Below, one piece after another: positions 1 through 45,841 of a stretch of 45,841 nt of DNA. The position numbers were made by a program, and so were the translations under genes. The DNA is taken from NCBI GenBank assembly GCA_015057615.1, contig SVEA01000121.1, positions 1-45,841 on the forward strand, given 5' to 3'. Numbering within the stretch: the stretch's first letter is position 1; every line of letters starts with the position of its first letter. The notes under the pieces are model-generated. The model did not search any database. It had not been told where the DNA came from and saw only the letters and a program-made list of their open reading frames with translations. Source of the DNA: Lachnospiraceae bacterium (GTDB lineage Bacteria > Bacillota > Clostridia > Lachnospirales > Lachnospiraceae).

Positions 1-865
1 CATCCGGTACTTCGGTAAGATATACTCTGGAGGAAAGATTGGATATCGTATTCTTTTTTTCCGATACTCGATCTTCATAGGTGTAGCTCCACTGATCTGT
101 ATATTGATACTCCACTCCAGAGGATGAGATTATCTTCTCTTTATCCACTATTTTAGGATCATAGGGTTGTCCGAACATCACTTTATCCTTACTTCGCAGC
201 GCTTTTATCTCATTTTTGTCTTTATCTACTGCAATAACATTAACGTTGTAAATGTTCGACGCGGTTATCGTATATTTAATATTATATAAATCCTCTAACA
301 ACCTCTGCGTTGCTTCACTCCAGTATTCTGCAGCAAGCATCTCCTGAAGACCAAAGATATTGCTTTTACGGGTTTTTTCCCCTTGATAAGTTTCATACAC
401 TGGATTTAGGTAAATACTAACACTTCCATTAATTAAATCATCTGCCGTAATGCCAAGTTTGGCTGCTGCTTTTATAAAATCCTTTCTGGACATGGCATAG
501 TTTCTAAACTTAAAACCACCTTGATCATATCCGCCCTTATTCTCTATATTTACTGCTTTGCTTTTGATCGATGCATTACTTCCACTAGTGAATTTTATTT
601 TCGGTTCGAATTTTTCCCTGCTCATACGATAGGATACTGTACGATATCGAATAGAGTTCTCATCTGCTGCACTATGAATACCTTTCCATCTAATCTCATT
701 GTTATCTGCCTTTTTACCATCTTCACCGATAATAATCCAATCACTGACCGCCGCTTTCGTATGCTCTACCGGAAACAAAAAGTTCAATAGACTAGATAAA
801 AGACATATTATAACTAAAAGAATTGAGGAGTCTCGTAAACAATACTTTTTCCTAAAACAGTACAT
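1..865 (-). CDS. Secreted protein of unknown function, C-terminus cut by window edge
   Basis: An open reading frame on the minus strand starts with ATG at 865 and runs off the left edge, giving 288 codons. AAAGGAAG lies upstream at ribosome-site distance. The N-terminus (MYCFRKKYCLRDSS, then ILLVIICLLSSLLNFLF) is a basic segment followed by a hydrophobic stretch, ending near AKA: a signal peptide or N-terminal anchor. The rest is hydrophilic and rich in Lys, Asn and Tyr, with no domain I recognise. It begins 35 bases after the stop of the SLH protein gene, so it is probably the next gene of the same transcript and part of the surface apparatus encoded here. Function is unknown. Confidence 0.7.
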   Translation of the reverse strand, partial: MYCFRKKYCLRDSSILLVIICLLSSLLNFLFPVEHTKAAVSDWIIIGEDGKKADNNEIRWKGIHSAADENSIRYRTVSYRMSREKFEPKIKFTSGSNASIKSKAVNIENKGGYDQGGFKFRNYAMSRKDFIKAAAKLGITADDLINGSVSIYLNPVYETYQGEKTRKSNIFGLQEMLAAEYWSEATQRLLEDLYNIKYTITASNIYNVNVIAVDKDKNEIKALRSKDKVMFGQPYDPKIVDKEKIISSSGVEYQYTDQWSYTYEDRVSEKKNTISNLSSRVYLTEVPD

Positions 866-900
866 TCTATCTTCCTTTCAAGAAATATCTATTTTCCCTT

Positions 901-2214
901 TCATCCTATGTAGAATGGTTCTACAAATACGACATACATGACTCCAAGATTACCCACCTCATAATTTCCTAAAATAATATCAAAACAGCACTCTTTCCAT
1001 TCACTCAATTCGAAATCACTAAAGCATATAGGGTGACCGGAAGAATATAAAATATCGTTAGTATCATATGGAGTTTTGTTTTCATAGACAGTTTCTGAGG
1101 ATAGGATACGATATCTTACATATGTTCTCAAATGATAACACCCATCATAATAATACAAAGAGGATCCATCTATAGCTATCTGATCACTCTCTATGATTGT
1201 TTTGTTTTTTTTCATCCTCTCCACATATTTTTCAATCCATTTCTTTGTATTTTCTTCCATCTTTCCATAACCATAGGTATAATCCGTTTTAAGTACTGTC
1301 TCAACCCACTCTTCATCAATGGTACGGTAATCTGCATTAAATATCATTTTCAGATTAGTTCTAGCCTTTTCAACCCAAACATCAAGCATTTTAGCCTTTA
1401 ACTCTGCAAAATTCGGAATATCGGTAGACTTATCAACCTCAAAGGGATAAGCCCATTCCTTAAAATGTTCTAACTTACGTACTTTCCATTGATTTGTTTC
1501 TGTATCATACGTAGATGCGGTTACTCCTTCAAACATAAATTTCCAACCATCATAATACTCATTTGGGTAGCTTGCTAAGATATAAGGATACTTATCTGCA
1601 TTCTTAGGCAACTTTGTTGTCCTTATCAGCTGCCCGTCCGGACTGATTTTCGCCCGAAGTGATTTATCTTTTAGCATTGCAATGCATTTTAATGCACCAT
1701 CATAGGACATCCTACTATTGCCTTTAAACTTTCGATCCGTAGAGTATTTACCGTTGCTATACCCTTTAATAAACCCTTTCAGATAGCACTTTACAACATC
1801 CAGGCGTTTATCTTCTTCAATGCTACCGATATCCGAAATTCGTTTTTCTAGCGTCAGCTCTACGAACTTGGGATCTAAGGTATCGCCATATAGATATTCA
1901 TCTGCGCGGTTTAATAAGACAGCTGCTTCGGTTCTGGTTAGATCTGTTTTATAGGAAGAAAAATCTTCCGGTTTAATAATAGATTTTTCGATTAGTGCAT
2001 TCACATATACGGATTCTTCAGAACCATCCGCAGGTTTCAAACCAATCTCTTTCGCGAGTTCCTTGGCAAATTCCTCCACGGTTATGTAGGTACTGGCTGC
2101 GCTTACCGTTGTTGTGGTAAATGTCAGAAAAAAAGCTACGAATAAAACAAATGAAATTCGTAAGGCAGATCGTTTCTCATTCCCCATGGATTGAATAATG
2201 TTCGATTTTTTCAT
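901..2214 (-). CDS. SLH-domain-like secreted surface protein
   Basis: 437 aa. A signal peptide is clear: basic start, hydrophobic core around residues 20-33, then TVSAAS. Residues 40-150 look like degenerate S-layer homology repeats: TRTEAAVLLNRADEYLYGD, and GFIKGYSNGKYSTDRKF followed by MSYDGALKCIAML, which match the SLH pattern of GxxxG, an F/Y-rich centre and the 'R.E....L.R' helix. SLH domains bind secondary cell-wall polymers in Gram-positive bacteria, so this protein probably sits at the wall. The C-terminal 280 residues have no family I recognise. The start codon follows AAAGGGG with 9-base spacing. It follows a 294-bp palindrome and is probably co-expressed with the cysteine-rich surface proteins. 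Confidence 0.75.
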   Translation of the reverse strand: MKKSNIIQSMGNEKRSALRISFVLFVAFFLTFTTTTVSAASTYITVEEFAKELAKEIGLKPADGSEESVYVNALIEKSIIKPEDFSSYKTDLTRTEAAVLLNRADEYLYGDTLDPKFVELTLEKRISDIGSIEEDKRLDVVKCYLKGFIKGYSNGKYSTDRKFKGNSRMSYDGALKCIAMLKDKSLRAKISPDGQLIRTTKLPKNADKYPYILASYPNEYYDGWKFMFEGVTASTYDTETNQWKVRKLEHFKEWAYPFEVDKSTDIPNFAELKAKMLDVWVEKARTNLKMIFNADYRTIDEEWVETVLKTDYTYGYGKMEENTKKWIEKYVERMKKNKTIIESDQIAIDGSSLYYYDGCYHLRTYVRYRILSSETVYENKTPYDTNDILYSSGHPICFSDFELSEWKECCFDIILGNYEVGNLGVMYVVFVEPFYIG

Positions 2215-2283
2215 AGTGTAGACCCCTTTCTATAATCGGTGTTTCCCCACCCTTATTTTTTGAACACATATTTTATTTATAGG

Positions 2284-2577
2284 ATTCAAGTACCAAAAAC
2301 CGTCAAAAAAATCGTCTTCGTCAATTTGCATAAACCAAGAAAAAACTTAAGTAATAAAAAACAATATTTAATGCGCAACTGTTTGAAGTCGTTGGTACTT
2401 AGGTCACGTATTTTGTGGTCTTACGTACCACTTGTACTTCAATTCAAGTACTGCGTTTTTTGCAGTGCTTTGGGGGAACACGTGTTGCGAATGAAATTTG
2501 TTTCATTTTACTTGTCAATACATAAATTGTGAAAATTGACGGAAAGTGGTTTATAAATTGGCTTCTGATACTTGAAT
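2284..2577. repeat. Nested palindromic repeat, copy 1 (~294 bp)
   Basis: A long imperfect inverted repeat. The outer arms are ATTCAAGTACCAAAAACC at the left and its near complement at 2560-2577. The next arms (from CGTCAATTTGCA at the left, GAAAATTGACG at 2531-2541) pair over roughly 55 bases. Inside lies a small perfect hairpin ACTGC-GTTTTTT-GCAGT at 2450-2466 and an arm pair TTGAAGT/ACTTCAA. A related copy is at 12164-12430. A 7-base direct repeat TTTATAG lies just outside both ends (2276-2282, 2579-2585) and could be a target duplication, though the AT-rich setting weakens this. It has no convincing reading frame. It could be a MITE-like element or a large structured RNA in the 5' region of the SLH gene. 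Confidence 0.8.
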
Positions 2578-2630
2578 TTTTATAGAATATGTACCGCATA
2601 AGTTCCTTTTGTATAAAAGAAGTGATGCAT

Positions 2631-2661
2631 AAAAAAGGAGGTAATCATATAAAATTACCTC
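2631..2661 (-). terminator. Rho-independent terminator after the 357-aa gene
   Basis: Read on the minus strand, GAGGTAAT and ATTACCTC form a perfect 8-bp stem with an 8-base loop, followed by CTTTTTT. It lies about 80 bases past the stop of the gene ending at 2743. If it works, the SLH and secreted genes to the left need either read-through or a promoter in 2214-2630. Confidence 0.7.
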
Positions 2662-2742
2662 AAGCGCTTTTTTATTTTGTAAACTTATGAGGCCATTATA
2701 CAATATATGGTAATTCATTTCAAGGTTGGATTACATATTTAT

Positions 2743-3816
2743 CTACTTTTCTCGACCGGAGAATTTATCAAACGGATCATATTCCGGGGCATGAATATCA
2801 TTCTGGCAACATACCGGACACCCATATGCACCTTGACGTACGCATTCTTCAACCGATAAATACGGCTGATTATCGAAGAGAATGCCATCCTCTTTCCGAT
2901 GATCACATCCCGACCGATGATAGATTAAATACCACTTTTCTTGCTCCAGATAATATACTTTATCCTTAGTCACTTTTGCACCGGAAGATGCAAAACGGTT
3001 ATAAACCTCTCCGGCTCCATACGGGTATCCCTGAAATATCACAAAAAATCCCGGAGCATCTAAATACGGCAGCCACTCTTCATCCTTAATCGGGGGCAAT
3101 ACAAAATTATAGGTTATTCCATACTCCGACGCGATTTTATTATGATGGCTCGTATAGTAAGCCATTGATTGCTCTATCAGAGATTGTATTGTTTCCTTCC
3201 TTATTAATTCAAATTTATCCGGATCAAGCAGAAAAGGATTCTCCGGACGATTCCGTGCTGCAAAATACGCTGGAAATTTTATTTTCATGTCTTGATAATT
3301 TAGCTGATATACCGTTTGCTTATCTCCTGAAGCCAGTAACCCATTCTTATCGAACAAAGTTATGTTCTCTCCCAAGGTAAAACCGTAGATGAAATCATTA
3401 TCCTCACGATAATAGGGTAGTTTTTCTGTCCACCTTCGCGTTACATAGGAATGCCCGTCCTCTCCTTCATATTCAAAATAAGCATAGGTATAGTAACCAT
3501 CTTCTGTTGTGACTGCAATTACCGGCAGATATCGATCTAATTCTTCCTGCTTATCCTTATCCGACAAGATTCCGAAAGAGGAATACAGAGATGCACTAAA
3601 ACTTTCTACTGCTTTTTCCTTATTAATTATAATTTGATTATTCTGCCCTATTTCAACTAATTTTGTTACTGCGTCATCAATTGCTGTATCCAGGTATCGA
3701 TCAATCTTTTCTCTATCGGACCATACTGTTTTTAGATGATCCGTCCGAACATCATTGATGATAATTGATGTAATTGCTATAATGACAAATGAAATAGCAA
3801 AATGGTAAAGTTTCAT
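2743..3816 (-). CDS. Single-span membrane-anchored surface protein with C-terminal Cys knuckle
   Basis: 357 aa from ATG 3816. The longer open frame starts at 3849, but GAGG lies exactly six bases before ATG 3816, and the upstream stretch is a decayed copy of the dispersed leader element. One N-terminal membrane segment (KLYHFAISFVIIAITSIII) is followed by a large extracytoplasmic part. The C-terminus has a cysteine cluster (GCDH... then EECVRQGAYGCPVCCQ) recalling the GCPxC knuckles of the two larger neighbours. Like them it has an early stretch with 'LDTAIDDAVTKLVE'-type helices. I recognise no enzyme motif. Its position just downstream of the two large Cys-rich proteins suggests a part of the same surface structure. 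Confidence 0.7.
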   Translation of the reverse strand: MKLYHFAISFVIIAITSIIINDVRTDHLKTVWSDREKIDRYLDTAIDDAVTKLVEIGQNNQIIINKEKAVESFSASLYSSFGILSDKDKQEELDRYLPVIAVTTEDGYYTYAYFEYEGEDGHSYVTRRWTEKLPYYREDNDFIYGFTLGENITLFDKNGLLASGDKQTVYQLNYQDMKIKFPAYFAARNRPENPFLLDPDKFELIRKETIQSLIEQSMAYYTSHHNKIASEYGITYNFVLPPIKDEEWLPYLDAPGFFVIFQGYPYGAGEVYNRFASSGAKVTKDKVYYLEQEKWYLIYHRSGCDHRKEDGILFDNQPYLSVEECVRQGAYGCPVCCQNDIHAPEYDPFDKFSGREK

Positions 3817-3822
3817 TTCTTT

Positions 3823-3882
3823 CCTCTTTCTGGCAGCTTTACGCATCATGAAGTTTATAGTTTCCGTGCTTAAACTCTACGT
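3823..3882 (-). promoter_or_regulatory. Leader element A, degenerate copy
   Basis: Read on the plus strand, CCTCTTTCTGGCAGCTTT and ACGCATCATGAAGTTTATAG line up with the intact copies, most closely with that at 10824-10890 (ATTACGCATTCCGGAGTTT). The outer stem is partly kept (AGTTTA/TAAACT), the second stem is lost (GCACGG no longer pairs with GCTGCC), and the GAGG to ATG spacing of six bases is kept exactly. It is a decayed relative of the element described at 9845, 10824, 12021 and 25020. Confidence 0.55.
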
Positions 3883-3953
3883 GTGAAACGATTTTGAATT
3901 CTTACATACTTTTCCTTACACTTTTATAATTCATAAATGTGTCAGAAAAATAA

Positions 3954-5729
3954 TTATTTTTGAATTTCTTCTCTAATATATCCGCCGTCTGCAACGTGAA
4001 TATATTCATCTCCCGATCCCTTGAAAATCTTCCTTAGAAGTCCCATCCCCCTTCCCCCAGTGCGGTTTGTTACGGTCACCGTAAAATAATCCCTGTTGGA
4101 AAAATAATAGCTTCCGTTACCCTCATATAGCTCTTTAAAAATATCAAATTCATAATATTTATTCTCATATTCCAGAACATTTCCCGTAAATACAGGGGTT
4201 CGAGCTGCACAATACGGGCATCCCGGGTCTGTATTATCCGGATATAGTTCATAGTGCCGATTGCATATTGGACAACGTCTAATATTACGTTTTGTTGTAA
4301 CGATCAAGGTTGTATACTTTCCCTTATAACTTAATGTAACCGTCTGCATTCCCACGTAATTTTTATCTAAATTGTCAACATATCCTGAGGTTAAATATTC
4401 ATTTCTGCCATCCATATAAGTAGCAAGCAGTGTTACTGCATTTTCTTGTAGCGTCGTTCCTTTATAGATGGTGATTTTACCAGATGTTGGATAAGAAACA
4501 ATTAAGCTTTTTAGATATGCTCTGCAGAAAGGACAGCCAGGATCAGTATTGTCATTTCTCATGTTATATACATGTCCATTTGCACAGGTTTTATTTCTTG
4601 GTATCACAGATACGATAATCGTTTTTGTGAAGGTTGTTTCTGTCTCATCTTTATAGGTAAGAGTTGCTGTTTTATCATTCACAACCGAATTTGTAGTATA
4701 TGCCGTACTGCATAAAACCATATCTGTTGATCCATCTTGATAGGTCGCTGTAGCTGTCGTGATTAATGGTTCATTTAAATATACTTTTTGCTTTGGATGA
4801 GTAGGAACGATATCTATTACCTTACGGTTACAATGTGGGAAAACTTCTATATTGCCGTTATAATATGCTCCCGCCTTTTTGTCACACTTTATATAATAAC
4901 CTGTTATTTGTCCTTCGCTTTTACCACAGTTTAAATACCAATAGTCTACTGTACTAGTTGACTTTGTACAAGTAAGGTTACTATAATCCGTAACAGAAGC
5001 ACCGCATTTAGCTCCTACAGTAGCGCTTTCTGCAAACCTCATACCACAGCTAGAACATGTAAAACTACTTGTAATTCGCCCTGGACACCATTTTTTTCCG
5101 TAACAATGCATATTATGAGAATGATACATTGCCGAATAACAATTACCACCAGAAGTTGAATTACCACTATGTGAATGATAATATTTACCAGTATAACACC
5201 CCCCACCTGATAATGAGCTTCCCGTATGTACGTGTCTGGTTCCATCATAACAAGCATCCGTATGCGCATGGGTTGGATTTGCAGGTGTTTTCACAGCATT
5301 TTCTAACATACTTTCATTTGTTTCCGTATTTAAGCCGCCACTATTATCGATCGGATCCTTCACATTAGGTATCTCTGTTGACACCGGCCGGTAATTATAT
5401 TCATTTGTTCCAGTATAAGCATCGTTCTGTTCATTAATTACTTCCTCTGAGGTTCGAAAACGATATTCCGGTTCCATGTTCTGTCTTCTATTCTCCATGC
5501 AAATATCCAATAAAACATCTGTTTTCGACAGCTGCTCTAAGTATGATTCATACATTTCCTTATCTATATAGCCTTTGCTTCGAATATCCTGAACAAATTC
5601 CGATGTTTCCGACTGAACAATGATCTGCGTTATTGCATCCAGCTTTAGACCAAAATATAAGATTGGAAAAAGAAATATGATTAAGAAAGCAAGAATTAGA
5701 TCCACTATATGCTCATAAGGATGTTCCAT
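3954..5729 (-). CDS. Large Cys/His-rich anchored surface protein with Ig-like modules
   Basis: 591 aa. A hydrophobic segment at residues 10-28 anchors it, followed by a helical stretch (YIDKEMYESYLEQLSKTD) that closely matches one in the 900-aa neighbour. Then comes a His/Cys-rich region around 155-290 beginning HAHTDACYDGTRHVHTG. Two Big_3-like beta modules carry 'T..ATY.DG' and 'TLTYKDE/LSYKGKY' strands, each followed by a knuckle: CANGHVYNMRNDNTDPGCPFC and CPICNRHYELYPDNTDPGCPYC without the last residue. These look like zinc or rubredoxin-like ribbons. The C-terminal module (DIFKELYEGNGSYYFSNRDYF) resembles that of the neighbour. The start overlaps the end of the upstream gene by 17 bases, so translation is probably coupled. 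Function unknown; surface adhesin or pilus-tip component is an inference. Confidence 0.75.
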   Translation of the reverse strand: MEHPYEHIVDLILAFLIIFLFPILYFGLKLDAITQIIVQSETSEFVQDIRSKGYIDKEMYESYLEQLSKTDVLLDICMENRRQNMEPEYRFRTSEEVINEQNDAYTGTNEYNYRPVSTEIPNVKDPIDNSGGLNTETNESMLENAVKTPANPTHAHTDACYDGTRHVHTGSSLSGGGCYTGKYYHSHSGNSTSGGNCYSAMYHSHNMHCYGKKWCPGRITSSFTCSSCGMRFAESATVGAKCGASVTDYSNLTCTKSTSTVDYWYLNCGKSEGQITGYYIKCDKKAGAYYNGNIEVFPHCNRKVIDIVPTHPKQKVYLNEPLITTATATYQDGSTDMVLCSTAYTTNSVVNDKTATLTYKDETETTFTKTIIVSVIPRNKTCANGHVYNMRNDNTDPGCPFCRAYLKSLIVSYPTSGKITIYKGTTLQENAVTLLATYMDGRNEYLTSGYVDNLDKNYVGMQTVTLSYKGKYTTLIVTTKRNIRRCPICNRHYELYPDNTDPGCPYCAARTPVFTGNVLEYENKYYEFDIFKELYEGNGSYYFSNRDYFTVTVTNRTGGRGMGLLRKIFKGSGDEYIHVADGGYIREEIQK

Positions 5730-8415
5730 TTATTTCACCACCATATGTTATACTTTCTTTCTCTCCTTTGCTTTTCTGGAATAGCTTATTAATTCCAGAA
5801 TAGATTGCTTTTTTTCGCTTTTTCACTATTACAGTAATATAATCACCGGACTCCATTTGATACACTCCCTGCTCATATAGAGCAGCTATAATATCATTGG
5901 TATAGATAATATCGTAGTAAATAACAGCATCCTTACTATTCCCATCATTGCTGCAATAAGGACAACCCGGATCACTCTTGTCTTCATTAAGATAATACTC
6001 GTGGTTGTTCGGACAGATGACTGTTATCAAATCATCTATCACTTCGATGGCAAGGTTTGTGCTATGCCCCTGATAATGCGCCGTTATGGTTTGCTCCCCT
6101 AGAATATTGGGACGATAATTACTTATGGTATATCCGGTATAGACCGCCTCCTTATGAGTATCCCGAAATGTCACCACGATTTCCAGGTCCGGTTCAGAAC
6201 CCTTTATCACCTTAGTACTTCCGTTTCTAAGGTTTGCATTAATCTCAACGATCGTAACGGAGCATACTGGACATCCTTCTTGATGTTCGGATCTGCGATA
6301 AGCCAAGCTGCAATAGGGGCATATATTGATATCATCCCCTTGTACGGTGACCGATAGATTACAAGAGACCGATTTGTAATATACCATAACCTCAAAGACA
6401 CCTGCTTTATCCGGGATAAAGTTCGTTGTCCATCCAGTCACTATTTCTGTATGTCCGTCCTGATATATAGCAGTTACAGTAAGATTTAACGGCTGATGCA
6501 TTTTCATTATAACTGGATTTGGCTGGACAATAATTTTAGTAACCGTATTTTTACAATAAGGGCATCCCGGATCGGATCCGTCCGGATTCAATAAATAGGC
6601 ATTATTACATACATTGCAAATCTTCACATTTTCTTTAACTTCGACTGTTATATATACTTTGTATTTTTCATAGGTAATGGTGACATATTGAAAGCCTGCT
6701 TTCATGGAATCATAATTACTGGTCCAATCCGTAATAATTGCTCTTGCTCCATTTTGATAAACAGCGCGTACTGTAATTGGAAGGAAATCGCCTTTCTGAA
6801 CAACAATTTCGGTTGGTTCTACTGTAATTCCTGTTATCGTACCGGAGCACACCGGACAGCCTCGGTCAATATCATTTTCATCCAGCTCATAGCTTTCACC
6901 GCATACCGGGCATGTCTTTGTCATATTGGTTACAGCAACATTTGCTGATGCTGTTTTCGTAATGCTGTTCTCTGTATAGGTAATCACAGCAGCCTGTGTA
7001 CCAAGGGTGTGGTTATTAAAATTCTTAATGTTAAATGAATTCGTTGTTTTGCTTGTTCCATCTTCATAGGAGACTATCACATGAAACGAAGGGTTTTGAT
7101 AACGCTCTATTGTCTGTGTACTTGGTGTCACCAAGATACCTGTCAGGTTCGGCAGAACTGTTATTGTTACACTTTTTGTAACTGTTTTTTCATATTCCGT
7201 ATATTGAAAGGTAACTGTCTTTTTACCCGGTCCACTACTCCATCCAGTCTTTTTGTATTGGCTGCTTGTTAATACTTTCTGTGTATCATCTCCGTATATC
7301 GCTTTCACTGTGTAGGTTGGTTCCGTGCCGTTATATACACTCGTTGAAGAGGGAGTAACGCTTATGCTTTGCAATCTTCCTTTTACCGTGACGGTAATCG
7401 TACAGGTTCTGGTACCTGTAGTTTTGGCATTTCCTACTTTCCCATGATAGGTAAGTGTTACGGCTTGTGTTCCGGGAGTGGTACTATGATAGCCTGTCGC
7501 GGTGCAATTAACTAGACCGGTATGCCCGTCAAGATAAGTGGCGGTTGCTGTAGTAATTATAGAATCACCAGTATAAACGGTCTGCGTGGGATTCGCAGCC
7601 GTTAAGCTCATAACAACGGTATTGCAAATGGTCGAGGTATCCTGTGCTTTCCCGCAGCTCCATCCACCGGAACTGGAGCTTTGACCGCAGATTAATGTTG
7701 AAGTAGATTTGCCACAAGTTCTTTCTAAAGTATATCCCAAATGCCCCGGACAGGATTTCGACGTATGACCCGGACAATATATCGTTGTTCCGTGGCCTGG
7801 GCACCAATATTCCGCATTTTCCGGATCATTTGGAGCATCACTTTCACAACCACTGCAATAAATCGTTTTAGTATCACAGCCACTGCAGTAAGTTGTTTTT
7901 GTAACACAGCCATCACAAGTATATTCATAATACACTTTTGTATAACAAAATGAGGAATGGCTATGGTAACAGGAGGAACTATGGGAATGCCCACTTCTAT
8001 AATAGCAGCCACTTTCTGAATGACGGTGTCCATCATAGCAGGCATCCGTATGGGTATGCACAGCAAGTGGAGATATGGATTCATCCGATGACAGCAGCTT
8101 TGTTGTATCATTTAATGCCAAAAGTGTTCCCGGCTTTGTGTTTTCAGATATTAATTTTCCTGCTGTCTTAGCTGTTGCATGCTCGATTTCGATTTCATAA
8201 AGCTCACCGGTCTGACTAAGCTTATCCAGATATTCCTCATAAAGCTCACGGGTAACGCAAGCTTCCTTTCTTACCGTATCTGTAAAATCGCGTGTATAAG
8301 CATTCACAATCGAATCCATGGTTTCGATCTGCATCTGTGCAATATATTGCAATGGAAATATAATAATTAAGAAAATTGCTAAGAATATTGCTATGATCCG
8401 TCCTAGTGAATTCAT
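5713..8415 (-). CDS. Giant Cys/His-rich anchored surface protein with Ig-like and knuckle repeats
   Basis: 900 aa. N-terminal membrane segment (residues 5-24), then a helical stalk (ELYEEYLDKLSQTGEL). Residues 120-250 are extremely rich in Cys and His: HTHTDACYDGHRH, several CSGC units, YWCPGHG, CPGH. From about 260 there are some seven beta modules of bacterial Ig (Big_3-like) type with 'ATYLDG', 'AIYGDD', 'SYEDG', 'VYQNG', 'IYQDG' turns. The later ones are separated by knuckles of the form CPxC..Y.L..D..D.GCPxC (about 517, 610, 700 and 810). The C-terminal module reads YTNDIIAALYEQGVYQMES, then GDYITVIVKK. It follows the M50 peptidase gene and precedes its paralogue. It is probably exported and metal- or disulfide-stabilised. 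Its ligand and role are unknown. Confidence 0.75.
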   Translation of the reverse strand: MNSLGRIIAIFLAIFLIIIFPLQYIAQMQIETMDSIVNAYTRDFTDTVRKEACVTRELYEEYLDKLSQTGELYEIEIEHATAKTAGKLISENTKPGTLLALNDTTKLLSSDESISPLAVHTHTDACYDGHRHSESGCYYRSGHSHSSSCYHSHSSFCYTKVYYEYTCDGCVTKTTYCSGCDTKTIYCSGCESDAPNDPENAEYWCPGHGTTIYCPGHTSKSCPGHLGYTLERTCGKSTSTLICGQSSSSGGWSCGKAQDTSTICNTVVMSLTAANPTQTVYTGDSIITTATATYLDGHTGLVNCTATGYHSTTPGTQAVTLTYHGKVGNAKTTGTRTCTITVTVKGRLQSISVTPSSTSVYNGTEPTYTVKAIYGDDTQKVLTSSQYKKTGWSSGPGKKTVTFQYTEYEKTVTKSVTITVLPNLTGILVTPSTQTIERYQNPSFHVIVSYEDGTSKTTNSFNIKNFNNHTLGTQAAVITYTENSITKTASANVAVTNMTKTCPVCGESYELDENDIDRGCPVCSGTITGITVEPTEIVVQKGDFLPITVRAVYQNGARAIITDWTSNYDSMKAGFQYVTITYEKYKVYITVEVKENVKICNVCNNAYLLNPDGSDPGCPYCKNTVTKIIVQPNPVIMKMHQPLNLTVTAIYQDGHTEIVTGWTTNFIPDKAGVFEVMVYYKSVSCNLSVTVQGDDINICPYCSLAYRRSEHQEGCPVCSVTIVEINANLRNGSTKVIKGSEPDLEIVVTFRDTHKEAVYTGYTISNYRPNILGEQTITAHYQGHSTNLAIEVIDDLITVICPNNHEYYLNEDKSDPGCPYCSNDGNSKDAVIYYDIIYTNDIIAALYEQGVYQMESGDYITVIVKKRKKAIYSGINKLFQKSKGEKESITYGGEINGTSL

Positions 8416-8734
8416 CTTTTCACTCCTATACTTTTACCATTCCAAATCGGTGTTTCCATAATTTTTTAACCGTTTTTTATGAACTAACATTCTTTAATGC
8501 ATAATATCATTCATTCTGAACTGACCTCCTATAAATACATCAAATCCTTCATTCTGACTAATTTCCATTAAGATTGTTCATAAATTGTTCCTTTTAAAGC
8601 GATATTTTATAGGTTTATAAAACACTCCTTTTAAACAATTTTTTTATAATTTATAAATAATTTCTTTAATTTATAAATTAATTTCAAAATAATGTCTCTT
8701 GATTTCATGAGAGCATTCCTTCCGTTTCATCCAT
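8416..8734 (-). promoter_or_regulatory. AT-rich leader of the 900-aa gene with mini-ORFs
   Basis: There is no full gene here. Two very short reading frames have good ribosome sites: ATG at 8581 (seven codons, preceded by AAAAGGAACAATTT) and ATG at 8514 (six codons, preceded by AGGAGG with 10-base spacing). A third frame of seven codons ends in the TAG that overlaps that AGGAGG. Close to the gene, AATCGGTGTTTCC (plus strand, about 8446-8458) is shared exactly with the leader of the SLH gene (2234-2246). Runs such as TTTATAAATTAAAG are simple AT-rich sequence. I see no convincing sigma-A promoter. Confidence 0.4.
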
Positions 8735-9838
8735 TTATCCAGCAACGGTATAACAGAAATATTGATCAAATATAATTCGCAGCATTTTCATGCAAAATTC
8801 TGCTTTCCCTGGATAAAGGTAATTACGACCTCTTCGCTTTATTTCTTTTCTATAGCCTTCCTGCTTTTTTATTCGCTCGTCATAAGTAAGCACCTGCGAA
8901 TCCCGATAGATCTTATATGCCAGGTGAATGCGTATAGTATCGATATCTTTATGGTTCTTTTTAAGGAATCCTTTCATTTTCTGATACCGCATTTCTATCT
9001 CTGCCGAGTTCTCCCTCATTACAATGCCAAGAAATAATTCCTCCAATTGGATCGTATACTGCATCCCCTTGTCCAAGCTTTCTACAGGCTGAAATGCGCT
9101 TAGACATTCTCTTGCTTTCTCCCATAGGCCCTGGTCCAGATAGGAATAGTATTCCAGCATTCTCTGCCACCCAATGATCGGATTACTCAAATCCTTTGCA
9201 TGAATTTCCCGGTTAAATTCCAAAGAAAGATCTCCATAGGTCTTCCCCTTTTGGAGGTCTGGCAATTGCTCCAGCTGCTTAATATAAAAATACCGGGCAC
9301 TCTTATTTTTTCGCAGCGCCAAATAATTAGCTCCGTCGTTATTGCCAAAGTACTTGATCGGTAATCCATTCGCGATTAGCATGATGATACCAAATAGACC
9401 AAATGTAAAAGTAAACAACCAAGCCGTATAGGTGAAAGCAATATTGGCAAAGGATAGGCACAGAAAAAACACTCCTGTTATTCCATTCAAAAGAATACCC
9501 CCAAGATTATTCAAAGCATATGGTGTTTTTCTATTGGTTATATGGGGAGGAAGCATTAAACATTGCCCTATGGATTCCCGATCGCTATATGTTTTCATTC
9601 TCCAACGGTGGCCCTCTCTTACAAGGACTTTATTCCATATCCGAAAGGACAGGAAACGATATCCGGTAAGTTTTCCAAAGAGCAGGTGACCGGATTCATG
9701 TACGATAATCTGTAAATAAAAGGACAGTGTTATTGCAGCAGCGGTGGTCATGATGAGAAGCAGAATGCTTGGAATCGAGTGTAAACAGCTATCAAAGGTA
9801 TACTCGAGCATTTCATAAACTGCCTGCAATTTTTTCAC
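8735..9838 (-). CDS. M50 (site-2-protease-like) zinc metallopeptidase of the Tad-like locus
   Basis: 367 aa from GTG 9838. An ATG at 9850 is in frame, but it is part of the leader element's AATGAGG ribosome site, and GTG sits six bases after GAGG as in the sister copies. The first membrane helix carries the zinc motif HESGH (residues 47-51 from the GTG), and a later NNDG supplies the third ligand typical of M50 peptidases. Four or more membrane segments lie in the first 170 residues. The last 200 residues are soluble and helical. M50 enzymes cut transmembrane helices. Lying between four single-span pilin-like genes and the anchored surface proteins, it is a candidate processor of those proteins, since no prepilin peptidase is seen here. 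Confidence 0.8.
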   Translation of the reverse strand: MKKLQAVYEMLEYTFDSCLHSIPSILLLIMTTAAAITLSFYLQIIVHESGHLLFGKLTGYRFLSFRIWNKVLVREGHRWRMKTYSDRESIGQCLMLPPHITNRKTPYALNNLGGILLNGITGVFFLCLSFANIAFTYTAWLFTFTFGLFGIIMLIANGLPIKYFGNNDGANYLALRKNKSARYFYIKQLEQLPDLQKGKTYGDLSLEFNREIHAKDLSNPIIGWQRMLEYYSYLDQGLWEKARECLSAFQPVESLDKGMQYTIQLEELFLGIVMRENSAEIEMRYQKMKGFLKKNHKDIDTIRIHLAYKIYRDSQVLTYDERIKKQEGYRKEIKRRGRNYLYPGKAEFCMKMLRIIFDQYFCYTVAG

Positions 9839-9844
9839 ATTTTT

Positions 9845-9911
9845 CCTCATTTCTGCACGGCTTTTTGCATATCTTGGAGTTTGTGGATGCCGCGCGGACG
9901 CAAACTCTGTA
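9845..9911 (-). promoter_or_regulatory. Leader element A, copy 1 (pseudoknot-capable, carries the ribosome site)
   Basis: On the transcript strand: arm GAGTTTGCG (9907-9899), then GCGCGGC (9895-9889), then CACAAACTC (9885-9877), a 15-base A-rich linker, then GCCGTGC (9861-9855), then AGAAATGAGG and six bases to the GTG start. The first and third parts form stem 1. The loop strand GCGCGGC pairs with the downstream GCCGTGC (one G-U), giving an H-type pseudoknot that abuts the ribosome site. Confidence 0.75.
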
Positions 9912-9945
9912 ATTGAAATAATTTAAATTTATTCAATTTTCTCTC

Positions 9946-10323
9946 TTACCTAATTGATGTATATTGTATCCTTTCGATATTTCCTTTCGTATTATATTGA
10001 TAGCTTTTTCGATACTCTGTAGCTTCTATTTTATAATCCATAATTTTTTCTGCTTTGTGCTCCTGCTTACGGATAAGATAACCGTTGACCTCAATATCAT
10101 ATTCCAGTTCATGAAATAAGGAGGCTATTAGCTTTGCATTGGATATGACATCTTCCTCTTCTATATATTGCTCATAGAAAACCGTATCCTCTGCCTTCCA
10201 ACCTTCCCGAATTGCAGTGATCGACGTATCAATCTCTAATATTTCTTTCATAAATAAGAATAAGCCTAGAACAAATAGAAGCGTCGAAAAAAACATCCGA
10301 ATTAATTTCGTTACATCTGTCAT
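9946..10323 (-). CDS. Small single-span pilin-like protein
   Basis: 125 aa from ATG 10323. An upstream in-frame ATG at 10335 lies within the ribosome site GGAGGAAG, so the later start fits better. The start MTDVTKLIRMFFSTLLFVLG has the same layout as its three neighbours (a D-x-TK motif, then one membrane helix). The middle holds EEDVISNAKLIASLFHEL and DIEVNGYLI, matching the neighbours' 'G.EV.NLI.....Y..I.V' motif. It lacks the class III prepilin (Flp) cleavage motif. It is the most diverged of four paralogues, and a minor-pilin role is an inference. Confidence 0.65.
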   Translation of the reverse strand: MTDVTKLIRMFFSTLLFVLGLFLFMKEILEIDTSITAIREGWKAEDTVFYEQYIEEEDVISNAKLIASLFHELEYDIEVNGYLIRKQEHKAEKIMDYKIEATEYRKSYQYNTKGNIERIQYTSIR

Positions 10324-10370
10324 ATCTTCCTCCACATTCCGCTGATAACAGTGGCATAACTATTTCCGCT

Positions 10371-10817
10371 TTATTTCTGGCGGAATCGAATACCCAGGAG
10401 TACATCATTTTCGTTAATATCTAATTCGCCGTAGAACAATGCCGTTGGTTTAATATAATTTTCATGCGTAAAGTTCTGAAGGCTCCTTATTTGTGTTCCG
10501 TTTATATAGGTATTTTCCTTGGTCATTGTTTTTACATAGATATAAATAGGCGCCGTTTCCTCCGCTTCAAAATCTCCTAATTTTTTACGAATTATATTTA
10601 CCACATCACTTCCATAGACCTCACAATGATCAAACCACTTTATGTCACTATCCTTTAAATCATTATTCAGTGAAATCATTTGTGCGATCGCAGTTTCATT
10701 CAAATTTCTTGCTGTTCGCATTGCGGAAAATCCCAGCATTACTAAAATACAGGTTATTAGGGTCGCTGCTGCTAATATCATTATCTTTGTAGCATCGGTA
10801 ATATGGTTTGTTCTCAC
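10371..10817 (-). CDS. Small single-span pilin-like protein
   Basis: 148 aa from GTG 10817. An in-frame ATG at 10916 would add 33 residues, but those are translated from the leader element. GTG follows GAGG by six bases, and the product then aligns with its paralogues at residue 1 (MRTNHITDATKIMILAAATL versus MRANQMTDVTKVFILVATVI). A membrane helix spans about 9-30. The middle motif is GSDVVNIIRKKL, then IYIYVKT. It ends with NPTA-like 'IKPTALFYGELDINENDVLLGI', again shared with the paralogues ('INP.A...G...... I.I.F'). It is probably a fibre or pseudopilin subunit of the Tad-like machine. Confidence 0.7.
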   Translation of the reverse strand: MRTNHITDATKIMILAAATLITCILVMLGFSAMRTARNLNETAIAQMISLNNDLKDSDIKWFDHCEVYGSDVVNIIRKKLGDFEAEETAPIYIYVKTMTKENTYINGTQIRSLQNFTHENYIKPTALFYGELDINENDVLLGIRFRQK

Positions 10818-10823
10818 TTTTGA

Positions 10824-10890
10824 CCTCGTTTCTGCGCGGCTTATTACGCATTCCGGAGTTTGCGGATGCCGCGCAGACACAAACTCTCTG
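10824..10890 (-). promoter_or_regulatory. Leader element A, copy 2
   Basis: Transcript order: GAGTTTGTG (10886-10878), TGCGCGGC (10875-10868), CGCAAACTC (10864-10856), linker, GCCGCGCA (10841/10840-10833), AGAAACGAGG, six bases, GTG. Stem 2 is 8 bp and perfect, with a U-A pair extending it where other copies have a mismatch. Stem 1 is 9 bp with one G-U. The ribosome site is GAGG at 10824-10827. Confidence 0.75.
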
Positions 10891-10992
10891 TAAAAAATCG
10901 CTTTTCTTTCTGCCAACGCCGCATTCCATCGTCAAAGGCGGCATAAAACCTAAGGTAAGGGGAACGCCAAGCCAATGCCTGAATACCTGTTG

Positions 10993-11487
10993 TTACGGCT
11001 GTTGTTCAAAATGAATGCAAATGATTGCTCCGTTATCATCTTTGCAGGTATTCCCGAGGTACATTGCCATCGGATTGATATAGCCATACTCCTGTTTTTT
11101 TGTTGCAGCTGTCGTATTGGGAACCTGACCCTGCGGTCCCTCTTCCTCTAATCTCTTTCCTTCCCGATCAGCAACATAGACATAATTATAGGTGGTGAAG
11201 TCCCCATTTAATGTTTTTACTTCAATTGCAAGATACTGTTTCTCATCAACCGCCTCTTTGATCAGGCTGATTACTTCGCTGCCGGGAATTAGGCTCCCTT
11301 CATACAGGGATAGATCAATTTCACTGTACTGACCTTGAAGCTCATTAAATTTATTTGTATTTACCTGAATGGATGATTTTCCATTCGCAACAAGCTTAAA
11401 CCCCAATGCACATAATAGACAGACAATGATTACTGTAGCCACCAGGATGAACACCTTGGTTACATCCGTCATTTGATTTGCTCTCAT
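10993..11487 (-). CDS. Small single-span pilin-like protein
   Basis: 164 aa from ATG 11487 (MRANQMTDVTK). The longer in-frame start at 11532 runs back into the preceding gene and makes an N-terminus unlike the paralogues. One membrane helix (VFILVATVIIVCLLCALGF) is followed by KSSIQVNTNKFNELQGQYSE, then IDLSLYEGSLIPGSEVISLI and YLAIEVKT. The C-terminal GYINPMAMYLG and ICIHF are shared with the 168-aa paralogue. The gap to the upstream gene is 20 bases. Between this gene's stop and the next leader element lies about 100 bases with a GCCGCC/GGCGGC-type hairpin. It lacks an Flp-type G|xxxxEY site. Confidence 0.75.
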   Translation of the reverse strand: MRANQMTDVTKVFILVATVIIVCLLCALGFKLVANGKSSIQVNTNKFNELQGQYSEIDLSLYEGSLIPGSEVISLIKEAVDEKQYLAIEVKTLNGDFTTYNYVYVADREGKRLEEEGPQGQVPNTTAATKKQEYGYINPMAMYLGNTCKDDNGAIICIHFEQQP

Positions 11488-11507
11488 GGTTTTTCTCTTT
11501 CTAACAC

Positions 11508-12014
11508 TTAAATCTGGGTAAACTTGATGCAAATGATGACACCATTCGCATCTTTGTAAACTTTACCGGTAAATTGGGCGGCAGGATTAATGTAATCACT
11601 CGATTTTTTATCTGCTTTCAATTGCGTATCAGCGTTATCCTTGATCATATCTCCAAGAGATGCGGCGGTACTCGTATTTGAATCTGGATCTTTAAATTCA
11701 TAATTATAGTCCCTATATGTATTTGCTTTACTTGCTTTTGTATTAACGGTAATAGAAAGATAACTCTCGCTTTCAATTGCTTTCCGTATCAGGTTGGTAA
11801 CTTCGCTTCCCTGCACGTTAGCACCGTCATAGATTGCTAAGTCGATATCACTGTACTGACTGGTCATATTGTTAAAATTATTGGTACTTGCATTGACGGA
11901 TGATTTTCCTTCGTTCACCATCTTAAAGCCTACGGCGCATAATACGCAAACCACAATAACGGTTGCCACCAGAATTAGTACTTTTGTTGCATCTGCCATA
12001 TTATTTGTTTTCAT
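11508..12014 (-). CDS. Small single-span pilin-like protein, first of the tandem array
   Basis: 168 aa from ATG 12014. The in-frame ATG at 12026 is inside the leader element's ATGAGG, so it is the ribosome site rather than the start. N-terminus MKTNNMADATKVLILVATVI, one membrane helix to about residue 30, then KSSVNASTNNFNNMTSQYSD, IDLAIYDG and GSEVTNLIRKAI. The C-terminus reads YINPAAQFTGKVYKDANGVI. It is closely related to the 164-aa neighbour, which points to tandem duplication. As first and best-led gene of the array it is the likeliest major subunit. Confidence 0.75.
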   Translation of the reverse strand: MKTNNMADATKVLILVATVIVVCVLCAVGFKMVNEGKSSVNASTNNFNNMTSQYSDIDLAIYDGANVQGSEVTNLIRKAIESESYLSITVNTKASKANTYRDYNYEFKDPDSNTSTAASLGDMIKDNADTQLKADKKSSDYINPAAQFTGKVYKDANGVIICIKFTQI

Positions 12015-12020
12015 TGATCT

Positions 12021-12085
12021 CCTCATTTCTGCGCGGCTTTTTTTAATCCTAGAGTTTGTGATTTCCGCGCGGACACAAACTCTGT
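12021..12085 (-). promoter_or_regulatory. Leader element A, copy 3
   Basis: Transcript order: GAGTTTGTG (12082-12074), GCGCGG (12070-12065), CACAAACTC (12060-12052), A-rich linker, GCCGCGC (12037-12031), AGAAATGAGG, six bases, ATG. Stem 1 is 9 bp and perfect. Stem 2 is GCGCGG/CCGCGC, 6 bp and perfect. Confidence 0.8.
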
Positions 12086-12163
12086 GAGTAGAATTTTATT
12101 TTCTGTAAGTGAATTTCAATCGGAACCTCTTTATCCATATTGCAGGACATAGCATATCTTGGT

Positions 12164-12430
12164 TTGAGTGTCAAAAGCCTTCTTAACAAATCGTCTCCAT
12201 CATTTTGCACAAATCAAAGAACTACTTAAGTAATAGGAAACAATATTTTACTTCGCAACTGTTTGAAGTCGTTGGCACGTACCATTACGTACTTCAATTC
12301 AAGTATTGCGTTTTTTGCAATGCTTTTGGGAACATGTGTTGCGAATGAAATTTGTTTCCTATTACTTGTCAACACATAGATTGTGCAAATTGACGAAGTC
12401 GAGTTTATAAATCAGCTTTTGACACTCTAA
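12164..12430. repeat. Nested palindromic repeat, copy 2 (~267 bp)
   Basis: Outer arms GAGTGTCAAAAGC (12166-12178) and GCTTTTGACACTC (12415-12427) are perfect over 13 bp. Inner arms (ATTTTGCACAAATC at the left, GATTGTGCAAATTGACG at the right) follow. The core hairpin ATTGC-GTTTTTT-GCAAT (12305-12321) matches ACTGC-GTTTTTT-GCAGT of copy 1 with a C-G to T-A pair swap. The middle differs by a deletion of about 27 bases. It lies between the TadB-TadC fusion gene and the pilin-like array, upstream of leader element A copy 3. Confidence 0.8.
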
Positions 12431-12447
12431 TCAATATCCTGTAGTAA

Positions 12448-14463
12448 CTAGATATTCTGCATTGCTTCCTGAAACATCTGAAGCTCTTCAATACTTGCCA
12501 GTAAGAGCGGTAAGGTCAGGTAAGCCATAACAAAGCCAGTCGGAAGCCACGACAGCGGTTTTGCTATATCCGCCCGTTTCTGTACGGAGATTTCATTCTC
12601 CTGTTTCCTGCGATCATGGTAATTCTCCCGGTCGGAGGAAATCTCATCAAATGCCTTCTCCATGGACATCACATCGCACCGGATCAGATTATCTACCAAA
12701 CGCTGAAAAGGAGGGTAGCTTTCCTTTTCCCTAAGGCGGGTCAATGCCTCGATTTCACCGCTATTATAGTTGTTGATACACTCCTGAATGGATTGCTTAA
12801 ATACTACGGCAAATAGTTCCAACTCCTCCAGGAGATCTTTGACTGTGATATGATCAATATACATTGACATATAAATGATGGAATGAAACTGATTTACTTC
12901 GTCCTCCATACTCATCAGTAGTACTTTCTTTTTAAAAAGCAGCATCCAGTAAGGGATATAATAAGCAATGAGAGCAATTCCAAAGCAGAGGATAAGCTCA
13001 TACCACTTAAGGTATTCCTGCCGGTACTGCTTCACCCTTTCAAAAATCAGTTCCGCTACGCTCTCATTCCGGCGAGTGTTATAAAAGACTTTTTCTTCTT
13101 CCAGCTCCTGTAGTATTTTCTCTTTCGTCAATTCCCCCTTATCTTTATATAAATTTACCTTCTCCAGAATCATCTCCTCCATCCTTTCCCGCTGACTTTG
13201 ATTCATTGCCATAAATTCAGAGGATAGGGTCGGTACACTGGTTAATATAATGGTTCGATTATTCTGATGGATGTAGAATATTAATAAAAGTGACAGGCTG
13301 AACGCAAATGTTGATGTGATCATTCTTTTTAGAAGCAGTTGCCTTGGGGAGATTGATTCTCCCATGCGTTTTAAAGTATCTCTTAAGTGGACCAACTTTC
13401 CATAATGCTTTTCCGAATAATTATCCAGTGCCTTTTTGATTACTTTTACCTTCTCCAGCTTCTTTAGGTACCGGTATTCTTTTGGCAGAAGCTGCCTGGT
13501 TTCTTTCAGATGATTGTTTAATACATAGACTGCCATTGTCGTAATCAGAGTGGCTGTTACTAAGAGGATGCCCGGCTTACCATTATAGAAAGCATTCAGC
13601 TCCGGCATCATAGATATCCCAAATTTCCGGATCGCGTCAATCGGAATAATCGCTGCAATCGTGACGAAGGTTACACCGGAGAACAGAAAGCTTAGCTTCT
13701 TCTGTTTTAGTAATTCCATATTGATTTCTTTTTTCAAATTTTCAATATTCGCAGTAAAGAGAAACTGTCCATGCACTTTTTTATCCGAATATTCGAGAAC
13801 CCCTACGCAAAGTGACAAAAACATCTTTAGGTATTTGTTATGCGTTGCCGCATTATACTTCGCGATCTCTTCCTTTAGATTATTGGATACCAGAATTTCA
13901 TATAATTTTGCCGCATGTACTTTCATTTCATAGCCCAATCCGTCCATTGCATTGAGAATGGCATCATCCACCATCCGGTTGACATGATAATTGTGCCGTA
14001 CCTCCGAAAGGAAAATCACCATATCTTCGAATAGTCTTGTTTCGGTCCTATGAATCATGAAGCTGATGATTTCATTATTAATGACATAGATTAGGATTAT
14101 TCCTACCCATAGATTATTAAAATTCGGGTTCCGAAGGTATAAAAAGCCTGCCGCGATCAAACAGGTAAGCCATGTTACCAGTGTTGTTCTTACGGTTTGG
14201 ATTGCGGTTTCTTTTTCCTCTCCGGGATACAATATTTCATACCTTCGGGTGATTTTCTTCATATAGGTTTTTGCAGGAGGAAACTTATTTAGCATGCTAT
14301 AGATTCGAAGCAGCGTTCGATTTTTATTCTTTTTTGCTGACAGCGATGCCCCGAAATTTTCTTTTCTCTTATCCCTTCGTTCGATATTGCAAAGGATTCC
14401 TATCACAATCGGAAGAACAACGGCTAAAGCGATTCCAGTAACAAATAGTAATTGTTTATCCAT
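12448..14463 (-). CDS. TadB-TadC fusion, inner-membrane platform protein
   Basis: 671 aa, about twice the size of a single TadB or TadC. It has hydrophobic segments at about 5-25, 95-135 and 255-315 in the first half, and 370-395, 485-510 and 635-655 in the second. Each half shows the T2SSF-type pattern of a cytoplasmic helical block between membrane segments (for example ETRLFEDMVIFLSEVRHNYH and EVNQFHSIIYMSMYIDHIT). T2SSF proteins form the membrane platform on which the secretion ATPase works. The start overlaps the stop of the ATPase gene by 8 bases. The downstream neighbour is the palindromic repeat and then the pilin-like array. Confidence 0.8.
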   Translation of the reverse strand: MDKQLLFVTGIALAVVLPIVIGILCNIERRDKRKENFGASLSAKKNKNRTLLRIYSMLNKFPPAKTYMKKITRRYEILYPGEEKETAIQTVRTTLVTWLTCLIAAGFLYLRNPNFNNLWVGIILIYVINNEIISFMIHRTETRLFEDMVIFLSEVRHNYHVNRMVDDAILNAMDGLGYEMKVHAAKLYEILVSNNLKEEIAKYNAATHNKYLKMFLSLCVGVLEYSDKKVHGQFLFTANIENLKKEINMELLKQKKLSFLFSGVTFVTIAAIIPIDAIRKFGISMMPELNAFYNGKPGILLVTATLITTMAVYVLNNHLKETRQLLPKEYRYLKKLEKVKVIKKALDNYSEKHYGKLVHLRDTLKRMGESISPRQLLLKRMITSTFAFSLSLLLIFYIHQNNRTIILTSVPTLSSEFMAMNQSQRERMEEMILEKVNLYKDKGELTKEKILQELEEEKVFYNTRRNESVAELIFERVKQYRQEYLKWYELILCFGIALIAYYIPYWMLLFKKKVLLMSMEDEVNQFHSIIYMSMYIDHITVKDLLEELELFAVVFKQSIQECINNYNSGEIEALTRLREKESYPPFQRLVDNLIRCDVMSMEKAFDEISSDRENYHDRRKQENEISVQKRADIAKPLSWLPTGFVMAYLTLPLLLASIEELQMFQEAMQNI

Positions 14464-16285
14464 CCTGCACCTCCTTGAGACTTCTGTGAAAGGTCAAAAA
14501 CTGCTCTTTTTCCTTTTCGGTTAAGCTCCTGCATATTTTCTGAACACTGCGTTCACTAAAAGAATTCTTACACACATATCTTCCATTCTCATAGACAATG
14601 AGATCTCTCGTCCGGTAGGTCCTCCTTCTTGCCATTCTTTTAAGAGCCTCCATCAGACAGTCATGATAATCCTCCGGCCATACTTCCTCCTTGGAAAGCG
14701 GAACGATTTCGGTAATATGGCTGATAAACCGATGTCCATCCCCCGATTTTTCCCAATGAATATCAAGATTAATTGAGCCGGCAACCTGTTCCTCTGCTAC
14801 CTGCTCATTCGTGAAGGTTCCGCAGGAAAGCGTTGCATTACGAAAATATTCCACTAAATCATTGGTAGAAACACAATGACAAGTGCACATTGTTGATTTC
14901 GTCCCTGCCTGCGTTAGGGTGATGTAGGAGTTCGCCAGTGGAAAGGAGGCAACCTCTCCTAAAATCATAATTGCAGCATCGGTCTTTTTCTGCAGATTAA
15001 TCGATTCAATGATTCCGACCTCCTCGGTGCTTCGAAAGCTTGCGATATTTAGATGCGGATAGGTATTATTCAACCACAATTCAAATTCCTGCTCGGTCGT
15101 ACGAATGGGATACCGTTGGTCAATAAACTGTACCATGGCTTTCAGAAAGGTTGTCTTACCGGAGTTCTGATCTCCGGACAAAATCATGTTAAGACATCCC
15201 TTCACTGCCCATTTTACTAATTCAATGACCGCTTCTTTCCCGGTATCATTCACCAGCGTTTCGATCGGCATCCGCTTGGCACTATCAAACTTGCGGACAA
15301 AAAATGCCCACCCGCTCGTAAGCTTAGGCCTTACTACCACGACGCGGCATCCATCCTGCAAGTAATTTAGCTTATATCCGTTCGTCGAAGTCAGATGCCC
15401 CACATTATCAAAGAGATAAAGGTTTTTACATACACGAATCAATTCGCTCCTACAGCCAAAGGTTAGAAAGGACAGATGAATTGGTTTTCCATGCAGGAAC
15501 ACCCAGAAACTGTCAAAGGTATACTTATTGGTCACATCCTGCGATTGCATAATCTCTTCCATATAATTGTACTGCCCGGAGGTTATACCGGATACTCCTC
15601 CGCTGCATCCGTCGATGTTCATATCCCGGATTTCATCCATAATGGAGAATCCGTACGTTTCCTGATAGATGCGCTGTGTCAAGACCTCCAGCTTATCCAT
15701 ATAGGTGGGATTCTTTGCAAATCTTTCATAGGCATGGTTGATATCCTCCTTGTTCACCTCGTAGTGAATGCCGAACGAATTCTCTTTTTCTGCTTCAAAA
15801 TGGCAATGCTCACTCAGCATTGCAAAAGCATCCTTACGGTATTCCTGCTTATACTGCTGCAACAATATCTCAAATTTATCCTGGGAGGACAGCTTCTGCG
15901 GCTTTTGAAACGGTATGACCCGGTCAATCGTATCTTCACTAATCTGCAGATTGTTCTGCAGTAATTCCTTGATATAATCCTTTACATATTCCTTCTCCCC
16001 AAGGTTTCCCTGCGCACAGGAACGAAGAGCGTTCTTAAGCCGTACCTTCTGCCTTTCCCGCTTCTTTGTCTCGGTCTTATTCAAATAAAGCTCGGCAATA
16101 TTTTGATTGGTAATTCCGTTAAACAGCATCCGAATGGATTCTTTTAAATAAGAAATGGCGAAGATATCTACCGAATCCTGCTCTTCCTCCGGCTCCAGAT
16201 CCTTCTTAAAGATAAAATAGATGGTTAGAAGAACGAATGCCGTTACCAGAGCGATGATTATTGTATTACCATGCGGATAATTCAT
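14456..16285 (-). CDS. tadA: TadA/CpaF-type secretion ATPase with N-terminal membrane anchor
   Basis: 609 aa from ATG 16285. An open frame extends to 16447, but it would lie inside the upstream gene, and AAGGA precedes this ATG. Residues 8-26 (TIIIALVTAFVLLTIYFIF) form a membrane anchor, which is uncommon for TadA. Walker A is GDQNSGKTT at 371-379. The Walker B-like segment AAIMILGEVAS (437-447) matches CpaF 'IIVGEVRG' but lacks the Arg. CTCH at 467-470 corresponds to the His box. It powers assembly of the fibre together with the TadB-TadC fusion. It overlaps the upstream gene by 20 bases and the downstream one by 8. Confidence 0.85.
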   Translation of the reverse strand: MNYPHGNTIIIALVTAFVLLTIYFIFKKDLEPEEEQDSVDIFAISYLKESIRMLFNGITNQNIAELYLNKTETKKRERQKVRLKNALRSCAQGNLGEKEYVKDYIKELLQNNLQISEDTIDRVIPFQKPQKLSSQDKFEILLQQYKQEYRKDAFAMLSEHCHFEAEKENSFGIHYEVNKEDINHAYERFAKNPTYMDKLEVLTQRIYQETYGFSIMDEIRDMNIDGCSGGVSGITSGQYNYMEEIMQSQDVTNKYTFDSFWVFLHGKPIHLSFLTFGCRSELIRVCKNLYLFDNVGHLTSTNGYKLNYLQDGCRVVVVRPKLTSGWAFFVRKFDSAKRMPIETLVNDTGKEAVIELVKWAVKGCLNMILSGDQNSGKTTFLKAMVQFIDQRYPIRTTEQEFELWLNNTYPHLNIASFRSTEEVGIIESINLQKKTDAAIMILGEVASFPLANSYITLTQAGTKSTMCTCHCVSTNDLVEYFRNATLSCGTFTNEQVAEEQVAGSINLDIHWEKSGDGHRFISHITEIVPLSKEEVWPEDYHDCLMEALKRMARRRTYRTRDLIVYENGRYVCKNSFSERSVQKICRSLTEKEKEQFLTFHRSLKEVQDG

Positions 16286-17117
16286 CTCGTTCGTTCCTTT
16301 CCTCCAGATCAATTTCAATTCCTGCAAGCTTACTAATTTTCTCGGTCGATTTTTTAGCCTCTTCGATAAAAAACAGATTTTCATCATTCTTACAGCAGCC
16401 AAGATTATCCTTGATAAATTCGGCTGCCCTTCCGTCACAGAGAGCATCCCGAAAAGAGGTATGATAGGGAATCACTCCGGAATTGCTGGCTTTTAGATAT
16501 TTGCGATAATGCCTGCGAATATTGTTTATATTATATTTCGAGTTGTCGTCATAGCAGCCAATAAGATAAAACACCTTCTGCTTAGTTAAATTCGGATAAT
16601 TTGATAGACAGGCTTCGATCAAACCTGTATTTTGGCTAAGATTAATGACGATTACATCCGAAGCCTCCAGTATTTTATGCGACAACGGATGCTTCCCGGA
16701 GCACACATCGATAAAAACCACATCCACCAGTTCTTCCATGGTACGTAACAGCTTCAAGATCACCATATTCATTTCATATTCAAAGGAAGCCTGATTCCTC
16801 TTCGAGGTTCCAGGAAGAAGACTGACTTTTGTGTTCGGGATGGAAATACAGCAGTTTTCAAGGTCCTCTCTCGTTAATTTTCCTGCCTTAAAGCTGCGAA
16901 CCAGGGCATCCAGCCCGACATCCTGAAAATATCCGCTGGAATCCGCATTCTTTGCATTTCTTCCAACCAAGGGCGCTTCCAGATTATTTAACATAAAATG
17001 CGTATGCGTCAGTAAACATCTCTTTCGATACAGAATCCCGGTAATCAAAGCATTTGCTAACATATTGCTGGTAGCTCCCGTCTGTCCGTGCACCGGCGAC
17101 CAATATGCAATTTTCAC
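16266..17117 (-). CDS. TadZ/CpaE-like MinD-fold protein
   Basis: 283 aa, GTG start at 17117 after GGAGGG. It begins MKIAYWSPVHGQTGATSN, a MinD/ParA P-loop in which the usual Lys residues are replaced, so nucleotide binding may be weak or altered. VVFIDVCSG (about 135) stands at the Walker B/switch position. DVIVINLSQN (about 160) is the next core strand typical of the family. TadZ/CpaE proteins localise Tad pilus machinery. It is a paralogue of the 280-aa gene at 19048 (MKIAFWSNARQCGVTSN). Its GTGA start overlaps the stop of the preceding gene, so translation is coupled. Confidence 0.75.
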   Translation of the reverse strand: MKIAYWSPVHGQTGATSNMLANALITGILYRKRCLLTHTHFMLNNLEAPLVGRNAKNADSSGYFQDVGLDALVRSFKAGKLTREDLENCCISIPNTKVSLLPGTSKRNQASFEYEMNMVILKLLRTMEELVDVVFIDVCSGKHPLSHKILEASDVIVINLSQNTGLIEACLSNYPNLTKQKVFYLIGCYDDNSKYNINNIRRHYRKYLKASNSGVIPYHTSFRDALCDGRAAEFIKDNLGCCKNDENLFFIEEAKKSTEKISKLAGIEIDLEERNERDELSAW

Positions 17118-17797
17118 TTTCCTTCCCTCCTTCTTGCACGGCGGTAAGCCGTTTTTGTCTGGTTGAAATTGATCTCCGGATGAAGCTTCTTTACTTCTTC
17201 CAGTAAATATTTCTTCCGTGCCTTTGATATTCCTTTCAGCCGGAACGAGCCGTTGTAATGGTAAACCAGACCATTCGTATAATCTCTTTCATCATGATAA
17301 AGAATGGAAATATGCTCCGAAGGAATGGACAGCCCCATTCTCTCCACCAGAATATCCGGGGTGATTTTAATCGGCGCAGCATCCTTAATGAGAAGCTCCT
17401 GCTCTATTTTGTTACTAGCATCGCATACCATGCTTGTATCAGTTATCCTGGCACAATTGTAGCGGTACAAATCAGTTACAAAAATAATCCTGTTACAGCA
17501 GGCAATATCCGAATCCTTCTTCTGAAAACCGCAATAAATCAGAATATCATCATATTCTTCCCTCATTGCCTGGTTGATTTCCTGCGTAGTAAAGTCCACC
17601 TTCCGGTAAGTAATGATCTCCTTATGACAATCCATTCCTCTCGGCTGCGGTATGGAATACTGAACAGACAAGCTTTCCGAATGATCCATCACAAGAACTT
17701 TCTTCCCTAGCTTCGAAAGGATTCGTGACAGGTAAAGTATATTATCAAAATTATCAATCCCGATATAAGCAACTATATTACTCACCAAATTCAACAT
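17114..17797 (-). CDS. Degenerate MinD/TadZ-like protein
   Basis: 227 aa. Residues 1-40 (NIVAYIGIDNFDNILYLSRILSKLGKKVLVMDHS) look like the start of a MinD-type fold with no P-loop. YDDILIYCGFQ and IIFVTDLYRYN stand where the core strands would be. It ends in a very basic tail (TKTAYRRARRREGK). The start overlaps the CpaB-like gene by 20 bases, and the end overlaps the next gene by 4. I infer a non-catalytic partner of the two TadZ-like proteins. The family assignment is tentative. Confidence 0.6.
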   Translation of the reverse strand: MLNLVSNIVAYIGIDNFDNILYLSRILSKLGKKVLVMDHSESLSVQYSIPQPRGMDCHKEIITYRKVDFTTQEINQAMREEYDDILIYCGFQKKDSDIACCNRIIFVTDLYRYNCARITDTSMVCDASNKIEQELLIKDAAPIKITPDILVERMGLSIPSEHISILYHDERDYTNGLVYHYNGSFRLKGISKARKKYLLEEVKKLHPEINFNQTKTAYRRARRREGK

Positions 17798-18824
17798 CCT
17801 CCTCCTTCGCTTGTTCTTCCTGTGAATAGAACAGATAGTCCGGTGTATTCACAGCTTCCTCCGAAGAAACCTCCGGCGTATCATGCGCCATTTCTTTTTC
17901 CGGCTCTTCGGAAATTTCTTCGTTTGCATGGGCATCTTCCCCCCCCTTTGTAAGTGAGGAATCCGGCTGCATATCATCCGATGGGAACGACTGGTTGGGA
18001 TTGATATCCCACTCGATCTCAGAAACATCCAGTTCCATACTTGCTGCCAAACGGTTCTCCAAGGCTTTCCGAATTTCCTTATTCCGTTCCTGGGAACAGC
18101 GCTCGACAATATTCGGGTCACTCTCCAGCAAGGAAAGAATCGAAAGACTGGGAACATAATTTACAATGGATGCCTCTTGAATACTCGGCTCAATGTATTT
18201 TGTTATATGAAGCTCCGCTCCCGAGTATAGAACGGCATCCACGATGGCAGCAGACATTCTTAACAGTTCCTCCTCATCCAGCCAAAAGTAGCAGACAGCT
18301 GTCTCAGGACTGATCCCCCGGATGATCTTTTTGGATAGCACCACGAAGCTTTCTCCGTTCGGGTAGGTGATTCGTACATCCACCGTGTCATTGCCGTCTA
18401 TATTGGAGCTGATATTTATAACACTAAACTCCGATTCTCTTAGCTCGGATGACACCTTATTTTCCGCCAGCATACTGCTAATAATCTGGGTTCCTGCTGC
18501 AATATCGACTAAGGCAACCTCCCCTCCTTCCAGGTTTCTTTGATAGGTTTCTTCCGGCTGTGACGTATAGACAACCCTTTCCTCAATATGCTCCTTCGTT
18601 ATATAGTCCCCTGCCTTAATGTCTGCAACTGCCACATACACCTTATGCCGGTTTCTTTCTATCTCAAGGTAGGCTTTCTCCAGCTGTGCTTCATATTCCT
18701 CCTTAATCTGCCCGGTTATCAGCAGGGAAGTAAATACCGCAGCTCCTCCGATTACAACAATACAAATGATAGCAACAATCAAATATTGCTTTGTTGATCT
18801 TTTTAATTTCTTTCGAATTATCAT
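17778..18824 (-). CDS. cpaB: CpaB/RcpC-like SAF-domain protein
   Basis: 348 aa. After a basic start there is one membrane segment (QYLIVAIICIVVIGGAAVF). Then comes a SAF domain: KVYVAVADIKAGDYITKEHI, then VALVDIAAGTQIISSMLA, which is the diagnostic pattern of Flp pilus assembly protein CpaB. The C-terminal 70 residues are strongly acidic (EEISEEPEKEMAHD..., EEQAKEEDVEFGE) and probably disordered, unlike typical CpaB. In diderm bacteria CpaB works near the secretin; in this apparent monoderm it would act on the outer face of the membrane. The start overlaps the preceding gene by 4 bases. Confidence 0.8.
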   Translation of the reverse strand: MIIRKKLKRSTKQYLIVAIICIVVIGGAAVFTSLLITGQIKEEYEAQLEKAYLEIERNRHKVYVAVADIKAGDYITKEHIEERVVYTSQPEETYQRNLEGGEVALVDIAAGTQIISSMLAENKVSSELRESEFSVINISSNIDGNDTVDVRITYPNGESFVVLSKKIIRGISPETAVCYFWLDEEELLRMSAAIVDAVLYSGAELHITKYIEPSIQEASIVNYVPSLSILSLLESDPNIVERCSQERNKEIRKALENRLAASMELDVSEIEWDINPNQSFPSDDMQPDSSLTKGGEDAHANEEISEEPEKEMAHDTPEVSSEEAVNTPDYLFYSQEEQAKEEDVEFGE

Positions 18825-19060
18825 AATGCACCTCTAATCTTCATTTTTATTATCAGGAAGCTTAAAATTATGATGACCGTCAGGATCAGAAAATAGATGT
18901 CTTTTATCCTGCCCTTATCTTGGTTGGATAAGAAAAATCTGTTCTTTTTTCTCTTTAATCTTAAGCGCTCTTTCTTACCTGCCATATAGAGCAGACCCCG
19001 ATAGAGCAATACTCCAAGGGTGAATAACAGTAAAATCCGCAGAATCGTCATCTGCCACAT
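18821..19060 (-). CDS. Small two-span membrane protein
   Basis: 79 aa from ATG 19060, which follows GGAGGAG by 8 bases. A longer frame to 19174 exists only inside the upstream gene. It has two hydrophobic segments (ILRILLLFTLGVLLYRGLLY and IYFLILTVIIILSFLIIKM) separated by a basic loop (GKKERLRLKRKKNRF). It overlaps the upstream TadZ-like gene by 13 bases and CpaB by 4. I recognise no family. Its place in a tightly overlapping operon argues that it is real and part of the machine. Confidence 0.65.
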   Translation of the reverse strand: MWQMTILRILLLFTLGVLLYRGLLYMAGKKERLRLKRKKNRFFLSNQDKGRIKDIYFLILTVIIILSFLIIKMKIRGAL

Positions 19061-19890
19061 TGCTGTAACTCCTCCGTCTTCATCCTTTGGAGATGTTCCG
19101 TTTCTTTTATCATCCCATACGCTGCTCTTTTCACTGACTGAATAAAGAAGCGATTGGGACTTTCTTTTGTACAATGGTAGTTATGGAAGATAAATTCAAC
19201 AACACTTCCACGATGCAACGCATCACCAAATATCTCATTATATGGAATTGGGAAAATACGCTCTGGAGAAACTGGATACATTTTAGAAATTCTTTTGATA
19301 CTAAACCTAGAATGACCGGAATATTTGCTTATAAGAAGCATTGCTTTCGGTAAAAGGGAAGAATAATTAAGAAAAAAATCTTTCAGAATGACTGGATCCT
19401 GGCAGAGATTAACAACGATCAGATCAGCTTCTTCGAGAACCGTCTTCGTACTGAGAATATTACTACCCGCAGTATCAATAAGACTGATCTCAGCCGAACG
19501 GTCAAGGAGCTGAAAAATCAGACGAATACAGTGATTGAACTCGTAATCAAAGAGCTCACTGTGAATGACCTGCCCCTGCGGTATATAGTAGAGATGCTGA
19601 TAAATAATTTCCCGGATATAATGCTCCAGGACATTACTGGCATACCCGCCCCGGTAAATTTTCCGGATAAGCCCTTCACTTCCGCCCCCTTCATAATAAT
19701 TGGTACCAACATCACGAACCATGTCCGCTCTGGGCTTTCCCAGATAGGCGCTTCCTAAATTATTGGGACTAAGATGATTTTCTAAGGTAATAAGCCTATA
19801 TGGAAACCGAATTACACTTGCCACGCTAATGGCAGCTAAATTGGATGTAACACCGCACTGCCTGGCATTACTCCAGAATGCTATTTTCAC
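19048..19890 (-). CDS. TadZ/CpaE-like MinD-fold protein, first gene of the Tad-like operon
   Basis: 280 aa, GTG start at 19890 preceded by AAGGGGG. It begins MKIAFWSNARQCGVTSNLAA: a P-loop-like segment in which the conserved GKGG/GKS lysines are missing. ISLIDTAGSN (about 135) stands at Walker B, and ADLIVVNLCQDP (about 155) is the following strand. The C-terminal third (PERIFPIPYNEIFGDALHRGSVVEF) matches the paralogue at 16266 (GVIPYHTSFRDALCDGRAAEF). Two such paralogues in one operon suggest a hetero-oligomer. The promoter candidate lies about 140 bases upstream. Confidence 0.75.
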   Translation of the reverse strand: MKIAFWSNARQCGVTSNLAAISVASVIRFPYRLITLENHLSPNNLGSAYLGKPRADMVRDVGTNYYEGGGSEGLIRKIYRGGYASNVLEHYIREIIYQHLYYIPQGQVIHSELFDYEFNHCIRLIFQLLDRSAEISLIDTAGSNILSTKTVLEEADLIVVNLCQDPVILKDFFLNYSSLLPKAMLLISKYSGHSRFSIKRISKMYPVSPERIFPIPYNEIFGDALHRGSVVEFIFHNYHCTKESPNRFFIQSVKRAAYGMIKETEHLQRMKTEELQQCGR

Positions 19891-20028
19891 TTAATGTACC
19901 CCCTTATGAACTTAATCTGCTGTGGAAAAATAAATGGACGGTATAAACCGCGATAGACTGTAGATAGAATGATAATAATTCATTAATCTAAGATAAAACC
20001 ATTGAATATGTAGGTAAGAGATAGGTAT

Positions 20029-20057
20029 ATCATACAACATAATACATAATTTGTAAA
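20029..20057 (-). promoter_or_regulatory. Sigma-A promoter candidate for the Tad-like operon
   Basis: On the minus strand TTTACA, 17 bases, then TATGAT, in an AT-rich stretch. The predicted start lies near 20022, leaving a leader of about 130 bases before the GTG at 19890. It is the best promoter match in the 19891-20131 gap. Confidence 0.6.
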
Positions 20058-20131
20058 TATTTGATTGAATATAATATTACATGATATTTTTTGGTGATAT
20101 TTGTATAATTTCAACAATGTCTTTACATAAT

Positions 20132-20180
20132 AAAAATTCCCGGCAAGAAACTTGTTGACTTTGATAGGTTTCCTGCCGGG
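20132..20180 (-). terminator. Rho-independent terminator after the LysM/GH18 gene
   Basis: On the minus strand CCCGGCAGGAAAC (20180-20168) pairs with GTTTCTTGCCGGG (20151-20139), a 13-bp stem with one mismatch, followed by AATTTTTA. It insulates the LysM gene from the Tad promoter. Confidence 0.75.
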
Positions 20181-20287
20181 TCTCTGTCTAATTTTACTGC
20201 TCTCTCAGATGTATTAGAAACAAACTCCTCCGGTAAGAACTTGTCCGGAACCCATCCGATCGAAATAAAGCTGTCTGTATCCGCTTT

Positions 20288-21568
20288 TTAAATAATTTTT
20301 ATAATATTATACCTGGAATTAATAATCAACCATAAGCTATAGAAAAATGTCATGATATTCCATACAGAAATCGCATTTAATTCATATTGCTCCACCAATT
20401 GAATGTAGGCATTCATGCTCCGTGCATCCTTAAACCGTACAAAAAACTCCCTTCCAAATTCAGAATAGGTAAATAAAGCAGATTCTGTCAAGGTATCATA
20501 TTGAATTGGAATATCAAAGCTTCTTGCCAATTGTACGGCTGCTGCATTAGAAATCGCATTTCCCTGCGAGATACACTCCTTATAAGGAAGCTCCCAGAGA
20601 TACCCTACGGTTGATATGCCAAATTGCACTTTTTCGGGGGAAAGTATCTCCAAAGCTCTTTGTACCAATTCCTTCACCGTATGAAAGTCAATTGCACCCA
20701 CCGGAAATCCGCTCACCATCCCCATCTCATAGGTTAAAAGAATGCTGCCATCAAGGATTGTGCTTGGATTAAAGGTGCTCGGCATAGAATACATGACACC
20801 GGAGATCAATTCAAAGGCATTCGGATTCAATATGATAAAAGTAAGCAATCCTCTTTCCTCTAATCGAAGGGCAAGCTTATGAATAAAGTCTATATACAAT
20901 TGCCGGTAAGTCGGATAAATATAACGGGAATTAAAGCTGAGTCCCATATACCCTTTTGCTTCCATCCTGTAGATCACATGTGCTATAAATTGATTCTGTA
21001 CGCTTTCCTCCGTGAGAAGGCGGCGACCAAAATCATTTCCATCTGTGGCTGTCATGTCTTCGAAGCTTAACTGCATGATTGGTGCTACCCCATATTCTTT
21101 CGCAATTTGAATAATGGCAGTATCATTAATATCCGTTAATTCTCCCTCCGGGGTAATGGTATACCGATATATTGTTAAATAGGTCAGGAAGGGTAATGTT
21201 TTCCGAAGTATATTAAGGTTAATAAATGGGTAGGCAAAACCGTTTACTGCTATGGAGCCGATTTTTTGATCCGTATAGCGGATGACAATCGAATCGCCGG
21301 GATATAGAAATCCCTGATCGGCTAGATAAGTGTTGTTTCGAAGCAGCTCCATTACGGTCACATCAAAGGCTTCTGCAATGCTTTCTATGGTATCCCCTTC
21401 CATAACCGTATAGACTACTTCCGGAAAAAGTATGACATAGGTATCTCCCACAACCAACTGATTGGGGACATCGATTCCGTTCTCCCGAATTAACCATTCT
21501 TCTGATATTCCGTAAAGCTCTGCAATGGAATGGATTGTCTCGCCCGGCTGTACTACATGTATTATCAT
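20288..21568 (-). CDS. LysM plus GH18-fold (SleL/YaaH-like) protein, catalytic Glu replaced
   Basis: 426 aa. Two LysM domains (residues 2-47 HVVQPGETIHSIAELYGI; 52-97 YTVMEGDTIESIAEAF) bind peptidoglycan. A GH18-type barrel fills about 105-415, as in spore-cortex hydrolases SleL/YaaH. The active-site strand, normally of the form G(V/I)(N/D)(I/F)DFEY, here reads GLSFNSRYI (209-217). The catalytic Glu is replaced by Arg215 and the neighbouring Asp by Asn. It is therefore probably a non-hydrolytic binder. Start ATG 21568 follows GAGGAAATTT. It has no signal peptide, as in several spore-coat YaaH proteins. Its own terminator follows. Confidence 0.8.
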   Translation of the reverse strand: MIIHVVQPGETIHSIAELYGISEEWLIRENGIDVPNQLVVGDTYVILFPEVVYTVMEGDTIESIAEAFDVTVMELLRNNTYLADQGFLYPGDSIVIRYTDQKIGSIAVNGFAYPFINLNILRKTLPFLTYLTIYRYTITPEGELTDINDTAIIQIAKEYGVAPIMQLSFEDMTATDGNDFGRRLLTEESVQNQFIAHVIYRMEAKGYMGLSFNSRYIYPTYRQLYIDFIHKLALRLEERGLLTFIILNPNAFELISGVMYSMPSTFNPSTILDGSILLTYEMGMVSGFPVGAIDFHTVKELVQRALEILSPEKVQFGISTVGYLWELPYKECISQGNAISNAAAVQLARSFDIPIQYDTLTESALFTYSEFGREFFVRFKDARSMNAYIQLVEQYELNAISVWNIMTFFYSLWLIINSRYNIIKII

Positions 21569-21625
21569 AAATTTCCTCTTAACAGGTCTTTATTTCAATA
21601 TATGCAGGGAGGAGGCTTAAATATA

Positions 21626-22096
21626 TTATTTTAGATGTTTTTCTGCGATATCCATCAGTTCCATGAATTTATCCGCATCGCCTCCGCTGTCCGGATGGTA
21701 TCGCTTGCATAATTCACGAAATCGCTTCTTAATCCTATTTTCATCCGAGCCAAACGGCAGACCCAGATAATTTAACAGCTCCGGACTTGCCCATTCCCCC
21801 ATTGGCAGCCCCTGCTCTTTATAAATCTGGTAATAGACCGTAAACCAATACTCGTCAATGACCTCTTTTAATGCGGCTTTGTCCATTTTCTCCAGGGTTT
21901 CTAAATTATAGCGGGCTTCGCATTTCCTCCTGCATTTCTCCTGCAGATTAAAAAAGATGTGCCAAATCAAAGAATCTGCTTTTTTCTCTAAAGCTGTCCG
22001 GTTCTGAATTACAAAATCATAGGTGTAGCCGTAACGTATTACAAACTCCATAATTTTAAGCTCTCTGATTTTATGCTTTAATTCCCTTCTGCTCAT
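21626..22096 (-). CDS. J-domain (DnaJ-like) protein
   Basis: 156 aa from ATG 22096. A GTG nine bases upstream (22105) is also possible, and the ribosome site is weak. The J-domain is at the C-terminus: LGLPFGSDENRIKKRFRELC, then KRYHPDSGGDADKFMELMD, with the HPD signature that stimulates Hsp70 ATPase. The N-terminal 100 residues are helical and basic (RRELKHKIRELKIMEFVIRYG). C-terminal J-domains of this form are found in small Firmicutes proteins of unknown client range. It stands alone between the ABC ATPase and the LysM gene. Confidence 0.75.
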   Translation of the reverse strand: MSRRELKHKIRELKIMEFVIRYGYTYDFVIQNRTALEKKADSLIWHIFFNLQEKCRRKCEARYNLETLEKMDKAALKEVIDEYWFTVYYQIYKEQGLPMGEWASPELLNYLGLPFGSDENRIKKRFRELCKRYHPDSGGDADKFMELMDIAEKHLK

Positions 22097-22147
22097 AAAA
22101 AACACATCCCATATTTATTCGGAAACTCTGGTATTGCACCTAATTCA

Positions 22148-22882
22148 CTATCTGGTTACTCTCTTTAAAAATTCCTTCGTTCTTTCCTGCTTCGGATTAT
22201 TAAAGATTTCCTCCGGCGTTCCCTCTTCGGCGATAACCCCCTGGTCCATAAAAACAACCCGGTCCGATACCTCCCTGGCAAATTGCATCTCATGCGTTAC
22301 CACGAGCATGGTAAGACCGCTCTCCGCAAGTTCCTTCATGACAGTAAGCACTTCCCCGACCATTTCCGGATCCAGGGCGGAAGTTGGCTCATCAAAAAGC
22401 ATCACATCCGGCTCCATGGAAAGAGCTCTTGCAATCGCTACTCTCTGCTTTTGTCCTCCGGACAGCTGCTTTGGTTTTGCTTGAATATACTGGCTCATTC
22501 CAACCACATCCAGATACTTCATAGCAACCTCTTCCGCTTCCTTCTTGGACCGCTTTAATACCTTTGTCTGACCTACCACACAATTATTTAATACATCATG
22601 ATTATTAAACAGATTAAACTGCTGAAATACCATTCCAAGCTTTGTCCGGTAAGCATAGATATCATGCCGGTCCTCCAAAATATTCTGACCCTGATAGATG
22701 ATTTCACCGCCACTTGGTTTTTCTAAAAGGTTAATGCAGCGCAGCAGTGTAGATTTCCCGGATCCGGAGGGACCAATGATACAGACAACTTCCCCTTTAT
22801 TTACAGAAAAATCAATATCCTTAAGGATTTCATTTGTCCCAAAGGATTTCTTTAAATGTTGAATCTCGATTACTTTCTCCAT
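22148..22882 (-). CDS. Amino-acid ABC transporter ATP-binding protein (GlnQ/HisP type)
   Basis: 244 aa from ATG 22882. An in-frame ATG at 22894 lies only two bases after AGAAAGG, too near for a ribosome site, and the sister permease shows the same AGAAAGG-N13-ATG layout. Walker [10 protein letters not shown] (about 33-41), Q-loop, signature [15 protein letters not shown] (about 130-144), Walker [14 protein letters not shown] and switch VTHE are all intact. It energises uptake with the permease at 23094 and the lipoprotein at 24132. Some 210 bases separate it from the permease, holding a hairpin (23014-23054) and leader element B. Confidence 0.9.
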
Positions 22883-22890
22883 TTTAATAA

Positions 22891-22936
22891 CCATTGCCTT
22901 TCTTCAAAGCCTGCAGACTTTGTGCCGCAGGCACAA
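22891..22936 (-). promoter_or_regulatory. Leader element B, copy 1
   Basis: Transcript order: TTGTGCC-TGC-GGCACAA (7-bp hairpin), then AGTCT, GCAGGCTTTGAAGAAAGG and CAATGG. GCCTGC can instead pair with the downstream GCAGGC, so the two folds exclude each other or form a pseudoknot through the loop. Related copies are at 31061 and 45794. Confidence 0.6.
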
Positions 22937-23093
22937 TTCACGTGCAAAAAATCTTAATTCTCCCCATAATGCCCTTTACGGCACCTCAAAAACCCGGAAG
23001 AACAAGGAGTGAGCATCCACATGCGAATTTCGCAGTTCTTCTCGTGTGAAGATGTTTTTTCTTTATACTTTTCAGTTTACATCAACCGGCATT

Positions 23094-23855
23094 CTATCTC
23101 CGTCTTTGGGCATCCTCCGGTCTTTGAACCTGCATCTGGTTACCGGGAATAATATTAAAATTATCCGGTCCATCCAGTCTTCGTTCCAAAAGACGTAAGA
23201 TACGCGTTACCGTAAGTGTCATAATTAAGTAAAAGATACAGGTAATAAAATAGGTTTCAAAATACCGGAAATTATTGCCTGCAATAGATTTTGCCTGGAA
23301 GAACAGCTCCGTAACCGCAATTACATTTAATACCGAAGTATCCTTGATATTAATCACGAATTCATTGCCAACAGCAGGCAGTATATTCCGAATCACCTGA
23401 GGTAATACCACATTCCACATCGTCTTAATATGGTTCATACCGATGGCATGCGCTGCCTCAAACTGTCCCCGGTCAATGGAAATAATCCCGCCCCGGACGA
23501 TTTCTGCAATGTATGCACCAGTGTTGATGGATACAATAAAAACAGCTGCAAAATTCCGATTCATATCAATTCCCAAAAACAACGGGGCACCGTAGTAGAT
23601 CGTCGATGCTTGAACAATCATAGGAGTTCCGCGAAAGAACTCCACATAGATCGTTAAAATCACGTTAATAATTTTCAGGATCACTCGGTTAAATCCATGA
23701 TCCGGCATCGGTATCGTACGAATTGATCCAATAAGCAGACCGATGATCGTACCGATGATCGTACCAATAATCGAGATAAAGAGCGTCATACCGGCTCCCC
23801 GCAGAAACATCGGCCAATAGGAGATAATGATATTCGCTAACCACTCCCAAGTCAT
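23094..23855 (-). CDS. Amino-acid ABC transporter permease (HisM/GlnP type)
   Basis: 253 aa from ATG 23855 (MTWEWLANIIISYWPMF). The frame extends to a TTG at 23867, which AGAAAGG does not favour. About five membrane helices. The EAA loop is EAAHAIGMNHIKTMWNVVLP (about 146-165). YVEFFRGTPMIVQ (about 75) and GAYIAEIVRGGI (about 118) are standard for the polar amino-acid (HAAT) permease family. It pairs with the ATPase and the lipoprotein to form an importer. The preceding lysine riboswitch makes lysine the probable substrate. Confidence 0.9.
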   Translation of the reverse strand: MTWEWLANIIISYWPMFLRGAGMTLFISIIGTIIGTIIGLLIGSIRTIPMPDHGFNRVILKIINVILTIYVEFFRGTPMIVQASTIYYGAPLFLGIDMNRNFAAVFIVSINTGAYIAEIVRGGIISIDRGQFEAAHAIGMNHIKTMWNVVLPQVIRNILPAVGNEFVINIKDTSVLNVIAVTELFFQAKSIAGNNFRYFETYFITCIFYLIMTLTVTRILRLLERRLDGPDNFNIIPGNQMQVQRPEDAQRRR

Positions 23856-24068
23856 AATTAGCACCAAACCTTTCTAAAATGTATGTTTAAAATTCCATGA
23901 AATATCACCTGATAGTTACCATTCTGCTTGAATATCAAAATTATCCCGTTTTTCCAGTAAATTCACGGAATTCTTGACATTCGTATCAAATAACAAGGTA
24001 TTTTTGACGTTCAAACATGGATACTTTTATCCAACCTATGGATTTTATGGTATTCCTATCATAACTAT

Positions 24069-24109
24069 GAGGCTGTCCAAATGATGTATTTTGGCTTTGG
24101 AACAGCCTC
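24069..24109 (-). other. Intercistronic hairpin between lipoprotein and permease genes
   Basis: GAGGCTGT-CCAAA and TTTGGAACAGCCTC form a 13-bp stem with one bulge. There is no good U-run on the minus strand, so it is more likely an mRNA-stabilising or partial attenuating hairpin that lets the binding protein be made in excess over the permease. Confidence 0.55.
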
Positions 24110-24131
24110 ACAAATCAGCACTTTCAATCGA

Positions 24132-25013
24132 TTACTTAGCTGACGGCTGGTTTACTATTGCAGTATCCATGATCTCCTGGCGCTCTTCTTCTGAAATTCC
24201 TGCCAGAATTTCATTGATTTGATCTTTAAGCTCGCTTCCCTTCTGAATACCAACCGCAATCGCAGTATCCTCCTCCGAAGTTTCGAAACCATCGGTAAAC
24301 TCTACCATTGTAAAGTTTTCATTTGCAGAAGAAGCACTAACGCCCTCTGGTCGTTCCGAAACATATCCATCAATGGTTCCCGCTTCCAAAGCGACACGCA
24401 TGGTAGGGAAATTATCCAATGCGGTTTCCTTAATAACTCCATCAATTTGGTCAATGACGGAATAATGGAATGTATTTAACTGCGCCGTAATCTTTGCTCC
24501 GGAAAAATCCTGGATCGAGGTAGCATTCTCATAGGGTCCGCCTTTTTTAACGACCATCACCAAATTAGATTTGTAGTAGATATCGGTAAAGTCAATGGTT
24601 TTCATACGTTTTGCTGTCGGGGACATGCCAGCGATAATGGCATCGATCTTCCCGGACAGTAACGCAGGTACCAGACCGTCCCATTCTGTCTTTACGATCA
24701 CGAGCTCTTTTCCTAAGCCTTCCGCTATTCTCTTGGCGATTTCCACATCATAACCGCCGGCAAATTCTGCATTTCCTTCCATCGGAACAGCGCCATTGTT
24801 ATTTTTAATCTGCGTCCAGTTAAACGGTGCATAGCCTGCCTCCATGCCCACCTTAAATGTATTGTTCTCAGAGGAATCCCCTTTATCCTCCGTTGTTCCT
24901 TGATTCTCCTGGTATGTATTTCCTCCAGGATTCTCCTCCTTCGTACCGCAGGCTGCAAAAACTAGAACGAACGATAGCACCATACCTGTCAAAGCTGCAA
25001 ATTTTCTTTTCAT
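24132..25013 (-). CDS. Amino-acid ABC transporter substrate-binding lipoprotein, probably lysine
   Basis: 293 aa from ATG 25013. An in-frame ATG at 25025 is the ATGAGG ribosome site of leader element A. Lipoprotein signal: MKRKFAALTGMVLSFVLVFA, then AC at the lipobox (FAAC). SBP_bac_3 fold: FKVGMEAGYAPFNWTQ at about 52, GGYDVEIAKRIAEGLG, TEWDGLVPALLSGKIDAIIAGMS-type core (about 110-133), and KRMKTIDFTDIYYKS. The linker is Gly/Asn/Glu-rich. It is the first gene of the transporter operon, behind a sigma-A promoter, an L-box riboswitch, a terminator and leader element A. Lysine specificity is inferred from the riboswitch. Confidence 0.9.
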   Translation of the reverse strand: MKRKFAALTGMVLSFVLVFAACGTKEENPGGNTYQENQGTTEDKGDSSENNTFKVGMEAGYAPFNWTQIKNNNGAVPMEGNAEFAGGYDVEIAKRIAEGLGKELVIVKTEWDGLVPALLSGKIDAIIAGMSPTAKRMKTIDFTDIYYKSNLVMVVKKGGPYENATSIQDFSGAKITAQLNTFHYSVIDQIDGVIKETALDNFPTMRVALEAGTIDGYVSERPEGVSASSANENFTMVEFTDGFETSEEDTAIAVGIQKGSELKDQINEILAGISEEERQEIMDTAIVNQPSAK

Positions 25014-25019
25014 AATTAA

Positions 25020-25088
25020 CCTCATTTCTACGCGGCATTTTTAATCATCATAGAGTTTATAGAAGCCGCGCGGACTTAAAAACTCTGC
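25020..25088 (-). promoter_or_regulatory. Leader element A, copy 4
   Basis: Transcript order: GAGTTTTTA (25085-25077), GCGCGGC (25071-25065), TATAAACTC (25061-25053), linker with AAAAA, GCCGCGT (25036-25030), AGAAATGAGG, six bases, ATG. Stem 1 keeps GAGTTT/AAACTC. Stem 2 is 7 bp with one G-U. It lies downstream of the L-box terminator on the same transcript. Confidence 0.75.
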
Positions 25089-25295
25089 GGGGCTATTGCA
25101 ATGTTGCAGTACGAATACAAACGATGCAAGAAGTCTGTGATTCTCTGCAAAGCAACAACCCCTTCTCCTCATTACTTACAAAATCCTGGCATCCCGGTAA
25201 CATACAAAATCAAACAGAGAATATTATGATTCTGCAATTTCCACCTCAAGATGGGGTAACAAAGGGTTTGCCATACCAGACACACCCCTATACGA

Positions 25296-25321
25296 CAAAA
25301 AACCTGAGGAATCCTCAGGTT
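25296..25321 (-). terminator. L-box expression-platform terminator
   Basis: On the minus strand AACCTGAGG-ATT-CCTCAGGTT (9 bp, perfect) is followed by TTTTGTC. It directly follows the lysine aptamer and is the expected off-switch when lysine is bound. Confidence 0.85.
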
Positions 25322-25349
25322 GCTATTGATGCCCTAAGCCCTCTTTACT

Positions 25350-25535
25350 CCTATGAGATAGCACAACTCAATAAACCGGAACGCCTATTGAGACAGTCCT
25401 ACAGCTATTAACTGTAGTCCCAGCATATAATACCGAGTATATTATACACTTCGGCGGTATTTCCTACTCTGTAGCGTCTTTGCTTCTCAAGCTCTTCTAC
25501 AGACTGTTAAGTACCGCAACCTCTACCCCACTCAT
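25350..25535 (-). promoter_or_regulatory. Lysine riboswitch (L-box)
   Basis: On the minus strand the conserved landmarks appear in the right order: GGTAGAGGTTGCGG, then AGTAGGAAATACCGCCGAAG, then CTCGGTATTATATGCTGGGA, then AGGACTGTC, and GTGCTATCTC as the 3' strand of P1 pairing with GGGTAG. The order and wording match the known lysC L-box (GCCGAAG...ATCGGTATTATTTGCTGG...GGCTGTC...GCTATCTC). A terminator follows at 25296-25321. It controls the amino-acid ABC operon in response to lysine. Confidence 0.9.
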
Positions 25536-25602
25536 AAAGTGAGGCCTAAACTATTTAATTTAAAACTAGTGAACCAAGTCAGCCCATCTTGTTTTAGCTA
25601 CT

Positions 25603-25631
25603 ATAATACAACAGGAATATACATCTGTCAA
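25603..25631 (-). promoter_or_regulatory. Sigma-A promoter of the lysine transporter operon
   Basis: On the minus strand TTGACA, 17 bases, TATTAT. The predicted start is near 25596, about 60 bases ahead of the L-box aptamer. Confidence 0.8.
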
Positions 25632-25824
25632 TGCATAAAGTCAAACAATTTTATCCAAATTAAATGTATTTTAAAATCCACATCCGGTCAATATATTGCT
25701 CTTCTGGGTATTTATATGATAATTCTCCTTCTTATTCGAGTAATTTATTATTTACGTTAAGATATAAATGTGTAATAATATATATGATGTGGTAAAATAT
25801 GGGATAACAACATAATATGTTTAA

Positions 25825-26385
25825 TCAGACAGCCGGTGTTCCCTTCTCTCGGAAAACAGCGATCTGTCAGAGCTGCTTGCGGCACACGCCGATGTGGCAG
25901 GAAGCATATTATCCAATGACGAAAACTACGACTTTATCCGTCTGACATTGACCACTTCCCTTGATGAATTATATTGTGAGCAAATGGGAGAAGAAACTGC
26001 TTTTTTTAGCTATGTAAAGAAAACGGAACGCCCGATCAAGCCGCTGAATAAGGAAGAACAGCAGATATTTGCGAAAGAACCGGCATATGGGTTTATTTTT
26101 ACTGCATTTTATACCATTCCATACGCAATTACTGATCCTGAAGCTTTGACCGTTGAGCAAAGGGATGCAACGTTACAGATATTCTGTACAGAGCTTCAAA
26201 GCTATATAGACGGTTTAAGTGAAACCGAGCTAATGAACAGTAATATCTAGCAAACCGTAACCAGCAAGGCTGATGAGCTTACCAATCGTCTTTCCACGGA
26301 TGCGATGAAACTATCCTGTGAAATCAACAACGTAGAAGTCCACAGTGCGGGTGCAGAAACCCAGTGGTGATCTGTAGCTGCCGTG
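25825..26385 (+). pseudogene. Decayed reading frame, possibly a regulator C-terminus
   Basis: In one frame from 25825 the translation reads protein-like for about 140 codons (SENSDLSELLAAHADVAG..., FIFTAFYTIPYAITDPEALT..., LQIFCTELQSYIDGLSE). It then meets a TAG at 26248, continues in the same frame (TSKADELTNRLSTDAMKLSC), and meets further stops near 26371 and beyond. There is no start codon with a ribosome site; the only candidate is a GTG at 25894. The helical C-terminal pattern vaguely recalls TetR-type ligand domains, but I cannot assign it. Most likely a gene remnant. Confidence 0.5.
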
Positions 26386-26394
26386 TTAGACACA

Positions 26395-26690
26395 ATTCTG
26401 TGATACCGATAAATTCCCAGATTCTTATCCGCCTCGTCAAATTGAGAAAATCCAAAGATTTTTTCAAAATCCCCGGCATCCGCATAGGTCTCCAGCCAGT
26501 CAATATCCTTAGTGTACTCCATGGTATCCAGATATTGTATGGAGGTTATCATGATCTGCCGGTCTTTTTCTGCGGCAGAGGGATTAGGAATGAGCTTCCC
26601 ATCCTTTAATATGTTATTTCTTAGCAGGACATCTTTTAGTCTTCCAGTTTGATTCCTTTTGCTAACAGTAAAGCACGCTGCGCTTATCTA
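26395..26690 (-). pseudogene. Fragment of a membrane-protein gene, possibly DUF4153/DUF4173-like
   Basis: On the minus strand an open frame without a proper start reads NQTGRLKDVLLRNNILKDGK, then LIPNPSAAEKDRQIMITSI, QYLDTMEYTKDIDWLETYAD and ending near GIYRYHRI, after which the sequence loses protein character. This recalls the extracytoplasmic tail of Lachnospiraceae DUF4153/4173 proteins, from memory only. Both ends are missing and there is no ribosome site, so it is a remnant. It faces the plus-strand remnant, consistent with a deletion or rearrangement scar. Confidence 0.5.
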
Positions 26691-26743
26691 AGCACCTTAA
26701 TCCATTTTTTCGTGCAAGCACGCTAAAACGGATTTAGATGCTT
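26690..26743. repeat. Imperfect palindrome with nested hairpin
   Basis: Arms AAGCACCTTAATCC and GGATTTAGATGCTT (12 of 14 pair) enclose a second perfect hairpin CGTGC-AA-GCACG (26711-26722). It sits at the junction between the gene remnants and the permease promoter region and may be the end of a lost mobile element. No second copy is seen in the window. Confidence 0.55.
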
Positions 26744-26822
26744 TGAGTAATCCGCTTACCGTGAAAAGTGTTGAAATTTTTGATACAATTTTAATTTTTT
26801 AAAAATTTTTTTTAATTACCTC

Positions 26823-26851
26823 TTTACAAATGTGTCGAAATGTGGTTAAAT
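26823..26851 (+). promoter_or_regulatory. Promoter candidate for the NCS2 permease
   Basis: TTTACA, 17 bases, TTAAAT, followed by TATAAAAAAT and then AGGAGG. The leader would be only about 20 bases. The -10 match is modest. Confidence 0.4.
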
Positions 26852-26878
26852 ATAAAAAATCTCAGGAGGTAGAAATTT

Positions 26879-28270
26879 ATGTCTTCAACGAAACAACCCG
26901 TCGGCTATCTGCCCGATGAACGCCCACCCTTTGTGGAGCTTATCTTTTTTGCATTACAGCAAATCGTTGTAATGTTCCCAGCAACCGTATTAGTTGCATT
27001 AATCACTGGCTTTCATGTTTCAACAACAATTTTTGCCAGTGGACTTTCCACTCTTTGTTTTATTCTTATCACAGGGAGAAAGATTCCTCTCTATTATGGT
27101 TCCAGCTTTTCTTATATAGCAGCAATTGCTTCTATCATGGGAGCAGAACAATTTTCCGGTTTATCTCTAAACGATAAAATTTCAATTGCTCAATTTGGTA
27201 TTGTAATGTCAGGTTTTGTATCAATTATCGCCGGTCTCCTTATTAAACGTACTGGTCAAAAAACCATCGACAAAATTCTTCCACCCACTGTTACAGGAAG
27301 TATTGCAATTATTATTGGTTTATCCCTTGCAAAGAATGCTATTGAAAATGCAGCAGCTATTCCAGCAAACGTAGCAGATGGACAAATGCAATTAGCACAG
27401 AATATTGCATGGATCATTTCCATGATCACCCTATTTTCAACAATTATATATTCCGTTTATTTGAAGGGCAGGCTATCGCAGTTGCCTATTCTTTTTGGCC
27501 TTTTTACGGGTTACCTGGCTGCTGCTATCCTCGGACACATTACCGGGATACCTTTCCTAGTCTTTGACACCGTAAAAGCAGAAGGATTTTTATCCATACC
27601 GGAATTCACTATTCCGAAACCCTCCTGGGCTTCCGTGGCTGCAATTATGCCAATTGCAATCGCAACCATTCCGGAATCAACCGCACATATCTATCAGCTT
27701 GATATTTATATTAATGCCCTGGCTAAGAAAAAAGGTGCCAAAAAAGAATATAAAATTGCGGACAAGCTTGGCTTGAACTTAATCGGTGACGGTATCGGGG
27801 ATATCATCTCCGGTTTCATCGGCGGCCCGGCAGGTACAAACTATGGGGAAAATATTAGTACCATGGCTATTTCCAAGGTGTTCTCCGTGCCGGTGCTCAT
27901 CTCCGCAGCCATTATCACCATGATTATTTCCTGCTTTACACCATTAATCAATGCGATCTACTCGATCCCTACCGCAGTCATCGGTGGTCTTTCCGTATAC
28001 CTTTACGGCGTTATTGCAGCTCAGGGTATCGCGATTATGATGGATCGTAAAGTAAATATGTTTAAATCGAAGAACCTAGCCGTAATTGCGATTATCCTGA
28101 TTATCGGACTTGGCGGAACCTATGGATTTACAGGAAACGGAATGATTCCAATGTTCGGAATTGAAATACCTGCATTAGCTACCGCGGCAATTGTAGGTAT
28201 TCTCTTAAATCTTCTGCTGTCCATCGGGGACGAGGCGGAAGAAGAAACGGATGCGCAAGAAACGAACTAA
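26879..28270 (+). CDS. NCS2 family nucleobase permease (UraA-like)
   Basis: 463 aa, about the normal length for the family. AGGAGG lies nine bases before ATG. About 12-14 membrane segments. PPFVELIFFALQQIVVMFPA and YGSSFSYIAAIASI near the start, and IPESTAHIYQLD plus FIGGPAGTNYGENISTMAIS in the middle, match the NCS2 substrate-site helices (the conserved Glu of PESTAH; the G.P..T.Y.EN motif). NCS2 carriers import uracil or xanthine with cations. The NYGEN form is typical of uracil-type members, but the substrate is not proven. It converges on the AzgA-type permease across a shared terminator. Confidence 0.85.
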   Translation: MSSTKQPVGYLPDERPPFVELIFFALQQIVVMFPATVLVALITGFHVSTTIFASGLSTLCFILITGRKIPLYYGSSFSYIAAIASIMGAEQFSGLSLNDKISIAQFGIVMSGFVSIIAGLLIKRTGQKTIDKILPPTVTGSIAIIIGLSLAKNAIENAAAIPANVADGQMQLAQNIAWIISMITLFSTIIYSVYLKGRLSQLPILFGLFTGYLAAAILGHITGIPFLVFDTVKAEGFLSIPEFTIPKPSWASVAAIMPIAIATIPESTAHIYQLDIYINALAKKKGAKKEYKIADKLGLNLIGDGIGDIISGFIGGPAGTNYGENISTMAISKVFSVPVLISAAIITMIISCFTPLINAIYSIPTAVIGGLSVYLYGVIAAQGIAIMMDRKVNMFKSKNLAVIAIILIIGLGGTYGFTGNGMIPMFGIEIPALATAAIVGILLNLLLSIGDEAEEETDAQETN

Positions 28271-28413
28271 TGTAGTATGGATTAAATAAATTTAATAAAA
28301 CGGTTATAAGAACCTACTATAGAACGAATTATTAACAACATAAAATCAGTATAAAAGTATACTAGTAAAAACATAAGAACCGTTTTATAAACAAATCCCC
28401 TCTAAATTGATCC

Positions 28414-28445
28414 GCCGGTATAGACCCCAAAAAGTTTATACCGGC
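28414..28445. other. Hairpin in the convergent 3' region
   Basis: GCCGGTATA and TATACCGGC form a perfect 9-bp stem with a 14-base loop, with no T-run after it. A looser pair AAAACGGTT/AACCGTTTT (28297-28305, 28378-28386) lies before it. Together with the terminator at 28521 they make up the 420-base gap between the two permease genes. Confidence 0.5.
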
Positions 28446-28520
28446 AGATTGTTATTTATACCGATACAAATATAAATTGATAATGGAAAGCCAATTCCGA
28501 CCGCCAGGAAAAATTTCCCC

Positions 28521-28570
28521 AAAAAAGAACATTGCCTGGTTAATCATATCCGCCCGCAATGCTCTTTTTT
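28521..28570. terminator. Bidirectional Rho-independent terminator
   Basis: AAAAAAGAACATTGC on the left and GCAATGCTCTTTTTT on the right form a stem flanked by an A-run and a T-run, so it can stop transcription from both sides. It lies between two convergent permease genes. Confidence 0.75.
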
Positions 28571-28691
28571 ATAGTTCTATATTTTAATATTTCTATATTA
28601 TATATTTCTTAATTCTTCCTGCAAAAATGACATTTTTTCAACATTTCCATAACCCAGCATTCCCATATTCCCAAACTGCTGATTTAGTGAA

Positions 28692-30053
28692 TTATAGCAA
28701 TGCCTGAACAACAAAGTTCAGAATAAATAAAATCGTGGAGACCCATAAAACCGGATTGATTTCCTTTGCTTGTCCCTTACATATTTTAACGATGACATAA
28801 AAGATAAAGCCGGTAGCGATTCCATAGGAAATACTATAGCTGAGTGCCATGAATGCTCCGGCAAAGAATGCAGGCAGCGCTTCATCAAAATCACTCCAAT
28901 TGATCTCATTGAAAGAGGACAGCATCATAATACCCACGGCAATTAGTGCCGGTGCCGTAGCCTGGCTGGGTACGATTCCAACAACCGGAGCAAGGAACAT
29001 ACTAAGAAGGAATAATACCGCCGTAACCACAGAGGTAAGACCGGTACGTCCGCCAGCACCAATACCGGCTGCACTTTCAACATAGGTGGTCGTATTCGAA
29101 GTACCTATAATCGCACCGATACTTGTTGCGATCGAATCTGCAAACAAAGCCTTGTCCATCTTCGACTTAAATCCGCCACCCTGCTCCAATGCTTTTTCAT
29201 CCTCCGCATCAAAGATACCTGTTCTTCTTCCGGTTCCAATGAAGGTACCGATCGTATCAAAGGTATCGGATAAGCTAAATGCAAAAATAGTCATAAGAAC
29301 GGTCGGAAGCTTTGTAATATCACTAAATAACGATCTGATTCCATTTTCACCAAAGGCTGCTCCAAAGGTCGTGCCAAGCTGCTGAAAGGATTCTCCCAGA
29401 CCCGTTGTTGCTTTAAAATCCAAATTTGTAACATGCATAGGAATTCCGATCAACGTCGTTGCAACAATGCCGATAATAATTGCACCTTTTACTTTTAGCA
29501 CCAGAAGAACTAACGTAATAACAATACCGATAATCGCAAGAAGTACCTCCGGATTGTTAAAATAGGAAAGACTCGGAACTCCGGTATCAAAATTAATCAA
29601 TTTGACATTGATTAACCCAAGATAAGCAATAAAAATACCGATACCGCCGCTGATTGCATTCTGTAAGCTTTCCGGAATCGCTTTTATAATAAGTTTGCGG
29701 ATTTTCGTAGCCGTAATGATGATATTCACAACACCGCAGATAAATACCATTGCTAACGCCTGCTCCCAAGTGTATCCTAAGCCATTGCATACCGTAAATG
29801 TAAAGAAAGCGTTCAGTCCCATCCCGGGCGCCTGCGCATACGGTACATTTGCAAACAGCCCCATTATCAGGGTACCGATCACCGATGCTATGATCGTTGC
29901 CAAAAATACTGCGCCTCCGGGCATACCAGCCTTCTCGAGCATCTCCGGGTTTACGAAGATAATGTAAGCCATCGCAAAGAAGGTCGTAATACCGGCGAAG
30001 ATTTCTGTCGAAACATTCGTACCGTTTTCCTTAAGTTTGAAGAATTTTTCCAT
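28692..30053 (-). CDS. AzgA/PbuG-type purine permease
   Basis: 453 aa. Starts MEKFFKLKENGTNVSTEIFA, then GITTFFAMAYIIFVNPEML, and contains APGMGLNAFFTFTVC, SDTFDTIGTFIGTGRR and GTSNTTTYVESAAGIGAGGRTG, all hallmarks of the AzgA-like hypoxanthine/guanine/adenine permease group. About 12 membrane helices are present and the length is typical. ATG follows AAAAGGAGAGTACTTT. No purine-riboswitch landmarks are seen in the leader. It provides purine salvage next to a second nucleobase carrier. Confidence 0.9.
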   Translation of the reverse strand: MEKFFKLKENGTNVSTEIFAGITTFFAMAYIIFVNPEMLEKAGMPGGAVFLATIIASVIGTLIMGLFANVPYAQAPGMGLNAFFTFTVCNGLGYTWEQALAMVFICGVVNIIITATKIRKLIIKAIPESLQNAISGGIGIFIAYLGLINVKLINFDTGVPSLSYFNNPEVLLAIIGIVITLVLLVLKVKGAIIIGIVATTLIGIPMHVTNLDFKATTGLGESFQQLGTTFGAAFGENGIRSLFSDITKLPTVLMTIFAFSLSDTFDTIGTFIGTGRRTGIFDAEDEKALEQGGGFKSKMDKALFADSIATSIGAIIGTSNTTTYVESAAGIGAGGRTGLTSVVTAVLFLLSMFLAPVVGIVPSQATAPALIAVGIMMLSSFNEINWSDFDEALPAFFAGAFMALSYSISYGIATGFIFYVIVKICKGQAKEINPVLWVSTILFILNFVVQALL

Positions 30054-30371
30054 AAAGTACTCTCCTTTTCGTTACGTATCATTATAATAAATATTAGAAT
30101 AATATTTGGATTGCTAATTGCAATACATTTAACGCAATTTCTTTCTACGTATCCCTTTATATTATGGAAAGAAACCGTATGAAATATATTGCATTTTTCC
30201 TAAATATATATATTGATAACAACCACTTATTAATAATATAAGAATGATCTTTGAATTTCAAGTGGCATACCAATTAATTATTTTAATAAAAAAGTTTAAT
30301 CCTACTTATTTTTATGTGCGTCAAATCCCCCACGCCATTTTCCTAATAAAGTAAAATCTATTGGGGATATC
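30054..30371 (-). promoter_or_regulatory. Leader region of the purine permease
   Basis: AT-rich gap of about 320 bases between mgtC-like and azgA-like genes. On the minus strand a TATAAT lies at about 30082-30087 but has no good -35 box. TTGACG-N17-GATTAA farther upstream is a second weak candidate. A loose ATCCCC/GGGGAT pair just after the MgtC stop could be a weak terminator. I see no riboswitch and no gene. Confidence 0.3.
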
Positions 30372-31052
30372 TTATACTTCCTCTAAAAATTTGATCCCAT
30401 CCTCTTTGCTAAGCTCATGGATGATTTCTGCATGAGGTCTTTTCTTCGGAAGTTTAAGCGTTAACACAACAGCCACACCTGCTTCATCTAATGTATTCGA
30501 CCTGATTATCTCAAGATTACTAATATTCAAATTTTTATCTCTGAGAAATGTCATAAAATTACTCATATAGGATATTTCCCGAAATTCAATATAAAGCTCG
30601 ATTATCTTTGTCGATGCCATGACACGGTCATCAAGATTATGGAGCAAGCCCATTACTGTGAATATAAGGATACAGCCGATCAAAGCCCCTTCATAATATC
30701 CAATTCCTACAGCCAGCCCGACACAGGCTGCCGCCCAAAGACCGGCCGCTGTAGTAAGGCCCTTCACCCTGTTTCTTCCTGTTACAATGATTGTTCCCGC
30801 ACCAAGAAAGCCTATGCCACTCACCACCTGTGCTCCCATTCGTGCCGGATCAGCATTCTGGTAAATTGTGCAGATATACTGGTTCGTAATCATGACCATG
30901 GCTGATCCCATGCTGACAAGCATATAAGTCCGAAAACCGGCCGGCCGTTTCTTCCTGCCCCGCTCAAATCCCAGGATACCCCCGCACACCAACGATAACA
31001 TTAAACGTATTACTGTAGAGACGATATTAACCTCTAATAATATTTGTGACAT
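30372..31052 (-). CDS. MgtC/SapB family membrane protein
   Basis: 226 aa from ATG 31052. A longer frame to 31151 runs through leader element B and is rejected. About five membrane segments in the first 140 residues. The family signature is clear: GGILGFERGRKKRPAGFRTY, VSGIGFLGAGTIIV, NRVKGLTTAAGLWAAACVGLA. The C-terminal 80 residues form an ACT-like or cytoplasmic domain (IIELYIEFREI..., VAVVLTLKLPKK). Members are linked to magnesium homeostasis and membrane-potential control. It lies 105 bases after the chemoreceptor gene, with leader element B between, so it may be read from the upstream operon. Confidence 0.85.
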   Translation of the reverse strand: MSQILLEVNIVSTVIRLMLSLVCGGILGFERGRKKRPAGFRTYMLVSMGSAMVMITNQYICTIYQNADPARMGAQVVSGIGFLGAGTIIVTGRNRVKGLTTAAGLWAAACVGLAVGIGYYEGALIGCILIFTVMGLLHNLDDRVMASTKIIELYIEFREISYMSNFMTFLRDKNLNISNLEIIRSNTLDEAGVAVVLTLKLPKKRPHAEIIHELSKEDGIKFLEEV

Positions 31053-31060
31053 TTTTATAA

Positions 31061-31105
31061 CCATGCCCTTTCTCACAACCTGCAAACTTTGGGCCTTAGG
31101 CACAA
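31061..31105 (-). promoter_or_regulatory. Leader element B, copy 2
   Basis: Transcript order: TTGTGCC-TAA-GGCCCAA (hairpin with one mismatch), AGTTTGCAGG, TTGTGAGAAAGG and GCATGGTTATAAAAATG. It matches copy 1 and copy 3 most strongly in CAAAGT-TGCAGG and AGAAAGG-GCATGG. Confidence 0.55.
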
Positions 31106-31157
31106 TATTTGCAAAGCGAATTAATTCACTTATACCTCCGCCGACTACCAATGGCAG

Positions 31158-33209
31158 CTAGCTAATTTTAAAAATTTTAATTACCTCTTCAAGCTTCTTT
31201 GAATCTGAAGCCAGGGCAGCAGCAGATTGTCTTAAAAGCTCAACCGAATTAAGCTGATTGATTGCTGTCGCATTCATTTCTTCGGAAGCTGCCGCTGTTT
31301 GTTCCGATATTGCTGAAATACTTTCAATAGCCACCAGGGTATCTTCCTTTGCATTTTCGATTGTCTTAATGCCAAGGGATACATTATTTAGATTATTTAC
31401 GAGCTCCTTAACATGATCATTAATGTTATTAAACGCAACTATGGTCCGGTTTAAGGACTCTGTCTGCGATTCGACAATATTTTTCGCCTGCTTTGCCGTA
31501 TCCACGGTGTCCGCTATCTTCGTATGCGTCTCTTTCACGATACCTTGAATCTGATTTGCCGCCTGTACGGATTGATCCGCCAATTTTCTGATTTCACTTG
31601 CTACCACAGCAAACCCAAGCCCCGCATCACCTGCTCTCGCCGCCTCGATGGATGCATTTAAAGAAAGTAAATTCGTTTGTGAGGCGATCTCATTAATAAT
31701 CGTTACGAAGTTCGCTATATGTTTGGACTGAATCTCAAATTCTTCTACTTTCCCGATTACATTATGGGTGATATCAGCGGTTGCTTTCGATTTATCACTT
31801 AGCTCATTGATCATACCGATTCCCTCACCGGCAATGACCTTTGTATTTTCCGCAATCTGCTCAATATCATGGGTATTGTTATATACCTGATTAATCTGAC
31901 CCGACAGCTTATTCATCTGTGTCAGGCAATGCTCCGTATCATCTGCCTGCTGTACAATTCCCTGCTCGATGTTTTCGATGGTCTGGGAGATATCCCTGGT
32001 TGCTGTCAATAAATCATCGGAGGTTTCGGAAAGCTCTCCCGCAGAATCACTTACCTCACTTCCAACCGTCTGCACCTCTCCGATTAGCTTGCGCATACTG
32101 TCCATCATACTGGAGATGCCACTGGATAGAATAAGAAATTCATCCTTTCTCTTGGTATCGAATTTTGCTGTCAAATCACCCTTTGCTACCTGAGAAACCA
32201 ACTTCTTCAATGAAATAATCGTACTGCTGATACCACCAGCGATTACAACTGACGTTAAGACTGCAAAAATACATGCAATGGTAACAAAAGCAATGTTTAA
32301 AATCTTCAGATACCGTACCTGTTCTAATATGGTGCTTTTGGGAACCAATGCGCAAACTGCCGCATCAATGCTTTCTAATTTACTATATAAATATAAATAA
32401 TTTTCTCCTTTATACTTTTCATAGGAATATCCGCTTAATTCATCACTATCCCTCGCTGCCTGATAATAGGATAAATCACCGAATATCTTTGCTTCCTCCG
32501 TATTCGTTAGGACTTCTCGCCCATCACCGGTTACAAATCCGATCATGCTTCCTTCTCCCATGTCGTATTTGGAGAACATATCCAAAATTCGCTGGGTGGA
32601 AATATCTACGACAACAAAGCCATTCCCTTTACTCATTTCTCTGATCAGGGATATGGCATAGCTTTCCGAATCGTTTGTTTTTAATTTTTCATCAATTGCC
32701 TTGTGCTCTCCTGCCCAAAGATAGAACAGTCCTTTTCCCTCGAATTTCTTTCCCTGTTCGGATTCCATAAAGGATTGATATAGGTTCTTTGCGTTAAGTG
32801 CATTGCTCGGAATACCTTCTCCGTTGTCACCGAACATATAGACATTGGATATGAAGGAATTCGTTGTTTCCGCGACAATGATATTCTCTGACAGGATATC
32901 ATAAGCCTTTAACTTATCTGCTACGCCCGTATTTTTATTATAATATTTTTTCAAATTGGAATCCAATTGAAGCTCTAGTGACTTCTGCTCAACCGCCTTT
33001 AATCCAAAATCTATAAAATCACTTACAGCATTAAGCGTATCGGCTGAGCTTTCCTCATAGTTATGAATAATTGCTTTCTCTGATTGCTGATAGAATATAA
33101 TCCCGTATAGCGCAAGTAAAAAAACCGGAACCAACAATCCTCCAAATAATTTGATTCTGATTTTTTGGAATTTACTTGCAAATATCTCCAGCTTCCTTCT
33201 TACGTTCAT
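31158..33209 (-). CDS. Methyl-accepting chemotaxis protein
   Basis: 683 aa. N-terminal membrane segment at about 20-42 ([17 protein letters not shown]), periplasmic-type Cache-like sensor to about 305, second segment ([21 protein letters not shown]), HAMP ([19 protein letters not shown]) and a long coiled coil. The signalling tip is [20 protein letters not shown], with [18 protein letters not shown] after it. It lacks a C-terminal CheR-binding pentapeptide. Only 38 bases separate it from the cupin gene of the sugar operon, so it may sense a substrate of that operon. ATG follows AAGGAAGG. Confidence 0.9.
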
Positions 33210-33247
33210 TATAATTTCACCTTCCTTGGTATTGATCAGCTCTAAAT

Positions 33248-33592
33248 TTATAATGTAAGGTACTCGGTGTTTTCCGGCCCGGTATTATCATTTTCCACGA
33301 CTAAAACGCTTGCATCCCGGCTCAATAAAATATGATGCCATACATCTTTTTTCACATTATAAATTCTGCCTGCTTCCATCCTGCATTCTTCACATTCTTT
33401 TCCAAGAATTAAGACGGCTTTCCCTTCCAATAACACAAATACCTCATCCGTCAGGTGATGCCGCTCTAAGCGATAAAAGTTCACCCTGTCGAAGCGTTCC
33501 GCATATCTTATCATTGCCACCCGCCAAGCCTCAAAGCGAACCTGGGGCTGGTATCCTTCCCCTGACGCATATAGGATTTCAACACCTTCCAT
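33248..33592 (-). CDS. Small cupin-fold protein
   Basis: 114 aa. One cupin domain: [20 protein letters not shown], then GKAVLILGK and [27 protein letters not shown] and WHH give plausible metal ligands. GGAGG lies five bases before the ATG. It follows the ROK kinase by 15 bases in the sugar operon. Single-domain cupins in such operons are often sugar isomerases, epimerases or sensors; I cannot choose between them. Confidence 0.75.
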
Positions 33593-33607
33593 CTCTGCCT
33601 CCCATTC

Positions 33608-34477
33608 TTAAGAAACTACACCATAAAGCGGAACATTGTCGATGTCCTCCGCTTTTTTTATTAATTTTAACGATGGTATTCCCCGCAAACCCTCTTTCAG
33701 CTGGGGAAGAAACAGTTCCGCTGATTTTGAAATTGCACCTCCCAGGAACAGGCACTCCATTTCATTGTCTCTAATAATCTCATACAGGATTGCAGCCAGA
33801 TGTGTTCCCATTTCCTGAAAGACCTGGATTGCCGCAACTTCCCCGCTCTTCGCAGCATTTGCAATATCCAGTACTTCCCTTCTTTGTTTGCCGTCCAGTT
33901 CCTGATACCGCTTGATAATCCCTCGTTTTGATACATAATCCTCGGCAATCCCGTTCTTATAATGCATCTGATAGATACTGATCTTCGGACCGCCTACCGG
34001 GTTTCTTAAAACAAATTGATTCTTTGACACTGCAAAGCCCAGGCCGGTCCCGATGATAACACCGCAAACCCTGCTATAGTTCAATCCGCTTAATTTGATT
34101 GCACCTTTTAAGAAGGCTTCCGAATCATGAAGGAAGGTAACCGTAATATGCCCCAGCACCTCTTCAAACCAGGGCCGCATGGGAATTCCATAGATTGATG
34201 CATATTTGTGCTTCATTTTACAAATTCCCTCTGCATAATCAAAAGGGCCCGGGATGCAGATTCCAATCCCTTTGATCTCTAATTCCTCTTTGAGCGCCTG
34301 CCTCTTTTGCTTTACGGCAAGCTCCTGGTAGGAGGCTTTAATCTCTGCCGCTTCTCCCATGGAATCCACAGGGACAGAGACAAAGCTATTCTTTAGCAGG
34401 GTGCCCTCTTCCAAGAAAAGAGCACCCTTTAAATAGGTTCCTCCTGCATCAACAGCAAGAAAACAGGTATTATTCAT
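33608..34477 (-). CDS. ROK family sugar kinase or regulator-like protein
   Basis: 289 aa from ATG 34477 (MNNTCFLAVDAGGTYLKGAL). The in-frame ATG at 34489 overlaps the AAAGGA ribosome site. DAGGTYLKG is the ATP phosphate-1 motif. GIGICIPGPFDYAEGICKM, FLHDSEAFLKGA (catalytic Asp region) and GVIIGTGLGFAV follow in ROK order. The zinc motif CxCGxxGCxE of canonical ROK kinases is missing. NPVGGPKISIYQMH replaces the usual substrate-site E..H...., so specificity is open. It has no N-terminal HTH, so it is a kinase rather than a repressor. It overlaps the preceding gene by 8 bases. Confidence 0.8.
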   Translation of the reverse strand: MNNTCFLAVDAGGTYLKGALFLEEGTLLKNSFVSVPVDSMGEAAEIKASYQELAVKQKRQALKEELEIKGIGICIPGPFDYAEGICKMKHKYASIYGIPMRPWFEEVLGHITVTFLHDSEAFLKGAIKLSGLNYSRVCGVIIGTGLGFAVSKNQFVLRNPVGGPKISIYQMHYKNGIAEDYVSKRGIIKRYQELDGKQRREVLDIANAAKSGEVAAIQVFQEMGTHLAAILYEIIRDNEMECLFLGGAISKSAELFLPQLKEGLRGIPSLKLIKKAEDIDNVPLYGVVS

Positions 34478-36317
34478 TTTCAAATCCATCCTTTAAAAGA
34501 GTCTTGTGCATCGTCACCAAACCAACTCCTTCATTGATTACCTCATAGGGGCCAAAACCGGCAGGAATAATAACCATATCCAGATACTCCTGCTTGAAGA
34601 ATTTATCGGGATCGGTCAAGGAACGGATCAGGCATTTCTCACCATCTACCAGGGTTAGCACATGGAAACGGTCCGTTGTTTCATCCGTATATCGGTCGGC
34701 AAAGATAACATTTCTTAAGCTAAAGTAAATGAGATCATGTTCTCCGACAATCGTTTCCGTAAAGCCGTCGTTACGTATTACCCTTGGCTCCTGTATGAAA
34801 TTCTGTTTCACATAGTCCTCTTTAAAATCTCTTCTTAATACCTTATCCCCATAGTAGGTATGAATGGGGCGGAGATTCCCCTCCAAATCCTTACGCATGT
34901 AATCATACATCTTATAGGTATAGGATCCGATGGTCAGACTGCCGATCTCCAGAATTAGCTGGTTTCTGCCGGAAGCATGTATGGTACCCGCAGGAATTAA
35001 AAACTGCATTCCCGGCTTGGAGGGTACGGAGGCAACATAGGCATCATGGTCAAAGCCCTCCCCATACTTTTCCGCTCTTTTGGCTTTCTCTATAAACTCT
35101 TCTACATCCGCATTTTCCTTAAATCCGCAATAGGTCTTCGCCTGCTGCCCGGTTACTACCATATAATAGCTCTCATCCTGGCGGCCCAGCTCGCCATTGT
35201 TCTCTTTTACAAATTCTCCGTCCGGATGTACCTGAATTGACATATTTCCACTGGAGTGGAAAGTATCGTCATAATTAAAGCGAATCGGGAAATATCCTCC
35301 AAACTTTTTGTGAGCCTTGCTGCCCATAAGCGCTTCACCAATGGTCTGCACAAAGCAGTAGAACGGAAATTCCAGCTGCATATCTGCCAGATCCGCCACA
35401 ATAGAAACCTCCATCGGAATCAAATCGAATACCCAGGCACAGTTTTTCATTTCCTTCGGTAAATTACGGAGCTTTTTTACGTAAAATCCACCCCATACAC
35501 CTTCTAGATATACCGGTCTGCAGCGAAGAGGGTACGATACCATTACTTCAAATAGTTCTTTCATTTTCGCAAGCGGAAGCAGCTGCATCCCGTCCGGATG
35601 GTCTCCGGTTATGTAATAATCAATCAAATTATTTCTGATTAATTTTCCTCGATGTGCCATTGCAATCTCAAAATCCACATAATAGCTTCTGCGTAACATC
35701 AGGTTGATAGCCATTCTGCCTTTTTCACCCAGATTGCCGCAGGATCCGTTACGGATATTTAAAATTGTCCTCTTTTGCGTCATATCAATAAACAGCTTCA
35801 GATCACAATATTCACGGAAGGAATCCATCAGTGCCGCATTCCCGTAAAAAATCAATGCACCATGGCCATTTTTCTTAAAATCCTTCAGCTGCCGAAGAAT
35901 TTGCTCCTTCTTTTCTTTTGACATTAAGCTTTGATAATCTTTGTCGTATAGTCTACCGTATAAAAGCACTGGATCTTCTTCCCGGTCCTCCGGCAGATAC
36001 GGAAGCAATTGTTCATGCAGCGCATCGCTGTCCAGCCAAACCTCTTCCGTATTGAGAACGGTTGCCTTTACATCAAATAATTGTGCCAAACGTAGGGATA
36101 CAAGCCCGGAAAACTGTTCAAAGGGAGCACTGATATAACCGTCAATTCCCACGATACAGCTTTTTCCCTTAGAAATCATATCATTGATTGCAGACGCTAC
36201 TTTATCTGCCGTCTGCATTGAATTCCTTGTAAATGTTTTTTTGATCTCCTCATTTAAGTGGATATGGTTGATTGCCCTGGGATCGTCATAAGGGTATGGA
36301 TTAAACATAAAACTCAT
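34470..36317 (-). CDS. Class I mannose-6-phosphate isomerase-like protein with N-terminal extension
   Basis: 615 aa, nearly twice a plain class I isomerase. Residues 30-240 form an extra domain resembling a uridine-kinase fold whose P-loop is degenerate (KSCIVGIDGYISAPFEQFSG). The C-terminal part carries the cupin core: SIQVHPDGEFVKENNG and FLIPAGTIHASGRNQLILEI, with QVHPD and the His of GTIHASG as metal ligands. The class interconverts mannose-6-P and fructose-6-P, but the wide context suggests another aldose phosphate is possible. It stands between the isomerase and ROK kinase genes, consistent with a catabolic route. Confidence 0.8.
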   Translation of the reverse strand: MSFMFNPYPYDDPRAINHIHLNEEIKKTFTRNSMQTADKVASAINDMISKGKSCIVGIDGYISAPFEQFSGLVSLRLAQLFDVKATVLNTEEVWLDSDALHEQLLPYLPEDREEDPVLLYGRLYDKDYQSLMSKEKKEQILRQLKDFKKNGHGALIFYGNAALMDSFREYCDLKLFIDMTQKRTILNIRNGSCGNLGEKGRMAINLMLRRSYYVDFEIAMAHRGKLIRNNLIDYYITGDHPDGMQLLPLAKMKELFEVMVSYPLRCRPVYLEGVWGGFYVKKLRNLPKEMKNCAWVFDLIPMEVSIVADLADMQLEFPFYCFVQTIGEALMGSKAHKKFGGYFPIRFNYDDTFHSSGNMSIQVHPDGEFVKENNGELGRQDESYYMVVTGQQAKTYCGFKENADVEEFIEKAKRAEKYGEGFDHDAYVASVPSKPGMQFLIPAGTIHASGRNQLILEIGSLTIGSYTYKMYDYMRKDLEGNLRPIHTYYGDKVLRRDFKEDYVKQNFIQEPRVIRNDGFTETIVGEHDLIYFSLRNVIFADRYTDETTDRFHVLTLVDGEKCLIRSLTDPDKFFKQEYLDMVIIPAGFGPYEVINEGVGLVTMHKTLLKDGFENE

Positions 36318-36397
36318 AGAAGTTACATTCCTTTCAATTTACTCATATACTGAGCCTATTTTTGTCATCTCGTTTACAGGATTCCTTCTGATTTCAA

Positions 36398-37819
36398 TCA
36401 GATATGGTAGAAATCAAGCCCTAACAGGCCGGCCAGATTCTCCAGCTCAGCCGTATAGTCTCCTTCCACTATTCCATAATGCTGTGTAACCCCAATTTTT
36501 ATTAACTGATCAAACAATTCCTGCAATGTCCCTTTCAAAGGCCGAAACTTACCATGGGAATAGGATGTGATAAAATGGTTTGTCGGCAGTGCTTCCACAA
36601 GCGTGCATACCATTTTATACCGTCCGTTGCATTCCGAAATATGCAGCATCGTTTTTACCCCCGGCGGAATAACATACCACGCAAAAGGAGCTCCCGCATA
36701 CTTGTAACCTGATTTTGCGAATCTCACATCCTTGCCGATTTTGACCTTACCTTCTCCAGTGTAGTCATTTGGACCGGCATGTCCTGCGATGAAGCATTCC
36801 TGCTCCAAATCAATGTGAAACGGTTCGATAAAGCTGACACATCTGCCACTTAGCAATTTCAGTATATAAACAGCCAGTCCTCCGCCTAAATCCCCTTCCG
36901 GAACAACACTGATGTCGCCTCCGTCCGGAGTCGGCAAGAACCCCGGCCGAAGCCCGACTTCTGTCAGCAAAACCGTATCAACGTCATTCAACACCAGCAT
37001 ATTGACGCCTGCTTTTCTTGCAAGCTTCTCCAGTCCCAGAGATGCTCTTACGGATGCCCCCAATTTGTCCATATCAACATCATCAAGTAATTCATAGCGC
37101 TCCATCAGCAAGCTGCAATTGTCATTTACCTCCTCTTCTTTGACGGCTTCAATCTCCTTCATCAAGGAAGCAACCGACAGAAACCTAAGTTCAGGACCGA
37201 TTTTTGTAAATATCTGATAAGGATCCATATAGGTTGACCACATTACTTCATTATAAGAAGCAAGTAATCCAAAGTTGGATGTCCGAAGCTTTGAACGAAC
37301 CGCGGCAGCCAAAAAGAAACTTTTTGATTTTTTCATTAACTCCGGCAAAGTTCCGATGATTGTCCGCAGCATAGGTCTTTGGATACGCTGTATGGAGCCC
37401 GATGCTTCCAGGGAGCCCACCAATCCCCCGGCACTTAAGAATTCCACAAAATCATTCTCCTCAAAGGTATTCTGAAAGGAAATGCCGGTTCTGGTTTTGC
37501 AGGCAAACAGAATTGGAATGGGGAACATATCCCTCAAGAATCGGATCCACAGGAAATCCTCCGCCCAACTTAAAAACAATGCAAATACACAGTCTACTTT
37601 TTCGTTATAAAATGCATTCATTGCGTATTCCAAATCTGCTCTGCTGTATATCTGCCCCGTGTAAACAGTATCACAAAAGGAATTCATATTTTGTACATAC
37701 TCTTCTGCTTCAATTAATTTTCTTTGCTCATAGGTACCGTCCTCGGTATCTGCTCCAAGCCTTCGAAATCGCTCGGTTGCGATGAGAAGGATCCCTACTT
37801 TTGCTTTTATTCTGTCCAT
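36398..37819 (-). CDS. L-fucose/L-arabinose isomerase family protein
   Basis: 473 aa from ATG 37819 (MDRIKAKVGILLIATERFR), preceded by GGGAG with 5-base spacing; the frame extends to 37867. The Rossmann-like N-terminus, the middle helical part and the C-terminal barrel follow the FucI/AraA plan. VVPEGDLGGGLAVYILKLLS and FIEPFHIDLEQECFIAGHAG hold the expected Glu, Asp and His metal ligands. The family converts aldoses to ketoses. The substrate cannot be told from sequence alone. It follows the binding-protein gene, separated by a strong hairpin. Confidence 0.75.
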   Translation of the reverse strand: MDRIKAKVGILLIATERFRRLGADTEDGTYEQRKLIEAEEYVQNMNSFCDTVYTGQIYSRADLEYAMNAFYNEKVDCVFALFLSWAEDFLWIRFLRDMFPIPILFACKTRTGISFQNTFEENDFVEFLSAGGLVGSLEASGSIQRIQRPMLRTIIGTLPELMKKSKSFFLAAAVRSKLRTSNFGLLASYNEVMWSTYMDPYQIFTKIGPELRFLSVASLMKEIEAVKEEEVNDNCSLLMERYELLDDVDMDKLGASVRASLGLEKLARKAGVNMLVLNDVDTVLLTEVGLRPGFLPTPDGGDISVVPEGDLGGGLAVYILKLLSGRCVSFIEPFHIDLEQECFIAGHAGPNDYTGEGKVKIGKDVRFAKSGYKYAGAPFAWYVIPPGVKTMLHISECNGRYKMVCTLVEALPTNHFITSYSHGKFRPLKGTLQELFDQLIKIGVTQHYGIVEGDYTAELENLAGLLGLDFYHI

Positions 37820-37863
37820 ATTCACTCCCATCTGACTAATCCGCTGCTTATGAAAAGCATCTT

Positions 37864-37909
37864 GCATTCTATAAAAGGACTTGATTGTTCCGTCCTTTTA
37901 TAGAAATGC
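37864..37909 (-). other. Strong intercistronic hairpin after the sugar-binding protein gene
   Basis: GCATTTCTATAAAAGGAC and GTCCTTTTATAGAATGC pair over about 16 bp with an 11-base loop and no U-run. Its position right after the stop of the binding-protein gene suits a processed or stabilised 3' end that keeps that mRNA abundant. Confidence 0.65.
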
Positions 37910-37922
37910 GGTGTCCTAATGT

Positions 37923-39491
37923 CTATTGCCCATTCTGTTCCTTCCAGGCTTCGGTAGCCTCTTTTTCATACTCTAAGCCGCCTTCCGAATCCCATCTTTT
38001 CATATATTCGTCATAAATAGCCTTGATGTCACCGTCTGCCGTAATAATTGCCACATACATTTCTTTTATGATTTGATCTAAATCTGCACCATAATCCTGT
38101 CTGGTTTCCAGTGATCTAATAATATTAACCGCCGGAAGCATCTCATCATAAGCCAATTGTGTGCCCGCTTTGCTCTGTTCATTCATGGTACGTAACTCGC
38201 AATTATTAATCGGTTTCATAAATTCCGCATAAACAAAGCCTCCGTTTGCTCTGTGTGTGGCAGAATCAGTATACTCGCCGATATATTCATATTTTCCGCT
38301 TGCTTCGTCTATCCAGCGGAACATTACATCCTCTACACCAAAGTACAATAATTCATTACCTTCCTCAGAATTGCAGTAATCAGCGACGCGAAGCGCAGCT
38401 TCAACATCCTCGCAATCTGCAGAGATTAAATAGCCTTTCGTAACCAGAGCAAAATTCGGTTTCACGCCATGTTTTCCGTCAGGACCGGCAATAACGGCAA
38501 AATCAAAGGTCGGTGCGGGATCCTCCGTATAACGGACCGGCATCCAGTTGTTTGTAGGACCTGCACACTGAAAGTTTAAAGCTCCTGCCTGTCCGGTCCA
38601 AAGCTTACCGAACATATCCATGTTCGTAATGGTTGCCCATTCCGGCTCCACCAAGCCGTCATTCATCAATTTTCTTATGTAGGTCATTGCATCCAGGAAG
38701 TTTTTATGCTTCGCCCAAGTTGTCACCGTACCGTCTTCCAACTCTATTGCAGAGTCGAAAGGAATTCCATAGGCACCGAAAATTGGATCAAAAGATTTAA
38801 AAGAACTGTCTGCTGCCAAACCAAAGGTATCATTTTTGCCATTCTTATCCGGGTCGTCAAAAGTAAACGCATGCATAACATTATAGAAGCTGTCAAGATC
38901 CGTAGGCATCTCGAGTCCGAGGTTCTTCAGCCAGTCGGTTCTGATATTCATATTGGTGCCATAGGCAACGTTGCCTGTGGGGATAAGATATACTCCATCC
39001 TGGTTCATCGGGCTGGTATAAATGATGTCGCCTACATTGGACATAATATTCGTCCCGTCTTTCTCCAGATATTTGCTCACATCGGCGATCAGACCGGCAT
39101 CAATATACTCTTGGGCTTCACTTCCGCCGGCTAGGAAAATATCAGGCAGATCTCCGGACGCTACCATGGTGCTTCTCTTGGTAGCCAGATCCTTCGAAGG
39201 AACATAAATGATCTCCAAATCGGTATTTGTTCTCTTTTCTAATTCCTGTATTACCAGGTTGTCACTCTTTGGCGTATTATCCCCGGAAATTAAAATCGAA
39301 ATCTTAGGCCGTTTTGATGTATCTTCCTTGGCCACATCCCCCTTGTCACCGCTAGTCTCCTCCTTACCGGTTTCCTTTGCCGCATCCTTTACCGCACCCT
39401 TATCATCCCCGTTATTCTTGCCGCATGCAGTCAGTGAAAGTAACATTGTTGCCATGATAATAATGCTGATGATTTTTTTCATTGTTTTCAT
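37923..39491 (-). CDS. CUT1 sugar ABC transporter substrate-binding lipoprotein
   Basis: 522 aa from ATG 39491; GGAG lies seven bases upstream, and the frame extends to 39509. Lipoprotein signal MKKIISIIIMATMLLSLTAC with Cys in the lipobox (LTAC), then a charged linker. The body is a family 1 extracellular solute-binding protein of the long LipO/YtcQ-like type: NTDLEIIYVPSKDLATKRST, GDLPDIFLAG, PDKNGKNDTFGLAADSSF, and the C-terminal YDEYMKRWDSEGG. Such proteins feed oligosaccharides to LplB/YtcP-type permeases, which are the next genes upstream in the operon. Confidence 0.9.
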   Translation of the reverse strand: MKTMKKIISIIIMATMLLSLTACGKNNGDDKGAVKDAAKETGKEETSGDKGDVAKEDTSKRPKISILISGDNTPKSDNLVIQELEKRTNTDLEIIYVPSKDLATKRSTMVASGDLPDIFLAGGSEAQEYIDAGLIADVSKYLEKDGTNIMSNVGDIIYTSPMNQDGVYLIPTGNVAYGTNMNIRTDWLKNLGLEMPTDLDSFYNVMHAFTFDDPDKNGKNDTFGLAADSSFKSFDPIFGAYGIPFDSAIELEDGTVTTWAKHKNFLDAMTYIRKLMNDGLVEPEWATITNMDMFGKLWTGQAGALNFQCAGPTNNWMPVRYTEDPAPTFDFAVIAGPDGKHGVKPNFALVTKGYLISADCEDVEAALRVADYCNSEEGNELLYFGVEDVMFRWIDEASGKYEYIGEYTDSATHRANGGFVYAEFMKPINNCELRTMNEQSKAGTQLAYDEMLPAVNIIRSLETRQDYGADLDQIIKEMYVAIITADGDIKAIYDEYMKRWDSEGGLEYEKEATEAWKEQNGQ

Positions 39492-39536
39492 TTCTTTGCT
39501 CCTTCCCATAATTGAATTATCTATATCTAATTACAC

Positions 39537-40448
39537 TTATCCTTTTACCGATCCTACAAGAACACCTTTGGTATAGTATTTTTGTAAAAACGGATAAACG
39601 ATCAAAACAGGTATTACAGAGACCGCAATCACAGTCATCTTCATGGTATCCTCCGTCAGTGCAGCTGCGGAACCAAGATTGCTCAAATCCCCAAGTGCTC
39701 CCTTACCGCCCGCCGCAGTGATCAACTGTCTTAAATACACTTGAAGTAACTGCATATCAGATTTATTTACATATAAAACACCATCCATGTAGGAATTCCA
39801 GTTCCCAATTCCGTAGAACATTGTCACTGCCGCCAGCGCAGGCTTTGATAAGGGCAGGATGATTTTATAGAAAATTTGAAATGCATTTGCTCCGTCCAGG
39901 AAAGCACTTTCCTCCAGAGACGGCGGCAGAGATTGAAAAAAATTACGCAGAATAAACATATCATAAGCGCTCATTGCACCGGGAAGTATGTACACCAAAT
40001 AATTGTCAATTAACCCCAGTTCCTTTACCAGCAGATAGGTTGGAATCATTCCACCGCTGAATAGCATCGTAAAGAAAATCATCATTGAGAAAAACCCCCG
40101 CCCCTTGAATCTCGGAAGAGATAAGGGATATGCGGTCAGCGCAGTGAGGATAACGCTGAGTGCTGTTCCGAAAATAGTTTTAAACAGGGTATTGCCGAAA
40201 GCCACAAAGATCTGCTCCGTCTGAAACAGAAGCTGATAGGACAGTATGCTAAAGTCCCTCGGATATAAGAAGATGCCTCCGCCCATGGATGCCTTCGAGT
40301 CCGAAAGTGAATACATCAGTACATGCCAAAAGGGATATATTGTAATTATCACGATGATCGTCAATATAATTCCGATGAAGCCGCTTGAGATACGATCACC
40401 GATTGTTTTCTTTTTCTTCCATACTTTTTGCTTGCTCTTTGTCCTCAT
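39537..40448 (-). CDS. CUT1 sugar ABC permease (YtcP/LplC type)
   Basis: 303 aa from ATG 40448. An in-frame ATG at 40460 directly touches GGGAG and leaves no spacer, though it may be annotated as the start elsewhere. Six membrane helices. FFTMLFSGGMIPTYLLVKEL and the EAA loop EESAFLDGANAFQIFYKIIL, then PLSKPALAAV, mark the MalG-like partner of an LplB-type permease. It ends VYPFLQKYYTKGVLVGSVKG, the classic C-terminus of this group. It starts 16 bases after the stop of the first permease. Confidence 0.9.
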   Translation of the reverse strand: MRTKSKQKVWKKKKTIGDRISSGFIGIILTIIVIITIYPFWHVLMYSLSDSKASMGGGIFLYPRDFSILSYQLLFQTEQIFVAFGNTLFKTIFGTALSVILTALTAYPLSLPRFKGRGFFSMMIFFTMLFSGGMIPTYLLVKELGLIDNYLVYILPGAMSAYDMFILRNFFQSLPPSLEESAFLDGANAFQIFYKIILPLSKPALAAVTMFYGIGNWNSYMDGVLYVNKSDMQLLQVYLRQLITAAGGKGALGDLSNLGSAAALTEDTMKMTVIAVSVIPVLIVYPFLQKYYTKGVLVGSVKG

Positions 40449-40464
40449 ACCTTTATCCATCTCC

Positions 40465-41415
40465 CTACATAATAGCGCTGTCTCTGTCGATGACCCTTGC
40501 TATTTGATTCGTAATAAGCACCAGTACCAATCCGATCATAGATTCCAAGAATCCCGCGGCTGTCGCGATTCCAAATTTTCTTTGCTCTAATCCAAGACGA
40601 TATACATAGGTACTGATAATATCAGCCTTGGAAATAACAATATCGTTGGAGATCGCAAATATTTGGTCAAATCCCGCATTCATAATGCCTCCGACACGGA
40701 AGATCAGAAGGGTAATGATGGTAGGCTTTAGACTAGCCAGGGTAATATGCCACATCTGGCGCCATCTGCCCGCTCCGTCAAGGGCTGCTGCCTCGTACTG
40801 CTCCGTATCGATTCCCGATATGGCGGCAAGATAAACAATGGTACCAATACCGGCTGCCTGCCAGATATACGATATGGTAATTACCTCCCGGAACGTATCC
40901 TTGTTGGTAAGCAGATTAACGACCTCCCCCCGATATCCAATGAGGCTGGCAAGACTTGCCATGATGCCGGTATTCGGTGAAAAGATTGCCGTCATTAAAC
41001 CATAAATAACAATCCAAGATATAAAGTTTGGCAGTATTACTGCCGTCTGTACTAATTTCTTCAACTTACTTCTTTTTACTTCATTAATTAATAAAGCCAA
41101 AATGATAGGAGCCGGAAAACCAAAGATTAATTTTGAAAAACTGATAATGATATTATTGCAAAACGCACGTTGAAACGCATTTCGTTTGAATAAATCAATA
41201 AAATTTGCAAATCCGATCCACGGTGCGTTTGAGATGCTTGAGGTGATTTTATAGTCTTTAAAAGCAATGGTCAGTCCATACATTGGAATATATCTGAAGA
41301 TAATGATGTACAGAATTCCGGGCAGAATCATCAAATACAATAGATAATTTTTTTTCATTTCCAGCAGCAACTTGTTGTACCAACTTTTCTTGCCAGTAAT
41401 AGCTACATTTTTCAT
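40465..41415 (-). CDS. CUT1 sugar ABC permease (LplB type)
   Basis: 316 aa. MILPGILYIIIFRYIPMYGL near the start, a six-helix core, and the EAA loop EQYEAAALDGAGRWRQMWHI, then TLASLKPTII, identify a MalF-like subunit of the LplB group. ATG follows GGAG with 8-base spacing. No ATPase is encoded in this operon, so a shared MsmK-type ATPase from elsewhere must energise the importer, as is common for CUT1 systems in Firmicutes. Confidence 0.9.
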   Translation of the reverse strand: MKNVAITGKKSWYNKLLLEMKKNYLLYLMILPGILYIIIFRYIPMYGLTIAFKDYKITSSISNAPWIGFANFIDLFKRNAFQRAFCNNIIISFSKLIFGFPAPIILALLINEVKRSKLKKLVQTAVILPNFISWIVIYGLMTAIFSPNTGIMASLASLIGYRGEVVNLLTNKDTFREVITISYIWQAAGIGTIVYLAAISGIDTEQYEAAALDGAGRWRQMWHITLASLKPTIITLLIFRVGGIMNAGFDQIFAISNDIVISKADIISTYVYRLGLEQRKFGIATAAGFLESMIGLVLVLITNQIARVIDRDSAIM

Positions 41416-41488
41416 TCCTGTTTCTCCTTTTCATAATATTAATCTGTTTGCTAATAGAAGGATTCATCATCTCAGATGCCAAATTACT

Positions 41489-43456
41489 TTAACGCAGCTT
41501 TAACATGCAATATACATCATCACCCTCAAGAGAGATTATCCGGCCCGGCACTTCAAAGGTACAGGGGGTATGGCTTTTATTCATAAACACAAGCAGAGTT
41601 TCATCCTCATATTCATACTCGGTCATAATGACATTCTCCGGCAAAGGGTATATTGTATTTACAACAAATTTGCCTTCATAGAAAAACCTATGGTATTTAT
41701 CCTTCAGATCAATCAATTTTTTGATGTGCGCAGCATAACCACTCATTCCGTCAATTCCGATGACACGGCCTCGATAAATGGATACATCAAAGCGATATCC
41801 CATGACAAATGCATAATTTAACTGCAGTTTATAATCTGCACGTTCATCATGGATAAACCGGTTTGTCATGATCGTCTCTGGAAATGTTCTTAAATACATC
41901 TGCGGAAAACCATTCTCTGCATACCAGTTACCGAGATCGCAGCCATGATGATAGTCCAGATAAGGGGCAAAAATATCGACTGTGGTTTCCGATCCCAGAG
42001 CTTTCTCCCCGGTCAGTAACCCCCGCATGGCCTTAAAATTACCGGCACGGTACTTCGGATCCAGGTCCCCGCGGTTTCCATGCTTATGGGTTTTATCAAA
42101 GCAAAGCCAGCAATGATGTCCTCCGATTTGATCATAGAAGATGGAGTCCGGATCAAAAGATAATTTGATCTTGCCATTCTCCAATAATTTGTCCCGCCAT
42201 TCGTCCGTTGCCTGACATGCCTCCGCAAAAGTCTTATAACCAAAGGTACGAAGGATTGTGCCGCGGTTGGCAAATTGATAGTGATCCAGGTATTCATTCC
42301 CGTCGATATCTTTTCTTGATATTTTGTGGCCGGTTTCTTTATAAAACTCTGATTTTACATCCATTAATACGCCATTGGTATAAAGCGCCACATGGCCTCC
42401 CATATCCTGTATTTCCCGTATGGCCTTTTTTAACTCATCCTCTCCGCCCAGCAACGGATCCGGTTCATATAGCGGATATCCGTTATCGAAACGGCCTTTC
42501 CACCAGCCAAATACCATGAGCATATCCAGACCGTACTTTTTGCCATTCTTATAAAGCTGCGGCAGATCCTTGTACTTCCAGAAGACCTCGCCGTATTGAT
42601 GGCGCAGGATGATTCTCTGCCAGCCGGTAAAATTTTTTACCCATTGGGGTTTCTTTGCAGGAACGAACCAATGATTCCGCGCCCAGCTGCCATAAATGTC
42701 AGAACCGTTTCTCCAATCCCCTTCCTGTAAGCTGATGATATTATGCGCACAGGATATTTTCTCCCCCTGTAATGCCAGCGGATAATGACATATTGTCAGG
42801 AGTAGTCTCGGGTCCGAATTTCTGGGGCTGATTCCGGCATTAAACACACAGGTCCGCATCTCCAGGTCATGGCGGCCCACATACAAAAAGTATCCTCCGC
42901 TCTCCACGCCGAACCACGCCATATTGGAAGGCCGGGGATAGACTAACGGCGACCATATCTCGTGATAATCCGCAGCCATATATTCCGTATGATATTTCTC
43001 CAGCTTTACCCATGGATTTTCCAGGCGTTCTCCAAGGCCACGACTGCGGTATAATACATCGTTTTCTCTTTTCTCATCACAAACCGATGACAAATCAAGA
43101 AAAGGCAGCTGCAGCTCATTCACACGAGCTTCATCCTGATTATCGACCTCAGCCCACATCTCGATCTCTGAGCTTCTCTGTCGGATATGAATTGTGAGCT
43201 TGACCTCATACTTTCTTCCGGTTTCATCCACCAAAGAATCATAGGTTATATCACTGCCATCGGCAAGATCGGTAACCCTTCCGGTCTGAATGGAGGATGG
43301 TATCATAATCTCACGATAATAATCGTCATCCATATGAATTCTCCAGAAATCCGCCTTTTCCGGATTGGACAGTGGTAAACCATCGGCAAACCAGCAAATA
43401 CGGTTTGCTTGGGAATTCAACTTGAAATTTAGTTTGTTACACCTATTATTCTGCAT
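41489..43456 (-). CDS. Putative glycoside hydrolase, TIM-barrel type (DUF6259-like)
   Basis: 655 aa, no signal peptide, so cytoplasmic. The first 260 residues form a beta-sandwich (SSEIEMWAEVDNQDEARVNE..., AWFGVESGGYFLYVGRHDLE). The middle is a barrel: YGLDMLMVFGWWKGRFDNGY, GGHVALYTNGVLMD, DPDSIFYDQIGGHHCWLCFD and GSETTVDIFAPYLDYHHGCD. FYDQIGG and GSETTVD are plausible sites for the catalytic acids. It belongs to the DUF6259-like group as far as I can tell. It is the first gene after the near-consensus promoter, so it likely cleaves the oligosaccharide brought in by the CUT1 transporter. Substrate unknown. Confidence 0.7.
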   Translation of the reverse strand: MQNNRCNKLNFKLNSQANRICWFADGLPLSNPEKADFWRIHMDDDYYREIMIPSSIQTGRVTDLADGSDITYDSLVDETGRKYEVKLTIHIRQRSSEIEMWAEVDNQDEARVNELQLPFLDLSSVCDEKRENDVLYRSRGLGERLENPWVKLEKYHTEYMAADYHEIWSPLVYPRPSNMAWFGVESGGYFLYVGRHDLEMRTCVFNAGISPRNSDPRLLLTICHYPLALQGEKISCAHNIISLQEGDWRNGSDIYGSWARNHWFVPAKKPQWVKNFTGWQRIILRHQYGEVFWKYKDLPQLYKNGKKYGLDMLMVFGWWKGRFDNGYPLYEPDPLLGGEDELKKAIREIQDMGGHVALYTNGVLMDVKSEFYKETGHKISRKDIDGNEYLDHYQFANRGTILRTFGYKTFAEACQATDEWRDKLLENGKIKLSFDPDSIFYDQIGGHHCWLCFDKTHKHGNRGDLDPKYRAGNFKAMRGLLTGEKALGSETTVDIFAPYLDYHHGCDLGNWYAENGFPQMYLRTFPETIMTNRFIHDERADYKLQLNYAFVMGYRFDVSIYRGRVIGIDGMSGYAAHIKKLIDLKDKYHRFFYEGKFVVNTIYPLPENVIMTEYEYEDETLLVFMNKSHTPCTFEVPGRIISLEGDDVYCMLKLR

Positions 43457-43554
43457 ACGTTCTCCTTTTAAATATTCATCTGTTTGTTAATCGAGGTTTC
43501 ATTTAAAATAACCGATATGTAGTATTTATACGCAAATTAATTAATTGTATAGTT

Positions 43555-43583
43555 ATTATACTACCCATAAGCAGATATGTCAA
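43555..43583 (-). promoter_or_regulatory. Near-consensus sigma-A promoter of the carbohydrate operon
   Basis: On the minus strand TTGACA, 17 bases, TATAAT: a perfect match with ideal spacing. The predicted start lies near 43548, giving a 90-base AT-rich leader before the glycosidase ATG. Such strength suggests a repressor or catabolite control acts on it, but I see no clear operator. Confidence 0.85.
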
Positions 43584-43732
43584 TTATATATAAGTTATTT
43601 TTTATGAATTATCTTTATAGAATTTTTTCCGGGCATTTTATACAAAATGCAAAGAGCTATCTTCGATATTTAATGTATTATTTATACAAAACCTACAAAT
43701 CCATTGTTATCGTATGGGAAATTGCATCCATC

Positions 43733-45787
43733 TTAATATCTCTTCACATAAACACCGGTCTCTTTCGTCGGCGGTATCTCCCCATTTAATATTTCGTACA
43801 TTTTCAGACTTGTCTCTTGCATTTTTTCAATACATGCGTAATAGGGTTTATTACATACGTCAATCAGTCCATGCTGCATATTCTCTCCGTCAAATCTGCC
43901 AAGCAGCGGCTGGTCATTCCATTCAAAATAATGAATTCCGATGCAATTCGTATAAGACATCGCCGTCTGCATATAATAGGCGCAGCATTTTCCTCTTTCC
44001 TCCTGTGTACTAGAGCAAACCAGTCCGTTGGCATATAAGCCCTTATCCGAGCCGCCGATATGCCATTCACCCACAATAATCGGCTTATCTACATACTTTA
44101 AGGCAAGATCAAATTTTTCACTCGGGGACTGCCGGTAACAATTAAAGGAAAATAAATCATAGATATTGGCACCGGAAAAATCCTCTTCCGTGATAGATGC
44201 ATACCGCATCCCCAGGCTCATATGTACGGGATCCACATCCTTTAACGCCTGATTGGGAACATCTGCGTATTTTTTGATCAGAATATCCCGAAATTCGCGC
44301 AGATCCTTCGCTGCCTCCGGGGACAACTGATCGGCGGCTTCCATGGGGGTATATAACTCCTCAAAGGAAGCAAACCCGGTATTCCAGCTTTGATTAAAGG
44401 CCTGAATATTTTCCCCATATTTGTTCCTAAGAAATTCTACCAGTTCAATTTTGCTGTATAATTTATTGGGATTTGCCAGCAGACGTTCTGCAGGATTGAC
44501 ATCGTGCTGTACCAGCCATTCCGGTTCATTATTAATAAAATAACCAATCAGGTACGGGTTTCCTACAAAGGGCTTTAGCTGCCCGGCAAAAATTTCGCTT
44601 CTTCTTTTGTATTCCGGATCGTAGACATCGGGGAAATCGCGGAAAATCATATTATCCGTTTTCGGAAATTCCTTTAAGGTCCAGGTGAAGGGGATCTTGG
44701 CTTTTTCCAAATATTCCAGAACATTTTCATCCGTATAATTATTCACGCATACGGAAATTGTATTAAAGCCCCACTTCTTTAATCTTGCAACATTTATTTT
44801 GTTCCAGGCCTCCCACCAGTCATCCCCAAAGGCTCTTATCATATTGGCTCTTGCGAAATTGAACAGGTATTTGCCCTTTCCTTCCTCCTTGCCGTTTCTC
44901 TTTGCATATTCTGCGATCTGATCGGCGGTTGTCCATGCAATTTTATATTTTTCATCCTCTATGGAAGGAAGCCATTGAAACATATTCCGCATTCCGTCAA
45001 CGAAACCAAAGTAACCCATTCTACTGCCGTAGCATACACCGTTGCTGAAAAATGCATAGCCGTCGGGATCAACGAGCCACCACCTCTTACCGTCATGGTG
45101 TTTATAGAAGTATCCCTTTGCTTCAAATTGCTTTTTGGTCCAGCCGCCATATTTGCTCCAGGATTTATTGACATAGCCTGCATTATCTTCCGCTGCTGCC
45201 AGTTCATTTCTTAAAAACTGGATCATCTCCCGGGTGGATTTGGTTTTGCCTTCCCAATCCATATCGATGCATTGCCCCATCTCATCCACCAGCGGTTCAC
45301 CGATTACGGTTAAATCAGGCAGATCATCGGAAATGTACATATCGAATAAGGTAAAGGCTCTGTTATTTTTTCCTTTTTCTATAACAATTCTAAGTTTGCT
45401 GACCTTGGATATATGGGTGGGCTTGCCCGCAACATGTCCTTTAAAAGTCCCCGGGCGTGTCTGCAGAAACCAGCGCTTTGATTCTAATTCATCCAGCTTG
45501 ATTGCAACCTTGACCCGTCTGCCCGGAAGCAGATAATATCCCAGGGTTGTCACCTCACTGCCGTAGTAAAATTCAATTTTAAAATTCACATTGGAGTCCA
45601 TTTCTGTCAAAGTATCCAGGACGATATATTTGTCCTCCGTCCATTCAAAACCGCTGCCGTTACTTTTCAGTTCCAATACCATTTTTTCATTACACATTTC
45701 CACTTTGAAGGGTGTTCTGCTGATTACCTTCGAATCTGTAATCATTTCTAAATCCGATACACTTATTTTGTTGGTTTTGGTATACAT
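43733..45787 (-). CDS. GH50-like (clan GH-A) glycoside hydrolase
   Basis: 684 aa from ATG 45787. An in-frame ATG at 45799 is part of leader element B. Residues 1-165 form a beta-sandwich like the CBM-like domain of GH50 agarases. Then RWWLVDPDGYAFFSNGVC, the typical entry strand of GH50, and a barrel with IGYFINNEPEWL (acid/base Glu in NEP) and KPIIVGEWHIGG (nucleophile Glu). No signal peptide, so it acts inside the cell. GH50 members are beta-agarases, but relatives in gut and soil Clostridia may act on other beta-galactans. It is transcribed ahead of, and separately from, the carbohydrate operon. Confidence 0.7.
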   Translation of the reverse strand: MYTKTNKISVSDLEMITDSKVISRTPFKVEMCNEKMVLELKSNGSGFEWTEDKYIVLDTLTEMDSNVNFKIEFYYGSEVTTLGYYLLPGRRVKVAIKLDELESKRWFLQTRPGTFKGHVAGKPTHISKVSKLRIVIEKGKNNRAFTLFDMYISDDLPDLTVIGEPLVDEMGQCIDMDWEGKTKSTREMIQFLRNELAAAEDNAGYVNKSWSKYGGWTKKQFEAKGYFYKHHDGKRWWLVDPDGYAFFSNGVCYGSRMGYFGFVDGMRNMFQWLPSIEDEKYKIAWTTADQIAEYAKRNGKEEGKGKYLFNFARANMIRAFGDDWWEAWNKINVARLKKWGFNTISVCVNNYTDENVLEYLEKAKIPFTWTLKEFPKTDNMIFRDFPDVYDPEYKRRSEIFAGQLKPFVGNPYLIGYFINNEPEWLVQHDVNPAERLLANPNKLYSKIELVEFLRNKYGENIQAFNQSWNTGFASFEELYTPMEAADQLSPEAAKDLREFRDILIKKYADVPNQALKDVDPVHMSLGMRYASITEEDFSGANIYDLFSFNCYRQSPSEKFDLALKYVDKPIIVGEWHIGGSDKGLYANGLVCSSTQEERGKCCAYYMQTAMSYTNCIGIHYFEWNDQPLLGRFDGENMQHGLIDVCNKPYYACIEKMQETSLKMYEILNGEIPPTKETGVYVKRY

Positions 45788-45793
45788 AATAAT

Positions 45794-45841
45794 AGCCATG
45801 CCCTTTCTCGACTACCTGCAGACTTTGTGCCGCAGGCGTGG
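45794..45841 (-). promoter_or_regulatory. Leader element B, copy 3 (cut by window edge)
   Basis: Transcript order from the edge: CCACGCCTGCGGCACAAAGT, CTGCAGG, TAGTCGAGAAAGG, GCATGGCTATTATTATG. CCTGC pairs with GCAGG across GGCACAAAGTCT, as in copy 1. The upstream hairpin arm lies at or beyond the window end. Confidence 0.55.

What the first reader, a model, noticed from the sequence alone, without database searches (positions are those of the whole stretch)
9845..25088. Dispersed pseudoknot-capable leader element carrying the ribosome site (element A)
Seen in sequence: four intact copies (9845-9911, 10824-10890, 12021-12085, 25020-25088) share the order stem-1 arm GAGTTT.., GCGCGG, complementary arm ..AAACTC, A-rich linker, GCCGCGC, AGAAATGAGG, then exactly six bases to the start codon (GTG, GTG, ATG, ATG). 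The loop strand GCGCGG pairs with the downstream CCGCGC, making an H-type pseudoknot that ends one to three bases before the Shine-Dalgarno. Variation between copies mostly keeps pairing (G-U swaps, an added U-A pair). The genes led are unrelated in sequence: an M50 peptidase, two pilin-like proteins and a lysine-binding lipoprotein. The layout is that of a translational switch, or of a mobile element that supplies a ribosome site. I do not recognise it as a named RNA family.
Basis: partly seen in the sequence, partly recalled or inferred. Interest (0 to 1): 0.82.

Follow-up and report, generated by a model that had tools for sequence, protein, structure and literature searches.

The report
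Mobile pseudoknot inserted at start codons
Some gut bacteria of the Lachnospiraceae carry dozens of copies of a small folded RNA element that sits between a gene's old ribosome-binding site and its start codon and brings a new ribosome-binding site of its own, so that unrelated genes come to be translated from a shared, spreading leader.

Summary
Confirmed: four copies on the minus strand, each six bases before a start codon, plus a degenerate fifth (3823-3879). No Rfam 15 family matches. This genome gives 144-148 matches; nine other genomes, chosen because they hold it, give 6-58 each. Both stems covary: in 34 selected sequences 93.5% of cells pair, 45 show double changes, and 0-1 of 500 shuffles do as well. 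Of 117 foreign loci chosen only by the downstream 17-mer, 81 form the pseudoknot (shuffles 7.7%). Genes led are unrelated. The element was gained: it lies behind lysine and SAM riboswitches here, while 14 of 16 and 23 of 24 readable genus leaders lack it. In five other genomes a ~95-nt unit (5' hairpin, pseudoknot, GAAATGAGG) has an SD-like motif just to its left in 65 of 74 copies (controls 9-15 of 74). At typA, 29 relatives lack the unit, and the nearest shows an SD-to-ATG empty site. Best reading: a mobile element lying between SD and start codon that carries a structurally insulated replacement SD. A translational switch is neither shown nor excluded. How it moves is unknown.

The parts
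9845..9911 (-). element A copy 1 (P1, P2, A-rich loop, GAAATGAGG), 6 nt before GTG at 9838-9836; leads an M50-like protein (8735-9838)
   Evidence: R2 84.8 bits; Pfam M50 below cut-off
10824..10890 (-). element A copy 2, 6 nt before GTG at 10817-10815; leads a small protein (10371-10817) without a family match above cut-off
   Evidence: (81.1 bits)
12021..12085 (-). element A copy 3, 6 nt before ATG at 12014-12012; leads a small protein (11508-12014) without a family match above cut-off
   Evidence: (79.5 bits)
12074..12083 (-). copy 3, P1 5' arm AGAGUUUGUG (10 bp with 12051-12060)
   Evidence: sequence; pairs supported
12051..12060 (-). copy 3, P1 3' arm CACAAACUCU
   Evidence: sequence
12065..12070 (-). 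copy 3, P2 5' strand GCGCGG inside the P1 loop
   Evidence: sequence; covariation
12031..12036 (-). copy 3, P2 3' strand CCGCGC
   Evidence: sequence; covariation
12021..12029 (-). copy 3, conserved GAAAUGAGG carrying the Shine-Dalgarno core GAGG
25020..25088 (-). element A copy 4, 6 nt before ATG at 25013-25011; leads a family-3 solute-binding lipoprotein downstream of a lysine riboswitch
   Evidence: 64.1 bits; A tail in 2 of 16 readable genus leaders
3823..3879 (-). fifth, degenerate copy, 6 nt before ATG at 3816-3814 of a protein (2743-3816) without an NCBIfam match at E 0.01
   Evidence: (25.5 bits)
25351..25533 (-). lysine riboswitch upstream of copy 4; shared with congeners that lack the element

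Best explanation
Element A is one family of small mobile (or otherwise copying) repeats whose sense strand is a structured leader RNA. The complete unit is about 95 nt: a 5' hairpin that begins (A)AGAGTGAAAGA or a relative, an H-type pseudoknot (P1 10 bp, P2 7-8 bp, A-rich loop 3), and GAAAUGAGG. SHOWN: in genomes with fresh copies the units sit between the old Shine-Dalgarno of a gene and its start codon, end about three bases before that codon, and carry a new Shine-Dalgarno at a nearly fixed six-base spacing, so the gene is left with an intact but different initiation site. INFERRED: the stable pseudoknot (or, in a minor class, a local hairpin made with the same 3' strand) keeps the new Shine-Dalgarno single-stranded and independent of whatever lies upstream. 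This makes insertion at such a sensitive place tolerable and lets one leader serve any gene. The old Shine-Dalgarno, now about 100 nt upstream, can at most start a short non-conserved reading frame. NOT KNOWN: the enzyme or process that copies the unit, and whether the host also uses the fold for regulation.
For: Copy number: 148 tails against 2 reversed controls; 144 model matches with 150 candidates scored; nine other genomes, reached through hits, with 6-58 each. Structure. Unrelated genes: 215 led proteins, only 57 in any similarity cluster; ten identified. Position: 105 of 119 own tails and 134 of 144 foreign tails have a start codon 5-7 nt on; 68 of 94 at exactly 6, against a largest class of 14 of 39 for plain GGAGG. 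Between SD and start: 65 of 74 hairpin copies in five genomes have an SD-like motif within 14 nt left of the unit, five control windows 9-15 of 74. Ends, measured in G172: per-base identity 0.92-1.0 in the first twelve bases of the unit against 0.33-0.64 to the left (after one A at 0.94); 0.89-1.0 in its last twelve against 0.33-0.58 from the fourth base behind GAGG. Empty site: at typA the unit is in 1 of 30 readable leaders; the nearest relative (97% aa) reads gaggagttattt-ATG where the carrier reads aaggagtta-[unit]-aaattt-ATG. Gain behind conserved riboswitches: lysine, 2 of 16 leaders with A; metK, 1 of 24. Turnover at orthologous sites between sister species.
Against: No transposase or other mobiliser was identified. 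Pfam Y1 transposase gave one short fragment in this genome; other transposase families were not searched. No new insertion was watched, and target duplications were not tested systematically; none is evident by eye. One empty site (typA) was read in detail. The clear SD-left-flank signal comes from five other genomes; in the window's own genome only 8 of 13 copies with a perfect 5' hairpin show it (controls 0-3 of 13), and the window copies have degenerate 5' parts. Insulation of the SD is inference; no expression data. 36 of 117 loci selected by the 17-mer do not reach the pseudoknot score of 13. Many copies are shared with the sister species (19 of 23 comparable), so movement in this lineage need not be recent.
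Confidence: 0.72

Rival explanations
1. A host regulatory RNA (riboswitch or protein-binding leader) with a very large regulon: the pseudoknot forms or melts on a signal and exposes or hides the ribosome site.
For: Compact H-type pseudoknot just upstream of the SD, like several riboswitch classes; P1 and P2 held by covariation across genera. A competing local hairpin (UGCGC with GCGCA) is possible in 24-49% of copies, depending on the test and set, above shuffled loops.
Against: Led genes are unrelated and differ between genomes. Most sampled genomes of the order gave no match (4 of 146 with one, this genome included). Loops 1 and 2 differ between subfamilies, unlike a ligand pocket. P2 does not pair with the SD itself. 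The competing hairpin shows no covariation: helices of 5 or more in 49% of own copies, 43.5% with partners swapped between copies.
Confidence: 0.2
2. A leader-peptide device: the old SD drives translation from the RTG near the 5' end of the unit, and the passing or stalled ribosome breaks P1/P2 and controls re-initiation at the new SD.
For: 72 of 74 units have ATG, GTG or TTG three bases from their start, mostly 5-7 nt behind the old SD; this triplet is part of the conserved unit, so the 72 are not independent. UGA in AAAUGAGG would allow coupling in one frame.
Against: The fate of that frame is not conserved: of 74, 34 stop inside the unit, 11 at the UGA, 16 run into the gene in frame, 11 run on out of frame, 2 have no start. 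Indels that shift the frame are seen among copies of the window's genome.
Confidence: 0.1
3. A hypothesis on movement rather than function: the unit is a non-autonomous IS200/IS605-type (Y1, REP-like) element moved in trans as single-stranded DNA; its subterminal hairpins are ends, GGAGG-like DNA is the target, and the terminal TGAGG is the matching right cleavage site.
For: Hairpins near both ends; target-like motif left of the unit and a similar motif at its right end; strand-specific insertion; a Y1 transposase fragment in the own genome. The IS200/IS605 rules are recalled.
Against: The gap between the left motif and the unit varies (0-8 nt, mode 3), whereas Y1 elements insert directly behind a fixed motif (recalled). 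The right end is nearly fixed relative to the start codon. No full Y1 gene with element-like ends was found, but only this genome was searched for Y1.
Confidence: 0.15
4. Ordinary conserved 5' leader inherited with its genes, with no copying.
For: Of 32 led genes of a sister species, 23 had a fetched own locus, and 19 of these have an A tail at the same place.
Against: Patchy distribution within one genus, absence from most orthologous leaders at metK, fhs, typA and the lysine transporter gene, and near-identical copies in front of unrelated genes.
Confidence: 0.03

Closest known systems
Pneumococcal BOX elements (PMC3049150 and PMC9453066, passages seen)
   Same: Small, modular, structured dispersed repeats in about 10^2 copies, transcribed, sometimes next to riboswitches.
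   Different: In the passages seen they are intergenic and are not described as lying between SD and start codon or as carrying a ribosome site; element A does both and has a covarying pseudoknot.
Mobile attenuators / BIME leaders (PMC2965389, passages seen)
   Same: Mobile-element RNA structures located upstream of unrelated genes.
   Different: Those are transcription terminators exapted from IS ends; element A has no terminator-like U run in its consensus and supplies a ribosome site.
Small H-type pseudoknot riboswitches (preQ1, SAM-II, guanidine-III; recalled)
   Same: Compact H-type pseudoknot with A-rich loop in the 5' UTR near the SD.
   Different: No Rfam match; P2 does not pair the SD; gene set unrelated; up to >100 copies per genome.
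IS200/IS605-derived REP or palindrome-associated elements (recalled)
   Same: Subterminal hairpins, strand-specific, small non-autonomous copies.
   Different: Here the place is the interval between SD and start codon with a variable gap; no full Y1 partner found.

Membership tests
Any Rfam 15 RNA family | covariance-model score at or above gathering cut-off | tested here: not met
   whole window: only the lysine riboswitch; 9700-12200 with E up to 10: four hits, all far below their gathering scores
H-type pseudoknot RNA (structural class) | two interleaved helices supported by compensatory changes | tested here: met
Metabolite riboswitch | conserved core shared by functionally related genes | tested here: not met
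   unrelated genes; loops vary between subfamilies
Metabolite riboswitch | ligand binding | not testable with these tools
   needs probing or binding assays
Mobile dispersed repeat (MITE/BOX-like) | many near-identical copies with sharp ends in unrelated places | tested here: met
   (ends measured in one genome)
Mobile dispersed repeat (MITE/BOX-like) | sites without the element in relatives | tested here: met
   typA 29 of 30, metK 23 of 24, fhs 22 of 24, lysine transporter 14 of 16 readable leaders without A tail
Mobile dispersed repeat (MITE/BOX-like) | identified mobilising enzyme | tested here: inconclusive
   only PF01797 searched, in the own genome: one fragment
IS200/IS605 or REP-like element | insertion directly behind a fixed tetra/pentanucleotide (recalled rule) | tested here: not met
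   SD-like motif left of the unit but gap 0-8 nt
Leader-peptide attenuator | conserved short reading frame | tested here: not met
   frame fates mixed; indels

The most novel reading that the evidence does not exclude
A new class of mobile element that homes to translation-initiation regions: several families (element A, and a second family D seen at the same site of typA in relatives) insert between the Shine-Dalgarno and the start codon. Each replaces the host ribosome site with its own structured, insulated one, so that translation of a sizeable set of genes is handed over to a spreading RNA and may be co-regulated by it.
Probability: 0.45. Interest if true: 0.93.

Novelty: new variant of a known kind. 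Interest (0 to 1): 0.84.

Why it matters
Small dispersed repeats are common, but I know of none that sits between the SD and the start codon and supplies a replacement ribosome site. If right, it is a natural, portable, context-independent translation start, useful as a tool. It is a way in which unrelated genes come to share one initiation signal. It would explain why many leaders in some Lachnospiraceae, a main gut family, look alike. It makes testable how a pseudoknot insulates a ribosome site and how such elements choose their place.

Tried and rejected
Coding origin of the unit: rejected, because indels and mixed frame fates do not keep a reading frame. A conserved regulon: rejected, few shared families among 215 led proteins. 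Phage or plasmid carriage: no plasmid match to one 83-base query. The same query matches 15 'phage' records; the ten listed are unannotated faecal contigs, and the three I opened lead an ACT-domain-like protein, a DnaB-like protein and a peptidase-like protein (names recalled from the sequence), so they look like bacterial DNA. The two viral-contig hits of the 17-mer show no start codon at 5-7 and no visible fold (fold not computed). A 28-base exact pattern gave 0 viral hits. A Y1/RAYT partner in the own genome: one fragment only. The ~270-nt repeat R upstream of many copies is a separate palindromic repeat. The alternative hairpin UGCGC/GCGCA occurs in only part of the copies and does not covary, so it is not used as the defining structure. 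Literature: nothing describing the element in the listings; some searches were for analogues.

Selections and misses: the pseudoknot test used 117 of 120 loci (dropped for N or contig edge), and an exact 17-mer also has chance hits in so large a collection (about 30 by my estimate; one search stopped at 120 rows). P2 counting used the 82 best of 111 rows. The 34 sequences of A7 were picked by me among high-scoring hits. The foreign-locus model search was given 100 of 120 loci. The order survey scored 36 candidates per genome with stricter filters, so it undercounts. The nine genomes were chosen because they held hits. In the sister comparison 37 loci gave 32 led genes; 9 had no own locus fetched. 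One search showed 23 of 30 typA leaders; one search tested all 30. One readable metK locus (L268) is a distant paralogue. Of 39 element copies read in G172, 34 pass the 5'-hairpin filter and 36 that, which is looser. Model R1 was built with a miscounted structure and not used; one search counted P2 one column off and is superseded.
Full report
OBSERVATION. The four copies are on the minus strand at the stated places, with GAGG followed by six bases and GTG, GTG, ATG, ATG. The tail 17-mer is far above chance in the window (4 against 0.05) and in the genome (148 against 2 reversed). A covariance model with P1 only (R2) gave 144 matches in the genome at E <= 0.1, with 150 candidates scored. A fifth degenerate copy lies at 3823-3879(-). 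The window belongs to an unnamed 4.07 Mb genome in 215 contigs.

STRUCTURE. P1 is 10 bp, P2 7-8 bp (UGCGCNGC with GCNGCGCA), loop 1 two to three bases, loop 3 A-rich and about 13-16 bases in the alignment. In those 34 selected sequences 93.5% of cells pair and 45 cells carry double changes. 0 of 500 shuffles reach the observed pairing, double-change cells or covariation score, 1 of 500 reaches the number of doubly changed pairs or of pair types, and slid versions pair at most 48.6%. Ascertainment-free test: of 117 loci from other genomes chosen only by the downstream 17-mer, 81 reach score 13 or more (P1 plus P2 pairs) against 7.7% of dinucleotide shuffles; 89 reach 12 against 15.5%. Within the own genome, where the aligning model knew nothing of P2 pairing, 550 of 648 P2 cells pair; 1000 shuffles of strands give mean 529.4 and maximum 542 (shuffles do not remove relatedness). 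Compensated P2 types include GCGCGGC/GCCGCGC, GCGCUGC/GCAGCGC and GUGCAGC/GCUGCAC, and, by my reading, GCGCAC/GUGCGC in faecal contigs. Copies below the pseudoknot score can instead form a local hairpin with the same 3' strand in 16 of 36 foreign and 19 of 32 own cases, controls 6-8%. No Rfam family matches.

POSITION AND GENES. A start codon stands 5-7 bases behind 105 of 119 own tails and 134 of 144 foreign tails (tails with up to 3 mismatches, chance ones included). Spacing is exactly 6 in 68 of 94 tails before ORFs in the own loci; plain GGAGG sites in the same loci are broader (largest class 14 of 39, at 7). The genes are unrelated: 215 led proteins, 57 in any similarity cluster, the largest being ABC-type proteins as I read them. 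Examples named by Pfam: SAM synthetase, a threonyl-tRNA-synthetase-like protein, ribosomal protein L9, a phosphoribosyltransferase, formate-THF ligase, an undecaprenyl-PP synthase, Cas2, FtsK, HPr and OMP decarboxylase.

GAIN AND TURNOVER. At the window's lysine-transporter gene, 17 of 26 genus genomes have the gene. Of 16 readable leaders only this genome and the sister G036 carry the A tail; 14 have a plain SD. The lysine riboswitch is detected in 12 of 16 loci scanned, and the terminator behind it is seen in the four leaders I compared. At metK this genome has the SAM riboswitch about 420 nt before the start codon, with element A at the end of that stretch; it is the only one of 24 readable leaders with the A tail (the riboswitch was confirmed with Rfam in two loci, and seen by eye in others). 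At fhs only this genome and G036 of 24 readable leaders have it. Between this genome and G036 (83 model matches), 32 led genes of G036 were examined: 23 have an own locus in hand, 19 share the tail and 4 do not. Differences include A versus a GC-rich hairpin leader, A versus another leader family (D), hairpin-only versus full pseudoknot, and a different A subfamily at thrS. In the order 4 of 146 sampled genomes, this one included, gave a match at the strict setting, whereas nine genomes reached through hits have 6 to 58 matches each.

INSERTION SITE. In genome G172 I read 40 stretches and found 39 copies with a similar pseudoknot. 34 of them have the 5' hairpin AGAGTGAAAGA..., giving a unit of about 95 nt, and left of it stands an SD-like motif in 32 of 34, against 3-6 of 34 in five control windows. 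The unit's ends are sharp: identity falls from 0.92-1.0 to 0.33-0.64 on the left, and to 0.33-0.58 three bases behind GAGG on the right. Identical full units occur up to four times in two other genomes, twice in G172. Over five genomes and several kinds of 5' hairpin the SD-like motif stands on the left in 65 of 74 copies, against 9-15 of 74, with the gap mostly 2-4 bases (G172 alone 32 of 36 with the looser filter). The unit therefore lies between the old SD and the start codon. At typA the carrier reads aaggagtta-[unit]-aaattt-ATG and its nearest relative (97% aa) gaggagttattt-ATG; of 30 readable leaders only the carrier has the A tail. Three have a D-like leader there by pattern (L447, L449, L455) and one more by eye (L458).

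MECHANISM. Shown: structure, position, dispersal, gain, one empty site read in detail. Inferred: the fold keeps GAAAUGAGG open and independent of upstream sequence, so that insertion at this sensitive place is tolerated; this is what the conservation of fold, tail and spacing under change of gene suggests. A reading frame from the unit's RTG is possible but not conserved. A switch is possible but unsupported. The mover is unknown; Y1 transposase was searched only in the own genome, giving one fragment. In the own genome the copies look older: 8 of 13 with a perfect 5' hairpin have the left motif (controls 0-3 of 13).

COMPARISON. Pneumococcal BOX repeats (PMC3049150, PMC9453066) and mobile attenuators (PMC2965389) are the nearest known kinds from what I read (passages). 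None of those passages describes a repeat lying between SD and start codon or bringing a ribosome site. Searches of the held papers listed no description of this element; most subscription papers are not held.

Noticed in passing
window 2295-2572 and 12165-12436; many own loci, and L331:507-778 of the sister genome: A second dispersed repeat (R), about 270 nt, imperfectly palindromic with ends like GAGTGTCAAAAGCC, often just upstream of element A but separate from it; MITE-like.
   Followed up: partly
L002, L022, L067 downstream of element A; L102; typA leaders L447, L449, L455, L458; metK of G032 (L247); fhs L280: Another leader family (D), ending AAAGG(A)GCATGGTTAT(AA) or similar before ATG, with hairpins upstream; it occupies the same SD-to-start interval in some relatives and can follow element A in tandem.
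   Followed up: partly
L062, L063, L078, L107: GC-rich hairpins (GCCGCCGTTGGCGGC-like) ending in CAGAAATGAGG or a similar SD just before start codons or further units: a third kind of leader module.
   Followed up: no
L078:2849-3099, L091:2001-2255, L110:501-667; also L507 and L510: Tandem arrays of two or three complete units (93-102 nt apart in the first three), the next unit starting where a start codon would be.
   Followed up: partly
L025, L027, L112, L119, L154: A subfamily of element A with an extra hairpin (TTGTCTCGTAAACGAGCCAACAA or similar) in loop 3.
   Followed up: no
window about 8735-18824(-): Tad/Flp-like secretion or pilus locus (weak TadA-like ATPase and CpaB-like matches) with three copies of element A between its genes.
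   Followed up: no
L120 (own genome, C25:14622-14789): C-terminal fragment of a Y1 (IS200-like) transposase; its frame runs to the end of the locus, perhaps a collapsed repeat at a contig end.
   Followed up: partly
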